64,000 bases of DNA from Heterotrichella gracilis (Eukaryota > Sar > Xanthophyceae > Tribonematales > Xanthonemataceae): the NCBI GenBank assembly GCA_032358255.1, contig JAULBX010019743.1, forward strand, positions 17,312 through 81,311, written 5' to 3'. The position numbers and the translations under genes are program-made. Under the pieces are notes generated by a model, which searched no databases, was not told where the DNA came from, and saw only the letters and a program-made list of their open reading frames with translations. The first letter of the stretch is position 1; the number at the start of each line of letters is the position of its first letter. This document shows positions 1 through 64,000 of this stretch, piece by piece.

Positions 1-63
1 CTTCACACCTCCCCCGCTCATATCAATCCATCACACTCCCACCCCTTCAAAACCCCGCATCAG

Positions 64-3000
64 GGCAAGCGACATCACCGACACCGTGCGCGCCGCTGGC
101 CTCCCCAACGTGGTTGTGCACGCACCCCCCCTGCCCATCCCCTACGGCACCCACCACAGCAAGGCATTCCTGCTTCTGTTTGGCAGCGGGGTGCGGGTGG
201 TGGTGCACACGGCCAACCTCATCTACGGGGACTGCAACAACAAGACGCAGGGGGTGTGGTGGCAGGACTTCCCTCCCAAGGTAATGGTAATGAGGTAGTA
301 TAGGAAGAAGAAGGCAAGAAAGGGAAAATTGGATGGGTAGGCTGTGCTAGGCTGTGGGGCCCTCCCCAAGCGCTGGCCATGAGTACCCTAAAATCACGTG
401 AGGCAGCGTTAGCTTTTCCAATATTGGAGTGATCACCATGCTTGTAAGCTCATGGCAACTGCAACTAATTAATCACTTAGTGATCAGATCATCGATGTTC
501 ACTAATGTAGGGCATGGTGATCACATGGTCTGATACCATGGCAATCATCAGTCATGAATATGTCATGACTCATGATTATGTCATGTCATGATTCGTGACA
601 TGACATTGACGGCATTTTATGTAGTGCCCAGGAGTGGCTGATCACTTCCTGCTCTCCCTGGCAACAGGCTGCCGACTCACCCGAGGACTCCCCCTTTGCG
701 CGTGACCTCCTACGCTACTGTGATTCCCTCAACCTCCCTGGCCCGTCGGCCAACCGGATGCGCGAGGTCATTGCATCACACGACTTCTCAGCAGCGCGTG
801 TCGCTCTGGTGGCATCTGTCCCGGGGTACCACAAAGGTAGGGCCTGATACCCCGACACAAACCCTACGTAGGGTACCACAAATGCGGGTCAGGTGCTGTG
901 CGTTGTTGCTGCTTTTTTCACCCCCTCTTCTTTCAGTTTTAGCAAGGGTAATAAGATAATAACAGGACCTACTATTATCTAATTACCCTTGGATTTAGAC
1001 CCGGTTTACCCATCTGCACTTTTCAGAGGCGGGTCAGATGCCTGTAGGGTGGTAGATAGTACCCATGTGATCACCAGGCCATAGTAACTCGCAGGCAGGC
1101 AAAGTGGTAGATTGTAACCATGCAGGCAGGCAGTGTGCCCTGTGGCTGGCAGGCCCTAAAGAGCAAGCTTGCCATTATCCTTTGGGGAGATTTGCCATTA
1201 TCCCTAGGTGAATTCAGTTGCTCATAAACGCAAACCCTTTGGTGCAGGCCAGGCGGTGTCCCAGTGGGGCCACATGCGCATGCGGGCACTCCTCGCAAGG
1301 GAGAATTTCGACATCAAATTCCAATCCACCCCGCTCACATTCCAATTTTCTTCCATGGGGTCCCTGGATGAGGAATGGGTGCTGTCGGAATTTGGCCACA
1401 GCTTGAGCAGGGGGGATTTCAGCGGGGGGCAGGGTCCCGGGGATGCAGTGGGGACAGGGACGGTTGCCAATGCGTTTTTCGGTACGTTGGCCCCTTCTGG
1501 CCCAACCCCCACTGCGGGCAACTTGTCACTGTTGGCTTTTGCCTTGTCAGCCACTTACAGCCATCTGTGGATGCCTGTGGATAATTTAAATTGGATCTTG
1601 TTTCCCGCATGTTTGTAAGACTTTGTCTGTGATTATATTCCTTTGTCCTAGAACCAGCCTGTGGCCTTCCCTGCATGCCGGTAGGTTTCTAGAATTGTCC
1701 TGTCGTGATAAAACCCCCTTGGGCTCCTCGCGAGTATTCCCTATTGGGAAGAGGTAAAGCAGAGAGGTGACAGGAAGGGGTCCCATATTACTGACATGCC
1801 TGTTAGGGTTTAAGGGCTACCCCAACAACATGTCTTTACAGCAAGTCATCTTGTTCACCCCTTGCCACCATCTTGTCCCAGGCAAGCGGGGCAAGGGAGA
1901 GGGCGCCAAGGCACCACGGGTGCAGGTGGTGTGGCCTACCGCGGAGGAGGTCCGGGGATCGGTCGAGGGATGGATAGCTGGGTGCAGCATCCCCGGGAGC
2001 TCAAACAATGTGGGCAGGCCATTCCTGCAGCGGCACTTCCACAGGTGCGGGAACGGGAAGACCTTGGCGATGGGGGTATCCCTAGCACAGGGGCGGGAAA
2101 CACTGCCACAGATGGGGGGAAAAGCCTTGGTTACGCTCACCCACCAACCCACCCCTTTGCTGCCGGAAGCCCTGCACATGGGTTGCCTGCGCCTCTGTTA
2201 CCCACAATAACCATTGCCTATGCTTGACGGCAGCGCAGCCAGGCGCCAGCTTGCCATGCCCCACGTCATTTACCCTAGAAACCCTGCTCGGGGGTTTTCT
2301 GAGCCGCCGCTCACCACACAACCCTGCCAGCATCTGGGCATGCCCCTACCCTCCACATGAACCTTGTGCATGGTTCTACATCGTCCCCGTTTACCCCTGT
2401 AAACCCTTGCCTAGGTTTGACGGCAGCCCCGCGGGGCGCCAGCTGGCCATGCCCCACATCAAGACCTTCACCCGAGGCACCAGCAGCGGCCAGGTGGCGT
2501 GGCTGCTGCTCACATCGCACAACCTGTCAAAGGCAGCGTGGGGCAGCTTGCAGAAGGGGGGGAGCCAGCTGATGGTGAGAAGGGATGGAAATGGAGGGGG
2601 GTGAGCGGCTTCAGGAGGGTGTGTTTGGGTGGGATGGGAGTGGGAAGCCATGGGTTAGGGTTGTCGGGGTGTAGTTTTCAGGGCTGGCTTTGGGAAGGGG
2701 AAATTGCCACTTATTGCCAGCATGTCCGCATTTACGAGGTGGGTGTGTTGCTGCTGCCCCAGACCCTTGCCAAAACCCTTGCCAAAGGTCCTCCTGTGCA
2801 GGTGTTGGGGACACGACCAGTCCTCAATGCTCGGCACTGGTTAATGACAGTGGTCACGTGACAGCGAATGTCACTTCATATTGCATGCATGTCCTCACCT
2901 TTGGTCCAATCCAAGACAAAATTGGGCAGCTGCAGGGTATGTCCTACCATAGCGAAACCCTATTTAAAACCCTCATGAATTCCCTGACGTGACAGTAGTA

Positions 3001-3939
3001 ATGGCCCGCAGGTGCGCAGCTATGAAAACCCACGAAACCCTAAAACAACCCTTATGAAAACCCTACTGTCCCGCAGGTGCGCAGTTACGAGCTTGGCGTC
3101 TTGCTGCTGCCTGCGCTAGAAGCAAAGTACCGGGCCAGCCGGCAGGTGGGGTTCAGCTGTGGGGATTTGCCGGCCCTGGGGATCGCACCAGGCACAGGTG
3201 GGATGCGGGAGTAGTTGCGTGTTGCCGAGTGTGAGCAAATGGCCTGCCTTGGGGATGGTGATCATGGGTGTTGTTGCTTGTGGGTTTTAGCAGCAGTTGC
3301 TGAGCATTGCGCAGCCTCCCAATTACTGTACAATGCACGTTGCAATCAGCAGCGTGTTGACGGGTAGCATGAATAGCAGCCAGCGGTGCAGATTCAAAGG
3401 CAGGTCATGCTTTCCCCAGCGCTGATTGGAAGTCAATTATGGCTTCTCCTTGACAACGATGATTAGGATGGCCTGTGTCCCCACATCACATCCACATCCC
3501 TAACATTATTTTGTGCCTCACCACAGGCGCCAACATCAATCCCCATCAGCCCCTAGCGCCATCCCCACATGCCCTCCCCATCTTCCTAACCATACCCGCC
3601 TTCACCACCACCACCACCCAGACCGCACCACCCCCGCAACCACCCGGGCCACAAGGTAGTGCTGTTGGTAGTGCTGCTGGCGACGCGGCATCGCCACCGC
3701 CAGGCGGCGCCTCATCCTCAGCCCATGGGCGGGATGCGCATGAGGGGGCTTCGCCTGGCGCTGACGTGGCCCCGCCCCAGCTATGCCTGCCGATACCCTA
3801 CCCGCTGCCCCCGGCACCCTACAGCAGTCAGGACCGGCCCTGGATGAACGATGTGCAGTTCCCAGGGCTGGACTCCAGGGGGCAAAGCATCACCTCCCCA
3901 GTGCGGCTGTATGGGTGGGAGGAGCCAGATTCGGACTAG
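64..3939 (+). CDS. TDP1: Tyrosyl-DNA phosphodiesterase 1, 5' end outside window
   Basis: TDP1 hydrolyses the 3'-phosphotyrosyl bond left by stalled topoisomerase I, in the nucleus. Exons that keep frame are 64-280, 668-836, 1248-1481, 1882-2044, 2415-2574, 3077-3197 and 3527-3939. The first HKD half-site reads GTHHSK (about 148-165), followed by TANLIYGD with the catalytic-site Asn. The second reads MPHIK (about 2449-2463), followed by TSHNLSKAAWG. Family landmarks RSYELGVLLLP and SSQDRPW are also present. The C-terminal exon carries an extra Pro/Thr/Ala/Ser-rich insert (about 3590-3780) that I do not recall in the animal enzyme. The N-terminal part and start codon lie upstream of the window. 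Identification rests on both HKD motifs in the right order and is firm. Introns carry decayed copies of neighbouring exon edges, listed separately. Confidence 0.95.
802..898 (+). repeat. Donor-side exon echo in TDP1
   Basis: The exon 2 end with its donor (about 823-842, GGTACCACAAAGGTAGGG) recurs in decayed form at about 879-898 (GGTACCACAAATGCGGGT), after a short CCCTACG-type spacer inside the intron. Confidence 0.6.
2215..2275 (+). repeat. Acceptor-side exon echo in TDP1 (second HKD exon)
   Basis: Bases about 2221-2268 closely resemble 2412-2460, the 5' edge of the exon with the second HKD motif. Both read TTGACGGCAGC, then GGCGCCAGCT, then GCCATGCCCCAC. The intronic copy is frame-damaged and CACATCAAG has become CACGTCATT, so the catalytic Lys codon is gone. 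Confidence 0.8.
2724..2770 (+). repeat. Acceptor-side exon echo in TDP1 (RSYELGV exon)
   Basis: Bases 2724-2766 would read VRIYEVGVLLLP and copy the true exon start at 3077 (VRSYELGVLLLP). A shorter partial copy (GCAGGTGCGCAGCTATGA) lies at about 3010-3028. The introns here also hold several AAACCCT runs. Confidence 0.8.
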
Positions 3940-6095
3940 AAGGGGACCCTCCTAGACCGCTGGTGGGACCGTTAGTAGGGTTTGCTCCAGGCTGGGATTA
4001 GGGTTCTGGGTGTGGTCATTCGTCCACCATCATGCACAACTAACGCAAAATTTGCTCTGCTTTTGCATCGGCACTTCGTGTTTTTTACAGCTTTAAAGTT
4101 TTGGCCCGTTGATGCGTGGCTGAACTCTATATTCTTAACCCGGGTACAAGCAGTTTGCAAGGTGCAGTACTGAGAAGTTTGGTGTACAGAACACATGCTT
4201 TGCCTGTGATAAAGCCTTGCGTGCTGTATTGCAAGTATGCAGAGCATGAGCATGCACAGCGGTGGGATGTGGGGGTGGTGGGGGTGAGAGTACACCTGTT
4301 TGCAATGGCACAAAATACGCTGTCCAGCCTTCACTGCTGTAGTTTGGACAGTAGTGGTAGCTTCTAACATACTTTCACCTTCACCTTCAGCAAACAGAGG
4401 GAGGAATTGGAATCCTAATCTCCATCCTTAGCGCCGTTTGCTCTTAGCCTAAACTCTAGGCCTCCTGGCAAGGGCAACCGGCCAGTATTGTTAACGCCTT
4501 TCACTACAGGGTCAACCAAGCACCTTATGAGCTGCTGTAGTGTTTCAATCCACCCATGTGTGAACTTTAAGCTGCACCCGCATGTCAAACCTGGGAGTCA
4601 AATGGGATCACAAGGTGATGCGTCAACGTGAACTTGTTAAGCCCCTTCATTCCTCCATTAACGAGCAAGCAAACAAGTGAATATGCTTGGACCGTGGCCT
4701 TGCTTGTAACTTACAAGTTGTCGGGGAACCTACTATGGCGGGTTGGCGCACAACGTGATACAAAGGGCAAGAGAGCAAAATTGCCAGCTGGGGTGACGCA
4801 GGCCAAAGCGTATTCCTCAAAAAAAAAGACCTTAACGAAAGTTGCTTGCCGCTCTTTTGGGACAAATACGACTAGTTTGATTAGATTCTTCCTGTGTTGC
4901 AGCACATTGCCTTTGTGGGTTTCATTCCTAAGTACTGAACCGCACCCTGGTAAACCCACCTGCCCACTCACCGCCCTGGCATGCCAGCGAGTTGGTCGTT
5001 TAGCCTGAGGCCACTGACGGCGCTCCTTCACTGCGTGATGTCAGTTCAAGCTTGAAAGGTGAGCGGCGCGTGTGTAGCCGGTAGCAGCTCGCACACTCCC
5101 CTCGCGCACTAGGGCAAGTTGCAAAATTTGGTAAGCAGGATTCGGGTTGCTGACACCCTCGACCTCGCTGGCTTACGACACATGACGTTTGCAGTCCAAA
5201 TGCATTGGGTCGCCGATGGCTCTGGCAAATGTGACGCTAGATACGGTATCGATTGCCAGATACGGCGTATATGCGTTGGGAGGTTTGAGGTTCGGACTGG
5301 CAGAGTGCATGCATGCATTCCCCACTTGTTCGCTGGTGGCTTCGCCACGCTTACCGCCCACATACAACTCGAGCACAGGTGGATCAAAACGCTACAAACT
5401 AGAATACACTCGGTCGCTTTTGCCGTGCATTTGCAAGCCGTCCTCTTCTTCGTGGTAGGTAGAATTGCCAGTGTCTTTGACTGCGGACATGTATATCACC
5501 TCGCTCGCATGTGACGCAGCAAGGTGGGTAGCTGAAAGCTGATGGGCACTTTTCCTGCACCCACTCCTCTCCAGGTTGGACAGTATCGGTAGTGCTTTTG
5601 TTAGCGGGTACCGCAGCACCTCGCACCTACGCGTGCGCTTTGAATTGGCGGACCGATTGTTGACATCAGCTGCCAGTACTAGAGGGCACACATCTCAAGT
5701 TTAGTGTGGTAAAGTGGCCCCTGACTGGTGCCCGGATAGGGTGGGATAGCTCTAGCTACGTCTGACCAAGCGCGTGGTTGCGTTTTCTGAAGGCACTAGG
5801 TACGGAAAGCAGATGGTGGGCAGGTGGTGCGCTGAATCGTCACTGCAGTGGCCCCCATGGGGTCAAACCTGACTCCTCCTCCACTGGCGTGCAGGAACTG
5901 CTGTGGAGCCGCCACAGCCCTGACCCACCCAGCGCGAGGAGTACTTACGCTCTCGACAGACAGATATACGCCTCTACACCCACCGCGCTGCACCGCACCT
6001 CCCCGCCCAATGGCTGGTTCCCACCCACCCCACCCCCACCGGCAGGCCTGACGCCCCACCGCCACCACCACCCACCTGGGTGGTGCTTCGCCGCC
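3940..6095. other. Spacer between TDP1 and the kinase gene
   Basis: The 3' UTR of TDP1 and a spacer. An open frame at 5119-5514 (131 codons) has no recognisable domain and no supporting splice or composition signal. The frame of the next gene is open back to 5778, so part of 5778-6095 may be its 5' UTR or an N-terminal extension. Nothing else supported. Confidence 0.5.
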
Positions 6096-9000
6096 ATGAC
6101 AGCCACCTGGGTAGCAGACAACGAGCTAGGGCTGTTGTGCCTAGCCCTGATCGCTATCACAGCAGGGTTTTTGGTGCAAATGGTCAGCCATAGCAGGCAG
6201 CGGCCAGGCACACCGCCACCCACGCACCCCCAGCCCGCCCCGCCACCCCCCCAAAGCCCCCAGCGGCACCGGCCATGGACCAAAGCGCGCAGCGCCACCG
6301 AAACCGGAGCGCCCCGGACGATGTACCTGCACCAGAGGAAGCCTGTCCTCATCCACCAGCCCCAGTCCCCACCAGCCACCACCACCTCGTCACACCCCCA
6401 CCCCTCCATCGACTCAGCCCACAGCGGCAGCCCCCCCAGCTCCCTCAACTTCCCCGCAGCCCCCACCCCCCACCCCCACGCCGCCGCCTTCACCGAATCC
6501 GCACGCACCCTCAGCAGCCCCGCTTGTGACCTCAGCATGCCGCTTCCGCCCCCCACCCCTTCCCTCGTCCAGCAGCTAGCCCAGGGCCTGAGGATCCCCT
6601 CCCCTGCGGAGCGCTACGCCGACCTCCACACCTTGCTGCGCCGCAAGTGGTCCGACATCATTGCCACCAGGCTGCGCAAGTCCTCCTCCCTCCCGGACCT
6701 CAACGGCCTGGAAAACATCGGCGAATCCCCACAGGGGGTCCCCTGGGACAGCTCGCTGGGACAGACCGACCCCTGCAGAACCGGCCCCTGGCAGGCGGGG
6801 CCGTTCAACATGTCCCCCCTGCACAGGGGCAAGACCCAAGGGGCGCCTGGTGCAGGAGGCGAGGGGGGAGGGATAGGTGAGGACCCCACATGGGCCCAGC
6901 TGCGTGCGCTGATCACCAACAGCCAGGGCAGCGACCTGGTGATCAACGCTGAGGACCTGGAGGTGAAGATGCACCCGGGGCAGAACCAGCCCTGGCTGCT
7001 GGGCGCAGGCGCGTCTGGAAAGGTGCGGGCGGGGTGTGTGGGCTGGAAGGGCGTGTGGTTGAGTGGTGGCCGGTGCTTGGCGCACTGTTCATGGTGAGGC
7101 ATGGTGTGTGTTAATGCATGGTGGGCTCGGGCGCATGGGAAAATGGGGGCTGGGGACCCTGTGTAGGGTTTGCAGGTGACAGGGCTCCTTGTGCATGGGT
7201 GTGGTTGGCTGTGTGCCCGGGAAGGCTTATACTGGGAATCCTGGTGCAGGCTTTTCTGGCAGGGCTTCTGGGAAGGTGGGGGCAACACTAGTCCCCGCCA
7301 AGCACAAGGCCGACACCAAACCCTTGCAAAACCCTACCACCAGTATACAAACACTCACAACAACCCTACCCACAGGTGTGCAAGGCCATGCTCCCGTTAC
7401 GTCAGTGTACAAACCCTTACAGAAACCCTTCCTACTGGTATATAAAAGCCCTGACGGAACCCCTCCCCGCAGGTGTACAAGGCCACGCTGCACGGCAAGC
7501 TGCCCGTGGCGGTCAAGCGCATGCAGTCCAGCTCGCCCGCGCTGTTTGCCGCCTTTGCGCAAGAGGTGGCCATGCTGCGCAAGCTGCAGAGCCCCTACAT
7601 TGTGCAGCTGCTGGGGGTGTCGCTGGATGCGCGCAACCGGCTGATGCTGGTCATGGAGTTCATGGGGGGCGGGGACCTGCTGGGGGCAATTGAGCGCAAG
7701 GCGGTCACCTTCCAGCGGAGGTGGGTGCGACGGCTGGGGGGGATGGGGATGAGGGCGAGGGAGATAGGGATGAGGGTGGAGTGGGGGTGTGGGGCGGGTG
7801 GGGAAAGCGTATACTGATGAACCACGTACATATGTGCGCAATGGTTGCGGTGCGCATACACAAGGGTTTGCCCATATGCCCACGCAGTCATACATGGTCT
7901 GGCTGCAGTGCTGGAAAGGTGAGACATGATTAACTGGCATGCATACATGGATGGCCTATGCACATGCGCCATGCGACGTGATACACCCCTTCTGTTTCCC
8001 GTTTGCATTCACACACATGCAAACTGGGTGACCATGCGCCAGCAGGACCTCAAGTCGCGTGAGATCAATAAGTGGTTCAAACAGTGCCAGGAAGGAGCTG
8101 CGTGGCGCCGCATGTGCAAGACCGACTGCTAATCTGGCTGTATTGCTGGAATGCATGTAACTAACTAATTAAACGGGGTGACCATGTCATGTGCAAAGGT
8201 TCCCCGCCTCCATTCCCACAATCTAGGCGACAGCCCCCTTGCCCACATGCGCGCACAATCCCACATCACGCATACACCCCCTTGCCCAGATGTGCGCACA
8301 ATCCCACATCACGCATATACCCCCTTGCTGCAGGGGTGCCAGAATCGCCCTGGATGTGGCCATGGGCCTACATTTCCTGCACTCCAAGCACGCCATCCAT
8401 TTCGACCTCAAATCCGCCAACATCCTCCTCACCCAATCCCTGGGGGCCAAAATCGCGGACGTGGGCCTGTCGAAAGTGACAGAGCATTCCAAGACTGTGG
8501 GCACCCTCAGCACCTTTGCCTATATGGCCCCCTGCCTCCTGGAGCAAAAAATGTGCAATGAGAAGGTGGACATTTACAGCTTTGGGGTGGTGCTATGGGA
8601 GATTGTGGCGGCAGAGAGGGCGCAACGGGGACGTCTGCGCCGACCAAAGTGAGAACTTCAGCAAAACCCTTCCAATGTTTGGTTCAGTAGCCATTGTAAC
8701 CCGTGCCATTGTGCTTTGTAGGGTAGCAAGGTGAGTGGTCACTGGTTAGGCTGATGTTTCAAAAGCTTAGCCCTGAACCCTAAACCCTGACCCTAATTTG
8801 CCACCAATCTGCGTCTCCACCCCCTCCCGCCTGCCCCACGACTCACCCCCAAAACCCTGCTGTAGTGTCCCCGAGGAGTGCCCCGCCGAGATCGATGCGC
8901 TCATGCAGCAGTGCCTGTGTTCAGACCCCGAGGCCAGGCCACATGCTGGCGAGATTGTGGACATATTGCAGCGGGTATTGGCGCACATGGTAACGGACCG

Positions 9001-9639
9001 ACGGCGCTCCTCATCCTCCATGGAGTCGCAGGCAGGAGGGTCCCAGGTGAGGGTGGGTTTAGGGTTTGCTAGGGTTCACAGGTGGGTGCTCATGGTATCA
9101 GGTTGAGCGTGCTCCTCCTCATCCTCTATGGAGTCCCAGGCGGGAGGGTCCCTTGTGAGGGTGTATATAGGGTTTGTTAGGGCAAGAGTGATTAGGGTTT
9201 GTTAGGGTTCTTGCACGTCATCTTCAGCCGCAGGGGTGCTGGCTGGATGTACTCAGTGGGCACTGCGGGACACAAATGGACAAGTCTCCAATGATGCACC
9301 ACCCATGTTGCCTGGGGGCTGGTTCACCTGTCATCCTACATTTGAACGTTATAAAAAAACCTTTAATGACAGATCAGTTTTAATTGCTTTTCCCCCCTCT
9401 AAATCTAATTTGCCTTCATGCGCTCCCAGGTGCTGCAGCAGCTGCGGCTGGCGATGGCTGAGGGCAGGAGCTGCTCCACGGGGGGACTCTTCGAATCCCC
9501 AGGGGGCCAGCCCAAACCCTCTTTGGGCGCTGACGCCAGCTGGGCTGCTAACGTGGCGGTTGAAGCTGAGGCGATGCCCATGCACCTGGTGAATGAGCGC
9601 AAGGGGAGGTTGAGGTCGCTGTATGACACCGCCAGGTGA
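6096..9639 (+). CDS. Membrane-anchored TKL/Raf-like protein kinase
   Basis: Predicted Ser/Thr (or dual) kinase with an N-terminal membrane anchor. Exons are 6096-7022, 7473-7720, 8334-8648, 8866-9046 and 9430-9639, all in phase, for about 626 residues. I chose ATG 6096 because of its GCCGCC context; the same frame is open back to an ATG at 5778. A hydrophobic segment (GLLCLALIAITAGFLV) sits near residues 10-30, followed by a Pro/His/Ser-rich linker of about 200 residues. Kinase landmarks: glycine loop GAGASGKV (about 303-310), VAVK with Lys324, Glu in FAQEVAMLRKL, HFDLKSANILL with Asp416 and Asn421, DVG (Asp434) in place of DFG, and MAPC in place of APE. All three core catalytic residues are kept, so activity is likely. 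The linker before the kinase core suggests a receptor-like or endomembrane kinase. No ligand domain is visible. Confidence 0.85.
7365..7405 (+). repeat. Acceptor-side exon echo in the kinase gene
   Basis: CACAGGTGTGCAAGGCCATG at about 7371-7390 copies the true acceptor and exon start (GCAGGTGTACAAGGCCACG, 7469-7487). AAACCCT runs lie on both sides. Confidence 0.7.
8233..8333 (+). repeat. Tandem repeat ending at a kinase-gene acceptor
   Basis: Two copies of a unit of about 49 bases (CCCCCTTGCCCA..GCGCACAATCCC..ACGCATA) are followed by a third start, CCCCCTTGCTGCAG, which is the real acceptor at 8333. The repeat phase therefore supplies the acceptor tract. Confidence 0.75.
9108..9170 (+). repeat. 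Donor-side exon echo in the kinase gene
   Basis: About 9112-9165 repeats the exon end and donor at 9007-9060: CTCCTCATCCTC, then ATGGAGTC, then CAGGCGGGAGGGTCCC and a new GTGAGGGTG. It is followed by another TTTAGGG-like tract. Confidence 0.85.
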
Positions 9640-11449
9640 CGGCCAGGTGGCACAGGCCTGTGGCTGGACCCTGCGGGTACGGTTTGGGCGTGGGTGCTGG
9701 TGGTGTACCATGCCTGGGGGCGGTGCAACCCAGGCTTGAGCCGCTGAGAGCTGGTGTGATGTGGGGATCGGGGAGGTGGCATTGTTCGGAGCGGATGGTT
9801 TGAGGCTGGTTGGGCCAGGGCTCTTCAGCATAGGGGCGTGTATTCAGCATGGGGTCAGAAGTTTACACGTACTTGCCAGAAGCTGATGAGTACAAGTGCC
9901 TTGGTGGGACTGGAAGGTGGTGTGATCTGGCTCCGGTGGGTTGCCACACTTTTGGAGGCACGCATGGACTGTTGCCCAGGAGCCTGGCACACGCAGTCAA
10001 TGATCTGAACGCCATGTTGTGTTTGCTTGTAGAGTAGCTGGTGTGAGGTGTGATCCCAAGAGGAAGCATACTGTGCCTTTTAGGTGAAGGCTGGTATTTT
10101 TACTGGCTGATGGCACTTGCCTTCGGTTACCGGGATGAAGGAAACCCACCTGGTCTGGGGTCAGCCAATCCTATTGCTAGAGACACTCAGGACCCAAGGG
10201 ACTTGATGGAGTAAGTCTGTGCTCCAAGTGCATGTTTTGCATGGATGCTACACTTTCCTTTTTTATACTTAGTACAACATTTTTGCCAAATAGAGTGATG
10301 ATTAAAACAGTTTGCTCCAAGCTGCGTTTTCCGGTTTTTAGTGTGTGTTTGTGTTTTGCGGGTGTGTGTGGATCAGGCCTCAGGCTACCGGCAGAGACAT
10401 TATTGCCTGCCGTGTTAAAATCGTACTAGGAGGCACAGAAGATGTTTAGTGGTCATCCGTGGGTTGTTGCAATGCATGACTGCTTTGATTTGGTCGTGCT
10501 CATTATCCGATAGAGTCTAAAATTTTGCCTGTTCCTCTTGCCGCTGGGGCATATCCCCACGCACATTCCATATCACCCTCGTGATTCGGGGTATGACTGG
10601 GCACTGCGTTTCCAGTATCATAAAGTTTATGCTTCTTATGCTTAAAGTTTATGCCGTTTCCTTGCAAAATAACTTACAATGGGTTGTAATAGCTCTCAGT
10701 TTGGTGGTTTCCCAAGGTTGGTGCCGATTTGGCGAAGACCTCATATGAGCCAGTTGCAGACTGGGGTTGTTGCTCAACTGGTGTTGGCCCACCTCCAAAC
10801 CGTTGTAATCCAGTATCTGAGAGCAACTGCCAGTTGAAAACCCTTGGTGAGGGTCTTTGGCAAAGCGTTGACCGTTGACTAGATGACTCATCACTTTTCC
10901 TAACCAGTGTGATTGCTCCCTTGCTCGTTGAGTGAGTCAGCGAATAAAAGGCATCATTGTTTCAGGATTGGCTGCTTCCTCGTCCCGTTTCAGGACCTGC
11001 TTGCTCCTTGATGCTCCCACTCCCAGCTACGTCTCGTGTCTAGCATTCGTGCTTCTCAACACCTGCCACCGAAACTGTGCCGGCATCGTCCCACGCAAAG
11101 CATCCGGGTTGGCTGTGCCACAACATTCATTGTTTTGGAAGATCAAACGGGACAAAGTGGGGGAACTTTCACAGTTATTGCAAGCTTTGCTGTGCAAAGC
11201 TCGTGGCAGGCAAAATATTTGCTTTTCTCCTGCGCAAGGCGCCAAACGAACCCAATCAATATCGACGAAATCTTGTTCTGCTCTGTCTCCCTTTCTCTCC
11301 CGGAACCCTCGCCTTTGTACATACTTGTAAGGTATATTTGTTCGTAAAGGCCACCTTGTATATTGGTAGCTTGTAGTGCACCTGAGTGGACGGGCCACTT
11401 CTGGTGGAAGGTTTGGGACAAGGTGCAGAAGTAGAAAAGGTGAAACAAG
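9640..11449. other. Spacer between kinase and Rieske genes
   Basis: 3' UTR of the kinase gene and the upstream region of the Rieske gene. AT content rises across 10230-10700. No open frame here has recognisable protein character on either strand. Confidence 0.5.
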
Positions 11450-12656
11450 ATGGAGAGGCTGTGCAGTGTTCGGGACATAGAGAGAGCACCAGGACGGCGT
11501 GTTCACAAGGTAACTTGCTCTGTGAACCTTCCAATAGCCTCAAGATTTGCTACTGGAGTCAGTTGTAAGGGCCATATGCTATTTGCGGTGCAGGTGATAC
11601 ATGGGAGGAAAGTTACTGTTCTAGCCCACCCCCACCAGCCAGGAAAATACTACTGCATAGATTATAGGTGTTTCCACATGGGTGGGGACCTTGGAGAGGG
11701 GGACATCGAGGACCTGGGCAACTACACTGTCATCAAGTGCCCAGTTCATGGGCGAACGGTGTGTCCCGCTGGCAGTGCTGCTTGGCTTGGACAAGAATTG
11801 AGTGAAGGTTGTGCCGCGTACGTGTTTTGTGCCATCCAACAGCAATAGCAAGGCACTATTTGACGTGCTGTGAACAACTGCAGGTGGATCTGGAGAGGGG
11901 CTGTCAAGTGGATCAGGCCCTGGATGGGGCCTTGTGCCCAAGTGCAGGAACCCAGCAAAGGACGTACCCTGTATTCTGCGATGGAAACTACCTCGTTGCT
12001 CTCATTGCAGAGCGGTATGCGCCTCCATTGCCTTCAGACGGCTACAACATTGAAGACCAACGCGGAGGGCTGGACCAGCGGGGGTGGGGACTGGGCTCCA
12101 CCTTGTCGCAACCCTCTGAGGTGCCGGACTTGATAGAGTCCATGTCCCAAGACAGCCAGCCAGCCTCCCCGCTGGAACCATACGGTGGTTTCCACCGCAA
12201 GGCTGTGCCACCGTCACCAGCCACTCCTGGAGTGGGGGTGTTGTCCCCTCCCCCTACCTATAAAGCACACCTGGCTTATGAGGTGAGGCACTGGCCAGTC
12301 ATTTGTTGTATTATCAATACAAGGTTTGAAGAGTGCTTATTGTGCTGCAAGATATACAAAAGCATATGCAGTTGTGGGTACTGCTGAACAGCAGGTGGTG
12401 TATAGCTGAACCTCTCGTGTACATGCCGCAGCCCACCGCAACGGCCACCATCAGCTTCCGGGCTCAGAAGACTGACACCTTGGCAGCCAAGCGCAACACC
12501 AACGCACGGCGGGCTGTCGCCAATCAGCCCCGGGAGCCCATGATGAAGGCACCACCAGCGCAGCGCACGTTGGAGACTTACTTCAGGAAGGAGGTTGCTC
12601 CAGCGCAGCTGGAGATGTCGATGGACACAGACGGAGTGGAAGACATGGAAATGTGA
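11450..12656 (+). CDS. Soluble Rieske [2Fe-2S] protein (RFESD-like)
   Basis: Exons 11450-11509, 11594-11758, 11884-12282 and 12432-12656 join in phase 0 to give about 282 residues. The cluster-binding motif is complete: Cys46-x-His48 (CFHMGG) and Cys69-x2-His72 (CPVHG). The 20-residue spacing between the two boxes resembles the vertebrate RFESD type and bacterial ferredoxin components more than the bc1 or b6f Rieske subunits. No membrane helix or hydroxylase catalytic domain is visible, so this looks like a stand-alone electron carrier. The C-terminal half is Pro/Ser-rich and ends in basic and acidic tails. The partner is unknown. The ATG at 11450 opens the first exon directly and no presequence is evident. 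Confidence 0.85.
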
Positions 12657-13939
12657 GGTGCTTGGCAGTTTCCAGTGCCAGAGGGTCCTATAACTTGCAC
12701 GGGCTGCAAGGGTGCAGCTTAGGTGCAGCCGCAGAATTGCTGACAGCCTTGGGACCCAGATGGGTCATATGCACCTGCCTGGCAGTGCTTGTACATTTCC
12801 CGAGCAGGTTGGAGGGTTATCTTTAGAAGTGATTGACAAGTGATTTACTTTGTTGCTACGCAGTGCTTACGTCTTTGAACTACTTTAAGGTATACTGGTG
12901 TCAGCTCTCGTCGTGTATGGGTTTGGCGGTGTTGTTCTGGCAGCTGTTTCATTTTGGTTTCTTTATCTATTTTTCCTTCTGCTACCGTTTCACTCAACCT
13001 CACATCAGGTGGTAGGTAGATAGGAGTAGCAGTGCCCATAATGACTTTGCAAATTGACAATATAGCCCTTCCACTTTCCATTCTCAAAATTGCATATCGT
13101 TACAAACTCCTGCTTGCTTTGCCCTGCACTTTGATTTCGAATACCGCTGTCGTGAAGGTTGAGAATTGCTTGCACTAGCCTGCTTTCATACTGCTGGAAT
13201 GCAGGGTTTTTTGGCATTGATGCCTTCTGCTTTGGGATTGATTTTGAGCTGAAGACTTGAGTTTCCCTGCAGTGGACTTGGAAGCACTTTACGCCCTGCC
13301 TGTCTGTGCCGTTTAAAATGCTGGTTTGCGGTGTGTTCTCTTTTGTGGTGCCTTCTTTTCCCGTTCCACAGCACAACTGTGCAGTGGTGTCTACGATGCA
13401 AGGGAAACTGACACAGATCCCAAGAAGTGGTAACACACTACAGCTTCAGGCTGGAGCCAACTGGGCCCAAGATTTTTGTTGGGCATTGTAATTGTAGCAA
13501 ATTTGTGCAAATAGCTACTAGCTGCAAGCTAGCACTGCTAGTAGCAGCACTTATTACCAGACCCTGTCCCAGACCTTTGGAAACCCTAGCCAGCTGGCAC
13601 TCCGTTGGCTCAGCTCTGTGACAATGGAATACACAACCCACCGACTGCTCTGAAAGCGGTATTCACTGCACTGTCGACTCTTGTGACAAAAACCACCCGT
13701 ACTCAATCAAGCTTGCCGTGTTTTGCTTCACCACCGGATTTGATAGCCCACATATGAAATTGCACGGTGGTCACAGCTGTATCACGGATTCTACTGCGCC
13801 AAAGGCTTTTGCTGCTGCTGCTGCTGCTGCTCCGCTGCCTCTCAAAGCAGAAGAGGTTGCAGCGGAGGCCTAACACGCTGCGGGAAACCGTGGATAGCCC
13901 TCCTGATCCCCGCATCTCCTAGACAAAACCCACGTTGAA
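12657..13939. other. Spacer downstream of the Rieske gene
   Basis: No gene recognised. A seven-unit GCT/CTG microsatellite lies at about 13809-13830; it would give poly-Ala or poly-Ser depending on frame and strand, but no exon can be supported around it. Confidence 0.5.
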
Positions 13940-15592
13940 ATGGCTCACGGAATGGGAGGTGGGTAGACTGGTAGACTGGTAGACTGGGTAGACTGGGTAG
14001 ACTGGTAGACTGGTTCTTACCCATATCTGCACACATTCGTCACTCTTACCGGTTGTGAATTGCCACTTGTTCCTTGCTTTTCGAGATTGGGTGTGCCACT
14101 CTGGAACGAATTACTAATTGCTGCACCTTGTACATCACAGATGCGGGGGCAACCCTGAGTGACCAGGTGTACTGGTTATACGAGGAGGACTTCAAAGATG
14201 CTACTATGAAAGATTGGATGTCCGCCCACACATCTTTCATGCCTCCTCTGCACAAGTATGATGGTAAGCATGGTGATGTCAGCACAGTTTTTGAGGACAG
14301 GTTCATGGCACCTGCTGACAAGGCTGGGTGCTGGTGGCAAGCAAAGTTTTGGCAGCCCCTGGTCAATCACGCCTCAAAGATGGGTGCTTTGCAAAAGGAT
14401 TGCAGCCCTAGTGATATTTCCAGTGCCTGCCGCGGTGGAGGGGTGAAGTAATTCGGCGCCAGCAAATTGCTTGACCTTTGCGTCAGGGCATATGTGTGGG
14501 TGTCTCCATAGTTTCCAAAACCCACTTGAAAGAAAATGGAATGCTGCACATAGGCGCATCTTGCACAAATCACACCCAGCGCCCGGCAATCACCCTTGTG
14601 GAGTTGGTGGCTGCACCCGTGCTCCTAGGGCAAAGCCCGGCTGGAAACCTGCATCCCCTGCATGAGGACAATATTGACTAGCCCGTACCGCCCCATACCA
14701 CTCCCAAACAACCTCCTGTCAAGGGTAATAAAATATATTAGGTCCTACTTTATCTTGTTACCCACCCTTGTTCCCACACTTTCACGCTTATGCATGCCAG
14801 CACCCTTCACTTACACGCTTATGCGGATCGGCACCCTCCTGCATGGCCTGGAAGGGTGACAACCCCCTTTTTATGTAATTAAATTTGCCTGGGAGGTGCC
14901 TAAGGTTCAATGTTTTAACACCGCCGCACTTTAAAGTGCGGCGGGCTTCTCCCTATTATCACTGTGATAGTTATAATTCTTTATTTTTATTTTGTTTTCT
15001 GATCCTGTGTCACCCCTGCAGGCATCGCAGACCTGTGGCCAGACCGGCTGTACCTGCGGGGCACCAACAAAGCCACCGGCCAGATAGCAGACACCACCAT
15101 ACTGGCGGCTGAAATCGAGGAGCTGCGGCGGGGCTATGACTCGACCTTTTCTCGGACCTACGACCGATCCCTGGGCATCACTGGCCTGGCACCACTGCGC
15201 ATCACCCTAGTGCAGGCAAGGCGTGTAGTTGCTGTCCACTTATTACTTTTGTTACATGCGATCTAGTAAAACAGCAAGTCTGGCCAGCCTTGCTCCAGCC
15301 AGCCTGCCAGAGTGGAAAACACCCTTCTAATAATTTAGCAATCATTGTAATAGCTCATCTTCAATAATGTGATGACAAGCGCTTTGAAACTTTATAAATT
15401 TGTAACCCCTTGGTGCAGGGAGGCAGCCGGCGTGTGCTGTACGCCTTCTTTGGTTTCAGCAGCAAGTGGCGGACGGACAAGGGGCGGGAGTGGCTGGGCA
15501 GGTTGAAGGAGTGGAAGGCCAGCGGGGATGGGGAGCTGCACGCGGCAAAAGCAGCTGCGGTGGCAGCGGCGCTCCAGGGCATCAGCTATTAG
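13940..15592 (+). CDS. Unknown 169-residue protein
   Basis: Exons 13940-13958, 14141-14263, 15022-15215 and 15419-15592 keep frame. The 19-base first exon encodes MAHGMG and enters the second exon in phase 1. Visible segments include QVYWLYEEDFKDATMKDW, DLWPDRLYLRGTNKATG and RRVLYAFFGFSSKW. There is no membrane helix, signal peptide or motif that I recognise. It looks soluble, with aromatic-rich short stretches and a charged helical middle (AAEIEELRRGYD). The third intron appears to start with GC (CAG|GCAAGG); an alternative GT donor six bases earlier (|GTGCAG) would drop Val-Gln and also keep frame. The gene exists with good confidence because four exons agree in phase. Its function is unknown. 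Confidence 0.65.
13959..14013 (+). repeat. GTAGACTG minisatellite starting at a donor site
   Basis: Six units of GTAGACTGG or GTAGACTGGG lie back to back immediately after the 19-base first exon of the 169-residue protein gene. The donor reads GTGGGTAGACTG, so the repeat begins within ten bases of the splice site. Confidence 0.85.
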
Positions 15593-16857
15593 TAGTTGAT
15601 TTGGTACTAGGTAGCGAATTTGCTGCATACACAGTGAACTTAAATCTGCCTAGTAGCAAATCGACTGTGGCGCACAGGCATCTGGGTGGCACCTAGATGT
15701 ACTTGATTTGCAGCAGGCACTGTATATGTGGCGCACAAGCAGCTGACGGGCATCCAGGTGATGTATTGTATATTATTGACACGCCCTTATTTTCACGCCC
15801 GGCGTTTGTTGTTATACTTAGATAGGGTACGCTTTCCAGACGTGCTGCATCTGCAGTACAGCATTTTGTTAGAACTTTTTATTCCCTTATTTCTTGCAAG
15901 TTGTGATTGATGGAGGTTGCGACAGCAGCTGGGTGAAATCAGGCGTTCAATGGGCGTGTGAGGCATTTTATGGCAACAGTTGCAACACACTGAATGAATA
16001 TTCGTAGCACTAGCGTTTTCCAATACCAATAATATGCATTGGAACATAAACACGCTGGGGTAGTGTGACTGGCCAGTTGTGGTAGAGGATTTACAGCATG
16101 TGAACTACATGCCCAGAAATTATATTGCTTTTCCTGCAAATAAGTGCCACTTTGGACACTGCGCTACAGCTTCAGGACCTTTAACGTCCAAAACAACTTC
16201 AGTAACCGCCCATTGTCGCACTAGGAAGCCGGTGACGGCTCGACGGCTCTCTTATTAAACGATGCCTTTTTAGGATCGGGTGTTGGCATAGCAGATTACA
16301 CACGGTGCGTCACGGCCTGCTGTTCTAGAAGGTTTGAGAGTCATCCACATTGCGCTGCGCTCTTCTTCTCTCCTGGCCAGCTGCGCCCTCTAACAGCTGC
16401 CTGGGATTGGAACCAACAGAAGCTCGTGAACAAATAGCTAGCAGCATAGCTGTGCAGCACACTTCTTGGCAATGCGGTGCAGTGTTGGACACCGTGGCAT
16501 GGCGCCCAGCACGTCAGCCCCCACTACCCGTATCATACGTACCGGGGCACCGGGCTTTCCTTCAAGCAAACGTCGAATTTTCGACCGTCGCCGCAGCCCT
16601 GGAACGGTAAATTCGCTGCCTAGACGTTGCCACTTAACCTAGCCATATGCATGCATGGCATGTGCTCCGGTCACCCTCTCGGCAAACCGCTTTTGGAAAC
16701 GGAAGCAGGATGCTGCCAAAACAGACGGTTGTGCAACACTTTTGCACGTGTTTATACCCAGAAGGTGGTACACAGATGTGATTGTCACGGAGTCTGTAGT
16801 TTTTCATCCCCGCCAGTCAAAGATCATATGGGTTGCAATGCCAGGAGCTGTATTGGC
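15593..16857. other. Spacer
   Basis: No gene recognised. The frame of the next gene is open back to 16627, so its transcript start may lie inside this stretch. Confidence 0.45.
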
Positions 16858-18563
16858 ATGGCCGCCAGCAGCACTGCAATACAGCATCGTGCCTCCCTCA
16901 ATATACCATCTGGTACTCTACGAAACCATCCCCACCTCCCTGCACCTCCCTGTCCCACCAAAACACCCCATCACCACCACCCCGCCGCACACCCCACCGC
17001 CGCCTCTGCCGCCCCCCACCCACCCACCCCATGGCCACGCATGGGTAGTGATGCACTCCTTCACCTAATGCAGGCGCCACGTGTCACGTTGGCAGCAGCA
17101 GGCGGCAGCCAGGCGCCGGACCTTTTTGAACCCTTCGGTAGGGTCTGGGGGGACTCTGCGTCACCCTTTGCTGCCGCGGAGAGGGAGATGCGGCGCGTGG
17201 ATGACATGATGCTAGACCTGCGGCGCCAGGTGGGTGGTGCGCAAGGGTGTGATGACAAGGTTCCTCTAGTGTAGAGCTCTGGAAGCCCTAGGGGTTAGGT
17301 GCCTGTGTCCCTCGGTAGGGTTTTGTGGTGGAAGTGCGACACTCTTGCTGTGCATCTCAGAGCTGCCTGAGAGCCCTGTGCACGCTTGCACCTAGGCAGC
17401 CTGAATGCAATCTGCCATGTGCAATCTGCCATTTGATTATCCCTGCCGCGACTAGATGCCATGCAATGAGATGCAACCATCGCGAATGCTGTGGGCTTGG
17501 ACCCAGCAACACCAGCAATGCGCCGCGCACAGCCCACAGCCCGCATCCTTGGCATGCGCAACCCCCATCACAGCCACAAGCCGGTCATTAACCCTGTCGA
17601 GGGTTTCCCTGCAGGTGGATGAGGACGTGGGCAGGGCGGTGAGTCGCGCCCGCAGCCAGGCTGATGAAGGTGCGTGTGTGGGTGGTGCCTTGCTCAACAG
17701 ATATCACCCCTCACGCCACCCCATGCAATGCGCCCACACACACCCTCACTTTCACACACACACCACCCCATACCCATACCCATACCCATGCAATGCACCT
17801 CCACGCGCCCTCGCCCCACCCCACCCCAACCCCTTGCCTCGCACCCACGCACACTCTCCCCCTTTCCCACAGCCGCCAAGCAAGCCCAGGCAGTCACAGA
17901 GTCCGGCCCGGGATGGCTGCGGTCCCACCGCGAGCACAACTCGGAGGAAACCCTACCGGGGGGTTTGCGCCGCCAGTACTACTCGGAGTCAATCATGGTG
18001 TATGGGGTTGGTGCCGCCCCGCTGCAAAGCCAAGTGCCCGAAGGGGCGCACATTGGCATGCCGGTGATGTTTGGCGCGGCGGTGGTGGTGGGTGTGTACG
18101 CGGGGGTGGCTGCGGCGCTGGCGAGGGGCTTTGGGTCAACCACGTGAGTGAAATCAAGTGAATGCCTTCTCAGTGTCAATTACAACAACCACACAATGTA
18201 GAGGAGAGGGGAAGTGGTGAGTAGGATATGATTTTAAAGGCGCATGTGGACAGGGGGCTGGTGTTCAGGGTTGATGAATTTAGGGTGCATGTGGGCGGGG
18301 GTGGACACTGTGGAGCACCAACCTGCAAACGCAGGAGCAACATATGAAAAGATCAAGAAGCAAAAAGACCACCTTTTTCCTATTCTCACTTGTGGCTGGC
18401 CGCCTGCAGGTACTCTGATGGCGTCAAGTGGCCGCTGGTGGTGCTGTGGCCCCTGCTGGCGCTCTTCTCGGGCCACTTCAGGCAGCAGCTGAGGGTGGCG
18501 ATCAAGGGGAGGAATAAGGACAGGAGGGGGGACGCGCAAGGGGGGGAATCAAAGCGCGCATGA
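16858..18563 (+). CDS. Unknown small membrane protein
   Basis: The last four exons are firm and in phase: one ending at 17229, then 17615-17669, 17873-18143 and 18410-18563. The start is not: in-frame ATGs lie at 16627, 16858 and 17041, and a strong-looking acceptor just before 17074 could mean that an upstream exon is missing. I used 16858 because MAASSTAIQ resembles a transit-peptide start. The body reads DLFEPFGRVWGD, a heptad-like helix (EREMRRVDDMMLDLRRQVDE, with an intron inside it), then RRQYYSESIMVYG. Two hydrophobic stretches follow (MPVMFGAAVVVGVYAGVAA and WPLVVLWPLLALFSG), then a basic tail. The middle faintly recalls myeloid-leukaemia-factor proteins, but I do not assign it. Likely an organelle or endomembrane protein. 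Confidence 0.55.
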
Positions 18564-19835
18564 GCTCAGAGGGGGTCGAATGGGGAGGTGACTGATGGCT
18601 GACGTGCAGCTGAATCAGATGCGTGCCACGTACCAGTGGTCTGATGGACAGGCAATGTGTTTTGTTGCCTATGTGAGGGATGGGCGTTGTATATCATTTG
18701 TATGTTCAAGGGAGGATGCTGTGGTACGCAGTGCTTGCCAAGAATTTTAATAATATCGAATTACTATGCATTCAGTTTACCCGTTTGGGACCGTAAAGCA
18801 CAGTCCACAGGACAGCAACTGTTTGAAATATTGTGATAGGGATTACAAGATTGGTAACTTCATTCAAATCGCTTGGAAATTGCAGTGCGATGACATCTGC
18901 CATATGCGTTGATGCTTATAATCACTGTATTACTGCCGTATTTACACTTGCAACTTGTTTACATGTAATATGGCGCTGGAAACAATACAATAGTACTACG
19001 CATGTGCGTACTACTAGTTGGGAATATGATTAAATTTCTTGAACTCAGATTGCGTGCCACAGCACTGCTGCACACTTGGAAGTTGCTGGCAACATTCAGT
19101 ACACTACAGTACGCTACCGCAAGTGCACTGCAGCATGGCAATGTAAGCTGAGCGGTGGCAATGTGAACTGGGCTATGCACGCTAGACGATGCGATAAATA
19201 CAGGGACACCTTTTGGGCAAAAAAATCGGACGTAAGCCAGGTCCTGGCTAATTGCTGTTCCTAAAACATGGCGTGGTGCTGACTGGATTGAATACATCAC
19301 GGGCACCCAGGCAGCCACGCCCCTCTAGTGCTATACACAATTGATTTTGGATTGCTTGTTGCAGTGCATCATGCCATGCAATTGTCACCCTGTGCCACCC
19401 TGGGGCAACTGCGTCCACAAAATACGAATTCACCTAAAATTGCAATATCTGTCTGTACGTGTCCAGAAACGGGCCCTGAATATGTTGCCGCCATCACTCC
19501 TCATGACCTGTGGTACTACCACCAGGCACTGCCCATGGGACACTGCGCTGCGCCTGTGTGAGGTACACCCTGCGCCGATGGCTGCACACCCTCCCCCTCC
19601 CCGCGCTCCTACCCTTAACCCTCCCCCCAGTGCTGGTCGCGGCAAAACGGCGCGGGTTGACCCCAGCGCCACACGGCCAGCAAAAGCAGAAGGCCCTCCC
19701 ATCTTCCACCCACGATTGAGCCGTGAGGCGCTCACGCACATAGGACTCCCCGCTCCACAATGCAATCCAGGAACATGGTTGCACACACCCATGCCTACGT
19801 CCAGCCACCCATGCTCACATCCAAGCCCAGGCCCG
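18564..19835. other. Convergent spacer
   Basis: Lies between two genes that end toward each other and should hold both 3' UTRs. No coding signal or conspicuous repeat seen. Confidence 0.5.
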
Positions 19836-22114
<2,279 letters not shown>

Positions 22115-22721
22115 CGCAAGGTTGGGATTGGCAAGGTGTGGGTCCAGCTAGGTGGCCTGAAGGGAGAATATAAGGAGAAGGAAGCTAACGCTTCCAGAAT
22201 GCACTGCACTGAGGTTCCACCTTTGTGCCAAATGCTCTTTCTTGTACGAGGTGGCGAGGTGGTGCGTGTGTTGCGACGTAAACCCAAATTTGGCCCCTTC
22301 CAACCCACCAGTGGCTAGTCCAGTGGCAAAGTGCGGCTAGACACGGCTGCGAGTGGTCAGGAGACAGGGGGAATCTGTCTTGGCATGGCTTGGGCTTGGC
22401 CCTTTTATTCGCGGTGTTTTTCTGCCGGCACAAAAAGGGGTCTACCTTATTGGTGGAAAACGAGGGGAAATCACTGTGGGCATGCCGTGCGGGATTTGCG
22501 CAACCTTCAGTAAAGCCAAGGTGCTGTCCTGGCCTGCCTGGGTTACATTTCTGACACTAGATACTTTGTACAATCGTCTGGCAGGTGTGCTAGGGTTTGC
22601 TGAGACAGCTCTCACGGCCGACATCCGTACACATGCCAAGGACGTTTTACGGGACTAGCCTGCTCATACAGGCAGCAAAGGCGTAGCCTGCAAGGCAAAG
22701 GGAATCGAAACACTGGGTCAT
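22115..22721. other. Divergent promoter region (UMP-CMP kinase / RIB72)
   Basis: About 600 bases separate two head-to-head start codons, so both promoters must lie here or in the 5' UTRs. I see no clear TATA box or repeated operator-like motif. Confidence 0.5.
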
Positions 22722-25700
22722 ATGGACTACCCAAATGTCCCAGTGCCCAACCTGCCGGGTTACAGAGTTAATGCACCGGTACGGCAGGCGCATCACGTTC
22801 TATTGGGCTAGGCCAAACGTGCAGGACTGGAACCACAAACCAAACTAGCAGTGTATTTGTTCACGAATCTGACTGTTTTGTTGTTGTTTTCTGCTGTAAC
22901 CACTCGTTTGGTAGACTCTGGGCAGTTATTTTGTTCACAAACCTGGCTCATCTGGTTTCATGCTCATCTGGTTGCATGCTGTTGGTTCATCGTTTGGCAA
23001 ACACTGGCCAACTGCTTCAGGTGCTTGACGACAAACCAAAGTACAAGAAGCAAACGTTGGTTTATCGGAAGGGATATGCCACTGAGGTGCCAGAGGCCCC
23101 TGCGGGCCTGGTTCTGGATGTCAGCACTAAAGGACAGATCAGTGCACACAGATCAGTGCACACACCTGCACACCAGTCACCTGACAACAAGACCACCATT
23201 TCGCCAGTGAAGCCAAGATGGGTAGAATTTGATAAGAAGGTCAGTGTGTTTCAGAAGTGCAGCCCATTTGATATCAGCCATGGTGTACCGCTCGCGCCAG
23301 TCAACTCTCATGGTGGCAATATATTGCTTGCACCTTCAGTGTGTGGTTTGTCTGTTCAAGAAGGTCACACTACTGTATAGAGACACTAAACCATGCACAA
23401 ATTCAGAACTTCATTGCGCAAACGCCCATTTTGTTTCAAGCCCAAAACTCACTGTTGGGAGCTGTGTCATCGCAGGTTCTGAGGTACTTTGGCTATTACC
23501 TAGAGGAGGTCCCGTACAGTAGGGTGGAGAACTTCCGCGTCAGGAAGGTCGTCATTTACTACTACCTGGAGGATGACACACTGCAGATCACTGAGCCCCA
23601 CCAGGACAACAGCGGCCTGCCCCAGGTGCCCTACCTATACCCTACCTATACCCTAGCTACCAGTCACACTCCAGACTCCAGACTACTCGCTAGCAAATGC
23701 ACAGGCATCAATTGCATGCTGTGCAGGTTCATACTCCCTTGCAGTGGTACACATGCCCAGCATACCTGATAAATGCCAATGCTTTACCACGCCCAATGCA
23801 CTGTTGGGCTACAGGGAGTGCTGTTCAAGCGCATGGAGGCAGACAAGGACGACGGCAGCCTGTGCACCTACTGGGACCTCACAGTGGGGGCACAGCTGCA
23901 GCTGTATGGCAAGACCTTCTACATCGTGGACTGCGATGCCTTCAGCAAGAACTTCATGCAGGAGGTTGGTTTGCCTGTGACAGACGAAGTGCTGCCCTAC
24001 CCAACCAACCCAATTGACATCTGGAACGCCTCGCTGACGAAGCGCCAAGGTAAATAATTTAGCAGCAGTTTAGGTTTTGGGGACATGGCAGCACCCTAAG
24101 GGTTCAGGCTAAACCTCAACCCATGTATAACTTAATTGTCTTTGCCAGGCAGCGGCAGTCTGTCATCATGAGCCACTGCTGTGCGCACACCTGCTCACTG
24201 CCTGTAGTAGAACAAAGGAAAACAGTACTAGGCTGCAGATTGTTTCAGCAACTTCCGTAATGAGTGGGTGTGCAATTACTGCCTCAAGGATGAGTAGACT
24301 GCTTTTAAGCTGACTGCTGATCTTGACTGTTCTGGTGGAATGCTGGCGCTTAATTACATGCACACCTGGCCATGGCTGCAGAGAAGGACGACAAGCCCAA
24401 GCTGTCGTACCGCCACAAGGACCCCTTCAAGCAGTTCTTCAAGAATGAGAAGAAGGTGCTGCGCTTCTTCTGCATATGGGACGACAGGCAGACCCTGTAC
24501 GGGGACAGGCGGCCATACAGGCTGCACTACTACCTGGAGGATGACACGCTGGTGAGTGGCCAGGACACTTATAAAGCATTGCCTTACGCCATGTGAACAA
24601 ACCATTTTTGGTTCAAGTGGGAATAATTCCCCAAAAACATATGGCATTTTTGCAAGTTTTAAAGCTGCAAACTGGATTACCCAGCATTTTAATACAGGCA
24701 TGCGCATGTAGCACGCGCATCTTCACATGCCAATGCTGCACTGAATTGTATGATGATTATTAATCATTGATATTTATCAACGACACATTAGCTAACTTCA
24801 GGAAAATATACAAGTCCACCAAACTGATGGGATAATGCTATCGAGCTCACAAAACTGTTGTTGAGAATTCCTCCCCACCATGCGCAGGAAATCGTGGAGG
24901 ACTACCCCGCCAACTCGGGGCGGGACCCCTTCCCCATCTTCCTCAAGCGCGGCAAGCTGCCCAAGGAGAGCAGCAGCGAGTTTGTCAAGGCAGCCATGGA
25001 CTGGACCCGATACTATGGTCCTGAGGACCTGCGCGTGGGCATCTGGCTCACTGTGTACAACCGCAACATACTCATCCACAACTGCGACGACTTCACGCGC
25101 GCCTGGTACAAGGTGCGCCACTGAAACGTGCATATGTGGTACATGCCATGGAGTGCAGGGAAGCAGCATGTTTGGAAGCAGAAACTCATTGTAATCTTTA
25201 TTGCAGATTATAATGCAAATGACGTGGGCTCCTCAGGCACCGCAGGATACTGCGGATCTCAGCCACCCCATTTTTGCTATATAAATAAATAAGTAAATGA
25301 CTACGCAGCCTGTCCTTGAACAGGCGCGTTGGTTAAGGTAGAGGATCAAGCGAAGAGAAAAGCATTGCCCTTCTGTCCACTGTTCCCCTACCATACCCCA
25401 TATTTGCTACATTTAATATGGTTTAGGATTTAGGGTTTAGGGTTGGATGTCTGTCGGACAGGCTTCCCCCTGCAGGAGCATCTGGGCTACACAAACCTCA
25501 ACCTACACTTGCTGAACACCACCAATCCAACCACCACTTACCACCACCACCATTTCAATTTGTCCCTTTTCTCCGCAGGAGAACCTGGGTTACGATGAGA
25601 CCGACCTGGCCCCCCTGGACACCGCCCAGCCCAGCCGCCCCATCCCCGTGCCCTCCCTGCCCGACTACAACGGCTACGGCACCCTGGAGGACAGCCTGCA

Positions 25701-27567
25701 GAACTGCGTGTCGCTGGTGCCCAAGCCCCCCAAGAAGGACCTGTACAAGCTCATGAACAAGGAGAAGATCGTGCTGCGCTACGGGTGCAGGATGGCGGAG
25801 GCGCCGGGGACCAAGCTGGGGTTTGCGGACGGGTGCGGCATGCTCCCTGCATCGTTGTCAGAGCTAGTTTGCTCATGTGCATTTTGCTGTATGTGCATGC
25901 ACATGGGTGTAGGATGGCGGAGGTGCCGGGCACAAAGCTGGGGTTTACGGATGGGTGCAGCATGCTCCCTATCCCTACGCACGTCCTCCTTCCACAGAAT
26001 GCGAGACCAGAGATTGTCTAGCATGTGTTTTGTCGGTGGCAAAGCTGTTTTGCTCATGTGCATTTTCTGTACATCCTGAACATGTTTTCCAAAAGCGCAC
26101 GCGCATGTTGAGCCAGTCACCGCCAGAAATGATTTATTGCATTAATCCATTTGTCGTATTAAATGCTGTATCACGCACTCCAAATGATACGCAACACATG
26201 TTTCAACATAATCTAAGCAAATTATTCATATAGTTCCTCTTATGCCCGTCCCAGGGACCGCACCTTTGTGCTGTCTTGCTTCCTGGCCGATGACACCATC
26301 CTCATCTTTGAGCCCCCGCAGCGCAACTCGGGCATCGTGGGGGGAAAGTTCCTGGAGAGGCAGCGCGTGTATAAGCCAAACTCTACAGAGGTGCGCACGG
26401 CAAAATCAAGACAGTACATTAGTAAATCACCTGAAGGAAGCACAAAATAGGTAAATTTTGCTGCGCTGCCTCTTCCTACCTTGGCACGTTGGATGACGAA
26501 CGAGCCAGGGTTTGGAAAGTGCCGAGCCAGCCGTGTGTTGCCGAAGGCAGCAACGGCGCAAGACATGACAACCCCTTGGCAATGCGTCAGCGCCACCACC
26601 AACAACCACCACCACCTCCAATCCCATCACATGCATGCCAGTCTCACGAGGCCTTGAAAATCAATTGTAAAAAATGCTCTCATGCAATTCATTGCGCCAC
26701 CCTCTAATAGGATTTCACATTCATCCCCAAATCATTTACGTTAAAATGGTTTCTTTTTCACAATGGCTGTTCTCACACCAACTACCATGCCTTTTCCAAA
26801 TTGAATTTTCCAGTCCCACATCCCGTCCCCATCCCCATCCCCAGGTGTACACCGACCGCGACCTGTACGTGGGTGCCACCCTCACCATCCACCACCGCCA
26901 GTTCCACCTCATGGAGGCAGACGAGTACTCCTACCAGTACATGGAGAACAACAGGCACCTGTACGTCATGGCGGACTGGGAGCGCACCCTGAGGCTGGCA
27001 AGGGCGCAGGCAAAAGGTGGGTGGTGGGTGATGGTGGTGGTGTGTGGGGGAGAGGGAGGAGTGTGGGCGTGTGAGTGTGTTGAGGCCATGCGTAGGAACA
27101 GAGCCAGGTTCTTTTTTCATTTTGTCTGTAATTATATTCGGCTTTTGAATATATATTCAAGTAAGGGTTTGAATGCGCATGCAAATTTATTCCATTATAT
27201 GATTGTGTTACTCCACGGTCTGCAATTTGCAATGATTGTGTAACATCCAGGATGCCGCCATCAGGGAAATAACTAATGGCAATATTTCAAAACCAATTGA
27301 TTCTGAATTGTAATATCCACATATACTCTAATTCAATTTGGATGTACTCCCCGCGCAGGCAAGGAGCCCGCCCTGCGCGCCGCCATCATTGACGTTGACG
27401 CCAGCGGCAGCGGCCAGCTGGGGGTGGACCAGGTGGCGCAGGTGGTGGAGCGCGCGGGGGTGTCCCTCAGCCGCCACCAGGTCATCACCCTGGTCAGGCA
27501 CATGGCCATGGGGGCGGAGGGGGGGCGCGTGGGGGCGGACACCGTGCTGCACCAGCTGCTGGCCTGA
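22722..27567 (+). CDS. RIB72: Axonemal ribbon protein RIB72 / EFHC1-type, three DM10 domains and EF-hand
   Basis: Component of the protofilament ribbon inside doublet microtubules of cilia and flagella. Exons 22722-22778, 23021-23239, 23476-23625, 23815-24049, 24382-24551, 24888-25112, 25579-25832, 26255-26390, 26845-27016 and 27359-27567 all keep frame and give about 608 residues, near the size I recall for the Chlamydomonas protein. The start exon encodes MDYPNVPVPNLPGYRVNAP, matching the LPG-Y opening of the family. Three DM10 repeats are marked by VLRYFGYYLEE, VLRFFCIWDD and VLRYGCRM, each followed by EDDTL or ADDTI and an E-P or D-Y-P / N-S-G signature (NSGRDPFPIFLKR; PPQRNSGIVGGKFL). 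The C-terminal exon has one EF-hand loop, DVDASGSGQLGV, lacking the acidic residue at position 12, so calcium binding is doubtful. The 25832 donor was chosen because it keeps frame and its edge is echoed downstream. Confidence 0.93.
25783..25975 (+). repeat. Donor-side exon echo in RIB72
   Basis: About 25781-25850 (third DM10 exon end and donor) recurs at about 25909-25972. Both read GTGCAGGATGGCGGAGG or GTGTAGGATGGCGGAGG, then AAGCTGGGGTTT, then CATGCTCCCT. The two copies differ at roughly one base in eight, and the copy keeps a GGGTGCAG donor-like end. Confidence 0.85.
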
Positions 27568-27885
27568 GGAGAGGGGGTGGAGTGGGAGCTATAACATATG
27601 GCCTGAGGAGAGGGGGTGGAGGGGGAGGTATGGTGCCACCAGGGGGGTACGCGGGAGCAGACACCATGCTGCACCAGCTGCTGGCGTGAGGGGAGGGGCG
27701 GATCAGGTCCTGAGCAGGAAAATCACAAGGGCGGCAGTGTCAGCACCATGCACCGGGGCTTGTTTCAATCCGGCTGGGGATGCATGGGCAAGAGGTATGG
27801 ATCTGACAGGGGCGGCGGGAGGCGGAGCGGGTCCTTCGGCATGGACACCGTCCTGCAGCAGCTGCTGGCCTGAGGAGAGGGGGTT
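27540..27885 (+). repeat. Tandem decayed copies of the RIB72 stop-codon end
   Basis: The true end (GACACCGTGCTGCACCAG, then CTGCTGGCCTGAGGAG, to about 27571) is followed by a short copy (GGCCTGAGGAGAGGGGGTGG, about 27600-27619), a longer copy at about 27659-27695 (GACACCATGCTGCACCAG, then CTGCTGGCGTGA), and another at about 27843-27885 (GACACCGTCCTGCAGCAG, then CTGCTGGCCTGAGGAGAGG). Each longer copy keeps the Leu-Leu-Ala-stop reading. Confidence 0.85.
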
Positions 27886-29030
27886 GGGGGGGAGCAATGG
27901 TCCCACCAGGGGCGGCGTGTGGGAAGGTGTGGGACGGGGGAGGGAGGTGCTGCCAGCGGCATCATGCTCGCACAATCATGGTCACGGTTTTACCATGAGG
28001 CTGCGGGGAAAGGGGAAGGGGAAGGGGGAGGTCCTTTGAAGGGGCAGGGTCCAAGGCTTGCACCCTAAGGATGGAGGATTGCCACACGTGGGTCGGGGGT
28101 GGCTCAGTGGGTGGATGGGTGATGTGCAGGTGGGGGGCATATGCCAATGGTGAGGGGGTTTGAAAGGGTTGAACTTGAAGTCCTCGTCATGAATAGAATA
28201 AAAACAAAAACGACTCGAGGACGCATGCTTAATGCCGTCAGTGACGATGCACCAGGGCATTATTGTCAATACTATTGTGATTCGTTGACAATTAATTTAC
28301 CAACGTTGTCATAACTTATGCGGTTCAAATCTCTCTATCAGTGGTTGGCAAAAACACTATTAGCGTGCGACAGATGCATTGCAAGGGCTGGGCCTTGGGA
28401 GGATGTTGCCGCAACATCCTCCAGGAGTATATCGGCGATAATGTTGAACACAATTGCACCATAGCATTGCTTCCCCTTGGGTATTGTACCAAGGCTTTTG
28501 GTAATGCGTGGTATTGTACCTACCTAGCTTGAAGGCTGTTGCACAAGGCCTTGCTGCGTGCCGCATGTCATTGAATTTTGTTTTGGACTCAATGTGTTAA
28601 TTACACGTCGCGTATGAAATTCCCATTGTACCCAAAGTGATTGTATGTGGTAGGACCTGGGTACAACTCACATAATGTATGTGGTAGGACCTGGGTGCAA
28701 CTCACATATATATGCATATATGCTTCTTTATTCCGAAAGGTATTCCTGGTCCAACATAATGATGTTCAAGTCATCTGTCTGCCTTCTAGCAACTCCCAGC
28801 ACTGAGCTACCCCGCTGGGTTGAATGACGATTCCCCAACCCCATAGCACACAAAGAATTCAGAATGCATTAGCCAAAAGGTTTGCATGTCAGAACCAGGA
28901 AAAGGAGACAGAAACACGCCAGCAGAAACACTCTGACACCAGTCGCACACAACCCACACCCAGTTGACCTCCCCCACCTCACCCCCCCCCGCTCACTCCC
29001 ACTGCACCCTTACCTCCCCTACACCCCCCA
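27886..29030. other. Convergent spacer, RIB72 / NAA35
   Basis: Holds both 3' UTRs. It contains a perfect hairpin at about 28397-28423 (GAGGATGTTG, CCG, CAACATCCTC) and a two-copy direct repeat of about 34 bases at 28645-28715 (TGTATGTGGTAGGACCTGGG). No gene seen. Confidence 0.6.
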
Positions 29031-32000
29031 TCACCCCTGCTTCACCCCCTTGACCTGCAGCAGCGGGAAGTGCGGGTGCGCCCCAAAGTCCCACCCCAAA
29101 GTATACCCCCCCACACCCCCCTTTTCCCCTTTCCCCTCCCCCGCCTCAGCCGCCGCCAGCACCCGCAGCGCAACCTGATTGGCCAGAGCGCAGCGCACCA
29201 TCCCCTTGAGGTCGAGCGCCTGGTCGGGGGTGAGGGTGTCGGTCGAGGGGCCCTGCTGCAGCGCGCGCAGGCCGTGCGTGGCGCGCGCGAACGCGTCCTG
29301 GGCGCGTTCGAGCATGTAGCTTGCGGGCACGCCTGCGGTGGGGTGAAGGGGGATTTACTAAGGGCACTGGGGAAATTGCAACGGTCAAGTGTGTGGGGCA
29401 GGGGAATGACTGAAAGAAAGTGGTGTGGAGGCCTTAGGTGGGGATATAGGCTGCAGGGCATGTTGAGTGTGTGCAGGCTGTTCGTAGCGGTGCGAATGCA
29501 CCTTGGGCGCGTTCAAGTATGTAGGTTGCAGGCACGCCTAGGGGTGGTGCGGCAGGGAGGGTATCGGGGAGGGTTTTTAGGGCTTCAGAGGTACGCAGAG
29601 GTTGCACCGCCTGTGGGTAATTCCCAAGGCATTGCTTGCGAATACCTTGGAAACCAATAACATGGGCTGTTGCACCACACATTTGTGCCTAGAGCATGCC
29701 ACTACACCCAGGGGCATGCCATTATGGCCGGGAAAATCCCACCTAATCCACAAATTCCCCACACCACACGTCTCCTCTCTGACACATAGCAATGCACATC
29801 AATCCACGGTACCACCACCACCACCACACAAAAATTGTATGACGCAACCCCCCACCAGCCCGCACACCCCTTGCACCCACCTTCCGTGTCCATGGCCGCC
29901 TCCAGGTGGGCGTAAGACAGCGGGGCGGGGCGCACGAGTAGGTGGAAGGGCGCGGTGCGCTGCTCGTAGTGGTGCTCGGGGGTGTTGAAGGGCAGGGGAG
30001 GGGGGCAAAGCTGCCCGGACAGGCGCAGGGCAACCACAGTGCGTAACAAGCCGTGGCACAGTTGGCGCATGGCCTCGCCCAGCAGCGCCTGCGGAAATGA
30101 AGGGTTTTCTTGCTTATTTTGTGAGGGGAACAGAGTAGCTGAAAGGACGCGGTGTGCTGCACTGCCCTCCACCTCAAGGGTTCGTTGGTCAATTGGTTGG
30201 TTGTATTTACACCTTGTCTACGGTTTGGTTGCTTAGGGTTCAGCGATTCCTTAGCATTCAGCAGCTAGGACTCCCATCCAGAAGGCGGTGCACCCTTCAC
30301 CAGCGCCCTATCCCCGCTAAGAAGAGCCCTAGGGTGTAGAGTTTCCACCCACCTGGGCAGTGGGCTTGTCCCGCTGATTAGAGACTTAGGGTCTAGGGTT
30401 TTGCACGATAGGTGTCACTTGTGCAATGCGCTTCTGCATGAGCAGCTACCTCCTCGTCCTTGCTGAGCATGTGTAGGGTTTAGGAATTCAAGGGCTAGGG
30501 TTTTCCCCCCATACCTGGGCGGTGCGCTTCTGCATGAGCAGCCACTCCTCATCCTTGCTGAGCGTGCGCCCGTCCCTCCCCGTTTTACTCCCCGCTTTAC
30601 TCCCCGCCTTGCCCCCCTTACCCACCCTGGCGCCCTTGGGGGGCACCATTTGCGCCCACTGCTGGGCGCATGCCAGGGAAACCCCCAGTAGGTACTCGCA
30701 GTACCTGCAAGTGAAAACCCTAGGTCAAAACCCTATAGAGCTCACCCTGGAACATGCACCCAGTTGGATCGATGGCATTGAATTCTTGCACGGCAGAGGT
30801 GGGCGCATGCCAGGGAAACCCCCAGTAGGTACCTGCAGTGAAAACCCCAAGGTGAAAACCCTAGTCTGTGCTTGGGTAAAACCCCTTGCACATTAAGTCC
30901 ATGTGCGCCACTCCTAAACCTAACCTATGCGTAGTGAGATGCACCCACCCATGGATGACCTGAACCTCACTGGGGAAGGGCACAAATTCACCTCGAATCC
31001 TGGGAACAGCATGGTTTGGACTGTGCAAGGGCAACTTTTGATAGACTGATTGTGATTGTTCTGATTGCATGTTCCCAAATATCAAGACATGCAGAATGCG
31101 CCAACATATCCGGGGGGAAATGCGCCATGCAGCCTTGCGCAACCACAGGTCAGTGGCACCCACCAGTAGATGACATTGAATTCCTGGGGAGGGTACAGGT
31201 CCAGCTCGAATCCCAGGAACAGGTGCTGCAGCATGGTTTGGGCTGTCTCCTGCTCAACCCACGTGCTCAGCGGGCCAGCCAGGTCCTCCTCCCCTCCTGC
31301 GTTGCAAGGGGAGGAAGGGAGGTCAACCACCCACGATTCGGACCGCTGACATTGACGCAACCACCCACGCATTCCTACTGCTGTCTTAAGGCAACCCTGA
31401 TTTCTCATCCCACAAGTTGTCCGGATGCAGTTGGTTAAGAGGTCCTGCATTTGGACGAGACCCCGAGCTCCAGCAATTCAACCACCCTTAATCCAAACCC
31501 TAGACACCCTGCGGGAGCGCACCTTCGCCCCCTCCCTCCTGGCCCCTGGCCCAGTTCCATCCCCACCCCCTGTCCCGGGTGTACTGCCTGAACTGCGGGG
31601 ACTCATCCGCAACCCAGGCGTGGTTCTGCAAAATGGGAATGGAGGGTCAGGATTTAGGATCCTGTTTAGAGTTCTGTTTAGGGTGCAGGCAGTGTGCAGT
31701 GCGCAGGGTGTTGGGTCCAGGAGGTGGGGAGTGAACGCTTTCTTGCAGGTGTAGGGTGCAGGGTTTCACGGAGAGGTGGGTGCAGCAGGCTTGACAAACA
31801 CTCCAGAAAAGGATGTACATCCCACCTGTAGCTTCCTAAACACCCTAGAAACCCTACACCCTGCTCGTGGTTCCCTTCCCCCCACCTGCAGGTTGTTCCA
31901 GTCGTCCAGCAGGCGCTTGAGCCGCCTGTGCTGCCGCGCCTTGTTGGCGCACATGACGTGGCACCAGTTGGACAGCTGAAGGGGGGGAACACAGTGGTAG

Positions 32001-35000
32001 GGGAAGACATGCAGTGGTAAGGGGGGGTATAGAAGGGTGGATTATTTTCAGTCGTCCAGGAGGTGGTTGAATCAGCTGCGCGAAACCCTAAGCTTCAAGC
32101 CCTAAACCCTACCCCCCACCCCACGTCATCCTCCTACCCTCCCTCACTAAATTCTTCATCCCCGCGCGCATGGCAAGCCCATCTTCTCCCCACAGGAATA
32201 TTCAACCCCGCCGCACACCACAATCTGTGTCAATTCCCACCCCCCACTCACCGCGATCTGTGTCTGGTCCACCATGAGCACCACCTCCCCCCCCAGCCCC
32301 CCCTCCAAGGGGAGCGAAAGCGCATCACACACCAGGCGCTTGCGGGGGGACCAGGGGGGGTAATCAACCTGCTTCCTCCCCTTTTCAGCAAGCAGGTAAT
32401 GCAGGCATGCGCGCACGAGTGCGGGGCGCTGCCGCCGGGCGAAAGAGAGCAGGAAGGGCTTTAGGCCCTCCCAGGAGGAGACCCCGGAGATGTCGCAGAT
32501 TTGGGCGAGGTCGGTGAGGTGGGCGGCCAGGTAGGCGGCTGCTTGGGCAAAGGGGAGGACCTGCGGGGATAGGGTTTTGGTTAGTTTTTTTTAGGAGGGG
32601 TTTTGGGGAGGGATTAATAGGGCAGGGTTTGCAGTGGGTCAAGATAGGTTGTGGCAAACGCAAGCAGGAGGGGGCTAGGTTCCCTTGAAAGAGGACGGTA
32701 TAATGTCAATCTGATATGCATGACTTCGTATATGGATGCCCACGACCGTTATGGTGCTTGCTGCGCAGCAGTGTACACCATGATGCCATATGGGTTTTCC
32801 CAACCCTAAAACCCTAAACCCCAAACCTTGAAACCCCACCTGCACTTTCCGTGGCGGCGTGAATGCCATGGCCTTGCGGTTGATGTCGGGAAACACCCCA
32901 AGCGTCTCGTTAGGGTCTTGACCAGGGCCCTCAGTAGGGTTTTCTCTAGGAATTTCACTAGGGCCTTCAGTGGACCTTCCGCTGGGGTTTTCACTAGGGC
33001 CTGCGCTGGACGTATTGCTAGGGTTTTCGCTAGGGTTCTTCAGTGCCGCTGCCTCCAGCGCCCGCAGCTCAACCAGGGCCTGTGCCAACAGCTTGCGGGC
33101 TGCTGTCAGGTCCTGTTTGGTGCACCGCTGCAGCCGCGCTAGGGCCTGCGCGGGAGCAAGAGAACCCTTGGTTAGGGTTGGAGTTTGGAAAGTTGGTGAG
33201 ATTCTGGTTCAGGAAACCATGGTTAGATTTTGTGTGAGACACCCCCTCAGGTCCCACTTGGTGCACCGCTGCATGCGCGCTAGGGCCTGGATGGCAGCAG
33301 CAGAAGGCATCGGTTACACAGCTGCTCTCGGCGCGACTCAGCCAACTAATAATAATGATGGTGATCATGATAGATAAAAAACTTATAATAATTCTTGCCA
33401 GTACACATGAGCGGGTTGGCTCCCTCATGACTGTCTCAAAAATTCCTGTACAATTCCTATTCCAAACAAAACACTCGATTGCACAAGTGCCCAGCAGAGC
33501 AGACACGGTCTTATCCTCACACCACCATCCCCCACATATATTGCAAATGATATTCCAAAATTCTGACATAAATGGACAGGAATGATGTCAAATGCATGGC
33601 GCATTGTCACATGTAGGCATTCATTTGGTTATGCAACTTTTACATTGTGTCATTTATAAATCTGAGGTAATATGGCTGCGCCAGATGTCACCTGTAGGTA
33701 TGCCTTGCGGAAGGCCACATGGTGCGCCAGCTGGGAGAGGACAGCCGAGTCAACATCCCCAGCGCCTGAAGAGGTGCTGCAAGGGGAGGGGAGAAAAAAT
33801 GAGCAGGGGAAGTAGGAGAGAAGAAGACTCGCCCAGTACAGCATTCAGCGTGCGCGGAACCACCAGCCAATCGCCACCGCGCCATGGCCCATCGCTGGAT
33901 TTGCTGACCCCAAATTCACCTAGTTAATTTCAACCCTACCTTGGCCGCTGTGCCGCCAGCTGTTCCCCCACAGCCGCCAGCCCCTCCGCTGCCTGCTGGG
34001 TGGCGGCCGCCATGTCGCGCGTGAGGGCGACACCTGGCGCAGGCTCAAGCCCAAAGGTGTGGGGCAGGAAGTCCTCCTCCTACGCCAAGGGGGGCATTGT
34101 AGGGTTTTGATCAGGTTTGATGTAGGGTATTATGGAGTAGGGTATTGTGAGGGACTACTGGAAGATGTGGGGCAGGGAGTCCACTTTCGGTGCCAAAGCG
34201 GGTGGTAGGGTTTTGTTCTAGGGTCTTGGATCGACATTGCATGCGTTGCGAGAGCTACAAAACCCATTGCACTCTTACCCAGTACAATGGGTTTTGATAG
34301 GGTGCAGGTGTAAAGTAATATGTGGCCCACGACAGTTGTGACAAGGATTGTCCTTGGTGATGACTGGCAGGGTTAGCAGAGCAGTGGCAGAGTGTCGCCG
34401 AAGGATCTATCTTACAATTACTACGATTTATCCTGTAAATATTTATTGGCGCCATATTCACTGGCGCTGGCAAAGTGAATGCTGGCCGATGGAGTGTACG
34501 CCTGCGCGGGGAATGCGAATTTCTTGCGCAGTATATGCAGTTGCGCTGCGCGCACCTCCCAGACCCTAATCCTAAACCCTAGACCCGAATGCACACCTCC
34601 GAGACCCGGGCGCAGATGACGATGTTGCGCACTTCCGTGATGGTAGCTTGTATGCCTGTACAGCACGCCTGGAATGCTGCGTTGTCTTGTACCCTGCGTG
34701 CGCACCATAGGGGGTTTGGACCACATCGAATACCCTAGGCGAGGGTGTTGCAAGGTTGTGTGTGGAGGAAAGTTGTTTGACAGGCATGGAGTACGGCATC
34801 GTCTTGAACCCTGCACGTGTACCCTGACATAGGGTTGTGGCCACCTGGGACACCCTAGCCAAGGGTATTGCAAAGGGATGTGGGGTCATGACCGCACGCC
34901 TACACACACAACCGTTGCACGCCACACATTTGGCGTCCAGCCGTTATAGCTTGTCAAAATGGAGTTGTGTGTGCGTTGTGATGCCACTAACGTAGGCACC

Positions 35001-35779
35001 AATTTAACCAGGGCATGCTATTGTGGTTGAAATTGGCGGCTAGCCCGGGTATGCCTAGCCACCGCCCGTTAGCCCCCACCCCTACCGCTGCTGCTGCATC
35101 AGGTACACCGACGTGTAGAGGGTCTGCGGCAGGGGCCCCCCTTGGTACCAGGCCGCCTCCAGTGCCAGCAGCCCGTTCAAAACCGCCACCGTCTGCGCGC
35201 CATCCAGGCTCGAGGGCACCTGGGAAAGGGAGCGCAAGCTTTTGCCTTGGCGCAAGAAACTGGACCTAAACTCTACACTTTAAACCCATATTTGAACAGC
35301 ACAGGTGAGGCGCTAGGCGCTAGGAGCGGCTGCCGCCACACCAAAATACGGCCATCGTCTGACCACCATCCAGGCTCACAGGCACCTGGGCAAGGGGGTG
35401 CAAGCTTGCCTAGGTGCAGGTGACGGGTCTCAAACCCTGCACCCTGACCCTAAAACTGAACAGCAGAGGGGTGAGACGGCTACAGCTGCCACCAAGCTGG
35501 CCCCTCAACAGTAGAAGCAGGGTCCATGGCCATGTCAATTAGAACCCTCTAGGGCTGCCGAGCCCTTACCTGTCCGCTTTCAAACAGCTCGTCCGCGGTG
35601 GGCGCAGGGTCCCCGGGGCCAAAGCCCGCGTCCATCTTGGGGTCGCCTATCTCAATTGCGTTCATGGCCTCGAACAGGTTGAACTCCGGCCCGTGCAGCA
35701 TTTGACCTAGCTCGAGCTGGTCGCACACCCGGCCCAGAAAGGGCTGGAGGTCGATCCACGTGGCATCGGCTTTGTCCAT
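29031..35779 (-). CDS. NAA35: NatC N-terminal acetyltransferase auxiliary subunit (Mak10/NAA35)
   Basis: Scaffold subunit of NatC, which N-acetylates proteins starting Met-Leu, Met-Ile, Met-Phe and similar on the ribosome. Thirteen minus-strand exons join in phase to about 768 residues: 35779-35570, 35219-35086, 34693-34597, 34079-33940, 33776-33692, 33145-32840, 32560-32252, 31975-31886, 31625-31523, 31296-31164, 30704-30515, 30088-29881 and 29332-29031. Exon 1 carries the family signature: FEAMNAIEIGDPKMDAG. Others: EEDFLPHTFG, FPDINRKAMAFTPPR, WCHVMCANKARQHRRLKRLLDDWNN, and a C-terminal PHFPLLQVKG. Human NAA35 is about 725 residues; the excess is partly an in-frame low-complexity run in exon 6 (reported separately) and a Lys/Gly/Ser-rich linker in exon 11. 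Almost every intron carries a decayed copy of a flanking exon edge. Confidence 0.93.
29300..29550 (-). repeat. Acceptor-side echo, NAA35 last exon
   Basis: Plus-strand 29300-29337 (GGCGCGTTCGAGCATGTAG, then GCGGGCACGCCTG) recurs at about 29505-29545 (GGCGCGTTCAAGTATGTAG, then GCAGGCACGCCTA). In coding sense both would encode VPA-x-Y-x-LERAQ. Confidence 0.85.
30424..30570 (-). repeat. Donor-side echo, NAA35 exon 11
   Basis: Exon end 30515-30562 (GTGCGCTTCTGCATGAGCAG, then CTCCTCATCCTTGCTGAGCG) recurs at about 30427-30475 (ATGCGCTTCTGCATGAGCAG, then CTCCTCGTCCTTGCTGAGCA). TAGGGTTTAGG and CTAGGGTTTT separate the two copies. Confidence 0.9.
30666..30860 (-). repeat. Acceptor-side echo, NAA35 exon 11
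   Basis: 30667-30710 (GCGCATGCCAGGGAAACCCC, then CAGTAGGTAC) recurs almost unchanged at about 30802-30840, with the same following GTGAAAACCC. The copy is near identical, so it is a recent duplication. Confidence 0.9.
30930..31240 (-). repeat. Donor-side echoes, NAA35 exon 10
   Basis: The exon 10 end (31155-31240: CACCCACCAGTAGATGACAT, then GCTCGAATCCCAGGAACAG and GCAGCATGGTTTGG) is copied at about 30940-31018 (CACCCACCCATGGATGACCT, then CCTCGAATCCTGGGAACAG, AGCATGGTTTGG). A shorter second copy lies at about 30757-30798 (CACCCAGTTGGATCGATGGC, then ATTGAATTCTTG). Confidence 0.8.
32905..33036 (-). repeat. CCCTA-rich run inside a NAA35 coding exon
   Basis: In coding sense the middle of exon 6 reads AACCCTAGCGAAAACCCTAG and related units, giving KNPSENPSNTSSAGPSENPS and continuing PSEIPRENPTEGPGQDPNETL. 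About eleven units of CCCTA, CCCCA or TCCTA type occur in about 125 bases. The flanks (LVELRALEAAAL before; GVFPDINRKAM after) are ordinary family sequence and the exon (306 bases) keeps frame. Confidence 0.85.
33095..33295 (-). repeat. Acceptor-side echo, NAA35 exon 6
   Basis: 33110-33150 (TTGGTGCACCGCTGCAGCCG, then CGCTAGGGCCTG) recurs at about 33258-33295 (TTGGTGCACCGCTGCATGCG, then CGCTAGGGCCTG). Confidence 0.88.
34620..34835 (-). repeat. Acceptor-side echo, NAA35 exon 3
   Basis: 34651-34710 (TGCCTGTACAGC, GAATGCTGCGTTGTCTTG, ACCCTGCGTGCG) has a decayed counterpart at about 34775-34830 (ACAGGCATGGAGTACGGCAT, CGTCTTGAACCCTGCACGTG). A related ACCCTAGxCxAGGGTxTTGC stretch follows each copy. 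Confidence 0.65.
35200..35412 (-). repeat. Acceptor-side echo, NAA35 exon 2
   Basis: 35200-35245 (CCATCCAGGCTCGAGGGCAC, then CTGGGAAAGGGAGCGCAAGC) recurs at about 35367-35411 (CCATCCAGGCTCACAGGCAC, then CTGGGCAAGGGGGTGCAAGC). Confidence 0.85.
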
Positions 35780-36350
35780 GGCTGGTGAAATAGGGCCCCG
35801 GTGGGCGGGGTCAACTATATATACGTATGCATGGGCGTGGGTTTAATGAGGAGGCCAAACGCTAGTATGCAGAAATTGCGAGGTGCAAGACAAGGTATCA
35901 GGGTGTACGTTGGTTTAGTGTTGATAGGCGCTAGCTGCTACACGTGGCATAGCACTTCGGTGCCTGCGCACGGAGGTGGTGATGCATGCATGCAGCGGCC
36001 TTATGCATGCATACGAGGCAGTGCCAATGAATCTTGTAATCTTGTTTATGCAAGCGGTAGGTAACCACAAGCGATGATTTGACGCAGCATGCTCTGCGTG
36101 GTATTACGTTGCAGCCAACTGGGTAGACCTGCTAGCCTGATGCAGGTTTATAAACGGGAGGCGGGTGCTGTGTACGGCAAACCAATGGCGGGAAACACAC
36201 CTAACTTCGCCTGCGGGTGTTGTTGTTTTAACCAAAACAAAAATCTCCACAGTCGCAGTTGTGTGGGGCGACTAGACGTGGGTGGCTTGCAGCGCACTCT
36301 TTTGGGTCCGCCTTATCTCTGCTACACCTCTCTGTAACCCCAAGGGGACA
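35780..36350 (+). promoter_or_regulatory. Upstream region shared by the tandem family (copy A)
   Basis: Divergent spacer between NAA35 and family copy A. It holds GGCGCTAGCTGCTACA (about 35927-35942) and the palindromic block GATGCATGCATGCAG...TTATGCATGCATAC (35981-36014). Related elements recur upstream of copies B, C and remnant D, so this segment was duplicated with the genes and may include the promoter. Confidence 0.5.
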
Positions 36351-38656
36351 ATGGCACGCTGCGTTGCATCCACCCCGGTCGTGACACCAGCCTCAACGTC
36401 AGCACACAAGGCCACAGCGCGAACCCCATGCCGCAGCACCCATAAACAGGCACAGTGCTTAGCCTACAGCAACCATCAACCCTCCCTGCGCGGCCCAGGA
36501 CGGCCCAACCTACACAGGGTGTGGCAAGTCAACGGGGCTCGCACGTGCACCAGGCTTGTTTGCGCTGCCAGCTCGGGCCAAGGGGGTGGCGAGAGGGGTC
36601 CTGGCACGCTTACAAAGTCTCAAGAGGTACTGGGAGTGGGCTTGAAGACCGGCGGTGCAGTGCTTGCATATATGCATGCATTATAGCACCTGCACCAAGA
36701 GAGGGGACCCACACGTGCCCTGAGCCACTTGCACGTTCCTTGCTGTCGCAGTTGGTTTTCATACTTTCACTCCGCCATTTTCCTGCCTGTAGGTGTGCCA
36801 CTGCAGCTTTCTTTGAGCTGCAGCTCATAGGCACCACAGCCTTGTGGGCAACTTGCCTTTTGTTAAACCCTAGCTATCACCTATACCTAACATTCCTCAA
36901 CCCTGCGTGATCACTGCACCCAACAACCCTAAACCTTTGTCGAGTACCGCACCCAAGGAGCCTATGGTAGGTCTAGCTAGACTCAACCCTCATCTACACC
37001 CTAGACACTGAAACCTCAGTGTCGTTCACACCTAAATTTAGTTGAAACGCTTGCATGGCGTCTCCACATAACCTTCAACACCCTAAACCCAAAGCCAATC
37101 CAACTGCATGTGCTTCCCCCACACCCCTCTCCCCTCCTCCCAGAGTCTCGCTGGGATCCCCCCCGCACCACTCCCCCCCTCTCCCCTCCCTCAGGTGATA
37201 TCTACTCGTGGGCCGCTGGCAAGGATTTCCTCGCCGGCGGTGTTGTTCTTCTTGTTTGTCTTTGTGGTAGTTGCCCTGGTCGCAAGGGTGCCGCTGCCGG
37301 TGGTGGCAATACTGGTGAGGAAAACCCTACAACCCTTAACCCTAGGGCCTGCAACACTTACCCTGAATCCTTGGAAACACTGAAGCTTACATAATTGTAC
37401 AAAGCCATGTACAATTGTAAAGCCAAAACGAGAGAAGCTTGAAACCCTGGTGGAGCGTAAACGCTGACAATGCAATAGGGCGATCCAAAGGGGCCTGTGG
37501 GTGGGTCATGTCATGCCTCAGTGTATGCCTAGCCCTTGTATATTCAACCTAGCCTACTTTTGCATAGGATGAGTGTTTTCATAAAATTGCTTTGTACCCC
37601 TTTGCAAATAATTTTCATTTCTCCTCCGTGTCGCTTGCTTGTTATCTTCAATTCCCTTGGGATTTACGGCAATGCTTACCTGGCTACAAAGGCTGGAATT
37701 GTGGGGGATTTGCTTAACCACATTCATGCTCTGCAGGCATGTGCATCGGTAAGTGTATGGGTATTTGTTTCATGGTACATCGGTGTTTCATTTATAAAAC
37801 TATTACCGTAGACTGTTTGTACACTTTTGAGCCCTTCATGCTCATTTGGCCACTATGGTTAGAGAAGTGCACACGCTTAATTACTTCCATGCTTTGCAGG
37901 CTTTTGGTGGTATGGCATGGACCGCGTTCTCATCCCCATCTATGGGGACCACCAGCAGCTTCTCTCTCCCCGTACTCCCCACATCAATCCCCAATTTGCC
38001 CACGTTTGGAGCAAAGTCAGACGCACAGTCGGACATTGTTGAGGTGCGGGCGCAGTACCCCTATGCACCACCCACCCACCACCCACACCCACACCCACAC
38101 CATGTGGTGCAGTACCCCTTGCACCACCTCCCCACCACCCACCCACCACCACACGCAGGTTGTGTTCCAGACCCGCCGAGGCAAGGTGGTGGCTGAACCC
38201 ACACTGCTGCCCCGCGCGCGCCTGGCTGGGTGTGGGGGCGGCCTGCAGCTTGATGCGCTGATCATTGGCCTTGACGCGCTGCCACCTGGCACTGCGTTCG
38301 AGCTGCACGTGGAGGACGCGCTGCCAGGTGAAACCCTAAACCTTACATCTTGAGATTGCATGCACTGGCAGGTGGGAGCCAGGTTAATAAAATGAAAGCC
38401 TCATAGACTATCTGCTTGTAAATCTCAGGGCTGTATGATGACTTGCGCACCCCCTTGCATGCAGACGGCGCCGAGACATTTTGTGCATTTCAGAAGGCTG
38501 CATTTATATCCCACATGCCCCCCCCTGCGTGCAGGCGGCGCCAAGTCAGCGTCCGGAGGCGGTGTGCGCCACCGGCTGTACCCAGGGAGTGAGGATGCAG
38601 CGACGCTGGCCAGCAGGGCGGGGCGCCTGGTGGTGGTGGTCAAGGGGCAGCAGTGA
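36351..38656 (+). CDS. Tandem family copy A: plastid-targeted membrane protein of unknown function
   Basis: Modelled exons 36351-36626, 37195-37314, 37900-38043, 38159-38327 and 38535-38656 keep frame (about 276 residues); another small exon between 37315 and 37899 is possible. Exon 1 looks like a chloroplast transit peptide: it starts MARCVASTP, is Ser/Thr/Arg-rich with few acids, and ends with a VCAASSGQ cleavage-like site. Exon 2 encodes a strong membrane segment (LFFLFVFVVVALVARVPL). Exon 3 is Pro/Ser-rich. The last two exons form a conserved globular part: PTLLPRARLAGC, LDALIIGLDALPPGTAFELH, then SASGGGVRHRLYPGSEDA and AGRLVVVVKG. I do not recognise this domain. It is the most intact of the three copies. 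Confidence 0.6.
38459..38560 (+). repeat. Acceptor-side echo in copy A
   Basis: GCATGCAGACGGCGCCGAG (about 38458-38476) copies the true last-exon acceptor and start GCGTGCAGGCGGCGCCAAG (38528-38546). Confidence 0.75.
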
Positions 38657-39447
38657 CAAGGGTGGGGGGTGAGGAGTGGGGAGCCCTAGTATAGGGTTTT
38701 GGGGGGCGGAGCACTGTAGGATAGGGTATTACACTCAGGGGAGGAACCCAGGGGAGGAAACTAAGGACAGGGTGTCTGGTGCAGCAGTGCCACGGAAGCA
38801 GTTTTAACCCTAGGGTAGGGTATCAGTAGCAGGAGGAGAATGCTAGGGTAGGGTAGTGGCGCAGCTGGTGGTGGTGGTCACGCCCCACTGGTGACTAATA
38901 TTATTAACGGTATGGGGAAATTAGCTTTGTTTTTTTGCACTTTGTCATTGCGTGGTTTTCTGGCTATGCGCTACTGCTATTGGTGCATCTCTGGGAAATG
39001 ATAAAGAGTACCCACATTGCTCCGTTGACGGTTGCTACTTCAAGTGGTCCTGTAATGGTTGCATCGTAACTGCGAAAGATGCATGCATGCATGTTTATGC
39101 ATGCATAGATGGACGGCAGAGCCCAGGACAGTCGGGGGCGCGGATGGCCCACTGCGCCACTGAAAGCGTAGTAGCGCTGCTATTCTCCAGTCTTGTGAAG
39201 GTATGTAGGCTAAACCCTCAAACACTCCCCACAATCGCCCTAGCACTTTTTGCCTTTCTTTGGTTTCAGAGGCTGCTTGTCGTACAGACGGAGGGGCAAC
39301 CTGTGACCTAATAATACGCCATATATGCGCATGGTGCCTCTACCCCTCAATATCAGCGTATTGAACGCTTGTATATATCACCCGCACTTGAGCACGCACT
39401 GGCACGCACGCACGCACTCCGCACGCTGTGCAATGGCTTTGTCCGCG
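38657..39447 (+). promoter_or_regulatory. Spacer and upstream element of copy B
   Basis: Contains TAGGGTA-rich sequence, a GATGCATGCATGCATG...TTATGCATGCATAG palindrome (39079-39107) and a GTATATATCACCCG box (about 39370-39383), matching elements upstream of A, C and D. Confidence 0.5.
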
Positions 39448-42400
39448 ATGGCTCGCTGCGTTGCACGCACCCCCGTCTTAAGCTTGGCACGAGCCCCGTG
39501 TCAGCACGCAAGGCCACTGCAAGACCTCTTCACGCCAAAACCCACAGTACAGCGCCCTCCTGGTTGCTCCACAGCTACCCACAGCGAGGCCAACCCCTGC
39601 CCACCCTGCCTAGGCCACGGCCAGTCAAGGGGGGTACCCGCAGGCTTGTCTGCACAGCCAGCGCGAGCCAAGGAGACCGGGGTTCTGCAGTGCTTACATC
39701 CATCAAGGTACTGGAGGCGCGCGTGGAAGGCTGTAGTCCGCTGGACGCATATATCTGAATGCATGCATAACAATAGGACGTATTCGGGGCATAACAAAAA
39801 CATAGTGCTTGCGTAATGCACCGAAGCGGCGGTGGAACCTCTCACGTGCCTTGTTTCTATCTACTTTCTCTAGTTTCCTGGCTGATATACCATGCTCGCT
39901 CTTCAGCTGCAAACTGGCACGGTGCCTTCATCGCACCCAGTACCCTCTGGTCCCGTCCCCCACCTCTACACGCCGTTCCCCCGCTCGGGGTGCACTGCAC
40001 CTGTTGGATGTTTGCAAAACACCATCCCCCCTTTACCCTTTCTCACCTCTGATTGTGAGGTCCCTTCTAGTCTCGCCGCTGCCCACTCTCCCCCAGCCTC
40101 CCAGTGCTAGCATACACCCCCTTGACTCTAAACCCTAAAACCCTTGCTTACACCACCACTTCCCCTTCCTCCCAGGCCATCCTCATTGTGGCTGGATTTT
40201 ACGCCAATTTTTACACCTTGTTCTGGATGGCGTGAGTGTGGTCGTGGTCGTGGTATACTTGGCCGCTGCTGCTGGTGAGAGGAATCCTAAACCCTAAACC
40301 CTAAACCCCAATATGGATGGCGGCGACGGGGTCGTGGTCAGGGTATACTTGGCCGCTGCTGCTGGTGAGAGGTACCCTAGACCCTAAAACCCAATATGGA
40401 TGGCGGCGACGGGGTCGTGGTCAGGGTATACTTGGCCGCTGCTGCTGGTGAGCTCGAGGTGTATATACCTCGAGGGCATACCCTGGACCTTGAAACACAA
40501 CCCTCACAAGCCTAAAACTTAGGGAACCTAATCCAAGGAACAGATCCTGGGTGAGTACTCCTAGTGGGTGGCTGGGAGTGGTGGGGGCGCTGCTGGCGAG
40601 GGGCCCTAATTAGTTTCTTCACACGAAAAACCTTTAACCCTAGGGGAGCCCATACAAGGGGTGAAACCCTAAACTCTAGGGGAGCTGTTACACGTGAGTA
40701 CCCTACACTCTGTCCGCACATTATCCCTCATGCAAGGGACTGGTGGGGACAGTCCAACGAGTGGCCATGCCAGATGGAATTCTTGGTGACTGAAATTGCA
40801 AATTCAGCAAATTTGGAATTCCTGGTGACTGAATTTGCTCGGACAGGGTGGGGAATTTCTGGTAACCTTCCCTCTCAGCCCCCACAATATGCATACGCCA
40901 CACATCAAGTTGGTTTTTTGAAGTATACTCAGGTTTTGGACAAGATACCGCGCAATACCTGCTTGCACGTGGCATGCACACGAATTCAGGTGCAGGGCCC
41001 ATGTACACAACACAGGGGCGCGTCACCAGGGGTATGGTTTAGGGTTTTAGGGTGAAGCACAGAGCCATGTGAGCAATACCACATGTACCCTTGGCGGCAG
41101 TTGTTAGATACCTTGTGTTGCCCATGAGCCCTAGATTTGAACCCTAGATTTGAGGCGAGGGGCCAATCGTTTAGGGCCCTTTTGTTCCTGCAGGGTTGCG
41201 TGGTCTGTGGTACGGACATGTTTTCACCCATAGCGGGCATAGAGGACTCCCCAGTCACCCCCATCCCCCCTCCCCTCCCAGCACCCCCCAAGATAGTCCC
41301 CACCCTGTCCCTGGATGGAACACAACGAGTCGTTCTGGAGGTGAGTGAGTGTACTTCCCCACCTTCCACATGCCATCCCACCATACATCACCCGCCATCC
41401 CCGCTTCTACCTACCCGCCAAGGCATTTTGGTGGGCCAGGAAGCCATAGTTTTAGGGTTTAGGGTTTGGGGTTTGGGGTTTTACTTAGCCTGGCTCCCTG
41501 CCGCACCCCACCCCACAGCCTACCCCCAGCTGACTCTGGGTAATGGTAGTATAACTAGACAGCACACTGAACCCTAACCACTCAAAACCCTAAGCACCCT
41601 GAACCCTAAGCATCCTGAACCCTAAGCACCCTGAACCCTAAGCACCTTGAACCCTAGGCACCGTCAACTTAACGCACCCTGAACCCCAAGCACCTTGAAC
41701 CCTAAGCAGTACTACCATGGCTACTGTATTATCCTGATACTATAATTGTCCCAATCCTGAACACCTAAACCCTTAACAGGGCAACTTGCCCATTGCGGCA
41801 CCTGGCTGCTGGGTACGTGATCCAAACGGGGACCTGAAATCCTCATGACAATGTAAACCCTTGCATTGCTCCCTTGGCATATACTATGGGCCGCGATGTA
41901 ACCCCCCTGTTACCCCATGGCTGTATTTGGACCCTTTTTGTGTAAATGGATATGCCGACCATAGCCTGGGAGCTAGCATTGCACAAAAGGTTATCTGACA
42001 TCGACTTGCAAACTTTGAATTCTTGACCAGTACCTCAACCCATCCGTACACCCCGCCTGCCTCTGCACCGACCACCTCATCCCGTGCACCCCCCTCCCTG
42101 GTCTACAGGTTGTGTTTGAGGACCCTTCCGGCAGCCAGGTGTATGCCCCCACACTGGTGCCCTGCGCGCGCCTGGCTGGGTGTGGGGGCACAATGGATCT
42201 CGATGCGCTGGTGATCGGCCTCGATGCGCTGCCACCTGGCGCTGCGTTCGAGCTGCACATGGAAGATGCGGCGGCAGGTGACACTCTAAAACCTTTAACA
42301 TCAAGTGAAACCCTGCGACGCCAGGTGCACGCCATCCCCTGCGCCACCTGTCAGGTGGGACCCTAAGCCGTGTACCCTGCGCTGGTGGTTCATATTGGGG

Positions 42401-43204
42401 AAGTGCGTACCGTATGCGACCCGACTGGGGAGGGCGGTGAGCGGGTGCAACACCAAACTCTAAACCCTAAAACCTGGCATCTGCTGGTGCAACCAGGCGC
42501 TGCGCAGTGGAGGGCGCGGTGGTGTACCCTAGCCCAAAGCCCATACCCTACACATGAACCCTAAATACCAGCCCCAAGCGGCCACCTTGCGGTGGCGGTG
42601 GAGGGTGGAGGGTGCCGTGCCCATGGTGGGGGTGGGGCCGCAAGGTGCATGTGGTAGGGCTTTGCGCTGTGATCATGCAGCATGCGTGTGTGTGGATGGG
42701 ATCCTGCCCGGGGGGGGCGCTTCCCCACGCACGTCATGGGGCAAAGGAGCTGCCCCTCGTCCTTATGCAGTATTCAGGATCTAGGGTTCGTGTATTTAGG
42801 GTTTAGGGTTCAGGTTTTGAGGGGCGAAGGAGCTGCTCCTTCTTGCAGACATGTGAATGTGGAGAGTTTAGGTTTGTAGGGTTCAGGGTCCTGGGTACAG
42901 GGTTCAGGGTTTCGCCTGTACCTGTACCCATTGGAGTCAGCACTAAGCCAGCTTCCGGAAGGAGGACACATCAGTAACTGTATATCTGTGCCTCTGTAGG
43001 GTGCGGGCCTGTGTTTGTAGCCTTTTAGGGTTGTAACTCTCAACTTGAGAGCTAAAGCCGTCCCCTACTTCCCCCCATGCAGGTGGCGCCAAGTCAGCGT
43101 CTGGAGGCGGTGTGCGCCACCAGCTGTACCCAGGGAGTGAGGATGCGGCTGCGTTGGCAAGCAGGGCGGGACGCCTGGTGGTGGTGGTCACGGGGCAGGA
43201 GTGA
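39448..43204 (+). CDS. Tandem family copy B, probably damaged
   Basis: The last two exons (42109-42277 and 43083-43204) match copy A in length (169 and 122 bases) and phase and read PTLVPCARLAGC, LDALVIGLDALPPGAAFELH, SASGGGVRHQLYPGSEDA. A Pro-rich exon 41194-41340 (VCGTDMFSPIAGIEDSP, ending VVLE) matches exon 3 of A. In exon 1 (39448-39707) the MARCVARTP start is out of frame with the conserved SARKATARPL...RRLVCTASASQG part: 53 bases separate them instead of 48 (A, C) or 45 (D). Either an upstream ATG in the second frame (39369) is used or the copy is frameshifted. The membrane exon lies in the minisatellite region and I could not join it in phase. Confidence 0.5.
40190..40450 (+). repeat. 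Minisatellite carrying a donor site in copy B
   Basis: Three units of about 95-115 bases. Each holds GGATGGCG, GTGGTC(G/A)(T/G)GG, GTATACTTGGCCGCTGCTGC and TGGTGAG, and the units are separated by CCCTAAACCCTAAA tracts. Each unit ends in a GTGAG donor, so it is a multi-copy donor-side echo. Confidence 0.85.
41572..41712 (+). repeat. CCCTAAG-type minisatellite in copy B
   Basis: About nine imperfect copies of the 15-base unit CACCCTGAACCCTAAG in a row. The unit contains a telomere-like CCCTAA core. Confidence 0.88.
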
Positions 43205-43802
43205 TGCGAGGGGGTTAAGGTCTAGGGCGGGGTTAGCAGGGTGTGGGGTTTTAGCTAGCTAAAGCTTTACCTGCTAGCCTGCAGTTGGCTAAGTACGTGC
43301 ATTTGCAGTAGTACAGCCAGGTTATAGAGGGTACTGCTGGATTACATGCAATAGGAAATGGAATAAGCCTAGATGGAGGGTGCAAGTGTGCCGGGTGTGG
43401 CAGCAAACCCTTGCATAGGGTTTCAATGGCAGCGATTTCTATGGTAGGGTACTGGGGCAGGCGCACCTTGTGTACGCTTGCCAGAAAGGGTAGGGCGAGT
43501 GGTAGTTGTGGATGGCACAGTGGATTTTGGCACAGCGGTGGCACTGGAGGAAATGCCTAGGTTAGGGTATCAACGACACCCTAGGGTTTGCGAGCCCACA
43601 AACTGGGCGTGTACTATATATAGGACCGTGTGCAAAGGGTAAAGACACTGATTAGATAACGATTACTTGCTTTGTTCTGCTTATAGGCGCTAGCTGCTTC
43701 AGGTGGCTTTGTAAAAGTTGCGACTCAACTGCGACCTCAATAGCGGCGTATTGAACGCGCTTGTATATCACCTGGCCTGCGATGTATCGCTGCACTCCCC
43801 AT
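43205..43802 (+). promoter_or_regulatory. Spacer and upstream element of copy C
   Basis: Contains GGCGCTAGCTGCTTCAGG (about 43688-43705) and GCGTATTGAACGCGCTTGTATATCAC (two shorter blocks within 43745-43771), both also found upstream of other family copies. The ATGCATGC palindrome is absent here. Confidence 0.5.
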
Positions 43803-46211
43803 ATGGCTCGCTGCGGTGCAGTCACCCACGTCTTGTCACGACCCACCATGTCGGCACACAAGGCCACTGCACGGCCTGTATGGGCCAAAACCCATACTAT
43901 AACACCCTCCTGCTTGGTGTACAAGGCCCCTCCGCGAGGCCAACCACTCCCCAACCTGCCAAGGCCCAGGTCAGTCAAGGGGGGTACCCGCAGGCTTGTC
44001 TGCACAGCCAGCGCGAGCCAAGGGGACGATGTAGGCGGTGCAAAGTGGGGTTTTGAAATACCTTCGGTCAAGGTACTGCAGGGCACGCTGGGATGGCGGC
44101 GGTTCGGTGGACGCATATATGCACACACCTGATGGGTCCCCGACCGGATGATAAAACGGCATTGCAAGAAATACAATATCGCCTATAGTAGCTACGTAGA
44201 CAGGCAGGGGCCCCGGGTAACCAATGGTGATAACACTTCGTGTGTTATATCTGGTGCAGGGCATCGACACACCCACTTCCCTCCCCACATCTATTTCCCG
44301 CCCCACGCCCACTTCGCTCCGCTGGAAGCTAGCAAAACTAGACGTTGTGGAGGTGCGCGATCCCCCCACTCACCATCCCCATCCCTCGCACACCATCTGC
44401 CCACCCACCACCCACCATCTACACCATCCCCGGGCCCTCCATTTGTCTTAGTGGGTGCCTTGGTACACCTATTAAAAATGGTAAAGGTATTACTGTGACA
44501 CCTATTCCTTGCCCAAAACCCTTAGGCAATGGTATGATTCGGATGAGGACCCCGGCCACTGGCGCTGGTACTGTGACTAGTCACAACCCTGAACCCTAAA
44601 CCCTAAACAGTATGACCTGCGGGATGTCACGTCTACCACTTGGCAGAACTCCAGGCTTAGGATTTGATCTCCTCTACTGCTGAATATTACTATTTGATCC
44701 AGTGGAAGGGATGAAACCCCTGCATTCGCTTCTTAACTCACCTATCAGCCAGTGTAGATTCTATAACCCTTGGCCCTGCCAGGGTGAACCCGTGTACTAG
44801 GGATCAAGGTATTACATAGTACACGGGTTATAATCTAGTACACGGGTTATAACTTAGTACACGGGTTACAACCAATTGGTATAACACTGTTTGCAACTTG
44901 GGTGCATACCTACCTCTCCTAAGACTTCTTAGCATTAACTTGTATATTTTCTGTTTCCTGCATCTGGGGCGCAATTTGCTCTCTGCGCGCCTCCCCGGGA
45001 TCTTGAACCGTTCCACCCGGGAAATGCCAATGGGTTTGAATGTATTATGGTGGGCTCTTCAACATTTCTCTGTTATATTACTCTGCTCCCCCAACCCCCA
45101 CCCCCACCCAAAAAATGTCATGTATACCCGCGGCAGACGCATCCTTATACACCAAACTGTTGACACAACCACCACCTCCACACCTCCTCCACAACCACCT
45201 CCACCCTCCCCCTCCTTCCCCACCCACCCCCGCAGGTTGCCTTTGAGTGATAGGCCATGCACAGTCAGAGGCAATAGCATCGGATGGCATAACGGGAGTC
45301 AGCACAAATGTATGCGCAGCTGCGCAATGAACGCACATAGTCGATGAGTGAGGTGGAGAAGGAATGCTTTTGCCAATGTTCACCTCCTTCTTGAATGATT
45401 GCCCCCCCTCCGGCAGCCAGGTGTGTGAGCCAACACTGGTGCCCTGCGCGCGCCTGGCTGGGTGTGAGAGCAGCCTCCAGCTTGAGGAGCTGGTGATGGG
45501 CCTTAATGCGCTGCCACCTGGCGCTGCGTTCCAGCTGTACGTGGAGGATGTTGAAGCAGGTGAAACAGGTGGAAATAGGTGAAACCGTAAAACCTAACGC
45601 TGAGCCTAAAAGCATCCCAGCTGCATGGGGAAGACGCAACTAAATCTAGATTTAAGAATATGGTTCCGATGTGTCTTTCCGCAGTGTATTGGGCTGCGTT
45701 ATGTGCTTGAAACTGCCAAAAGCAGGAGGCAACCCTATGCTTGCGAATGGCTCTGTAAGTGATCCTACGTTGAGGTTAATGGGGCAAATTTGGTGCGTGT
45801 TGATCCCAGGCCAAAGCGTAGTAAGTTACATGCAGTCGGGCATATAGCCAAGTCAGCAGTCAGCCTTGCACAAGTTTGGGACTCTCAACTCTATCCTGGC
45901 ATTACATGTACCACGTTTTTAATATTCTTTATCCAAGCCGTAAGTAAAGGCACACCAAGCCTAGACAGGTGTACACCCCCCTTGCAGGGCAGAATTCAGT
46001 AAGTGGTGTGCATCATTCACTGTGTATTAGTGCATTGGAAAGGGCTGAGACTCTTACCCTGCGTTGTCCATTTGCAGACACCCGCTCAGCAAGCGGAGGT
46101 GCGCGTTTCCGGCTGTACTCAGGGTGCGAGGACGCGGCTGCACTAGCCGGCAAGGCGGGGCGCCTGGCGGTGGTGGTCAAGGAGCAGGAGAGTGCAGCAG
46201 CAGAACCCTAG
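43803..46211 (+). pseudogene. Tandem family copy C, interrupted by an inserted segment
   Basis: Exon 1 (43803-44072) is intact: MARCGAVTH start, SAHKATARPVW, RRLVCTASASQG. A shortened exon 3 (44260-44352) ends LDVVE like its relatives. The next exon opens with GTTGCCTTTGAG (45236-45247), then meets TGA; its homologous continuation (PSGSQVCEPTLVPCARLAGC) resumes only at about 45406 and runs to 45559. About 155 extra bases therefore lie inside the exon. The last exon (46078-46211) is open, reads SASGGARFRLYSGCEDA, and ends with an added tail whose stop comes from a CCCTAG unit. Either a pseudogene, or the insert is spliced as a new intron; a GTGATA donor is present but the phase does not work cleanly. 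Confidence 0.55.
44812..44878 (+). repeat. 21-base tandem repeat in copy C
   Basis: Three units of TAGTACACGGGTTATAA(T/C) followed by CT, in an intron of copy C. Confidence 0.85.
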
Positions 46212-46295
46212 GATAGGATTTTAATGGCGCAAGTGCGGCTGCGCTGGTCAGCAAGGCGGGGCGCCTGGTGGTGGTGGTCAAGGGGCAGGAGTGAC
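46129..46295 (+). repeat. Tandem copy of the last-exon end of copy C
   Basis: About 46228-46295 (GCGGCTGCGCTGGTCAGCAA, then GCGGGGCGCCTGGTGG, ending CAGGAGTGA) repeats the coding end of the last exon (46135-46195). The copy is closer to the A/B-type ending (VVVVKGQE, stop) than to the exon it follows, so the C exon has drifted and the copy may keep the older ending. Confidence 0.8.
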
Positions 46296-46859
46296 TCTTG
46301 AGGGGGCGGGAGTAAGGGGAGTAACGTTTTACTTAACCCCAACCGTATGGGGTTAAAGTTTAGGGGTTTGCGAGGATATAATGGCTTGCGTGTTGTGAGG
46401 GATACATGGTTTCAGGGTGTGGGTGGGCTGAGCAGATTCCTAAAGTAGGGTTTCCGCGACGAGCGAGCGGCAGCAAAAGTGTAGGGTAGGGTTTTCAAGG
46501 ACACAGAGGTGACATCAAAACCCTGGGAAAGGGTTTCAGTGGCATTGGGAACCCTTTATAGGCAGAGTAGGGTTCGAGGTGTGCGGACTAGTAGCAACCC
46601 TTGCCAAGGGTTTCAGTGGCAGCGAATTCACAGTCCAGGGGCCAGGCACCTTATGTGCACTCGAAAGCAAGGGCTGGTCAAGTGGCAGTTGTGGTCGGGA
46701 TAGTGGATTTTTGTGCAGCGTTGAACCTGTGGGAAATGCCTAGATGAGGATATCAGTGACACCCTAGGGTTTGTGGGGCCGGGGTGAGTCGCCAGTGGCC
46801 ACCCTAGGACCGTATGCAAAGAGCCAGTTATGATAAAAGTTAACATATAGTGCCCAAAT

Positions 46860-47580
46860 GGTTACGTTGACATCTGCTAGCTGCTTCAGTTGTGCTGTAA
46901 CGATTGCATCCTACCTGCGAAAGATGATGCATGCATGTTTATGCATGCATACGACGGACGGCAGATAGTGGCAAAGCCAGGACAGACAAATACGAGGTTA
47001 CCCACTGCGCTCGCATCTGGCAACGCCCATGTTTTTGAAGGTATACAACCGAAACGTTTGCAATTGGTGCTTTTTATCATATTTCTTTGGTTTCTGAGGC
47101 AGCTTTGCAGTGGTACCGAGGGACAAAAAACTAACACGCTATATATGCGCAAGGTGCCGGTGTCCAGTAACTTGTGCCAGTGCTGGGTCCCTAAACTGCA
47201 CCTTAATAGTGGGGTATTGAGCGCTTTTGTATATCACATCGCACGTGAGCATTGGTCTGGTCTGCGATGGCTCGCTGCGTTGCAGTCAGCCCCTTGGCCC
47301 TAGCCACCACGTCAGCTCACAAGGCCACTGCACGGCCTTTCTGCAGAACCCATATTACAACACCCTTCTACAAGCACCCACAGCGAGGCCAGCCACTGCC
47401 CAGACTGCTCAGGCCACGGCCAGTCAAGGGGGGTACCCGCAGGTTTGTCTGCACAGCCAGCTCGAGCCAAGGAGGCGGTGTAGGCGGTGCAGCGTGCCAT
47501 CGTGCATGCCATGGGAATGGGGTACATCTGCGCGCCCAATACGACGCGGTTGAGATGGTGAAGGGTTTGGGGCAAAACCA
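46860..47580 (+). pseudogene. Family remnant D: upstream element and transit-peptide exon only
   Basis: Carries the GCTAGCTGCTTCAG box, the GATGCATGCATG...TTATGCATGCATAC palindrome (46926-46951), a GTATATCAC box, and an open first exon from ATG 47267: MARCVAVSPLALATTSAHK, RPFCRTHITTPFYK, RRFVCTASSSQGGG. No membrane exon or C-terminal domain follows before the gelsolin gene starts at 47904. It is a 5'-only duplicate. It could still be transcribed from its own promoter. Confidence 0.6.
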
Positions 47581-47903
47581 GTGAATTTTACTGTGGCTCA
47601 ACATCGGAGTGTGTGGTATACCGCCTCTCTCTGGAGTTTTATTGGACTGGCCCAGGCTTATTCATGTGCATCAACCACACCGGGCTCTGAAACCAGCCAT
47701 AGCGCTGCCTGATACATGCCCCGTACCCAACTGACGATGTGCCTGATTAACTCATGCCTCCTTGCTTTGATGTAATCTGGCATCCACCGCACGCTTGTAT
47801 TGCCGACTATTAAGGTGGATCGCCGCTGGGAACAGCCAGCGCCAAAAGTACTCCAAAAGTACCGTCCTTGCTGTCTCAGCACATTGTGGTACAAGGTGTT
47901 GCT

Positions 47904-50900
47904 ATGTCACTTCAGGAGCTCTTTGGATCTGCGGGCGCCGCGGCGGGGGTGGAGGTGTGGCGGGTAGAGCAGTTCAAGCCCGTGTTGCAAAGCGCTCGCC
48001 AGCACGGCAGGTTTTACACGGGTGCGCCTTGGTGATAGGCTTTCTCAAACGCATGCATGCATCAGGCCCATAAGAGCACTGGCGCAGGACGCGAAGAGTG
48101 GCATACCTTCTTGCCAGCGACCTGTTTTTGACCAACACGTGTGATATAAGGATGAAGGTTATGTCAGCAACAGGGTTGACCTTGTGGTTCCTAGGTGTGC
48201 ATATATGCATGCATGCAAAAAAGCATGCATGCGTCCGAGCGGCATTGGGCCGCAGTCCGCCCGTTGCTGTTCGTCCCATACATCCCTTCATATCCTCTGA
48301 AGTTACCTTCTGCTTGCTTTTTAACCGCAAAACTGGCAAGATCTAAGCCCACCGGCAATGCACACTTGTACACACGGGGCGATGGCTAGCTAACCCCCAT
48401 ATGTAAGGGGCCCCAACTTGCACAACCACTACCGCGACAGCCTACTGCCAGTCAGAAATACCAACTCTCCGTGTTCCTCGCCCAGATCAACTATCCATGT
48501 TCCTCGCCCAGATCCATAATCCCACGCTGCTTCAATCTGTTCAGCGGCATTTTGGATTGACTAACTTGAATACTGGACTTTGGCCCCAAGTATAAGTGTC
48601 ATCTTCAGCAGGATTCTTGTGGGAAGCTTTCCTTAGGGCCCTCGCCCGTGAAGGCTGGGGGACGGTGGTGTTTCAAACCCTAACAGATGTTGGGTCTAGG
48701 GTTTGGTTGTAAACCAAGGTCAAACCCTCGAGTAGGGCACGTGTCTCCCACCGGTTGCCGGGGGGCCATCCAAACCCTTACTTAAGGGTATGTCCCCCTG
48801 TGCAGGCGACGCCTACCTTGTCCTCCACACCCTAGTGCAGGGCAGCTCCAAGACCTACGACATACACTTTTGGCTGGGAGCTGAGGCATCAGAGGTGAGG
48901 CGGTTATGCACAAAAACCCTGAAACATAACCCTAGGGCTTGACTAGGTGCACTTCTGCCGCGTTACCAATGGTGCGCCAGCAAGGGGAGTAACAAGCAAC
49001 GCTTTATTATTCACTGCAAAATGCTAGCGTTTGCGTTCACTGATGAGGGATTTACCCTAAGGAAGGGCTTTTGCGCTTCGCTGCATGCCCATGGCAACCA
49101 CCACAGCACACATCAGGTGCCCAGTCACTCAGTGTGCGCCAAGCGTTTCCAGCATTCCCATCCAGATGCACATCCACACTGCAATGCGCAGTGGCCAGCT
49201 AGCGTACAACCCCTAAACAGGAACTTCAACCTGTACCAGGAACCCTGAAGTCCTGTAAAGAACCATAATTAGTAACCCTAAACCCTAATCAGAGCCTTTG
49301 AACCACGTGCAGGATGAGGTTGGCTCAGCTGCCATCCTGGCTGCCCAATTGGACGAATTTCTTGGGGGGGCGCCGACGCAATTCAGGGAGGTCCAGGGCC
49401 ACGAGTCCGAGGAATTTGGGCGCATCTTTGGGGGGCAGCTGGTGTACCTCCAAGGGGGAGTAGCCAGTGGGTTCAACCACTACCAAGAGGAGGAACACCC
49501 CACCACGCTGCTGCAAGTCAAGGTGGGGGGCATTGGGGATACACCGGTGTGTATTGTCAAGGAATGCTGCTGGTAAATCCAAATCATTGTCCTCCAATCT
49601 CTCCCCTGCCTTCCCCCAACCCCCTGCATGGCCGCATGCGCAGTGGTGTGCATGTGTGGCAGGTCGCCCCCATCCCTCCTCTTCCCACCCACCCCCCAAC
49701 CCCGTCATTTTCCCCCTTGCAGGGTCGCCTGCGCAGCGGTGTGCGTGTGTGGCAGGTGCCCCTTTCCCTCCCCTCCTTGAACAGCGGCGATGTTTTCCTC
49801 CTTGACTCCGGTGCCATCCTGTACCTGTGGTGCGGCCAGGGGGCTGCCCCTGGGGAGAGGTTCAAGGGGGTGGAGGTGGCGCAGAGGGTGCGGGAGGCGA
49901 GGGGAGGAACTGCGCAGGTGGGTGGGGGGTGGGGGAGTGGGCGGGGGTGGTGGTATGGCAGATTCTGCGCGGCCCGATTGAGTGGGTGGGTGGGTGATGG
50001 GTGGGGTACAGTGTAGGGGTCATATCCAGCCGGTATAATTGGATTTTACGATACCTGTACCCATCGGCGTTTTGGACCTATTATTTGGTTTTGTATCTTG
50101 CATCAATACCGTGCAACTCACTCCAACACCAACCCTAAACCCTAAACCCTCCACAATCCAGGTGGTCACCTTGACCCAAGGGGAGGACAGCAGTGAGATG
50201 GCGGATTTCTTCAAGCTGCTGGGGGTGGAGGACCTATCAGGGGTGAGCATCAGGAGCGCTGAGGAGGGGGGGGAGGATGGTGCGGCGCCCCAGGGGCCCA
50301 TGGACACACCACATCTGTACAAGGTACCGTTGCTCACAAAAAAGAGAATGGGTCCTGTCGCCCAGGACATAGTGATCGAGAGGGTAGTGCTCTCCCACCC
50401 GCCATGGACATGCAGTGTAGAATTCCAGTTCTTGACTATTTTCTTGTGTGACCCTATTTGAGTTATGCTTTCAGTTTGTAGTAAGCCAAGTGGAGGCTAG
50501 CCCCTCCCGCATCCAGGCTTATGATCCAGTGGCATCCTGGCGGCTCCATGGCAATCCGTAGAACCCCAACTTAGGGTTTCCACCCCCGCCCAATCCACAC
50601 CAGTGACTTAGTGGCGCCTGCCGGTTGGCGCTTGGCGCCATGGCGATCCCCAAGTTTCCAAGCTAGGGTCTCTAAACCATACTCCCTCGGGTGTCTAGGT
50701 CAGCAGAATAGGAGATGTGCTGCACCATGTGGCACCATGGCAAGAATGTTACCCCCAAAACCCTAAACCTTGATCGTTGACAGGTTCCTGGTACAGGTCA
50801 GCGACTCGAGCGGCAGCCTGGTGGTTACTGAGGTGACAGGTGGCGCACTGTCGCACCGCCAACTGGACAGCAATGATGTGTTCATACTGGTGGCAGGTGA

Positions 50901-51369
50901 GGGAGCGAGGGCCACAGGGCCAACGCAAGTGGGCTTGGTATATATCAGCCCTCTGCCTAACTGTGATTTTGGTTGTCTCGGCTGCTCTTCATTTCACCCC
51001 ATGCTCTCAAGGTACGGCGGGCTGAATGCAGGATTTCATTATCCGCATGGTGTTGTAAAATTGCCGTCCCTGCCCTGTCATGTGTTCACTGGAATCTAAG
51101 AAACGCCACAAAGTAACTCGACTGCTCCGGCATCGGCCATGATGGAGGATCCTGACCTAGCCACAGTAATGACAATAATTACCCTCGCAGACGGGGTGGT
51201 GTATGTGTGGCTGGGCAGTGGGGCCAACAGCGCCGAGCGGCGGGGAGCCATGGCGCATGGGGCGGCGTTCATCTCAAAGCAGGGCCTGCCCCCCTCCACC
51301 CCACTGCAGCTGGTGAAGGAGGGGGCGGAGCCGCGGGGGTTTGTGGAGCATTTTTGGGATTGGCAGTGA
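47904..51369 (+). CDS. Three-domain gelsolin/severin-type actin-binding protein
   Basis: Calcium-regulated severing or capping of actin filaments in the cytosol. Exons 47904-48021, 48806-48894, 49313-49522, 49723-49917, 50162-50323, 50797-50896 and 51191-51369 keep frame to 350 residues, the size of severin or fragmin (three domains) rather than villin (six plus headpiece). Landmarks: VEVWRVEQFKPV then FYTGDAYLVL and DIHFWLGAEAS (domain 1), LRSGVRVWQVP with NSGDVFLLDSGAILYLWCG (domain 2), and LDSNDVFILV with GVVYVWLGSGANSAE (domain 3). The chain ends HFWDWQ with no headpiece. The ATG at 47904 gives the expected short lead before the first domain and no presequence. The family D transit exon lies about 320 bases upstream but is not needed for this frame. 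Confidence 0.92.
49620..49770 (+). repeat. Acceptor-side echo in the gelsolin gene
   Basis: About 49629-49670 (GGCCGCATGCGCAGTGGTGT, then GCATGTGTGGCAGGTCGCCCC) copies the exon start at 49723-49762 (GGTCGCCTGCGCAGCGGTGT, then GCGTGTGTGGCAGGTGCCCC). It would still encode GRMRSGVHVWQV. Confidence 0.9.
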
Positions 51370-53008
51370 GCGCGGGGGTGGCCAGGATGGTTTGGCGGGG
51401 TGGGGTGGAGGGGGGTGGGGTTAGCTGACTTGATGGCAGGTGCTCACTGGCGCAGTGAGTGATGTCAATGCGGGGTCCACGAGCGGCTGTTTGTTAGACC
51501 ATCCGGTGTCATGCACTGCGTTGCGCATTCCCTTTTATCTATCGTCTTTTGTACACCATCATGATTGCAATCCTCCAAAGGAGAACCATAGACACTTTTC
51601 TAAGACACAATGTGCTTGGGTATTATTTCGTTTGTATCATCCTCTCAAACTGTACAGTGTTGCAATGGTTTCAAAATTTAAAACCCTCGTCAAAATCAAG
51701 CCTACTAGGCTAGAGTCTGACTTAAGGGCCATCCTGTACTCGCCGAGTCGGCCAAACATTATTGCCAACAATTATTATAGGATGTGCCCAGAGCTTGTGG
51801 TTTACTGTTGAACAAGCCTCTCAGTGAGGCGTGTGGCGCCTTGCACTGCATCAGCCACTGCCCCAAGTGGGCTTGGCCTACAAGTTGTTGCAAACAATTA
51901 TTTAACACTGTCAGTGTATATGCGCCATCACTACACATATGCCATCCCTTTGAGGCCAAACATGTAATGTATGTATAAACTTAGTCTACACATATACCAT
52001 CACTGCACCTTTGCCACAAGCTGTTTGCATAGGTTTCAAACATTAGTGCTGGTGGTATCCAAAAAGCTAACACAGTCCCCTACTGTGCATCATGACATGC
52101 CCATTGGGCATTGGGATACTTTCTATACCACGAGCAACACACCATGCATCAGCAAGGCTGTTCCATGCGCCACATCTACACCCCAAAACACCCTGCATTG
52201 CAACTTCAAAGGACATGTTAAACTGCATACGCTGCTGTGCACACTGCGGCGGAAATTTGCGGTGCAGGAATTTCTAGAAAGCTAATTGCCGCAGCACATG
52301 CGATTATTCATTGATTAGATGCATACGAAAAACCCCGCACACATCCCCACTAGAGTATTTTGCAAATCAAATACAAAGCGGGAACACTGCTGGTTGATAT
52401 GCAAAGCGCATGGATGCAGAGGGGCCCATAATTCCCCCCCTCATCCCCCAAAAAACCCTCCTGCAAAATCCAAGTACTGCTGGCGGTGCACTTGCTACCG
52501 CCCCTGCTGCTGATTCATTCAATTGCATACGACATTTCATTGAGTTTGAGAAGATTCATTCCTGAGAAGGTTCATTCCACCTGGAGTCTTAACTCCAGGA
52601 CTGGCTGTGCATATGTGTGCGCATCGGGCATGCCTTCCACCCACATCTGGAATCTCTCCTGCAGAAAGCAATTGCACCCCTCCCCTGCCCCCACACCCCT
52701 CGTACATGCGCTCAAGTGCCGCAAGTGCGCCGCGGCTCCCCCCGCCGCCACTTGCAGGAAGAGGCGCGCAGCACCCCACAGCAGGCTGCCCCCCGCGCAG
52801 ACATGCACGCATGCATAGAGACGCCCGCACGCTCAAACACACGCGCGCTGACTCCCACGCCCACACGCATGTGTAAATGCTCGGGAGCCGCGCACATGCA
52901 CCCGGCACGGCCAGGGGGTGACTGTCACCCGCCCAGGCGCGCTCGGATGCACATGCGGCGCTGCATGACGCGCTTGGGGTGCAGCTGCGCACACATATGC
53001 ACCGCCAG
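51370..53008. other. Convergent spacer, gelsolin / GH5
   Basis: 3' UTRs of both genes. The strand bias of open frames at 52540-53080 comes from C- and CA-rich sequence rather than coding. No gene recognised. Confidence 0.5.
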
Positions 53009-56000
53009 TCATTGCTCCTCCTGCTTGCAGTGGTGGAAAAGCGACTGGACATACCAGGACTGCCACTGGCCGCACGCAAAGCCGTGCTTGCGCCCGGTGG
53101 TGTCGACCCAGCTGCATTCCTCTATGCCCGCCTGCGCAAGAGAAAAGGGGTGGTGTGGGTGTGGGTCCAGTTCAGGGCTCAGGGTTTTGGTTAAAAGTGC
53201 TGGTTAGGGTCAAGGTAGGATGTTTCTGCAATTTGCGGGACGTATATGTACTTTCATGCATGTACTCTGGACTGTGCAATTGGTAGGGGAGCGCAACCAT
53301 CAGGCTCATGTGTTTGCAACATGCCCATGCATACATGATCCGCAGGCATTGCACCTCATGTATACACGCAGCATGGCCTCACCGAGCGGAGGTACAGGTG
53401 TGGAAATTGCACTGAAGACGTAAGCGTGGATATCCATGCTTGTGGTGGCCCTCATTTAGCACATAACTATATAACATGATGCAAAATATAAAAATGGGGC
53501 TGGTCGTAAAATGCAAAAGGTGAAGTGGAAATACATTACAATGCATGCAAGTGCTGCATTAATCACAGTGTGGTGGCCCTCACCGAGCAGTTGTTGCGCA
53601 GCCCGCATTGCCCGCCCTTGAGCCTGCATGAGCTCTGGTACTCATTGAACAGGAAGGATGTGCAGCCCGGGGCAGCCATGCAGGCCTGCTTGCACTCGCG
53701 CAGGCTGACGGGCAGGCGGTTGCTGAACAGGGTCGGCTGCAGGGGGGGAAAGAGGGCAAGCTAGTGAGGAGGGGGCTGATGCTCAAGGTGGGCATATGGT
53801 GCATGATTGGAAGGGGGCCTTTAGGGTTTAGGGTTTAGGTTTTGTGCGCAGCAGGGTGGGGTAGAAAGTTGTGGCAATGCACTGGCGCAGGTCGACCGGC
53901 AGGCGGTTGCTGAACAGGGTGGGCTGCAAGGGGCTGGGGAGGGCAAGCTAGTGAGGAGGGGGGCTCATTCAAGAAACTGGAAGTTGAACCCGAACGGTTG
54001 ATGAGTAAAGTGGGTTGCATGGAGGGGGATAGAGTGGGCAGGGGTGGGGAGGGTTGCTACATGGGGTGGTGTCATGCCGGACAGATGCACCTGGGATTGG
54101 CTGTACATGACTTGTGTAGACCTTCGAAGACAGCTCAAGTTTTCAACACAAAATGGGCTAGCGAGGGTTTGCGGAAAGACAAGCATTGTGTGCAGGATTT
54201 GCTAGGGTTTATGCCACGCACGTCTGTCTTGTCATAGGCCGTGTACACCCCCACGGGGTCTGGGATGTACCCCGGCGCGTCCTGCGGCCACACCACATTG
54301 TATCCCGCATCGCATGCTGCGCCCAGCCACTCGGTCTGGAACAGGTCCTCGAGGGCTGACATGGTGACACTGCAACGAGGAGGGGAAATTAGATGGTTGT
54401 GCTGCAACAAAATGGGGAAATTTAGATGGTTGTGATGCGGGACGGCACCAAGTGATGGATGATTATAGCATGATGCTCAGCATCTCAGCCTGGAGCAGGA
54501 CCCTCTAGGGAAGACATGGTTCCACTGCATGGGGAGGGCCTTTAAATGACTTCACATCATCAAGGGAAGGAACCCAGATGGTGCAACGTCATACATACCG
54601 CCAACATACCGCCGTCCCCTCTAGATTTCTGAACCCTCAAATTGCCCTCTTGCCCCAAACCCTTTGCCCTCTTAGCCCCAAGCCCTTTGACCTCGTAGCC
54701 CCAAACCCTAAAGCCCAAATTCTACTCACTTGTCCTCCCTGCAGGTGATGCCATCCCCCTTGTAGCCTGGGTAGCAGCGGCACTCAAAACCCCCGCGAGT
54801 GTTGACGCACCCCGCCTGGGGGGCACAATCCGCAGTGCCCCTCACGCACTCGTCGATGTCCACGTCGCATTTCGGGCCTTCAAAGCTGTAGAAAAGAGAA
54901 AACCCTTTAAAAAAGAGAAAGCCCTCAACCTGGAGGGGGTCCAGAACGTGGGGAAAGTCCTAGGGCGAGGGTCCAGGGAGTGGGGATTTGGGTTTTTTGT
55001 GTGGGGCGCGGCGCGCTTCATCCGAAGCGACGTTTGATTTGTGTGCAGTGGAGGGTAGGCTATTGTCAAGCCCACACATTTGCATCCAAGGTCTTGCAGC
55101 CTGGGTAGGGCACACCAACAAATGTGGAGATACCCATTGCCTCCCCTTCACCCCCTCCTCAGCACATTCCCCCACATGGGCGTCTTATTACCATGAGATA
55201 TCCCTCCCGCCCCCCAACCCCCCCACCACTCACCCCGTGCCCCACATGCCCCCCACCCACGAGCTCCTGCACGTGGGCAGCTTCAGGTCAGCGCTCATGC
55301 GCGCGGGGCACCCCCCATCCTCCTCCGCACCCGCAGCCTGCTCGCCCAGTGCAATGCTAAAGTTGGTGATGGCGCCCCATGCCACATCGGCCTCGTTGAG
55401 GCCTGTGCCGGCGCTGGGCTCATCGGGTTGGGTCAGCCAGTTCCAGAAGAGGGCGCCCTGGACGGTGAGAATAGGTTTTAGGGTCTCGATTAGGGTTTTC
55501 CAGTTGAGGGCGAGGCAGCATTTTCCAGAAGAGGGCGCCCTGTGTGCATGCAGGGTCTGGGGTTGGGTTTCCCAGACAGGTGGCGGGTGAGCATTTCCCA
55601 GACAAGGGTGCCATGAGAGGGTTTGCAGGGTCTGGGTTTGGTGTATGGGGTGGGAGGTGGTTTCACAGAAAGCTTGCGCTTGGTTGAAAGTGCACTGTCA
55701 GGGTGCATGTGGTCGATTTATAATCCTGCAAGCGCAGGGACAAGTGTTTAGGTATTGCAAAGTATTCCGGGAAAATGGAATCGGTACCAAATGTAGGGTC
55801 TTAGGAACTTTGGAAAATGGGTTTTGAGCAAGGGTAGATGAGAATGGCTTGGGTCCCTCCTACCTTGAGCCCCTCCCCCTGCCTGACGCTGTCCCCAGTG
55901 AGCTGGTACACCGACTGGTACACCTGCAGCCGAGTCTGCGTCTCTGTATCATTGCCCCCTTGGGCCTCCTTGCCAAACTCCTCGAGCAAAACCTGCAGAG

Positions 56001-59000
56001 TTGAGGAAACATCTTATAGTATTATAATGATGCAGGGTTTATAGTAAGTACAATTTCAGGGTTTTTGTGAGGGGGTGCAGTGCACTGATCCCCCCATGCA
56101 AGGACGGTGTTGAACGGGGGCGGCATGACAAAAACCCTTCCCGCTAGCAAACATCCTTCAGCTTCAAATGAATTAGACCCATGAAGGAGTTGCCAAATTA
56201 CTTTTAATACCGCAAATAGCAGCATATGATTAAGACCCATATACCTATCAGCACTGCAAGTAGTGACTATTTCATGCTAGGGTATTCCTCAAAACCCTAC
56301 CGGCTTCTTCAGCAGTGCTGCGTCCTCCATGTGCTGCTTCACCCATGTTTCCCTGAAGGAGGCCTCCCGGGATCCCCAGTTGTCCGGCCAAAAATGAAAA
56401 GTCGCAAAATCGATGTTATCCCCAGAGTGGTCCTCCAGGAAATTCTGTCCCGTGTAGGGCGGCCAGGATCCCCAGGGGTACTGGGGATTGTATTGCGCGC
56501 GGTCCTCCCCGTAAAAACCCTCCTCGCCCACCGTCACAAGGTGGTTAGCATCGAGCGATTTCAAATAGGCGGCCATCTCGTCGACCCAGGCCTGTAAAGA
56601 TGGGTGCCAGGAATGGAGGGAGAATGGAAACTGGGCTTGCGTGTGGTTTTCATGGTAGCAGAGCAGGGTTTATTGTTGCGGTGAGTGTTTGATGGCGCAC
56701 ACATGAATTTTTCAGATGAGGTTATTTTGCTCCACTTACGCCTGTGATGTGGAAGGGTAAAATGGGTTCAGGATGAGGTGCGGGGGTTGAGGGCTTTAGG
56801 AGCGGGGTCTGTTGCCAAGGTGGCTGCTGTTCTTGCAGTGCTGTATGAGGCGGATTGTAGGCGGCATTTTGTCAACACGCCTGGCTCCATGCAGCAGCAG
56901 ATTTGGAAGACCCTAAGGATTTACACACCCAAAGGATCCACATCTTCCCACCCAGATAGCGTCCTTGCATTCCCCTCCGGCGGCGCCCATACACCGCGCC
57001 TCATTAACCAGGGTTAAGGGTTTAGGTTTACGGCCCACCTTGATGACGCCCTGCTTGCACGTCCCCTCCGGCGCTGTCATGCACCGCGGCTCATTCACCA
57101 GATTCCACGCAAAGATAGTGGGGTCGTCCTTGTACCTGCGCCAATGATGCCGGGTTTACGGTTTTGGTCTCGATTGGTTAGGGTTTTGCAGTGGGAATGT
57201 GAACTCTCTAATCACTCAAACTGAAAGGGTGTAGGATTTAGGGTAAGGCAAGGGTCGGCACACATGCTTCACCCGTCAGGTTACTGGTGTGCAGCCTGTG
57301 AGCATCATGCCCCCATTCCTTGGCGCCTTTAAGACCGAGATATGCCCTTGTGGAATAATACGGGCCGACTACCGCAATTAGGGCTTAAGCTTTCCCAGTA
57401 AGTCAGCACTCGGTTCAGGGTTTGCTAGGGTTTTTGTGCACGCACTTGACCCCCGTCAGATAGTTTGTGCGGTTGGTGAGCGCCACCACCCACTCCTTGT
57501 AGGCGTCCTTGGTCTCCTCCCGCGTGAAGAAATCGTCCCTGCCCTGCCCTCCTGACCGCTGCACAAATTGGTCCACCCCCAGGCCTTGGGTCCAATAGCT
57601 GGTGATGGCCAGAATGACCTGTGTGGGGATGCGCAGGAGGCGCGGTTAGAATGGCGTGGGTCTCAGACATAATCCTATTGAGGTTTTGGCATTATCCAGC
57701 ACCCTAAGCACACTATCCCAATGGTCCATGGCCACTCAGTGATATGCAAGGGAGAGCAATTGCATGGATATTGGGAATATGAAAAGCCTCCCAGAAGGAC
57801 GCACCATGTCACCCCCTCTTGTCCTCGTCCAAACACTCCCCATCTTGCACCCCTTGCACCCCGCTTCTTCCACTCCCCGCATCCAGTCCATGCCCTATTC
57901 GCCTTTTCACATCCCACACCCCTGCTGTTCATGATGCTCCAACCCATACCCAACATGCACGCCCCCTCATAACACCCATTTTGATCCACCGCATCCTTCG
58001 CTCCCCTTCCCCACCCCCCGCCACCCACCTTGATCCCCCGCCTCCTGCACTCCCCCAGCATCCAGTCCATCCCCCTGAACACCTGCTCATTGAACACCCC
58101 CCTGCTGGGCGAGATGCTCCAGTCGTTGGACACGGGGAAGGCCCAGGTGCGCATGATAGTGAAACCAAACGAGGTGGCACGGTTTAGCACGCTCGCCAGC
58201 TGGTGCTGTGCGGTGGCGTTGGGGAAGAAGCGGCGGCCGGGGACGTAGGGCGACCCCGAGGCGTACTCCACTGCTTCCCACCTGGGGTGTGTGAGGAAGG
58301 GGTGAGAGGGGGCCAATGCGCACCTGTGCGTGTGCGTTTGGGTGGGCAAAAGCCCAGGTGCAAGAACCAAACCCCACGCACTGGATCCACTCGCTGCAGA
58401 CACCCATGGCCTGCCGCAGGCCATGAACTGCCCACCAAACCCTAGTCCAAGCCCCAAGCCAAAAACCCAAACCAAAACCCCGTTCCAGACCCCGTCTACC
58501 CACAAGTACTCACTGGTTTCAGCCGCTGCCCACCCAAGACCAACCAGAAAATCCTGACCCGAGCCACAACCCTAGTCCAAACCCCAAAACCCTAGCCGGC
58601 CACTCACTGGTTCCATCCGCTGCCCACCCATGGCCTGCCGCAAACCATAAACCGCCCACCAAACCTGAGCCCCAAGCCAAAACCCTAACAAAACCCCAAT
58701 TTCACACCCACCCAACCCCCCATCCAGTTACTCACTGGTTCCATCCGCTGCCCACCCACGGCCTGCCGCAGACCATGAACTGGCCCTGGCACACCGTCAC
58801 AAAGCAGCTGGCGGAGCGCTTGGCGGCCGTCTCCATGGCGGGACTGGGGTAGGTCCACTTGTTCAGGCTGTGCTGGCTGCGGCGCCGGGCCTGTGGGGGT
58901 TGGGGGGTTGGGGAGGGTGGTGGGGGGCGGGGGGCGGCCAAGGGGTGGGTGGGGGGCAGGGGAGGGGAGTGGGGAGGGCACCCAGGGTGGAGGTGCCTGA

Positions 59001-59821
59001 GGCGCAATTGTGCTCCTTGCCCCATGAGGGAGTTGACTGCTGCAGATGCAGATACAGCCAGGTTTCTTTAGGCATGGATTGCTCCAACATGGGTGGCCAA
59101 TGGTGTCCTTGTCGCTGATGTGGTGGTCATGGTGTTACATAGTTCTGTGAGTAGTGTGCATATTGCATCAACTTGTGCCCAACTTGGCTTTTGTTCGAAG
59201 CGTCCGTGGAAAAGCTGTAACGCTCGCTCGAAACTGTACTGAGAGCAAACTGCTAGTGGGTGGCATGCCTCTGCGTGGCTTTGGCACCCATCATACAAGC
59301 GCGTGCAGTTGCAGAAAAGGGTGCAATGAGTGGGTCACAATGACGCTCATGACTGAAATACCTGGTCAAATGTATATTTTGCGTTATTCTGCAGCTGTAG
59401 ACGCCAGCATATCACGGGAGCGAGCACGCATTTTCTGTCTACACTGCGAGCCACCCAGAACCAACCGACCTATTCTGGGACTGATCCACAAGCCCGGAAG
59501 GGTCGTAAGCGCCCTGTGGTCTTCGTCCTGACGCACGAGCCGTTGCATTCGCCTTGGATGCACCATGAATGCGCCGGACAAGATAGACTAGGAGCCAGAA
59601 TAGGCCCACGGTGCATACCGTTGGGTGCCATGGGGTGGTCCCATACCATCACAGGTTCCCACTAACGCGCCCCAAACTGCAATTGATTGCAATGCACGAT
59701 CTGCGCATAAGGTATAGGATACAGGCTTGCTGTTTACCTTTCGCGATTCCACGTGCTGTCCGCTCCATAGTAGCGTGACGATCGAAGCCAGCACCACCCA
59801 CTTGGTTAGCCCAACTGCCAT
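53009..59821 (-). CDS. Secreted GH5 endo-beta-1,4-mannanase with EGF-like and apple/PAN-like domains
   Basis: Cleaves internal beta-1,4-mannosidic bonds of mannans, probably in the wall or extracellular space. Twelve minus-strand exons in phase give about 661 residues: 59821-59738, 58890-58736, 58281-58029, 57618-57446, 57135-57039, 56591-56301, 55992-55864, 55457-55234, 54885-54730, 54369-54222, 53736-53584 and 53131-53009. Exon 1 is a signal peptide (MAVGLTKWVVLASIVTLLWS). The GH5 domain shows IMRTWAF, YKDDPTIFAWNLVNEPRC with acid/base Glu237, VGEEGFYG, HFWPDNW and the nucleophile in LLEEFGK (Glu356), all as in plant mannanases. Then an EGF-like module (DIDECVRGTADC...CRCYPGYKGDG, about 475-520), a Cys-poor linker, and a Cys-rich apple/PAN-like segment (LRECKQACMAAPGCTSF...NNC, about 572-622). 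The added modules suggest anchoring to wall or matrix. Confidence 0.93.
53730..53965 (-). repeat. Acceptor-side echo, apple-domain exon of the mannanase gene
   Basis: 53712-53775 (GGCAGGCGGTTGCTGAACAG, then GGTCGGCTGCAG and GAGGGCAAGCTAGTGAGGAG) recurs at about 53889-53960 with few changes. TTTAGGGTTTAGGGTTTAGG lies between. Confidence 0.92.
55437..55625 (-). repeat. Acceptor-side echoes, mannanase exon 8
   Basis: TTCCAGAAGAGGGCGCCCTG (55441-55460) recurs at about 55523-55542 (TTCCAGAAGAGGGCGCCCTG, identical) and in decayed form at about 55593-55613 (TTCCCAGACAAGGGTGCCAT). Each is followed by AGGGTCTnGGTTnGG-type sequence. Confidence 0.92.
56965..57105 (-). repeat. Donor-side echo of the mannanase catalytic-Glu exon
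   Basis: The exon with the acid/base Glu is copied into its downstream intron. The true edge reads LVNEPRCMTAPEGTCKQGVI then GTGGGC; the copy (about 56945-57011) would read LVNEARCMGAAGGECKDAIW then GTGGG. AACCCTTAACCC-type sequence separates them. Confidence 0.88.
58370..58790 (-). repeat. Three donor-side echoes of mannanase exon 2
   Basis: The exon 2 end (FMVCGRPWVGSGWNQ, plus-strand 58735-58782) recurs at about 58608-58658 (same 15 residues, followed by GTGAGTGG), partially at about 58510-58536 (CTGGTTTCAGCCGCTGCCCA), and with changes at about 58383-58438 (FMACGRPWV then SAASGS). Copies are separated by AAACCCTAGTCC and AAACCCTAACA tracts. Confidence 0.92.
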
Positions 59822-60807
59822 CCTGGCTGCCCTGGTGCCTGAACGTGTGTCGATGCAGGTTCCCACCTCACGTCCACAACTACATACAACGCCTATACGG
59901 CGTATTCATGCAGTTTCTGGGTACGAACACGGGCTGGGCAATGGCTACGCCCTTCAGCAAGTGCACACCCACGTTTGGTGTGGGGACGGCGCAAAGTTGG
60001 TGGCTGCCTGACGTGGCAACTGGAGCCTATGCACACGTATGTGTTCCAAGTTCAATACTTCGATACTCGGAACTTCTGGGTTGCACAATGCGTGGTAGAA
60101 TGTGCTCGATTGCGTACAGGATGGGCGTACAAGCGTGACGTGGGTTGTTGGTGCCTGCACGCGTTTTGGGCTGCGACTCGAACGCCTGTACAGGGGAGCT
60201 CTTGTATAATTAAGAAGCTCAACCGTCATCAGGGGGATGATGATGCTCAGAGCAACGGGAATCTAGTACAAGGGACTTGTATTAGCAAGATATGACGGGA
60301 ATACTTTCGGTGAGCTTTTGTGGGCAAAAATCCCCACCAAAAGTTTCCAATGCAGGAGGGTTTGCCCTGATCTCGCAACTTACACGCCACCTATACGACC
60401 TCATAACCTTTCTAGGTGTATATACATACGTATGCGCAAGGCAAAGGCCCGCTGCGAGACCTTCCCAGCAGGAGGCACCTGGGGTGAAACAGCAAGTGGT
60501 GCAGGAGCTTCACCTCACAGAGTATCCGCACACCTTTTACTCATATTTGTTCTCATAACAAGCCGTCTGTAACCACTGCTGCTGCCTCCTGTGATTGCGG
60601 TACCTGGGAAGAATGCCATCTTGGCATGCATGGCCGGGTGCTGACTAGGCACAACCGACACCCATATCAAGAGCCTTGCAAGTAAAAACCATTCTACCCG
60701 CAGTTTTCCATCTGAAAGTTCAATAGCTACGACGCGTGAAACACAGCGCACAACCCAGGTTTCTTGCCCGCATATATATATGCACACACCCTCCAAGGGT
60801 TGGAGCC
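59822..60807. other. Divergent promoter region (GH5 / acyl-activating enzyme)
   Basis: Just under 1 kb between two start codons facing away from each other. A TATATATA run at 60774-60781 lies about 30 bases before the ATG at 60808. No other gene supported. Confidence 0.5.
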
Positions 60808-62757
60808 ATGGGTGTGCGGCAACTGCAGCAGCTTTCAGAGCAGCAGCTCCAGGAGGCGGGGTTGCAGGAAAATGAATTGGCGGCGGTGGTGGCGGGTATC
60901 CAGGCGGCGGTCCAGCAAAGTGGCGGGTGCGCGATCCAGGTGGGTGGGCAATGGCATGTATGCATGTGACTTGTCCTATAACTTCTGAAAAAGGATTTCT
61001 TTTCAATGCCACCTTAATAAGAATTCTATACGGTTTTCCTTACATAAATGTGTTATGTGGTAACTGCAAGGACTAAGGCGCACACATACACTAGGAAATG
61101 GTGCAAGCTACAGGCAATAGAGAACGTTTGGATTTTGCCTAGGTCTGGTCAAGGGCAGAATGTTGAACAGTTTGAGCATTTACACAAACCAAAAAGTGGG
61201 GTACATGAGAACAACCTGCATGCACCTCTACTGGGCCCCATCTCAGTCCCGTCCGCACCGCACCCCACTCCCCACTCCTCACAGGCCTGGCGCCACATTT
61301 CACAACACGTGCTGCGCCCCCACCACCCCTTCCCCCTCCACCGCCTGCTGAAAGATGCTGCTGCGGCGGATTGGCCGGCGCACCAGAAGGGCCCATTTCC
61401 GCTGTGGTCCCCCACCCAGGCCAGCGCGCAGCGCACGAATTTGGCGGCATTTATGGACACATTTGAGGTGAGTGTGCGCATTTATGGCATGTTTGAGGTG
61501 CGCATGGGCATGCAGCCTGGCGCATTACATGTGGCAATAATAAATGGGCTGTGTGCAGGTGTATGTAGACAGCGTCCTTGGCACTGCGTGTGTGGGCATG
61601 TTGGGGGTTCTGCATGTGGGGACAACGCTGTGTAGGGTTTAGGGTTTGAGGTTCTGCATACTTGTGCTGTTGCCCCAGGATTTCAACGGTGCGATTGTTG
61701 AGTTCTAATAGTTTAGGAACAGCACAAAGCAGAAATCAAACGGCCAGTGTTAAGGAAGTCATCTGGACACTAAACATTTGAAACCCTAAGACTTAAAACC
61801 CTAATCTCGAGGCCGCCTCGCAAGAGATGACCTGGCAGCAGGATCAAACCTGGAACCCTAATCCTTGATCCCTAAACCCCAGATATAAATCCTATAATGG
61901 TAATCCCTAATTACTGCCCCTGCAGGATGCCGCCTGGCAGCGGGATCGAACCCGGGACCTGCTGGCCGACTACCCGCTGCTGCACAGGGTGTCTGTGTCA
62001 AACCCCGAAGGGTTTTGGCCCCCGCTGCTGCGCCATCTGGGCGTGCGCTTCCACACCCAGCCCCACAGGTGAGGTCCAGGGTGTGGTAATTTTTTTGGCA
62101 ACCCCACGCGCTCGTGATGGGTGACCAACACAGAACAAAGCTACCCGCAAGTAGTGGCTCTGTTAAAAGGCTCAAATGTGACTACCCTATTAGGGTTTAA
62201 GGTTTACGCTTGTTCCACAAACACGAAGCTATTGGTCTACCCCACTGTGACGAGCTTTGATTGCTATGTGTACTTGTTGTGTGCCCCTCCCTTGGTATGT
62301 GTTGACCACACCCTGAAACCCTTATGTAGGGTTTTGCAGATGGCTGACACCCCTGATGACTGCCGCTGGTTTCCGGGGGCTCGGCTGAACATCGCTGAGA
62401 GTGCAATGGCCGACAGGCAAGGTAGGCACATTGGAAACCCTAACGCTGGAAGTGGAACCCCTATTTGCTGCACGCTACACCCTGGATGAAAAACCCTAAT
62501 GGTACAGACCCTGTGGTGGCAAAATACCCTCATCGCTGACATGTCCCTACGCCCTGCACCGTTGGAATGGAAGCCTTGCATAAACCCTGTGAATTGCATG
62601 CTTGATTGCGGACTCTTCATGCGTCCCATATGCTCCAATCTTTCCTTTCCCCATTTCATTCAGGTGGCGAGGTTGCGATAGTGTGGGCGAGTGAGGGCTC
62701 CCCCACCCAGCTGCAGCGCATGAGCAGGGGGGAGCTGAGGGCGCAGGCGGGGAGGGT
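60808..62757 (+). CDS. Acyl-activating enzyme (AAE17/AAE18-like), 3' end outside window
   Basis: ATP-dependent acyl-CoA synthetase of the ANL superfamily; only the N-terminal region is here. Exons 60808-60939, 61285-61467, 61926-62068, 62330-62421 and 62664 to about 62755 keep frame. Matches to the plant AAE17/18 N-terminus: a short coiled lead (LQQLSEQQLQEAGLQENEL), AWRHISQHVLRPHHPFPLH, then NPEGFWPPLLRHLGVRFH, then CRWFPGARLNIAES, then GEVAIVWASEG and LQRMSRGELRAQ. The exon starting 62330 must use the TAG acceptor in TTATGTAG; the more obvious TTTGCAG eight bases later breaks frame. The ATP-binding P-loop and the rest of the enzyme must lie beyond 64000 after an intron longer than 1.2 kb. 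The peroxisomal location known for plant relatives cannot be tested without the C-terminus. Confidence 0.85.
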
Positions 62758-64000
62758 GGGGTGGGGGTAGAGGGGTGGCATTGAATTGTTGAATTTCTCT
62801 TTTTTGTTGACCCTATCTTTGCTTATGCTTCCACCAAGCAATTACTTGTTTTGTCGTTATATAAACATTCTATCCAATCATTGTCTGGGTACACATCGTC
62901 GATATATTCCATTGTTGTTGCTTTCTATGTTGCAGACGACTGACATGTGCTCTTTATTGGTGCTACCAGGTATGGCGTGTATAATATCAAACATTTCCTC
63001 TCTGGTAGCAAGATTTTGCAGACGGTGCTTTCCACAAGCATGCAGCGTTACTCGTTTGCAAGATGGTCAAGATTCTTGTTTGATTTGGTTCTTTCAGATA
63101 ATCTGGAGTGCAGTGGGTAGCTTCACCCTAAATGACAATCTTTATGTCTCTCCTGCCTGCAATGCTGCAGTGGTTCAATATCAACTGTCTTCTTCATGTA
63201 ATTGATTGGTATTGAATATCAAGAATCTTCTCTATGTCATTAATTGCCATTGGTATTAAATATCAATTGTCTTCTCCATTGCATCGATTGATATTGAATA
63301 TTAGCTGTCTTCTCCATGTCATCGATTGGTGTTGACTTCATTGCCTGTAGAACTATGTGGATATCCCAGTTTTGAACCATGTTGAGTTTTGGTTTGTTTA
63401 GAGTTGGCTGATGTTGACAATGCTGTTGAAGCATACACTATTAAGTTGAACCCTTTTGGTGTATTTGATTTGTTCTTTTATTGTAACCAGTGTAGAATAA
63501 AATATTGAGGTAGCAATATTGGAAAAGGAAGCCATTAGGTGTGAACGTATTTTATAATTCGCACAATGGGTGAAAATGTGCTCTTACAAGTTATTTCAGA
63601 TGTGCCCTATATACCCCTACCTCTCCCAACAAACCCCTTTGCACTGCACTGACCTTGCAACATTTTGCTATTAGTGTTGTAAACAGTAAAACGGGTCAAA
63701 ATTTCAATTCTTGGGAAGATTGGTAGTTGCAATTGAAAAAAATACAAAGGGTTTCCTTAATGTACATGGAAAAAGAAAGAGTTTAATCTGACTGTAAAAT
63801 AAACTATTTCCTGGATATGTTTTATACAGACATTAACTGGTGGGAAGGCTCTTTTGAATTACATTGATTTTATTTACCAACTGATCATAAAAAGATAAAA
63901 CAAAGTGCCCCCATAACGTATTTGAGGAGTGGCACCCCTCCGCCCTATACCTCCAAGCCCCACCCCTTCCAGCTATACTGACCCTGCAACATGCTACCAG
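62758..64000 (+). other. AT-rich intron of the acyl-activating enzyme gene with local repeats
   Basis: Sequence turns markedly AT-rich. It holds about four units of a 50-base repeat at 63165-63335 (TTGATTGGTATTGAATATCA, then TCTTCTCCATGTCA). A pair of related blocks near 63600-63670 and 63905-63998 shares CACTGACCTTGCAACAT-like ends. No coding signal seen on either strand. Confidence 0.6.

Follow-up and report, generated by a model that had tools for sequence, protein, structure and literature searches.

The window, a 64-kb stretch of DNA, carries genes for TDP1, a kinase, a UMP-CMP kinase, RIB72, NAA35, the paralogs H1–H3, gelsolin, a GH5 mannanase and an acetyl-CoA synthetase-like protein. 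In 24 of the 67 modelled introns we recognized decayed copies ("echoes") of the edge of the neighbouring exon (Table 1). Nine gene models carry such intron copies, one short of the "at least ten" genes of the original prediction, and 17 of the 27 exon-touching intron loci lie in just two of them, NAA35 and the mannanase. All counts refer to this one window and to our own gene models. Two decoy exons (7263–7275 and 30353–30373) were removed manually, as the protein sequence continues when they are omitted; the last TDP1 exon was shifted by one base, and the last H3 exon, set by hand to 46225, extends 14 bases beyond the stop codon. Decoy splice sites had misled our own gene finder. A candidate UMP-CMP kinase exon (21649–21760), with a broken frame and four stops, was dropped. 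The C12 and H-family models are incomplete; the C12 model keeps one frame problem and adds one intron without an echo.

Table 1. Copies of coding-sequence edges in the window
Coordinates	Strand	Gene	Feature
2209–2461	+	TDP1	Acceptor copy 2209–2268 of 2402–2461; offset 193, 85% identity
2717–3111	+	TDP1	Acceptor copies 2717–2758 (offset 353) and 2999–3025 (offset 65) of 3064–3111
7317–7489	+	Kinase	Acceptor copy; offset 93, seam 17 bp
9007–9182	+	Kinase	Donor copy 9115–9182 of 9007–9074; 87% identity; TTTAGGG at unit end
19749–19869	-	UMP-CMP kinase	CDS end duplicated in 3' flank; offset 83, 79% identity
19951–20134	-	UMP-CMP kinase	Acceptor array; HSP offsets 93, 145; by eye ~4 degraded ~48-bp copies
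25783–26071	+	RIB72	Donor copy; offset 122, 89% identity; second block offset 181
27520–27912	+	RIB72	CDS end with stop codon, two copies in 3' flank
29267–29547	-	NAA35	Acceptor copy; offset 206
29936–30160	-	NAA35	Exon-interior copy in adjacent intron; offset 197; exon-only block
30342–30566	-	NAA35	Donor copy in two blocks: 30342–30367 (with junction), 30427–30471 (exon only)
30663–30864	-	NAA35	Acceptor copy; AAACCCTAG ends unit in both copies
30941–31246	-	NAA35	Donor copy; offset 215
31896–32070	-	NAA35	Exon copy in intron; offset 150; exon-only block
33106–33305	-	NAA35	Acceptor copy; offset 141
34054–34218	-	NAA35	Acceptor copy; offset 108
34664–34873	-	NAA35	Acceptor copy; offset 117
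35179–35469	-	NAA35	Acceptor copy; offset 166
38049–38164	+	H1	Short intron, almost wholly two 57-bp units, extending 6 bases beyond acceptor
38447–38548	+	H1	Acceptor copy; offset 70
40224–40452	+	H2 (inferred exon end)	Three 83–90 bp units, each ending GCTGCTGCTG/GTGAG; CCCTAAA tract
46134–46291	+	H3	CDS end duplicated in 3' flank; offset 101
49620–49774	+	Gelsolin	Acceptor copy; offset 93
53691–53962	-	GH5 mannanase	Acceptor copy; tandem TTTAGGG in seam
54309–54538	-	GH5 mannanase	Acceptor copies; offsets 156, 32
55441–55641	-	GH5 mannanase	Acceptor copy; offset 82; seam with heptamer
56964–57101	-	GH5 mannanase	Donor-side copy; offset 90; exon-only block; seam with heptamer
57859–58121	-	GH5 mannanase	Donor-side copy; offset 177; exon-only block
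58374–58785	-	GH5 mannanase	Donor array; at least 3 copies
61831–61959	+	Acetyl-CoA synthetase-like	Acceptor-side copy; offset 102; exon-only block

The copying of exon edges into their own neighbouring intron is confirmed as a real observation. At a score of at least 34, 16 of 134 exon edges matched their own intron, compared with none in 7,980 pairings with introns of other genes, the shuffled comparison set beforehand as a check. At the same score there was likewise no match to other introns of the same gene (0/758), to the intron on the exon's far side (0/106), to the own intron from reverse-complemented edges (0/134) or from the next 50 exon bases, 50–100 (0/128). With the score relaxed to at least 28, the counts were 21/134 for the own intron, 6/7,980 for unpaired introns and 3/128 for exon bases 50–100. 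The copies are both local and direct: self-blastn (score at least 36) returned 34 direct and no inverted repeats at offsets below 250, 4 and 1 at 250–500, and none of either kind at 500–750, and they lie adjacent or nearly adjacent to their source, as in small tandem duplication. An ungapped detector found 64 segments scoring at least 34 in the window and none in 10 order-2 shuffles.

Each of the ten coordinate pairs given in the original prediction was recovered, nine as blastn HSPs; 58608/58735 emerged when the mannanase array was aligned (identical at 48 of 51 aligned bases), and 53889/53712 is present with its register off by about 10 bases. For NAA35, credited with six or more copies, we counted 10 loci. 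The view that neither transposition nor whole-exon duplication is at work also holds, since the empty unpaired comparison points to local tandem duplication, and none of 36 aligned pairs spans a modelled exon end to end or takes in an entire exon with both splice sites.

Exon-side copies comprise 6–86 exon bases and 0–136 intron bases, and the aligned block includes both intron and exon at 21 of the 27 intron loci and exon only at the other 6. Acceptor-side copies exceed donor-side ones (20 versus 7, p = 0.019). Coding-sequence ends are also copied into the 3' flanks of RIB72 (27520/27642/27843), H3 (46134/46235) and UMP-CMP kinase (19749/19832). Because such ends reach 3'UTRs and blocks span exon and intron, the target is wider than the splice junction, and the idea that only junctions are copied does not hold as stated. 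Full or nearly full tandem units are seen at 40224–40452, 38049–38164 and in the UMP-CMP kinase array. In the RIB72 donor copy the unit is about 122 bp, and the seam between the copies can be aligned to the flank of the second copy if a length difference of about 59 bp in that copy is allowed. Across the set, affine extension matched seam to flank in 3 of 34 pairs (p ≤ 0.05), and a local search tolerating large indels did so in 5 of 26, with about 1.3 expected (TDP1 2999, UMP-CMP kinase 19952, RIB72 25783 and 27520, NAA35 34664). Since most seams align to neither flank, only a minority of units are cleanly head to tail, and either filler or subsequent turnover has to be invoked.

Among the paralogs H1–H3, whose exons are 79–91% alike, the duplications lie at differing places and intron sequences cannot be aligned beyond roughly 20 nt from the donor; the events thus recur, which bears out the earlier notion of a process repeated over time. 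No pair is listed at the H2 and H3 junctions that correspond to the H1 acceptor copy at 38447–38548.

The copies decay freely. Mismatches at codon positions 1, 2 and 3 amount to 12.2, 12.9 and 20.4%, compared with 19.2% in noncoding sequence, and of the 15 indels within exon parts 14 disrupt the reading frame; this is the pattern of a copy that is free to drift next to an exon held under constraint. Noncoding identity varies with the set, being 84.3% of 906 columns for 36 pairs, three of them wholly noncoding, and 80.8% of 616 columns for 33 pairs in which multi-copy loci are counted more than once. Junction copies are about 70–94% identical to their source and none is a perfect match, so the "identical" end of the range first described falls away; the array at 40291–40452 reaches 97%, its adjoining exon being inferred and outside the gene models. 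Of 24 alignable copies, 18 retain the splice dinucleotide; the copies do usually carry a GT or AG, as had been claimed, at about the level that neutral decay gives. Decoy splice sites are indeed created, as a by-product, and, in line with the expected lengthening, introns with echoes are longer (median 436.5 versus 329 bp, p = 0.0085).

We consider it likely that the echoes stem from repeated small tandem duplication, with units that extend over a coding-sequence edge, be it a splice junction or the end of the CDS. The copies are direct and local, most contain exon and intron sequence, and they sit on the noncoding side and decay without constraint, the exon copy meanwhile remaining functional. 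A staggered break, made by two nearby nicks, would open across the edge; both overhangs would be filled in and the ends then rejoined, with telomere-like DNA sometimes added or captured at the seam. Duplications within exons would be purged, whereas edge-crossing ones, which leave one good junction, would persist, lengthen the intron and rot. More tentatively, the surroundings of intron edges, in which telomere-like heptamers are concentrated, may undergo breakage or repair more often. These break-repair steps are probably of the kind described in other organisms, on which they are modelled by analogy.

Whether edges are targeted depends on how many exon-touching loci chance and decay would leave. 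Of 37 intron loci, 27 touch an exon, against 11.7 expected under random placement (P = 6e-9), 16.3 with a two-fold detection advantage (P = 6e-5) and 19.2 with a three-fold one (P = 0.003); at offsets of at least 48 bp the count is 26 of 29 (P = 5e-11; two-fold 6e-7; three-fold 4e-5). For windows of 50 bp, a match to the own intron is found for 16/134 exon edges, and one to the remainder of the same intron for 20/483 intron windows, a figure that counts junction copies too. Exon-touching loci are therefore commoner than random placement and decay predict, and this excess, in one window and with our own gene models, suggests that duplication is directed to coding-sequence edges. The same figures count against undirected tandem duplication anywhere, in which the junction pattern would reflect survivorship, exonic events being purged, and easier recognition beside a constrained copy. 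That reading nevertheless has an appreciable, if minority, chance of being correct: a simulation without targeting placed 43–58% of detected events across an edge, and intron-internal repeats do occur (8234, 23629, 31324, 41561, 42770, 48462 and 54652; weaker at 17720, 42738 and 58895).

Telomere-like heptamers bring in a further reading, namely that junction-directed duplication is nucleated or primed at intronic heptamers, CST/primase fill-in or telomerase addition at breaks duplicating the edge. Heptamers make up 5.2% of intron, 0.5% of exon and 0.9% of intergenic bases, the last figure from seven stretches picked by hand because class U (1.7%) mixes intergenic DNA with unmodelled genes. 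Six-mer cores cluster at 6–40 nt from either end of the intron (p = 0.0013 and 0.0073), and heptamer bases are 1.8-fold enriched in seams (9.5% versus 5.4% in the remainder of the same introns; permutation p = 0.002). In mammalian cells, CST-Pol alpha-primase generates small tandem duplications at breaks (PMC8355091). Seam tests covered 23 of the 27 loci, leaving out 29936, 31896, 38049, 54361 and the CDS-end cases; a core lies between the copies in 13 of these seams (8.0 expected, p = 0.013) and in 14 when all 27 are taken. Of the earlier claims, a statistical tie of heptamers to the seams is supported, and constant spacing and junction-only copying are not. Against priming, 10 of the 23 seams lack a core, including the clear echoes at 25783, 29267, 49620 and 57859; the acceptor excess is not obviously predicted; and cores are no rarer in the intron portion of the true copy than in the seam (11.1 versus 10.6%), so heptamers may do no more than mark the zone close to junctions. 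Cores of the sense CCCTAA type are preferred 6–40 nt from the acceptor (7.1 versus 1.5%) and hardly so near the donor (5.7 versus 4.0%). AG is avoided near acceptors as a rule, and we read the bias there as such avoidance, not as proof of an RNA motif. Heptamer priming seems to us rather unlikely. Equally tentative, and on balance doubtful, is the broader proposal that exon–intron boundaries in this lineage are hotspots of a repair that joins small tandem duplication to the addition or capture of telomere-type DNA, with introns growing inward from their splice sites as edges are duplicated again and again and telomeric sequence is filled in.

The remaining explanations fare much worse. Patching of reverse-transcribed pre-mRNA or a splicing intermediate into the locus would copy intron end and exon start together, in keeping with the excess of acceptor-side copies; copies also occur at donors and CDS ends and in multi-copy tandem arrays, however, and a spliced exon–exon join was copied in none of 499 join-versus-intron tests within the same gene, which leaves this route very improbable. 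Selection for the copies as splicing regulators, to which the GT kept in 6 of 6 donor copies might point, is hardly to be expected when AG is kept in 12 of 18 acceptor copies, nearly all exon-part indels (14 of 15) break the frame and the divergence at the first two codon positions is about 12%, as in unconstrained sequence. Least credible of all is intron birth, whether through tandem duplication of an AGGT-bearing exon piece, which likewise involves tandem duplication of splice-site sequence (PMC3443670), or through introner insertion. The copied boundary is the intron's opposite end at none of 27 loci (distances 58–508 bp, boundary placed by offset), and the 0/7,980 matches in other genes' introns leave no shared element; intron windows each compared with one intron of another gene gave 0/928.

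Recurrent edge-crossing duplication resembles several known systems. Small tandem duplications from staggered-break repair, through CST-Pol alpha-primase and NHEJ, are a described class (PMC8355091, PMC5730883), likewise direct, local, small, independent of existing repeats and genome-expanding; the echoes differ in that most seams contain unaligned sequence and in that the units cluster at the edges of coding sequence. In mammals, telomeric DNA can insert with duplication of its target (PMC2246262, PMC7215372), which similarly places telomere-type DNA between two break-site copies, but only about 4.5–16% of these interstitial insertions show duplication, and human ones are intronic no more than chance (31%), whereas the heptamers here are strongly intronic. 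The statement that the phenomenon has no established name is accordingly true only in part. Intron gain by tandem genomic duplication (PMC3443670, PMC2891723, PMC4974935) also duplicates splice-site sequence, yet here an existing intron is lengthened and no new intron was seen; introner elements (PMC9860276) share lineage-specific intron change but are dispersed sequences common to genes, of which there are none here. Among the open-licence papers surveyed by title and opening lines of the abstract, we found no description of exon-edge copies in introns or of intron-specific telomere heptamers. Rfam gave no match, the RIB72, mannanase and UMP-CMP kinase proteins found no relative in viral_contigs, and the heptamer-plus-acceptor pattern had 0 matches there; the bare telomere 20-mer occurs in at least 117 stretches of genome_contigs and 24 of viral_contigs.

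Intron lengthening and lineage differences in intron size are often ascribed to transposons. The window shows another route, frequent tandem duplication across coding-sequence edges, which also supplies decoy splice sites. With the constrained exon as reference, each echo is a polarised event that can inform on the rate of duplication, the signature of repair and the course of neutral decay. If the heptamer tie holds genome-wide, telomere-type end processing would be linked with intron growth.

The exon-edge echoes, decayed direct copies of an exon's edge inside the adjoining intron, are real, common and clean enough for polarising events. Self-comparison (score at least 36) returned 34 direct and 0 inverted repeats at offsets below 250 bp, 4 and 1 at 250-500 bp, and 0 and 0 at 500-750 bp; a separate ungapped detector picked up 64 segments (score at least 34, offsets 15-450), and none at that score in ten order-2 shuffles. 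All ten coordinate pairs of the original prediction were located in the window, and the expected excess over shuffled pairings was borne out, as 16 of 134 exon edges (50 bp) matched their own intron at a score of at least 34 against 0/7,980 for introns of other genes. At the same score no match was seen in other introns of the same gene (0/758), in the intron beyond the far side of the exon (0/106), for exon bases 50-100 (0/128) or for reverse-complemented edges (0/134). Loosening the score to at least 28 gave 21/134 for own introns, 6/7,980 unpaired and 3/128 for exon bases 50-100.

All exon and intron classes derive from gene models made with a small gene finder and hand editing, in what appears to be nuclear eukaryotic DNA with dense, intron-rich genes; the 67 introns below 1.5 kb (median 383 bp) give 134 junctions. 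Among nine proteins scanned, Pfam matched TDP1, a protein kinase, an adenylate-kinase-family kinase (the predicted UMP-CMP kinase), NAA35, gelsolin, a GH5 hydrolase with EGF and PAN domains (the mannanase) and an acetyl-CoA synthetase N-terminus, and two were without a match. The best structural match of RIB72 was PDB 6u42 (E=6e-165), a Chlamydomonas structure; this match pointed to a flagellate green alga as the likely source. Automatic annotation of the H. gracilis genome is likely to make micro-exon errors of the kind our gene finder made at decoys, the intronic copies (Table).

Among 27 intron loci, each with one copy touching a modelled exon, representative offsets ran from 32 to 226 bp with a median of 117, the blocks being 25-163 bp long, and additional copies lay as far as 354 bp away. 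The claim that only junctions are copied is wrong, because the exon-side copy holds 6-86 exon and 0-136 intron bases and the aligned block is exon only in 6/27 loci. Coding-sequence ends are also copied, in RIB72 (twice), the UMP-CMP kinase, the paralog H3 and, weakly, H1. The relevant feature is the coding-sequence edge, not the splice site as such. Intronic copies decay freely: mismatch to the exon is 12.2%, 12.9% and 20.4% at codon positions 1, 2 and 3, and 19.2% in noncoding pairs, as expected when the intronic copy mutates freely and the exon mainly at third positions, while in noncoding pairs both sides change. Indels within exon parts were frame-breaking in 14/15, and decoy dinucleotides were intact in 18/24, close to the 77% that two sites each decaying by 12% would leave.

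Whole or almost whole tandem units occur, including the UMP-CMP kinase array. The RIB72 seam, the sequence between its two copies, matches the second copy's flank once a 59-bp length difference is allowed; seams matched flanks in 3/34 in one test and 5/26 in another, and the majority, matching neither flank, represent either filler added at duplication or seams turned over afterwards. Introns in the window do turn over rapidly: in the tandem paralogs H1-H3 of an unnamed family (H2, the sole member scanned, had no Pfam match), exon similarity is 79-91%, the introns cannot be aligned more than ~20 nt past the donor, and the final introns measure 207, 805 and 518 bp. The paralogs' duplications sit at different places, and the process therefore recurs. 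Echo-bearing introns exceed the others in length (median 436.5, n=22, vs 329, n=45; p=0.0085). No copied boundary coincided with the intron's opposite end in the 27 loci (nearest 58 bp off), which argues against duplication as the way these introns were born; 499 tests turned up no copied splice join between exons, which argues against an mRNA template.

Exact TTTAGGG/CCCTAAA heptamers make up 5.2% of intron and 0.5% of exon bases, a roughly tenfold difference in density for the 67 modelled introns. Their share is 1.7% in the whole of the unmodelled DNA and 0.9% in hand-chosen intergenic DNA (7,873 bases), the Markov expectation being 0.5-1.3%; 54/67 introns contain them, in both orientations. 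Their 6-mer cores concentrate near both ends of introns, at a distance of 6-40 nt (p=0.0013 and 0.0073). Heptamer coverage is 9.5% in seams vs 5.4% elsewhere in the introns concerned (p=0.002), and 13/23 seams hold a core vs 8.0 expected (p=0.013); the proposed heptamer spacing of copies thus stands as an enrichment and fails as a rule, several clean echoes having no core in the seam. Core density is 11.1% in the intron part of the true (exon-side) copy, 10.6% in the seam and 5.9% in the decoy, then, deeper in the intron, 7.1% over the next 60 bp and 3.8% beyond. Heptamers accompany the junction-near zone in general, and since cores are as dense in the intron part of the true copy as in the seam, seam enrichment may partly reflect position in that zone. 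The exact 20-mer CCCTAAACCCTAAACCCTAA occurs, among the matches listed, in many contigs carrying Bacteroidota or other bacterial labels, often in tandem arrays.

Coordinates of individual features in the window
Position	Gene or region	Feature
7263-7275		micro-exon called by gene finder; decoy with splice-like ends
30353-30373		micro-exon called by gene finder; decoy with splice-like ends
36300-47500	H1-H3	tandem paralogs
38049-38164		whole or almost whole tandem units
40224-40452		whole or almost whole tandem units
38622/38858	H1	weak copy of coding-sequence end (score 33)
46209-46211	H3	stop codon TAG inside telomere-like CCCTAG at seam of coding-sequence-end duplication
41561-41708	intron	minisatellite, 16-23 bp unit containing telomere-like word
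42770-42823	intron	minisatellite, as above
54642-54709	intron	minisatellite, as above
42738-42840	intron	weak internal pair (20 bp, score 30), telomere-like repeats between copies, away from junctions

An apparent edge preference could arise because exonic duplications are purged and because pairs survive better when one copy is constrained, and both effects have to be allowed for. Simulations that placed events uniformly and included purging, decay and indels put the fraction of detected events crossing a coding-sequence edge at 43-58%; of the loci that passed the main threshold, 27/31 crossed (P = 8e-11, 1e-6 and 1e-4 at one-, two- and three-fold detection advantage), and 27/37 after adding six weaker or repeat-finder-only intron-internal loci (6e-9, 6e-5 and 0.003). 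Intron-internal loci are chiefly short-period arrays, and 26/29 loci with offsets of at least 48 bp crossed. Acceptors were hit more than donors (20 vs 7, p=0.019). We regard an edge preference as likely and not settled, because 17/27 exon-touching loci lie in NAA35 and the mannanase, the exon models are our own and the decay model is simple.

PMC8355091 and PMC5730883 describe small tandem duplications as a known result of staggered-break repair, in mammalian cells through CST-guided Pol alpha-primase fill-in and then NHEJ, and cite plant data. PMC2246262 and PMC7215372 report telomeric repeats inserted at mammalian breaks, sometimes with target sequence duplicated (6/130 rodent and 4/25 primate loci, PMC2246262; 3/66 horse loci plus 2 complex ones, PMC7215372), and human ITSs intronic no more than by chance (PMC7215372). 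A combination of both classes would account for the window, which departs from them in two ways: its telomere-type DNA is strongly intronic, and its duplications seem to prefer the edges of coding sequence. CST or telomerase could link the telomere-type DNA to the edge duplications. Taken together, the core of the pattern is a known mutation class viewed through a selective filter, and what may be new in it is the preference for edges and the restriction of heptamers largely to introns.
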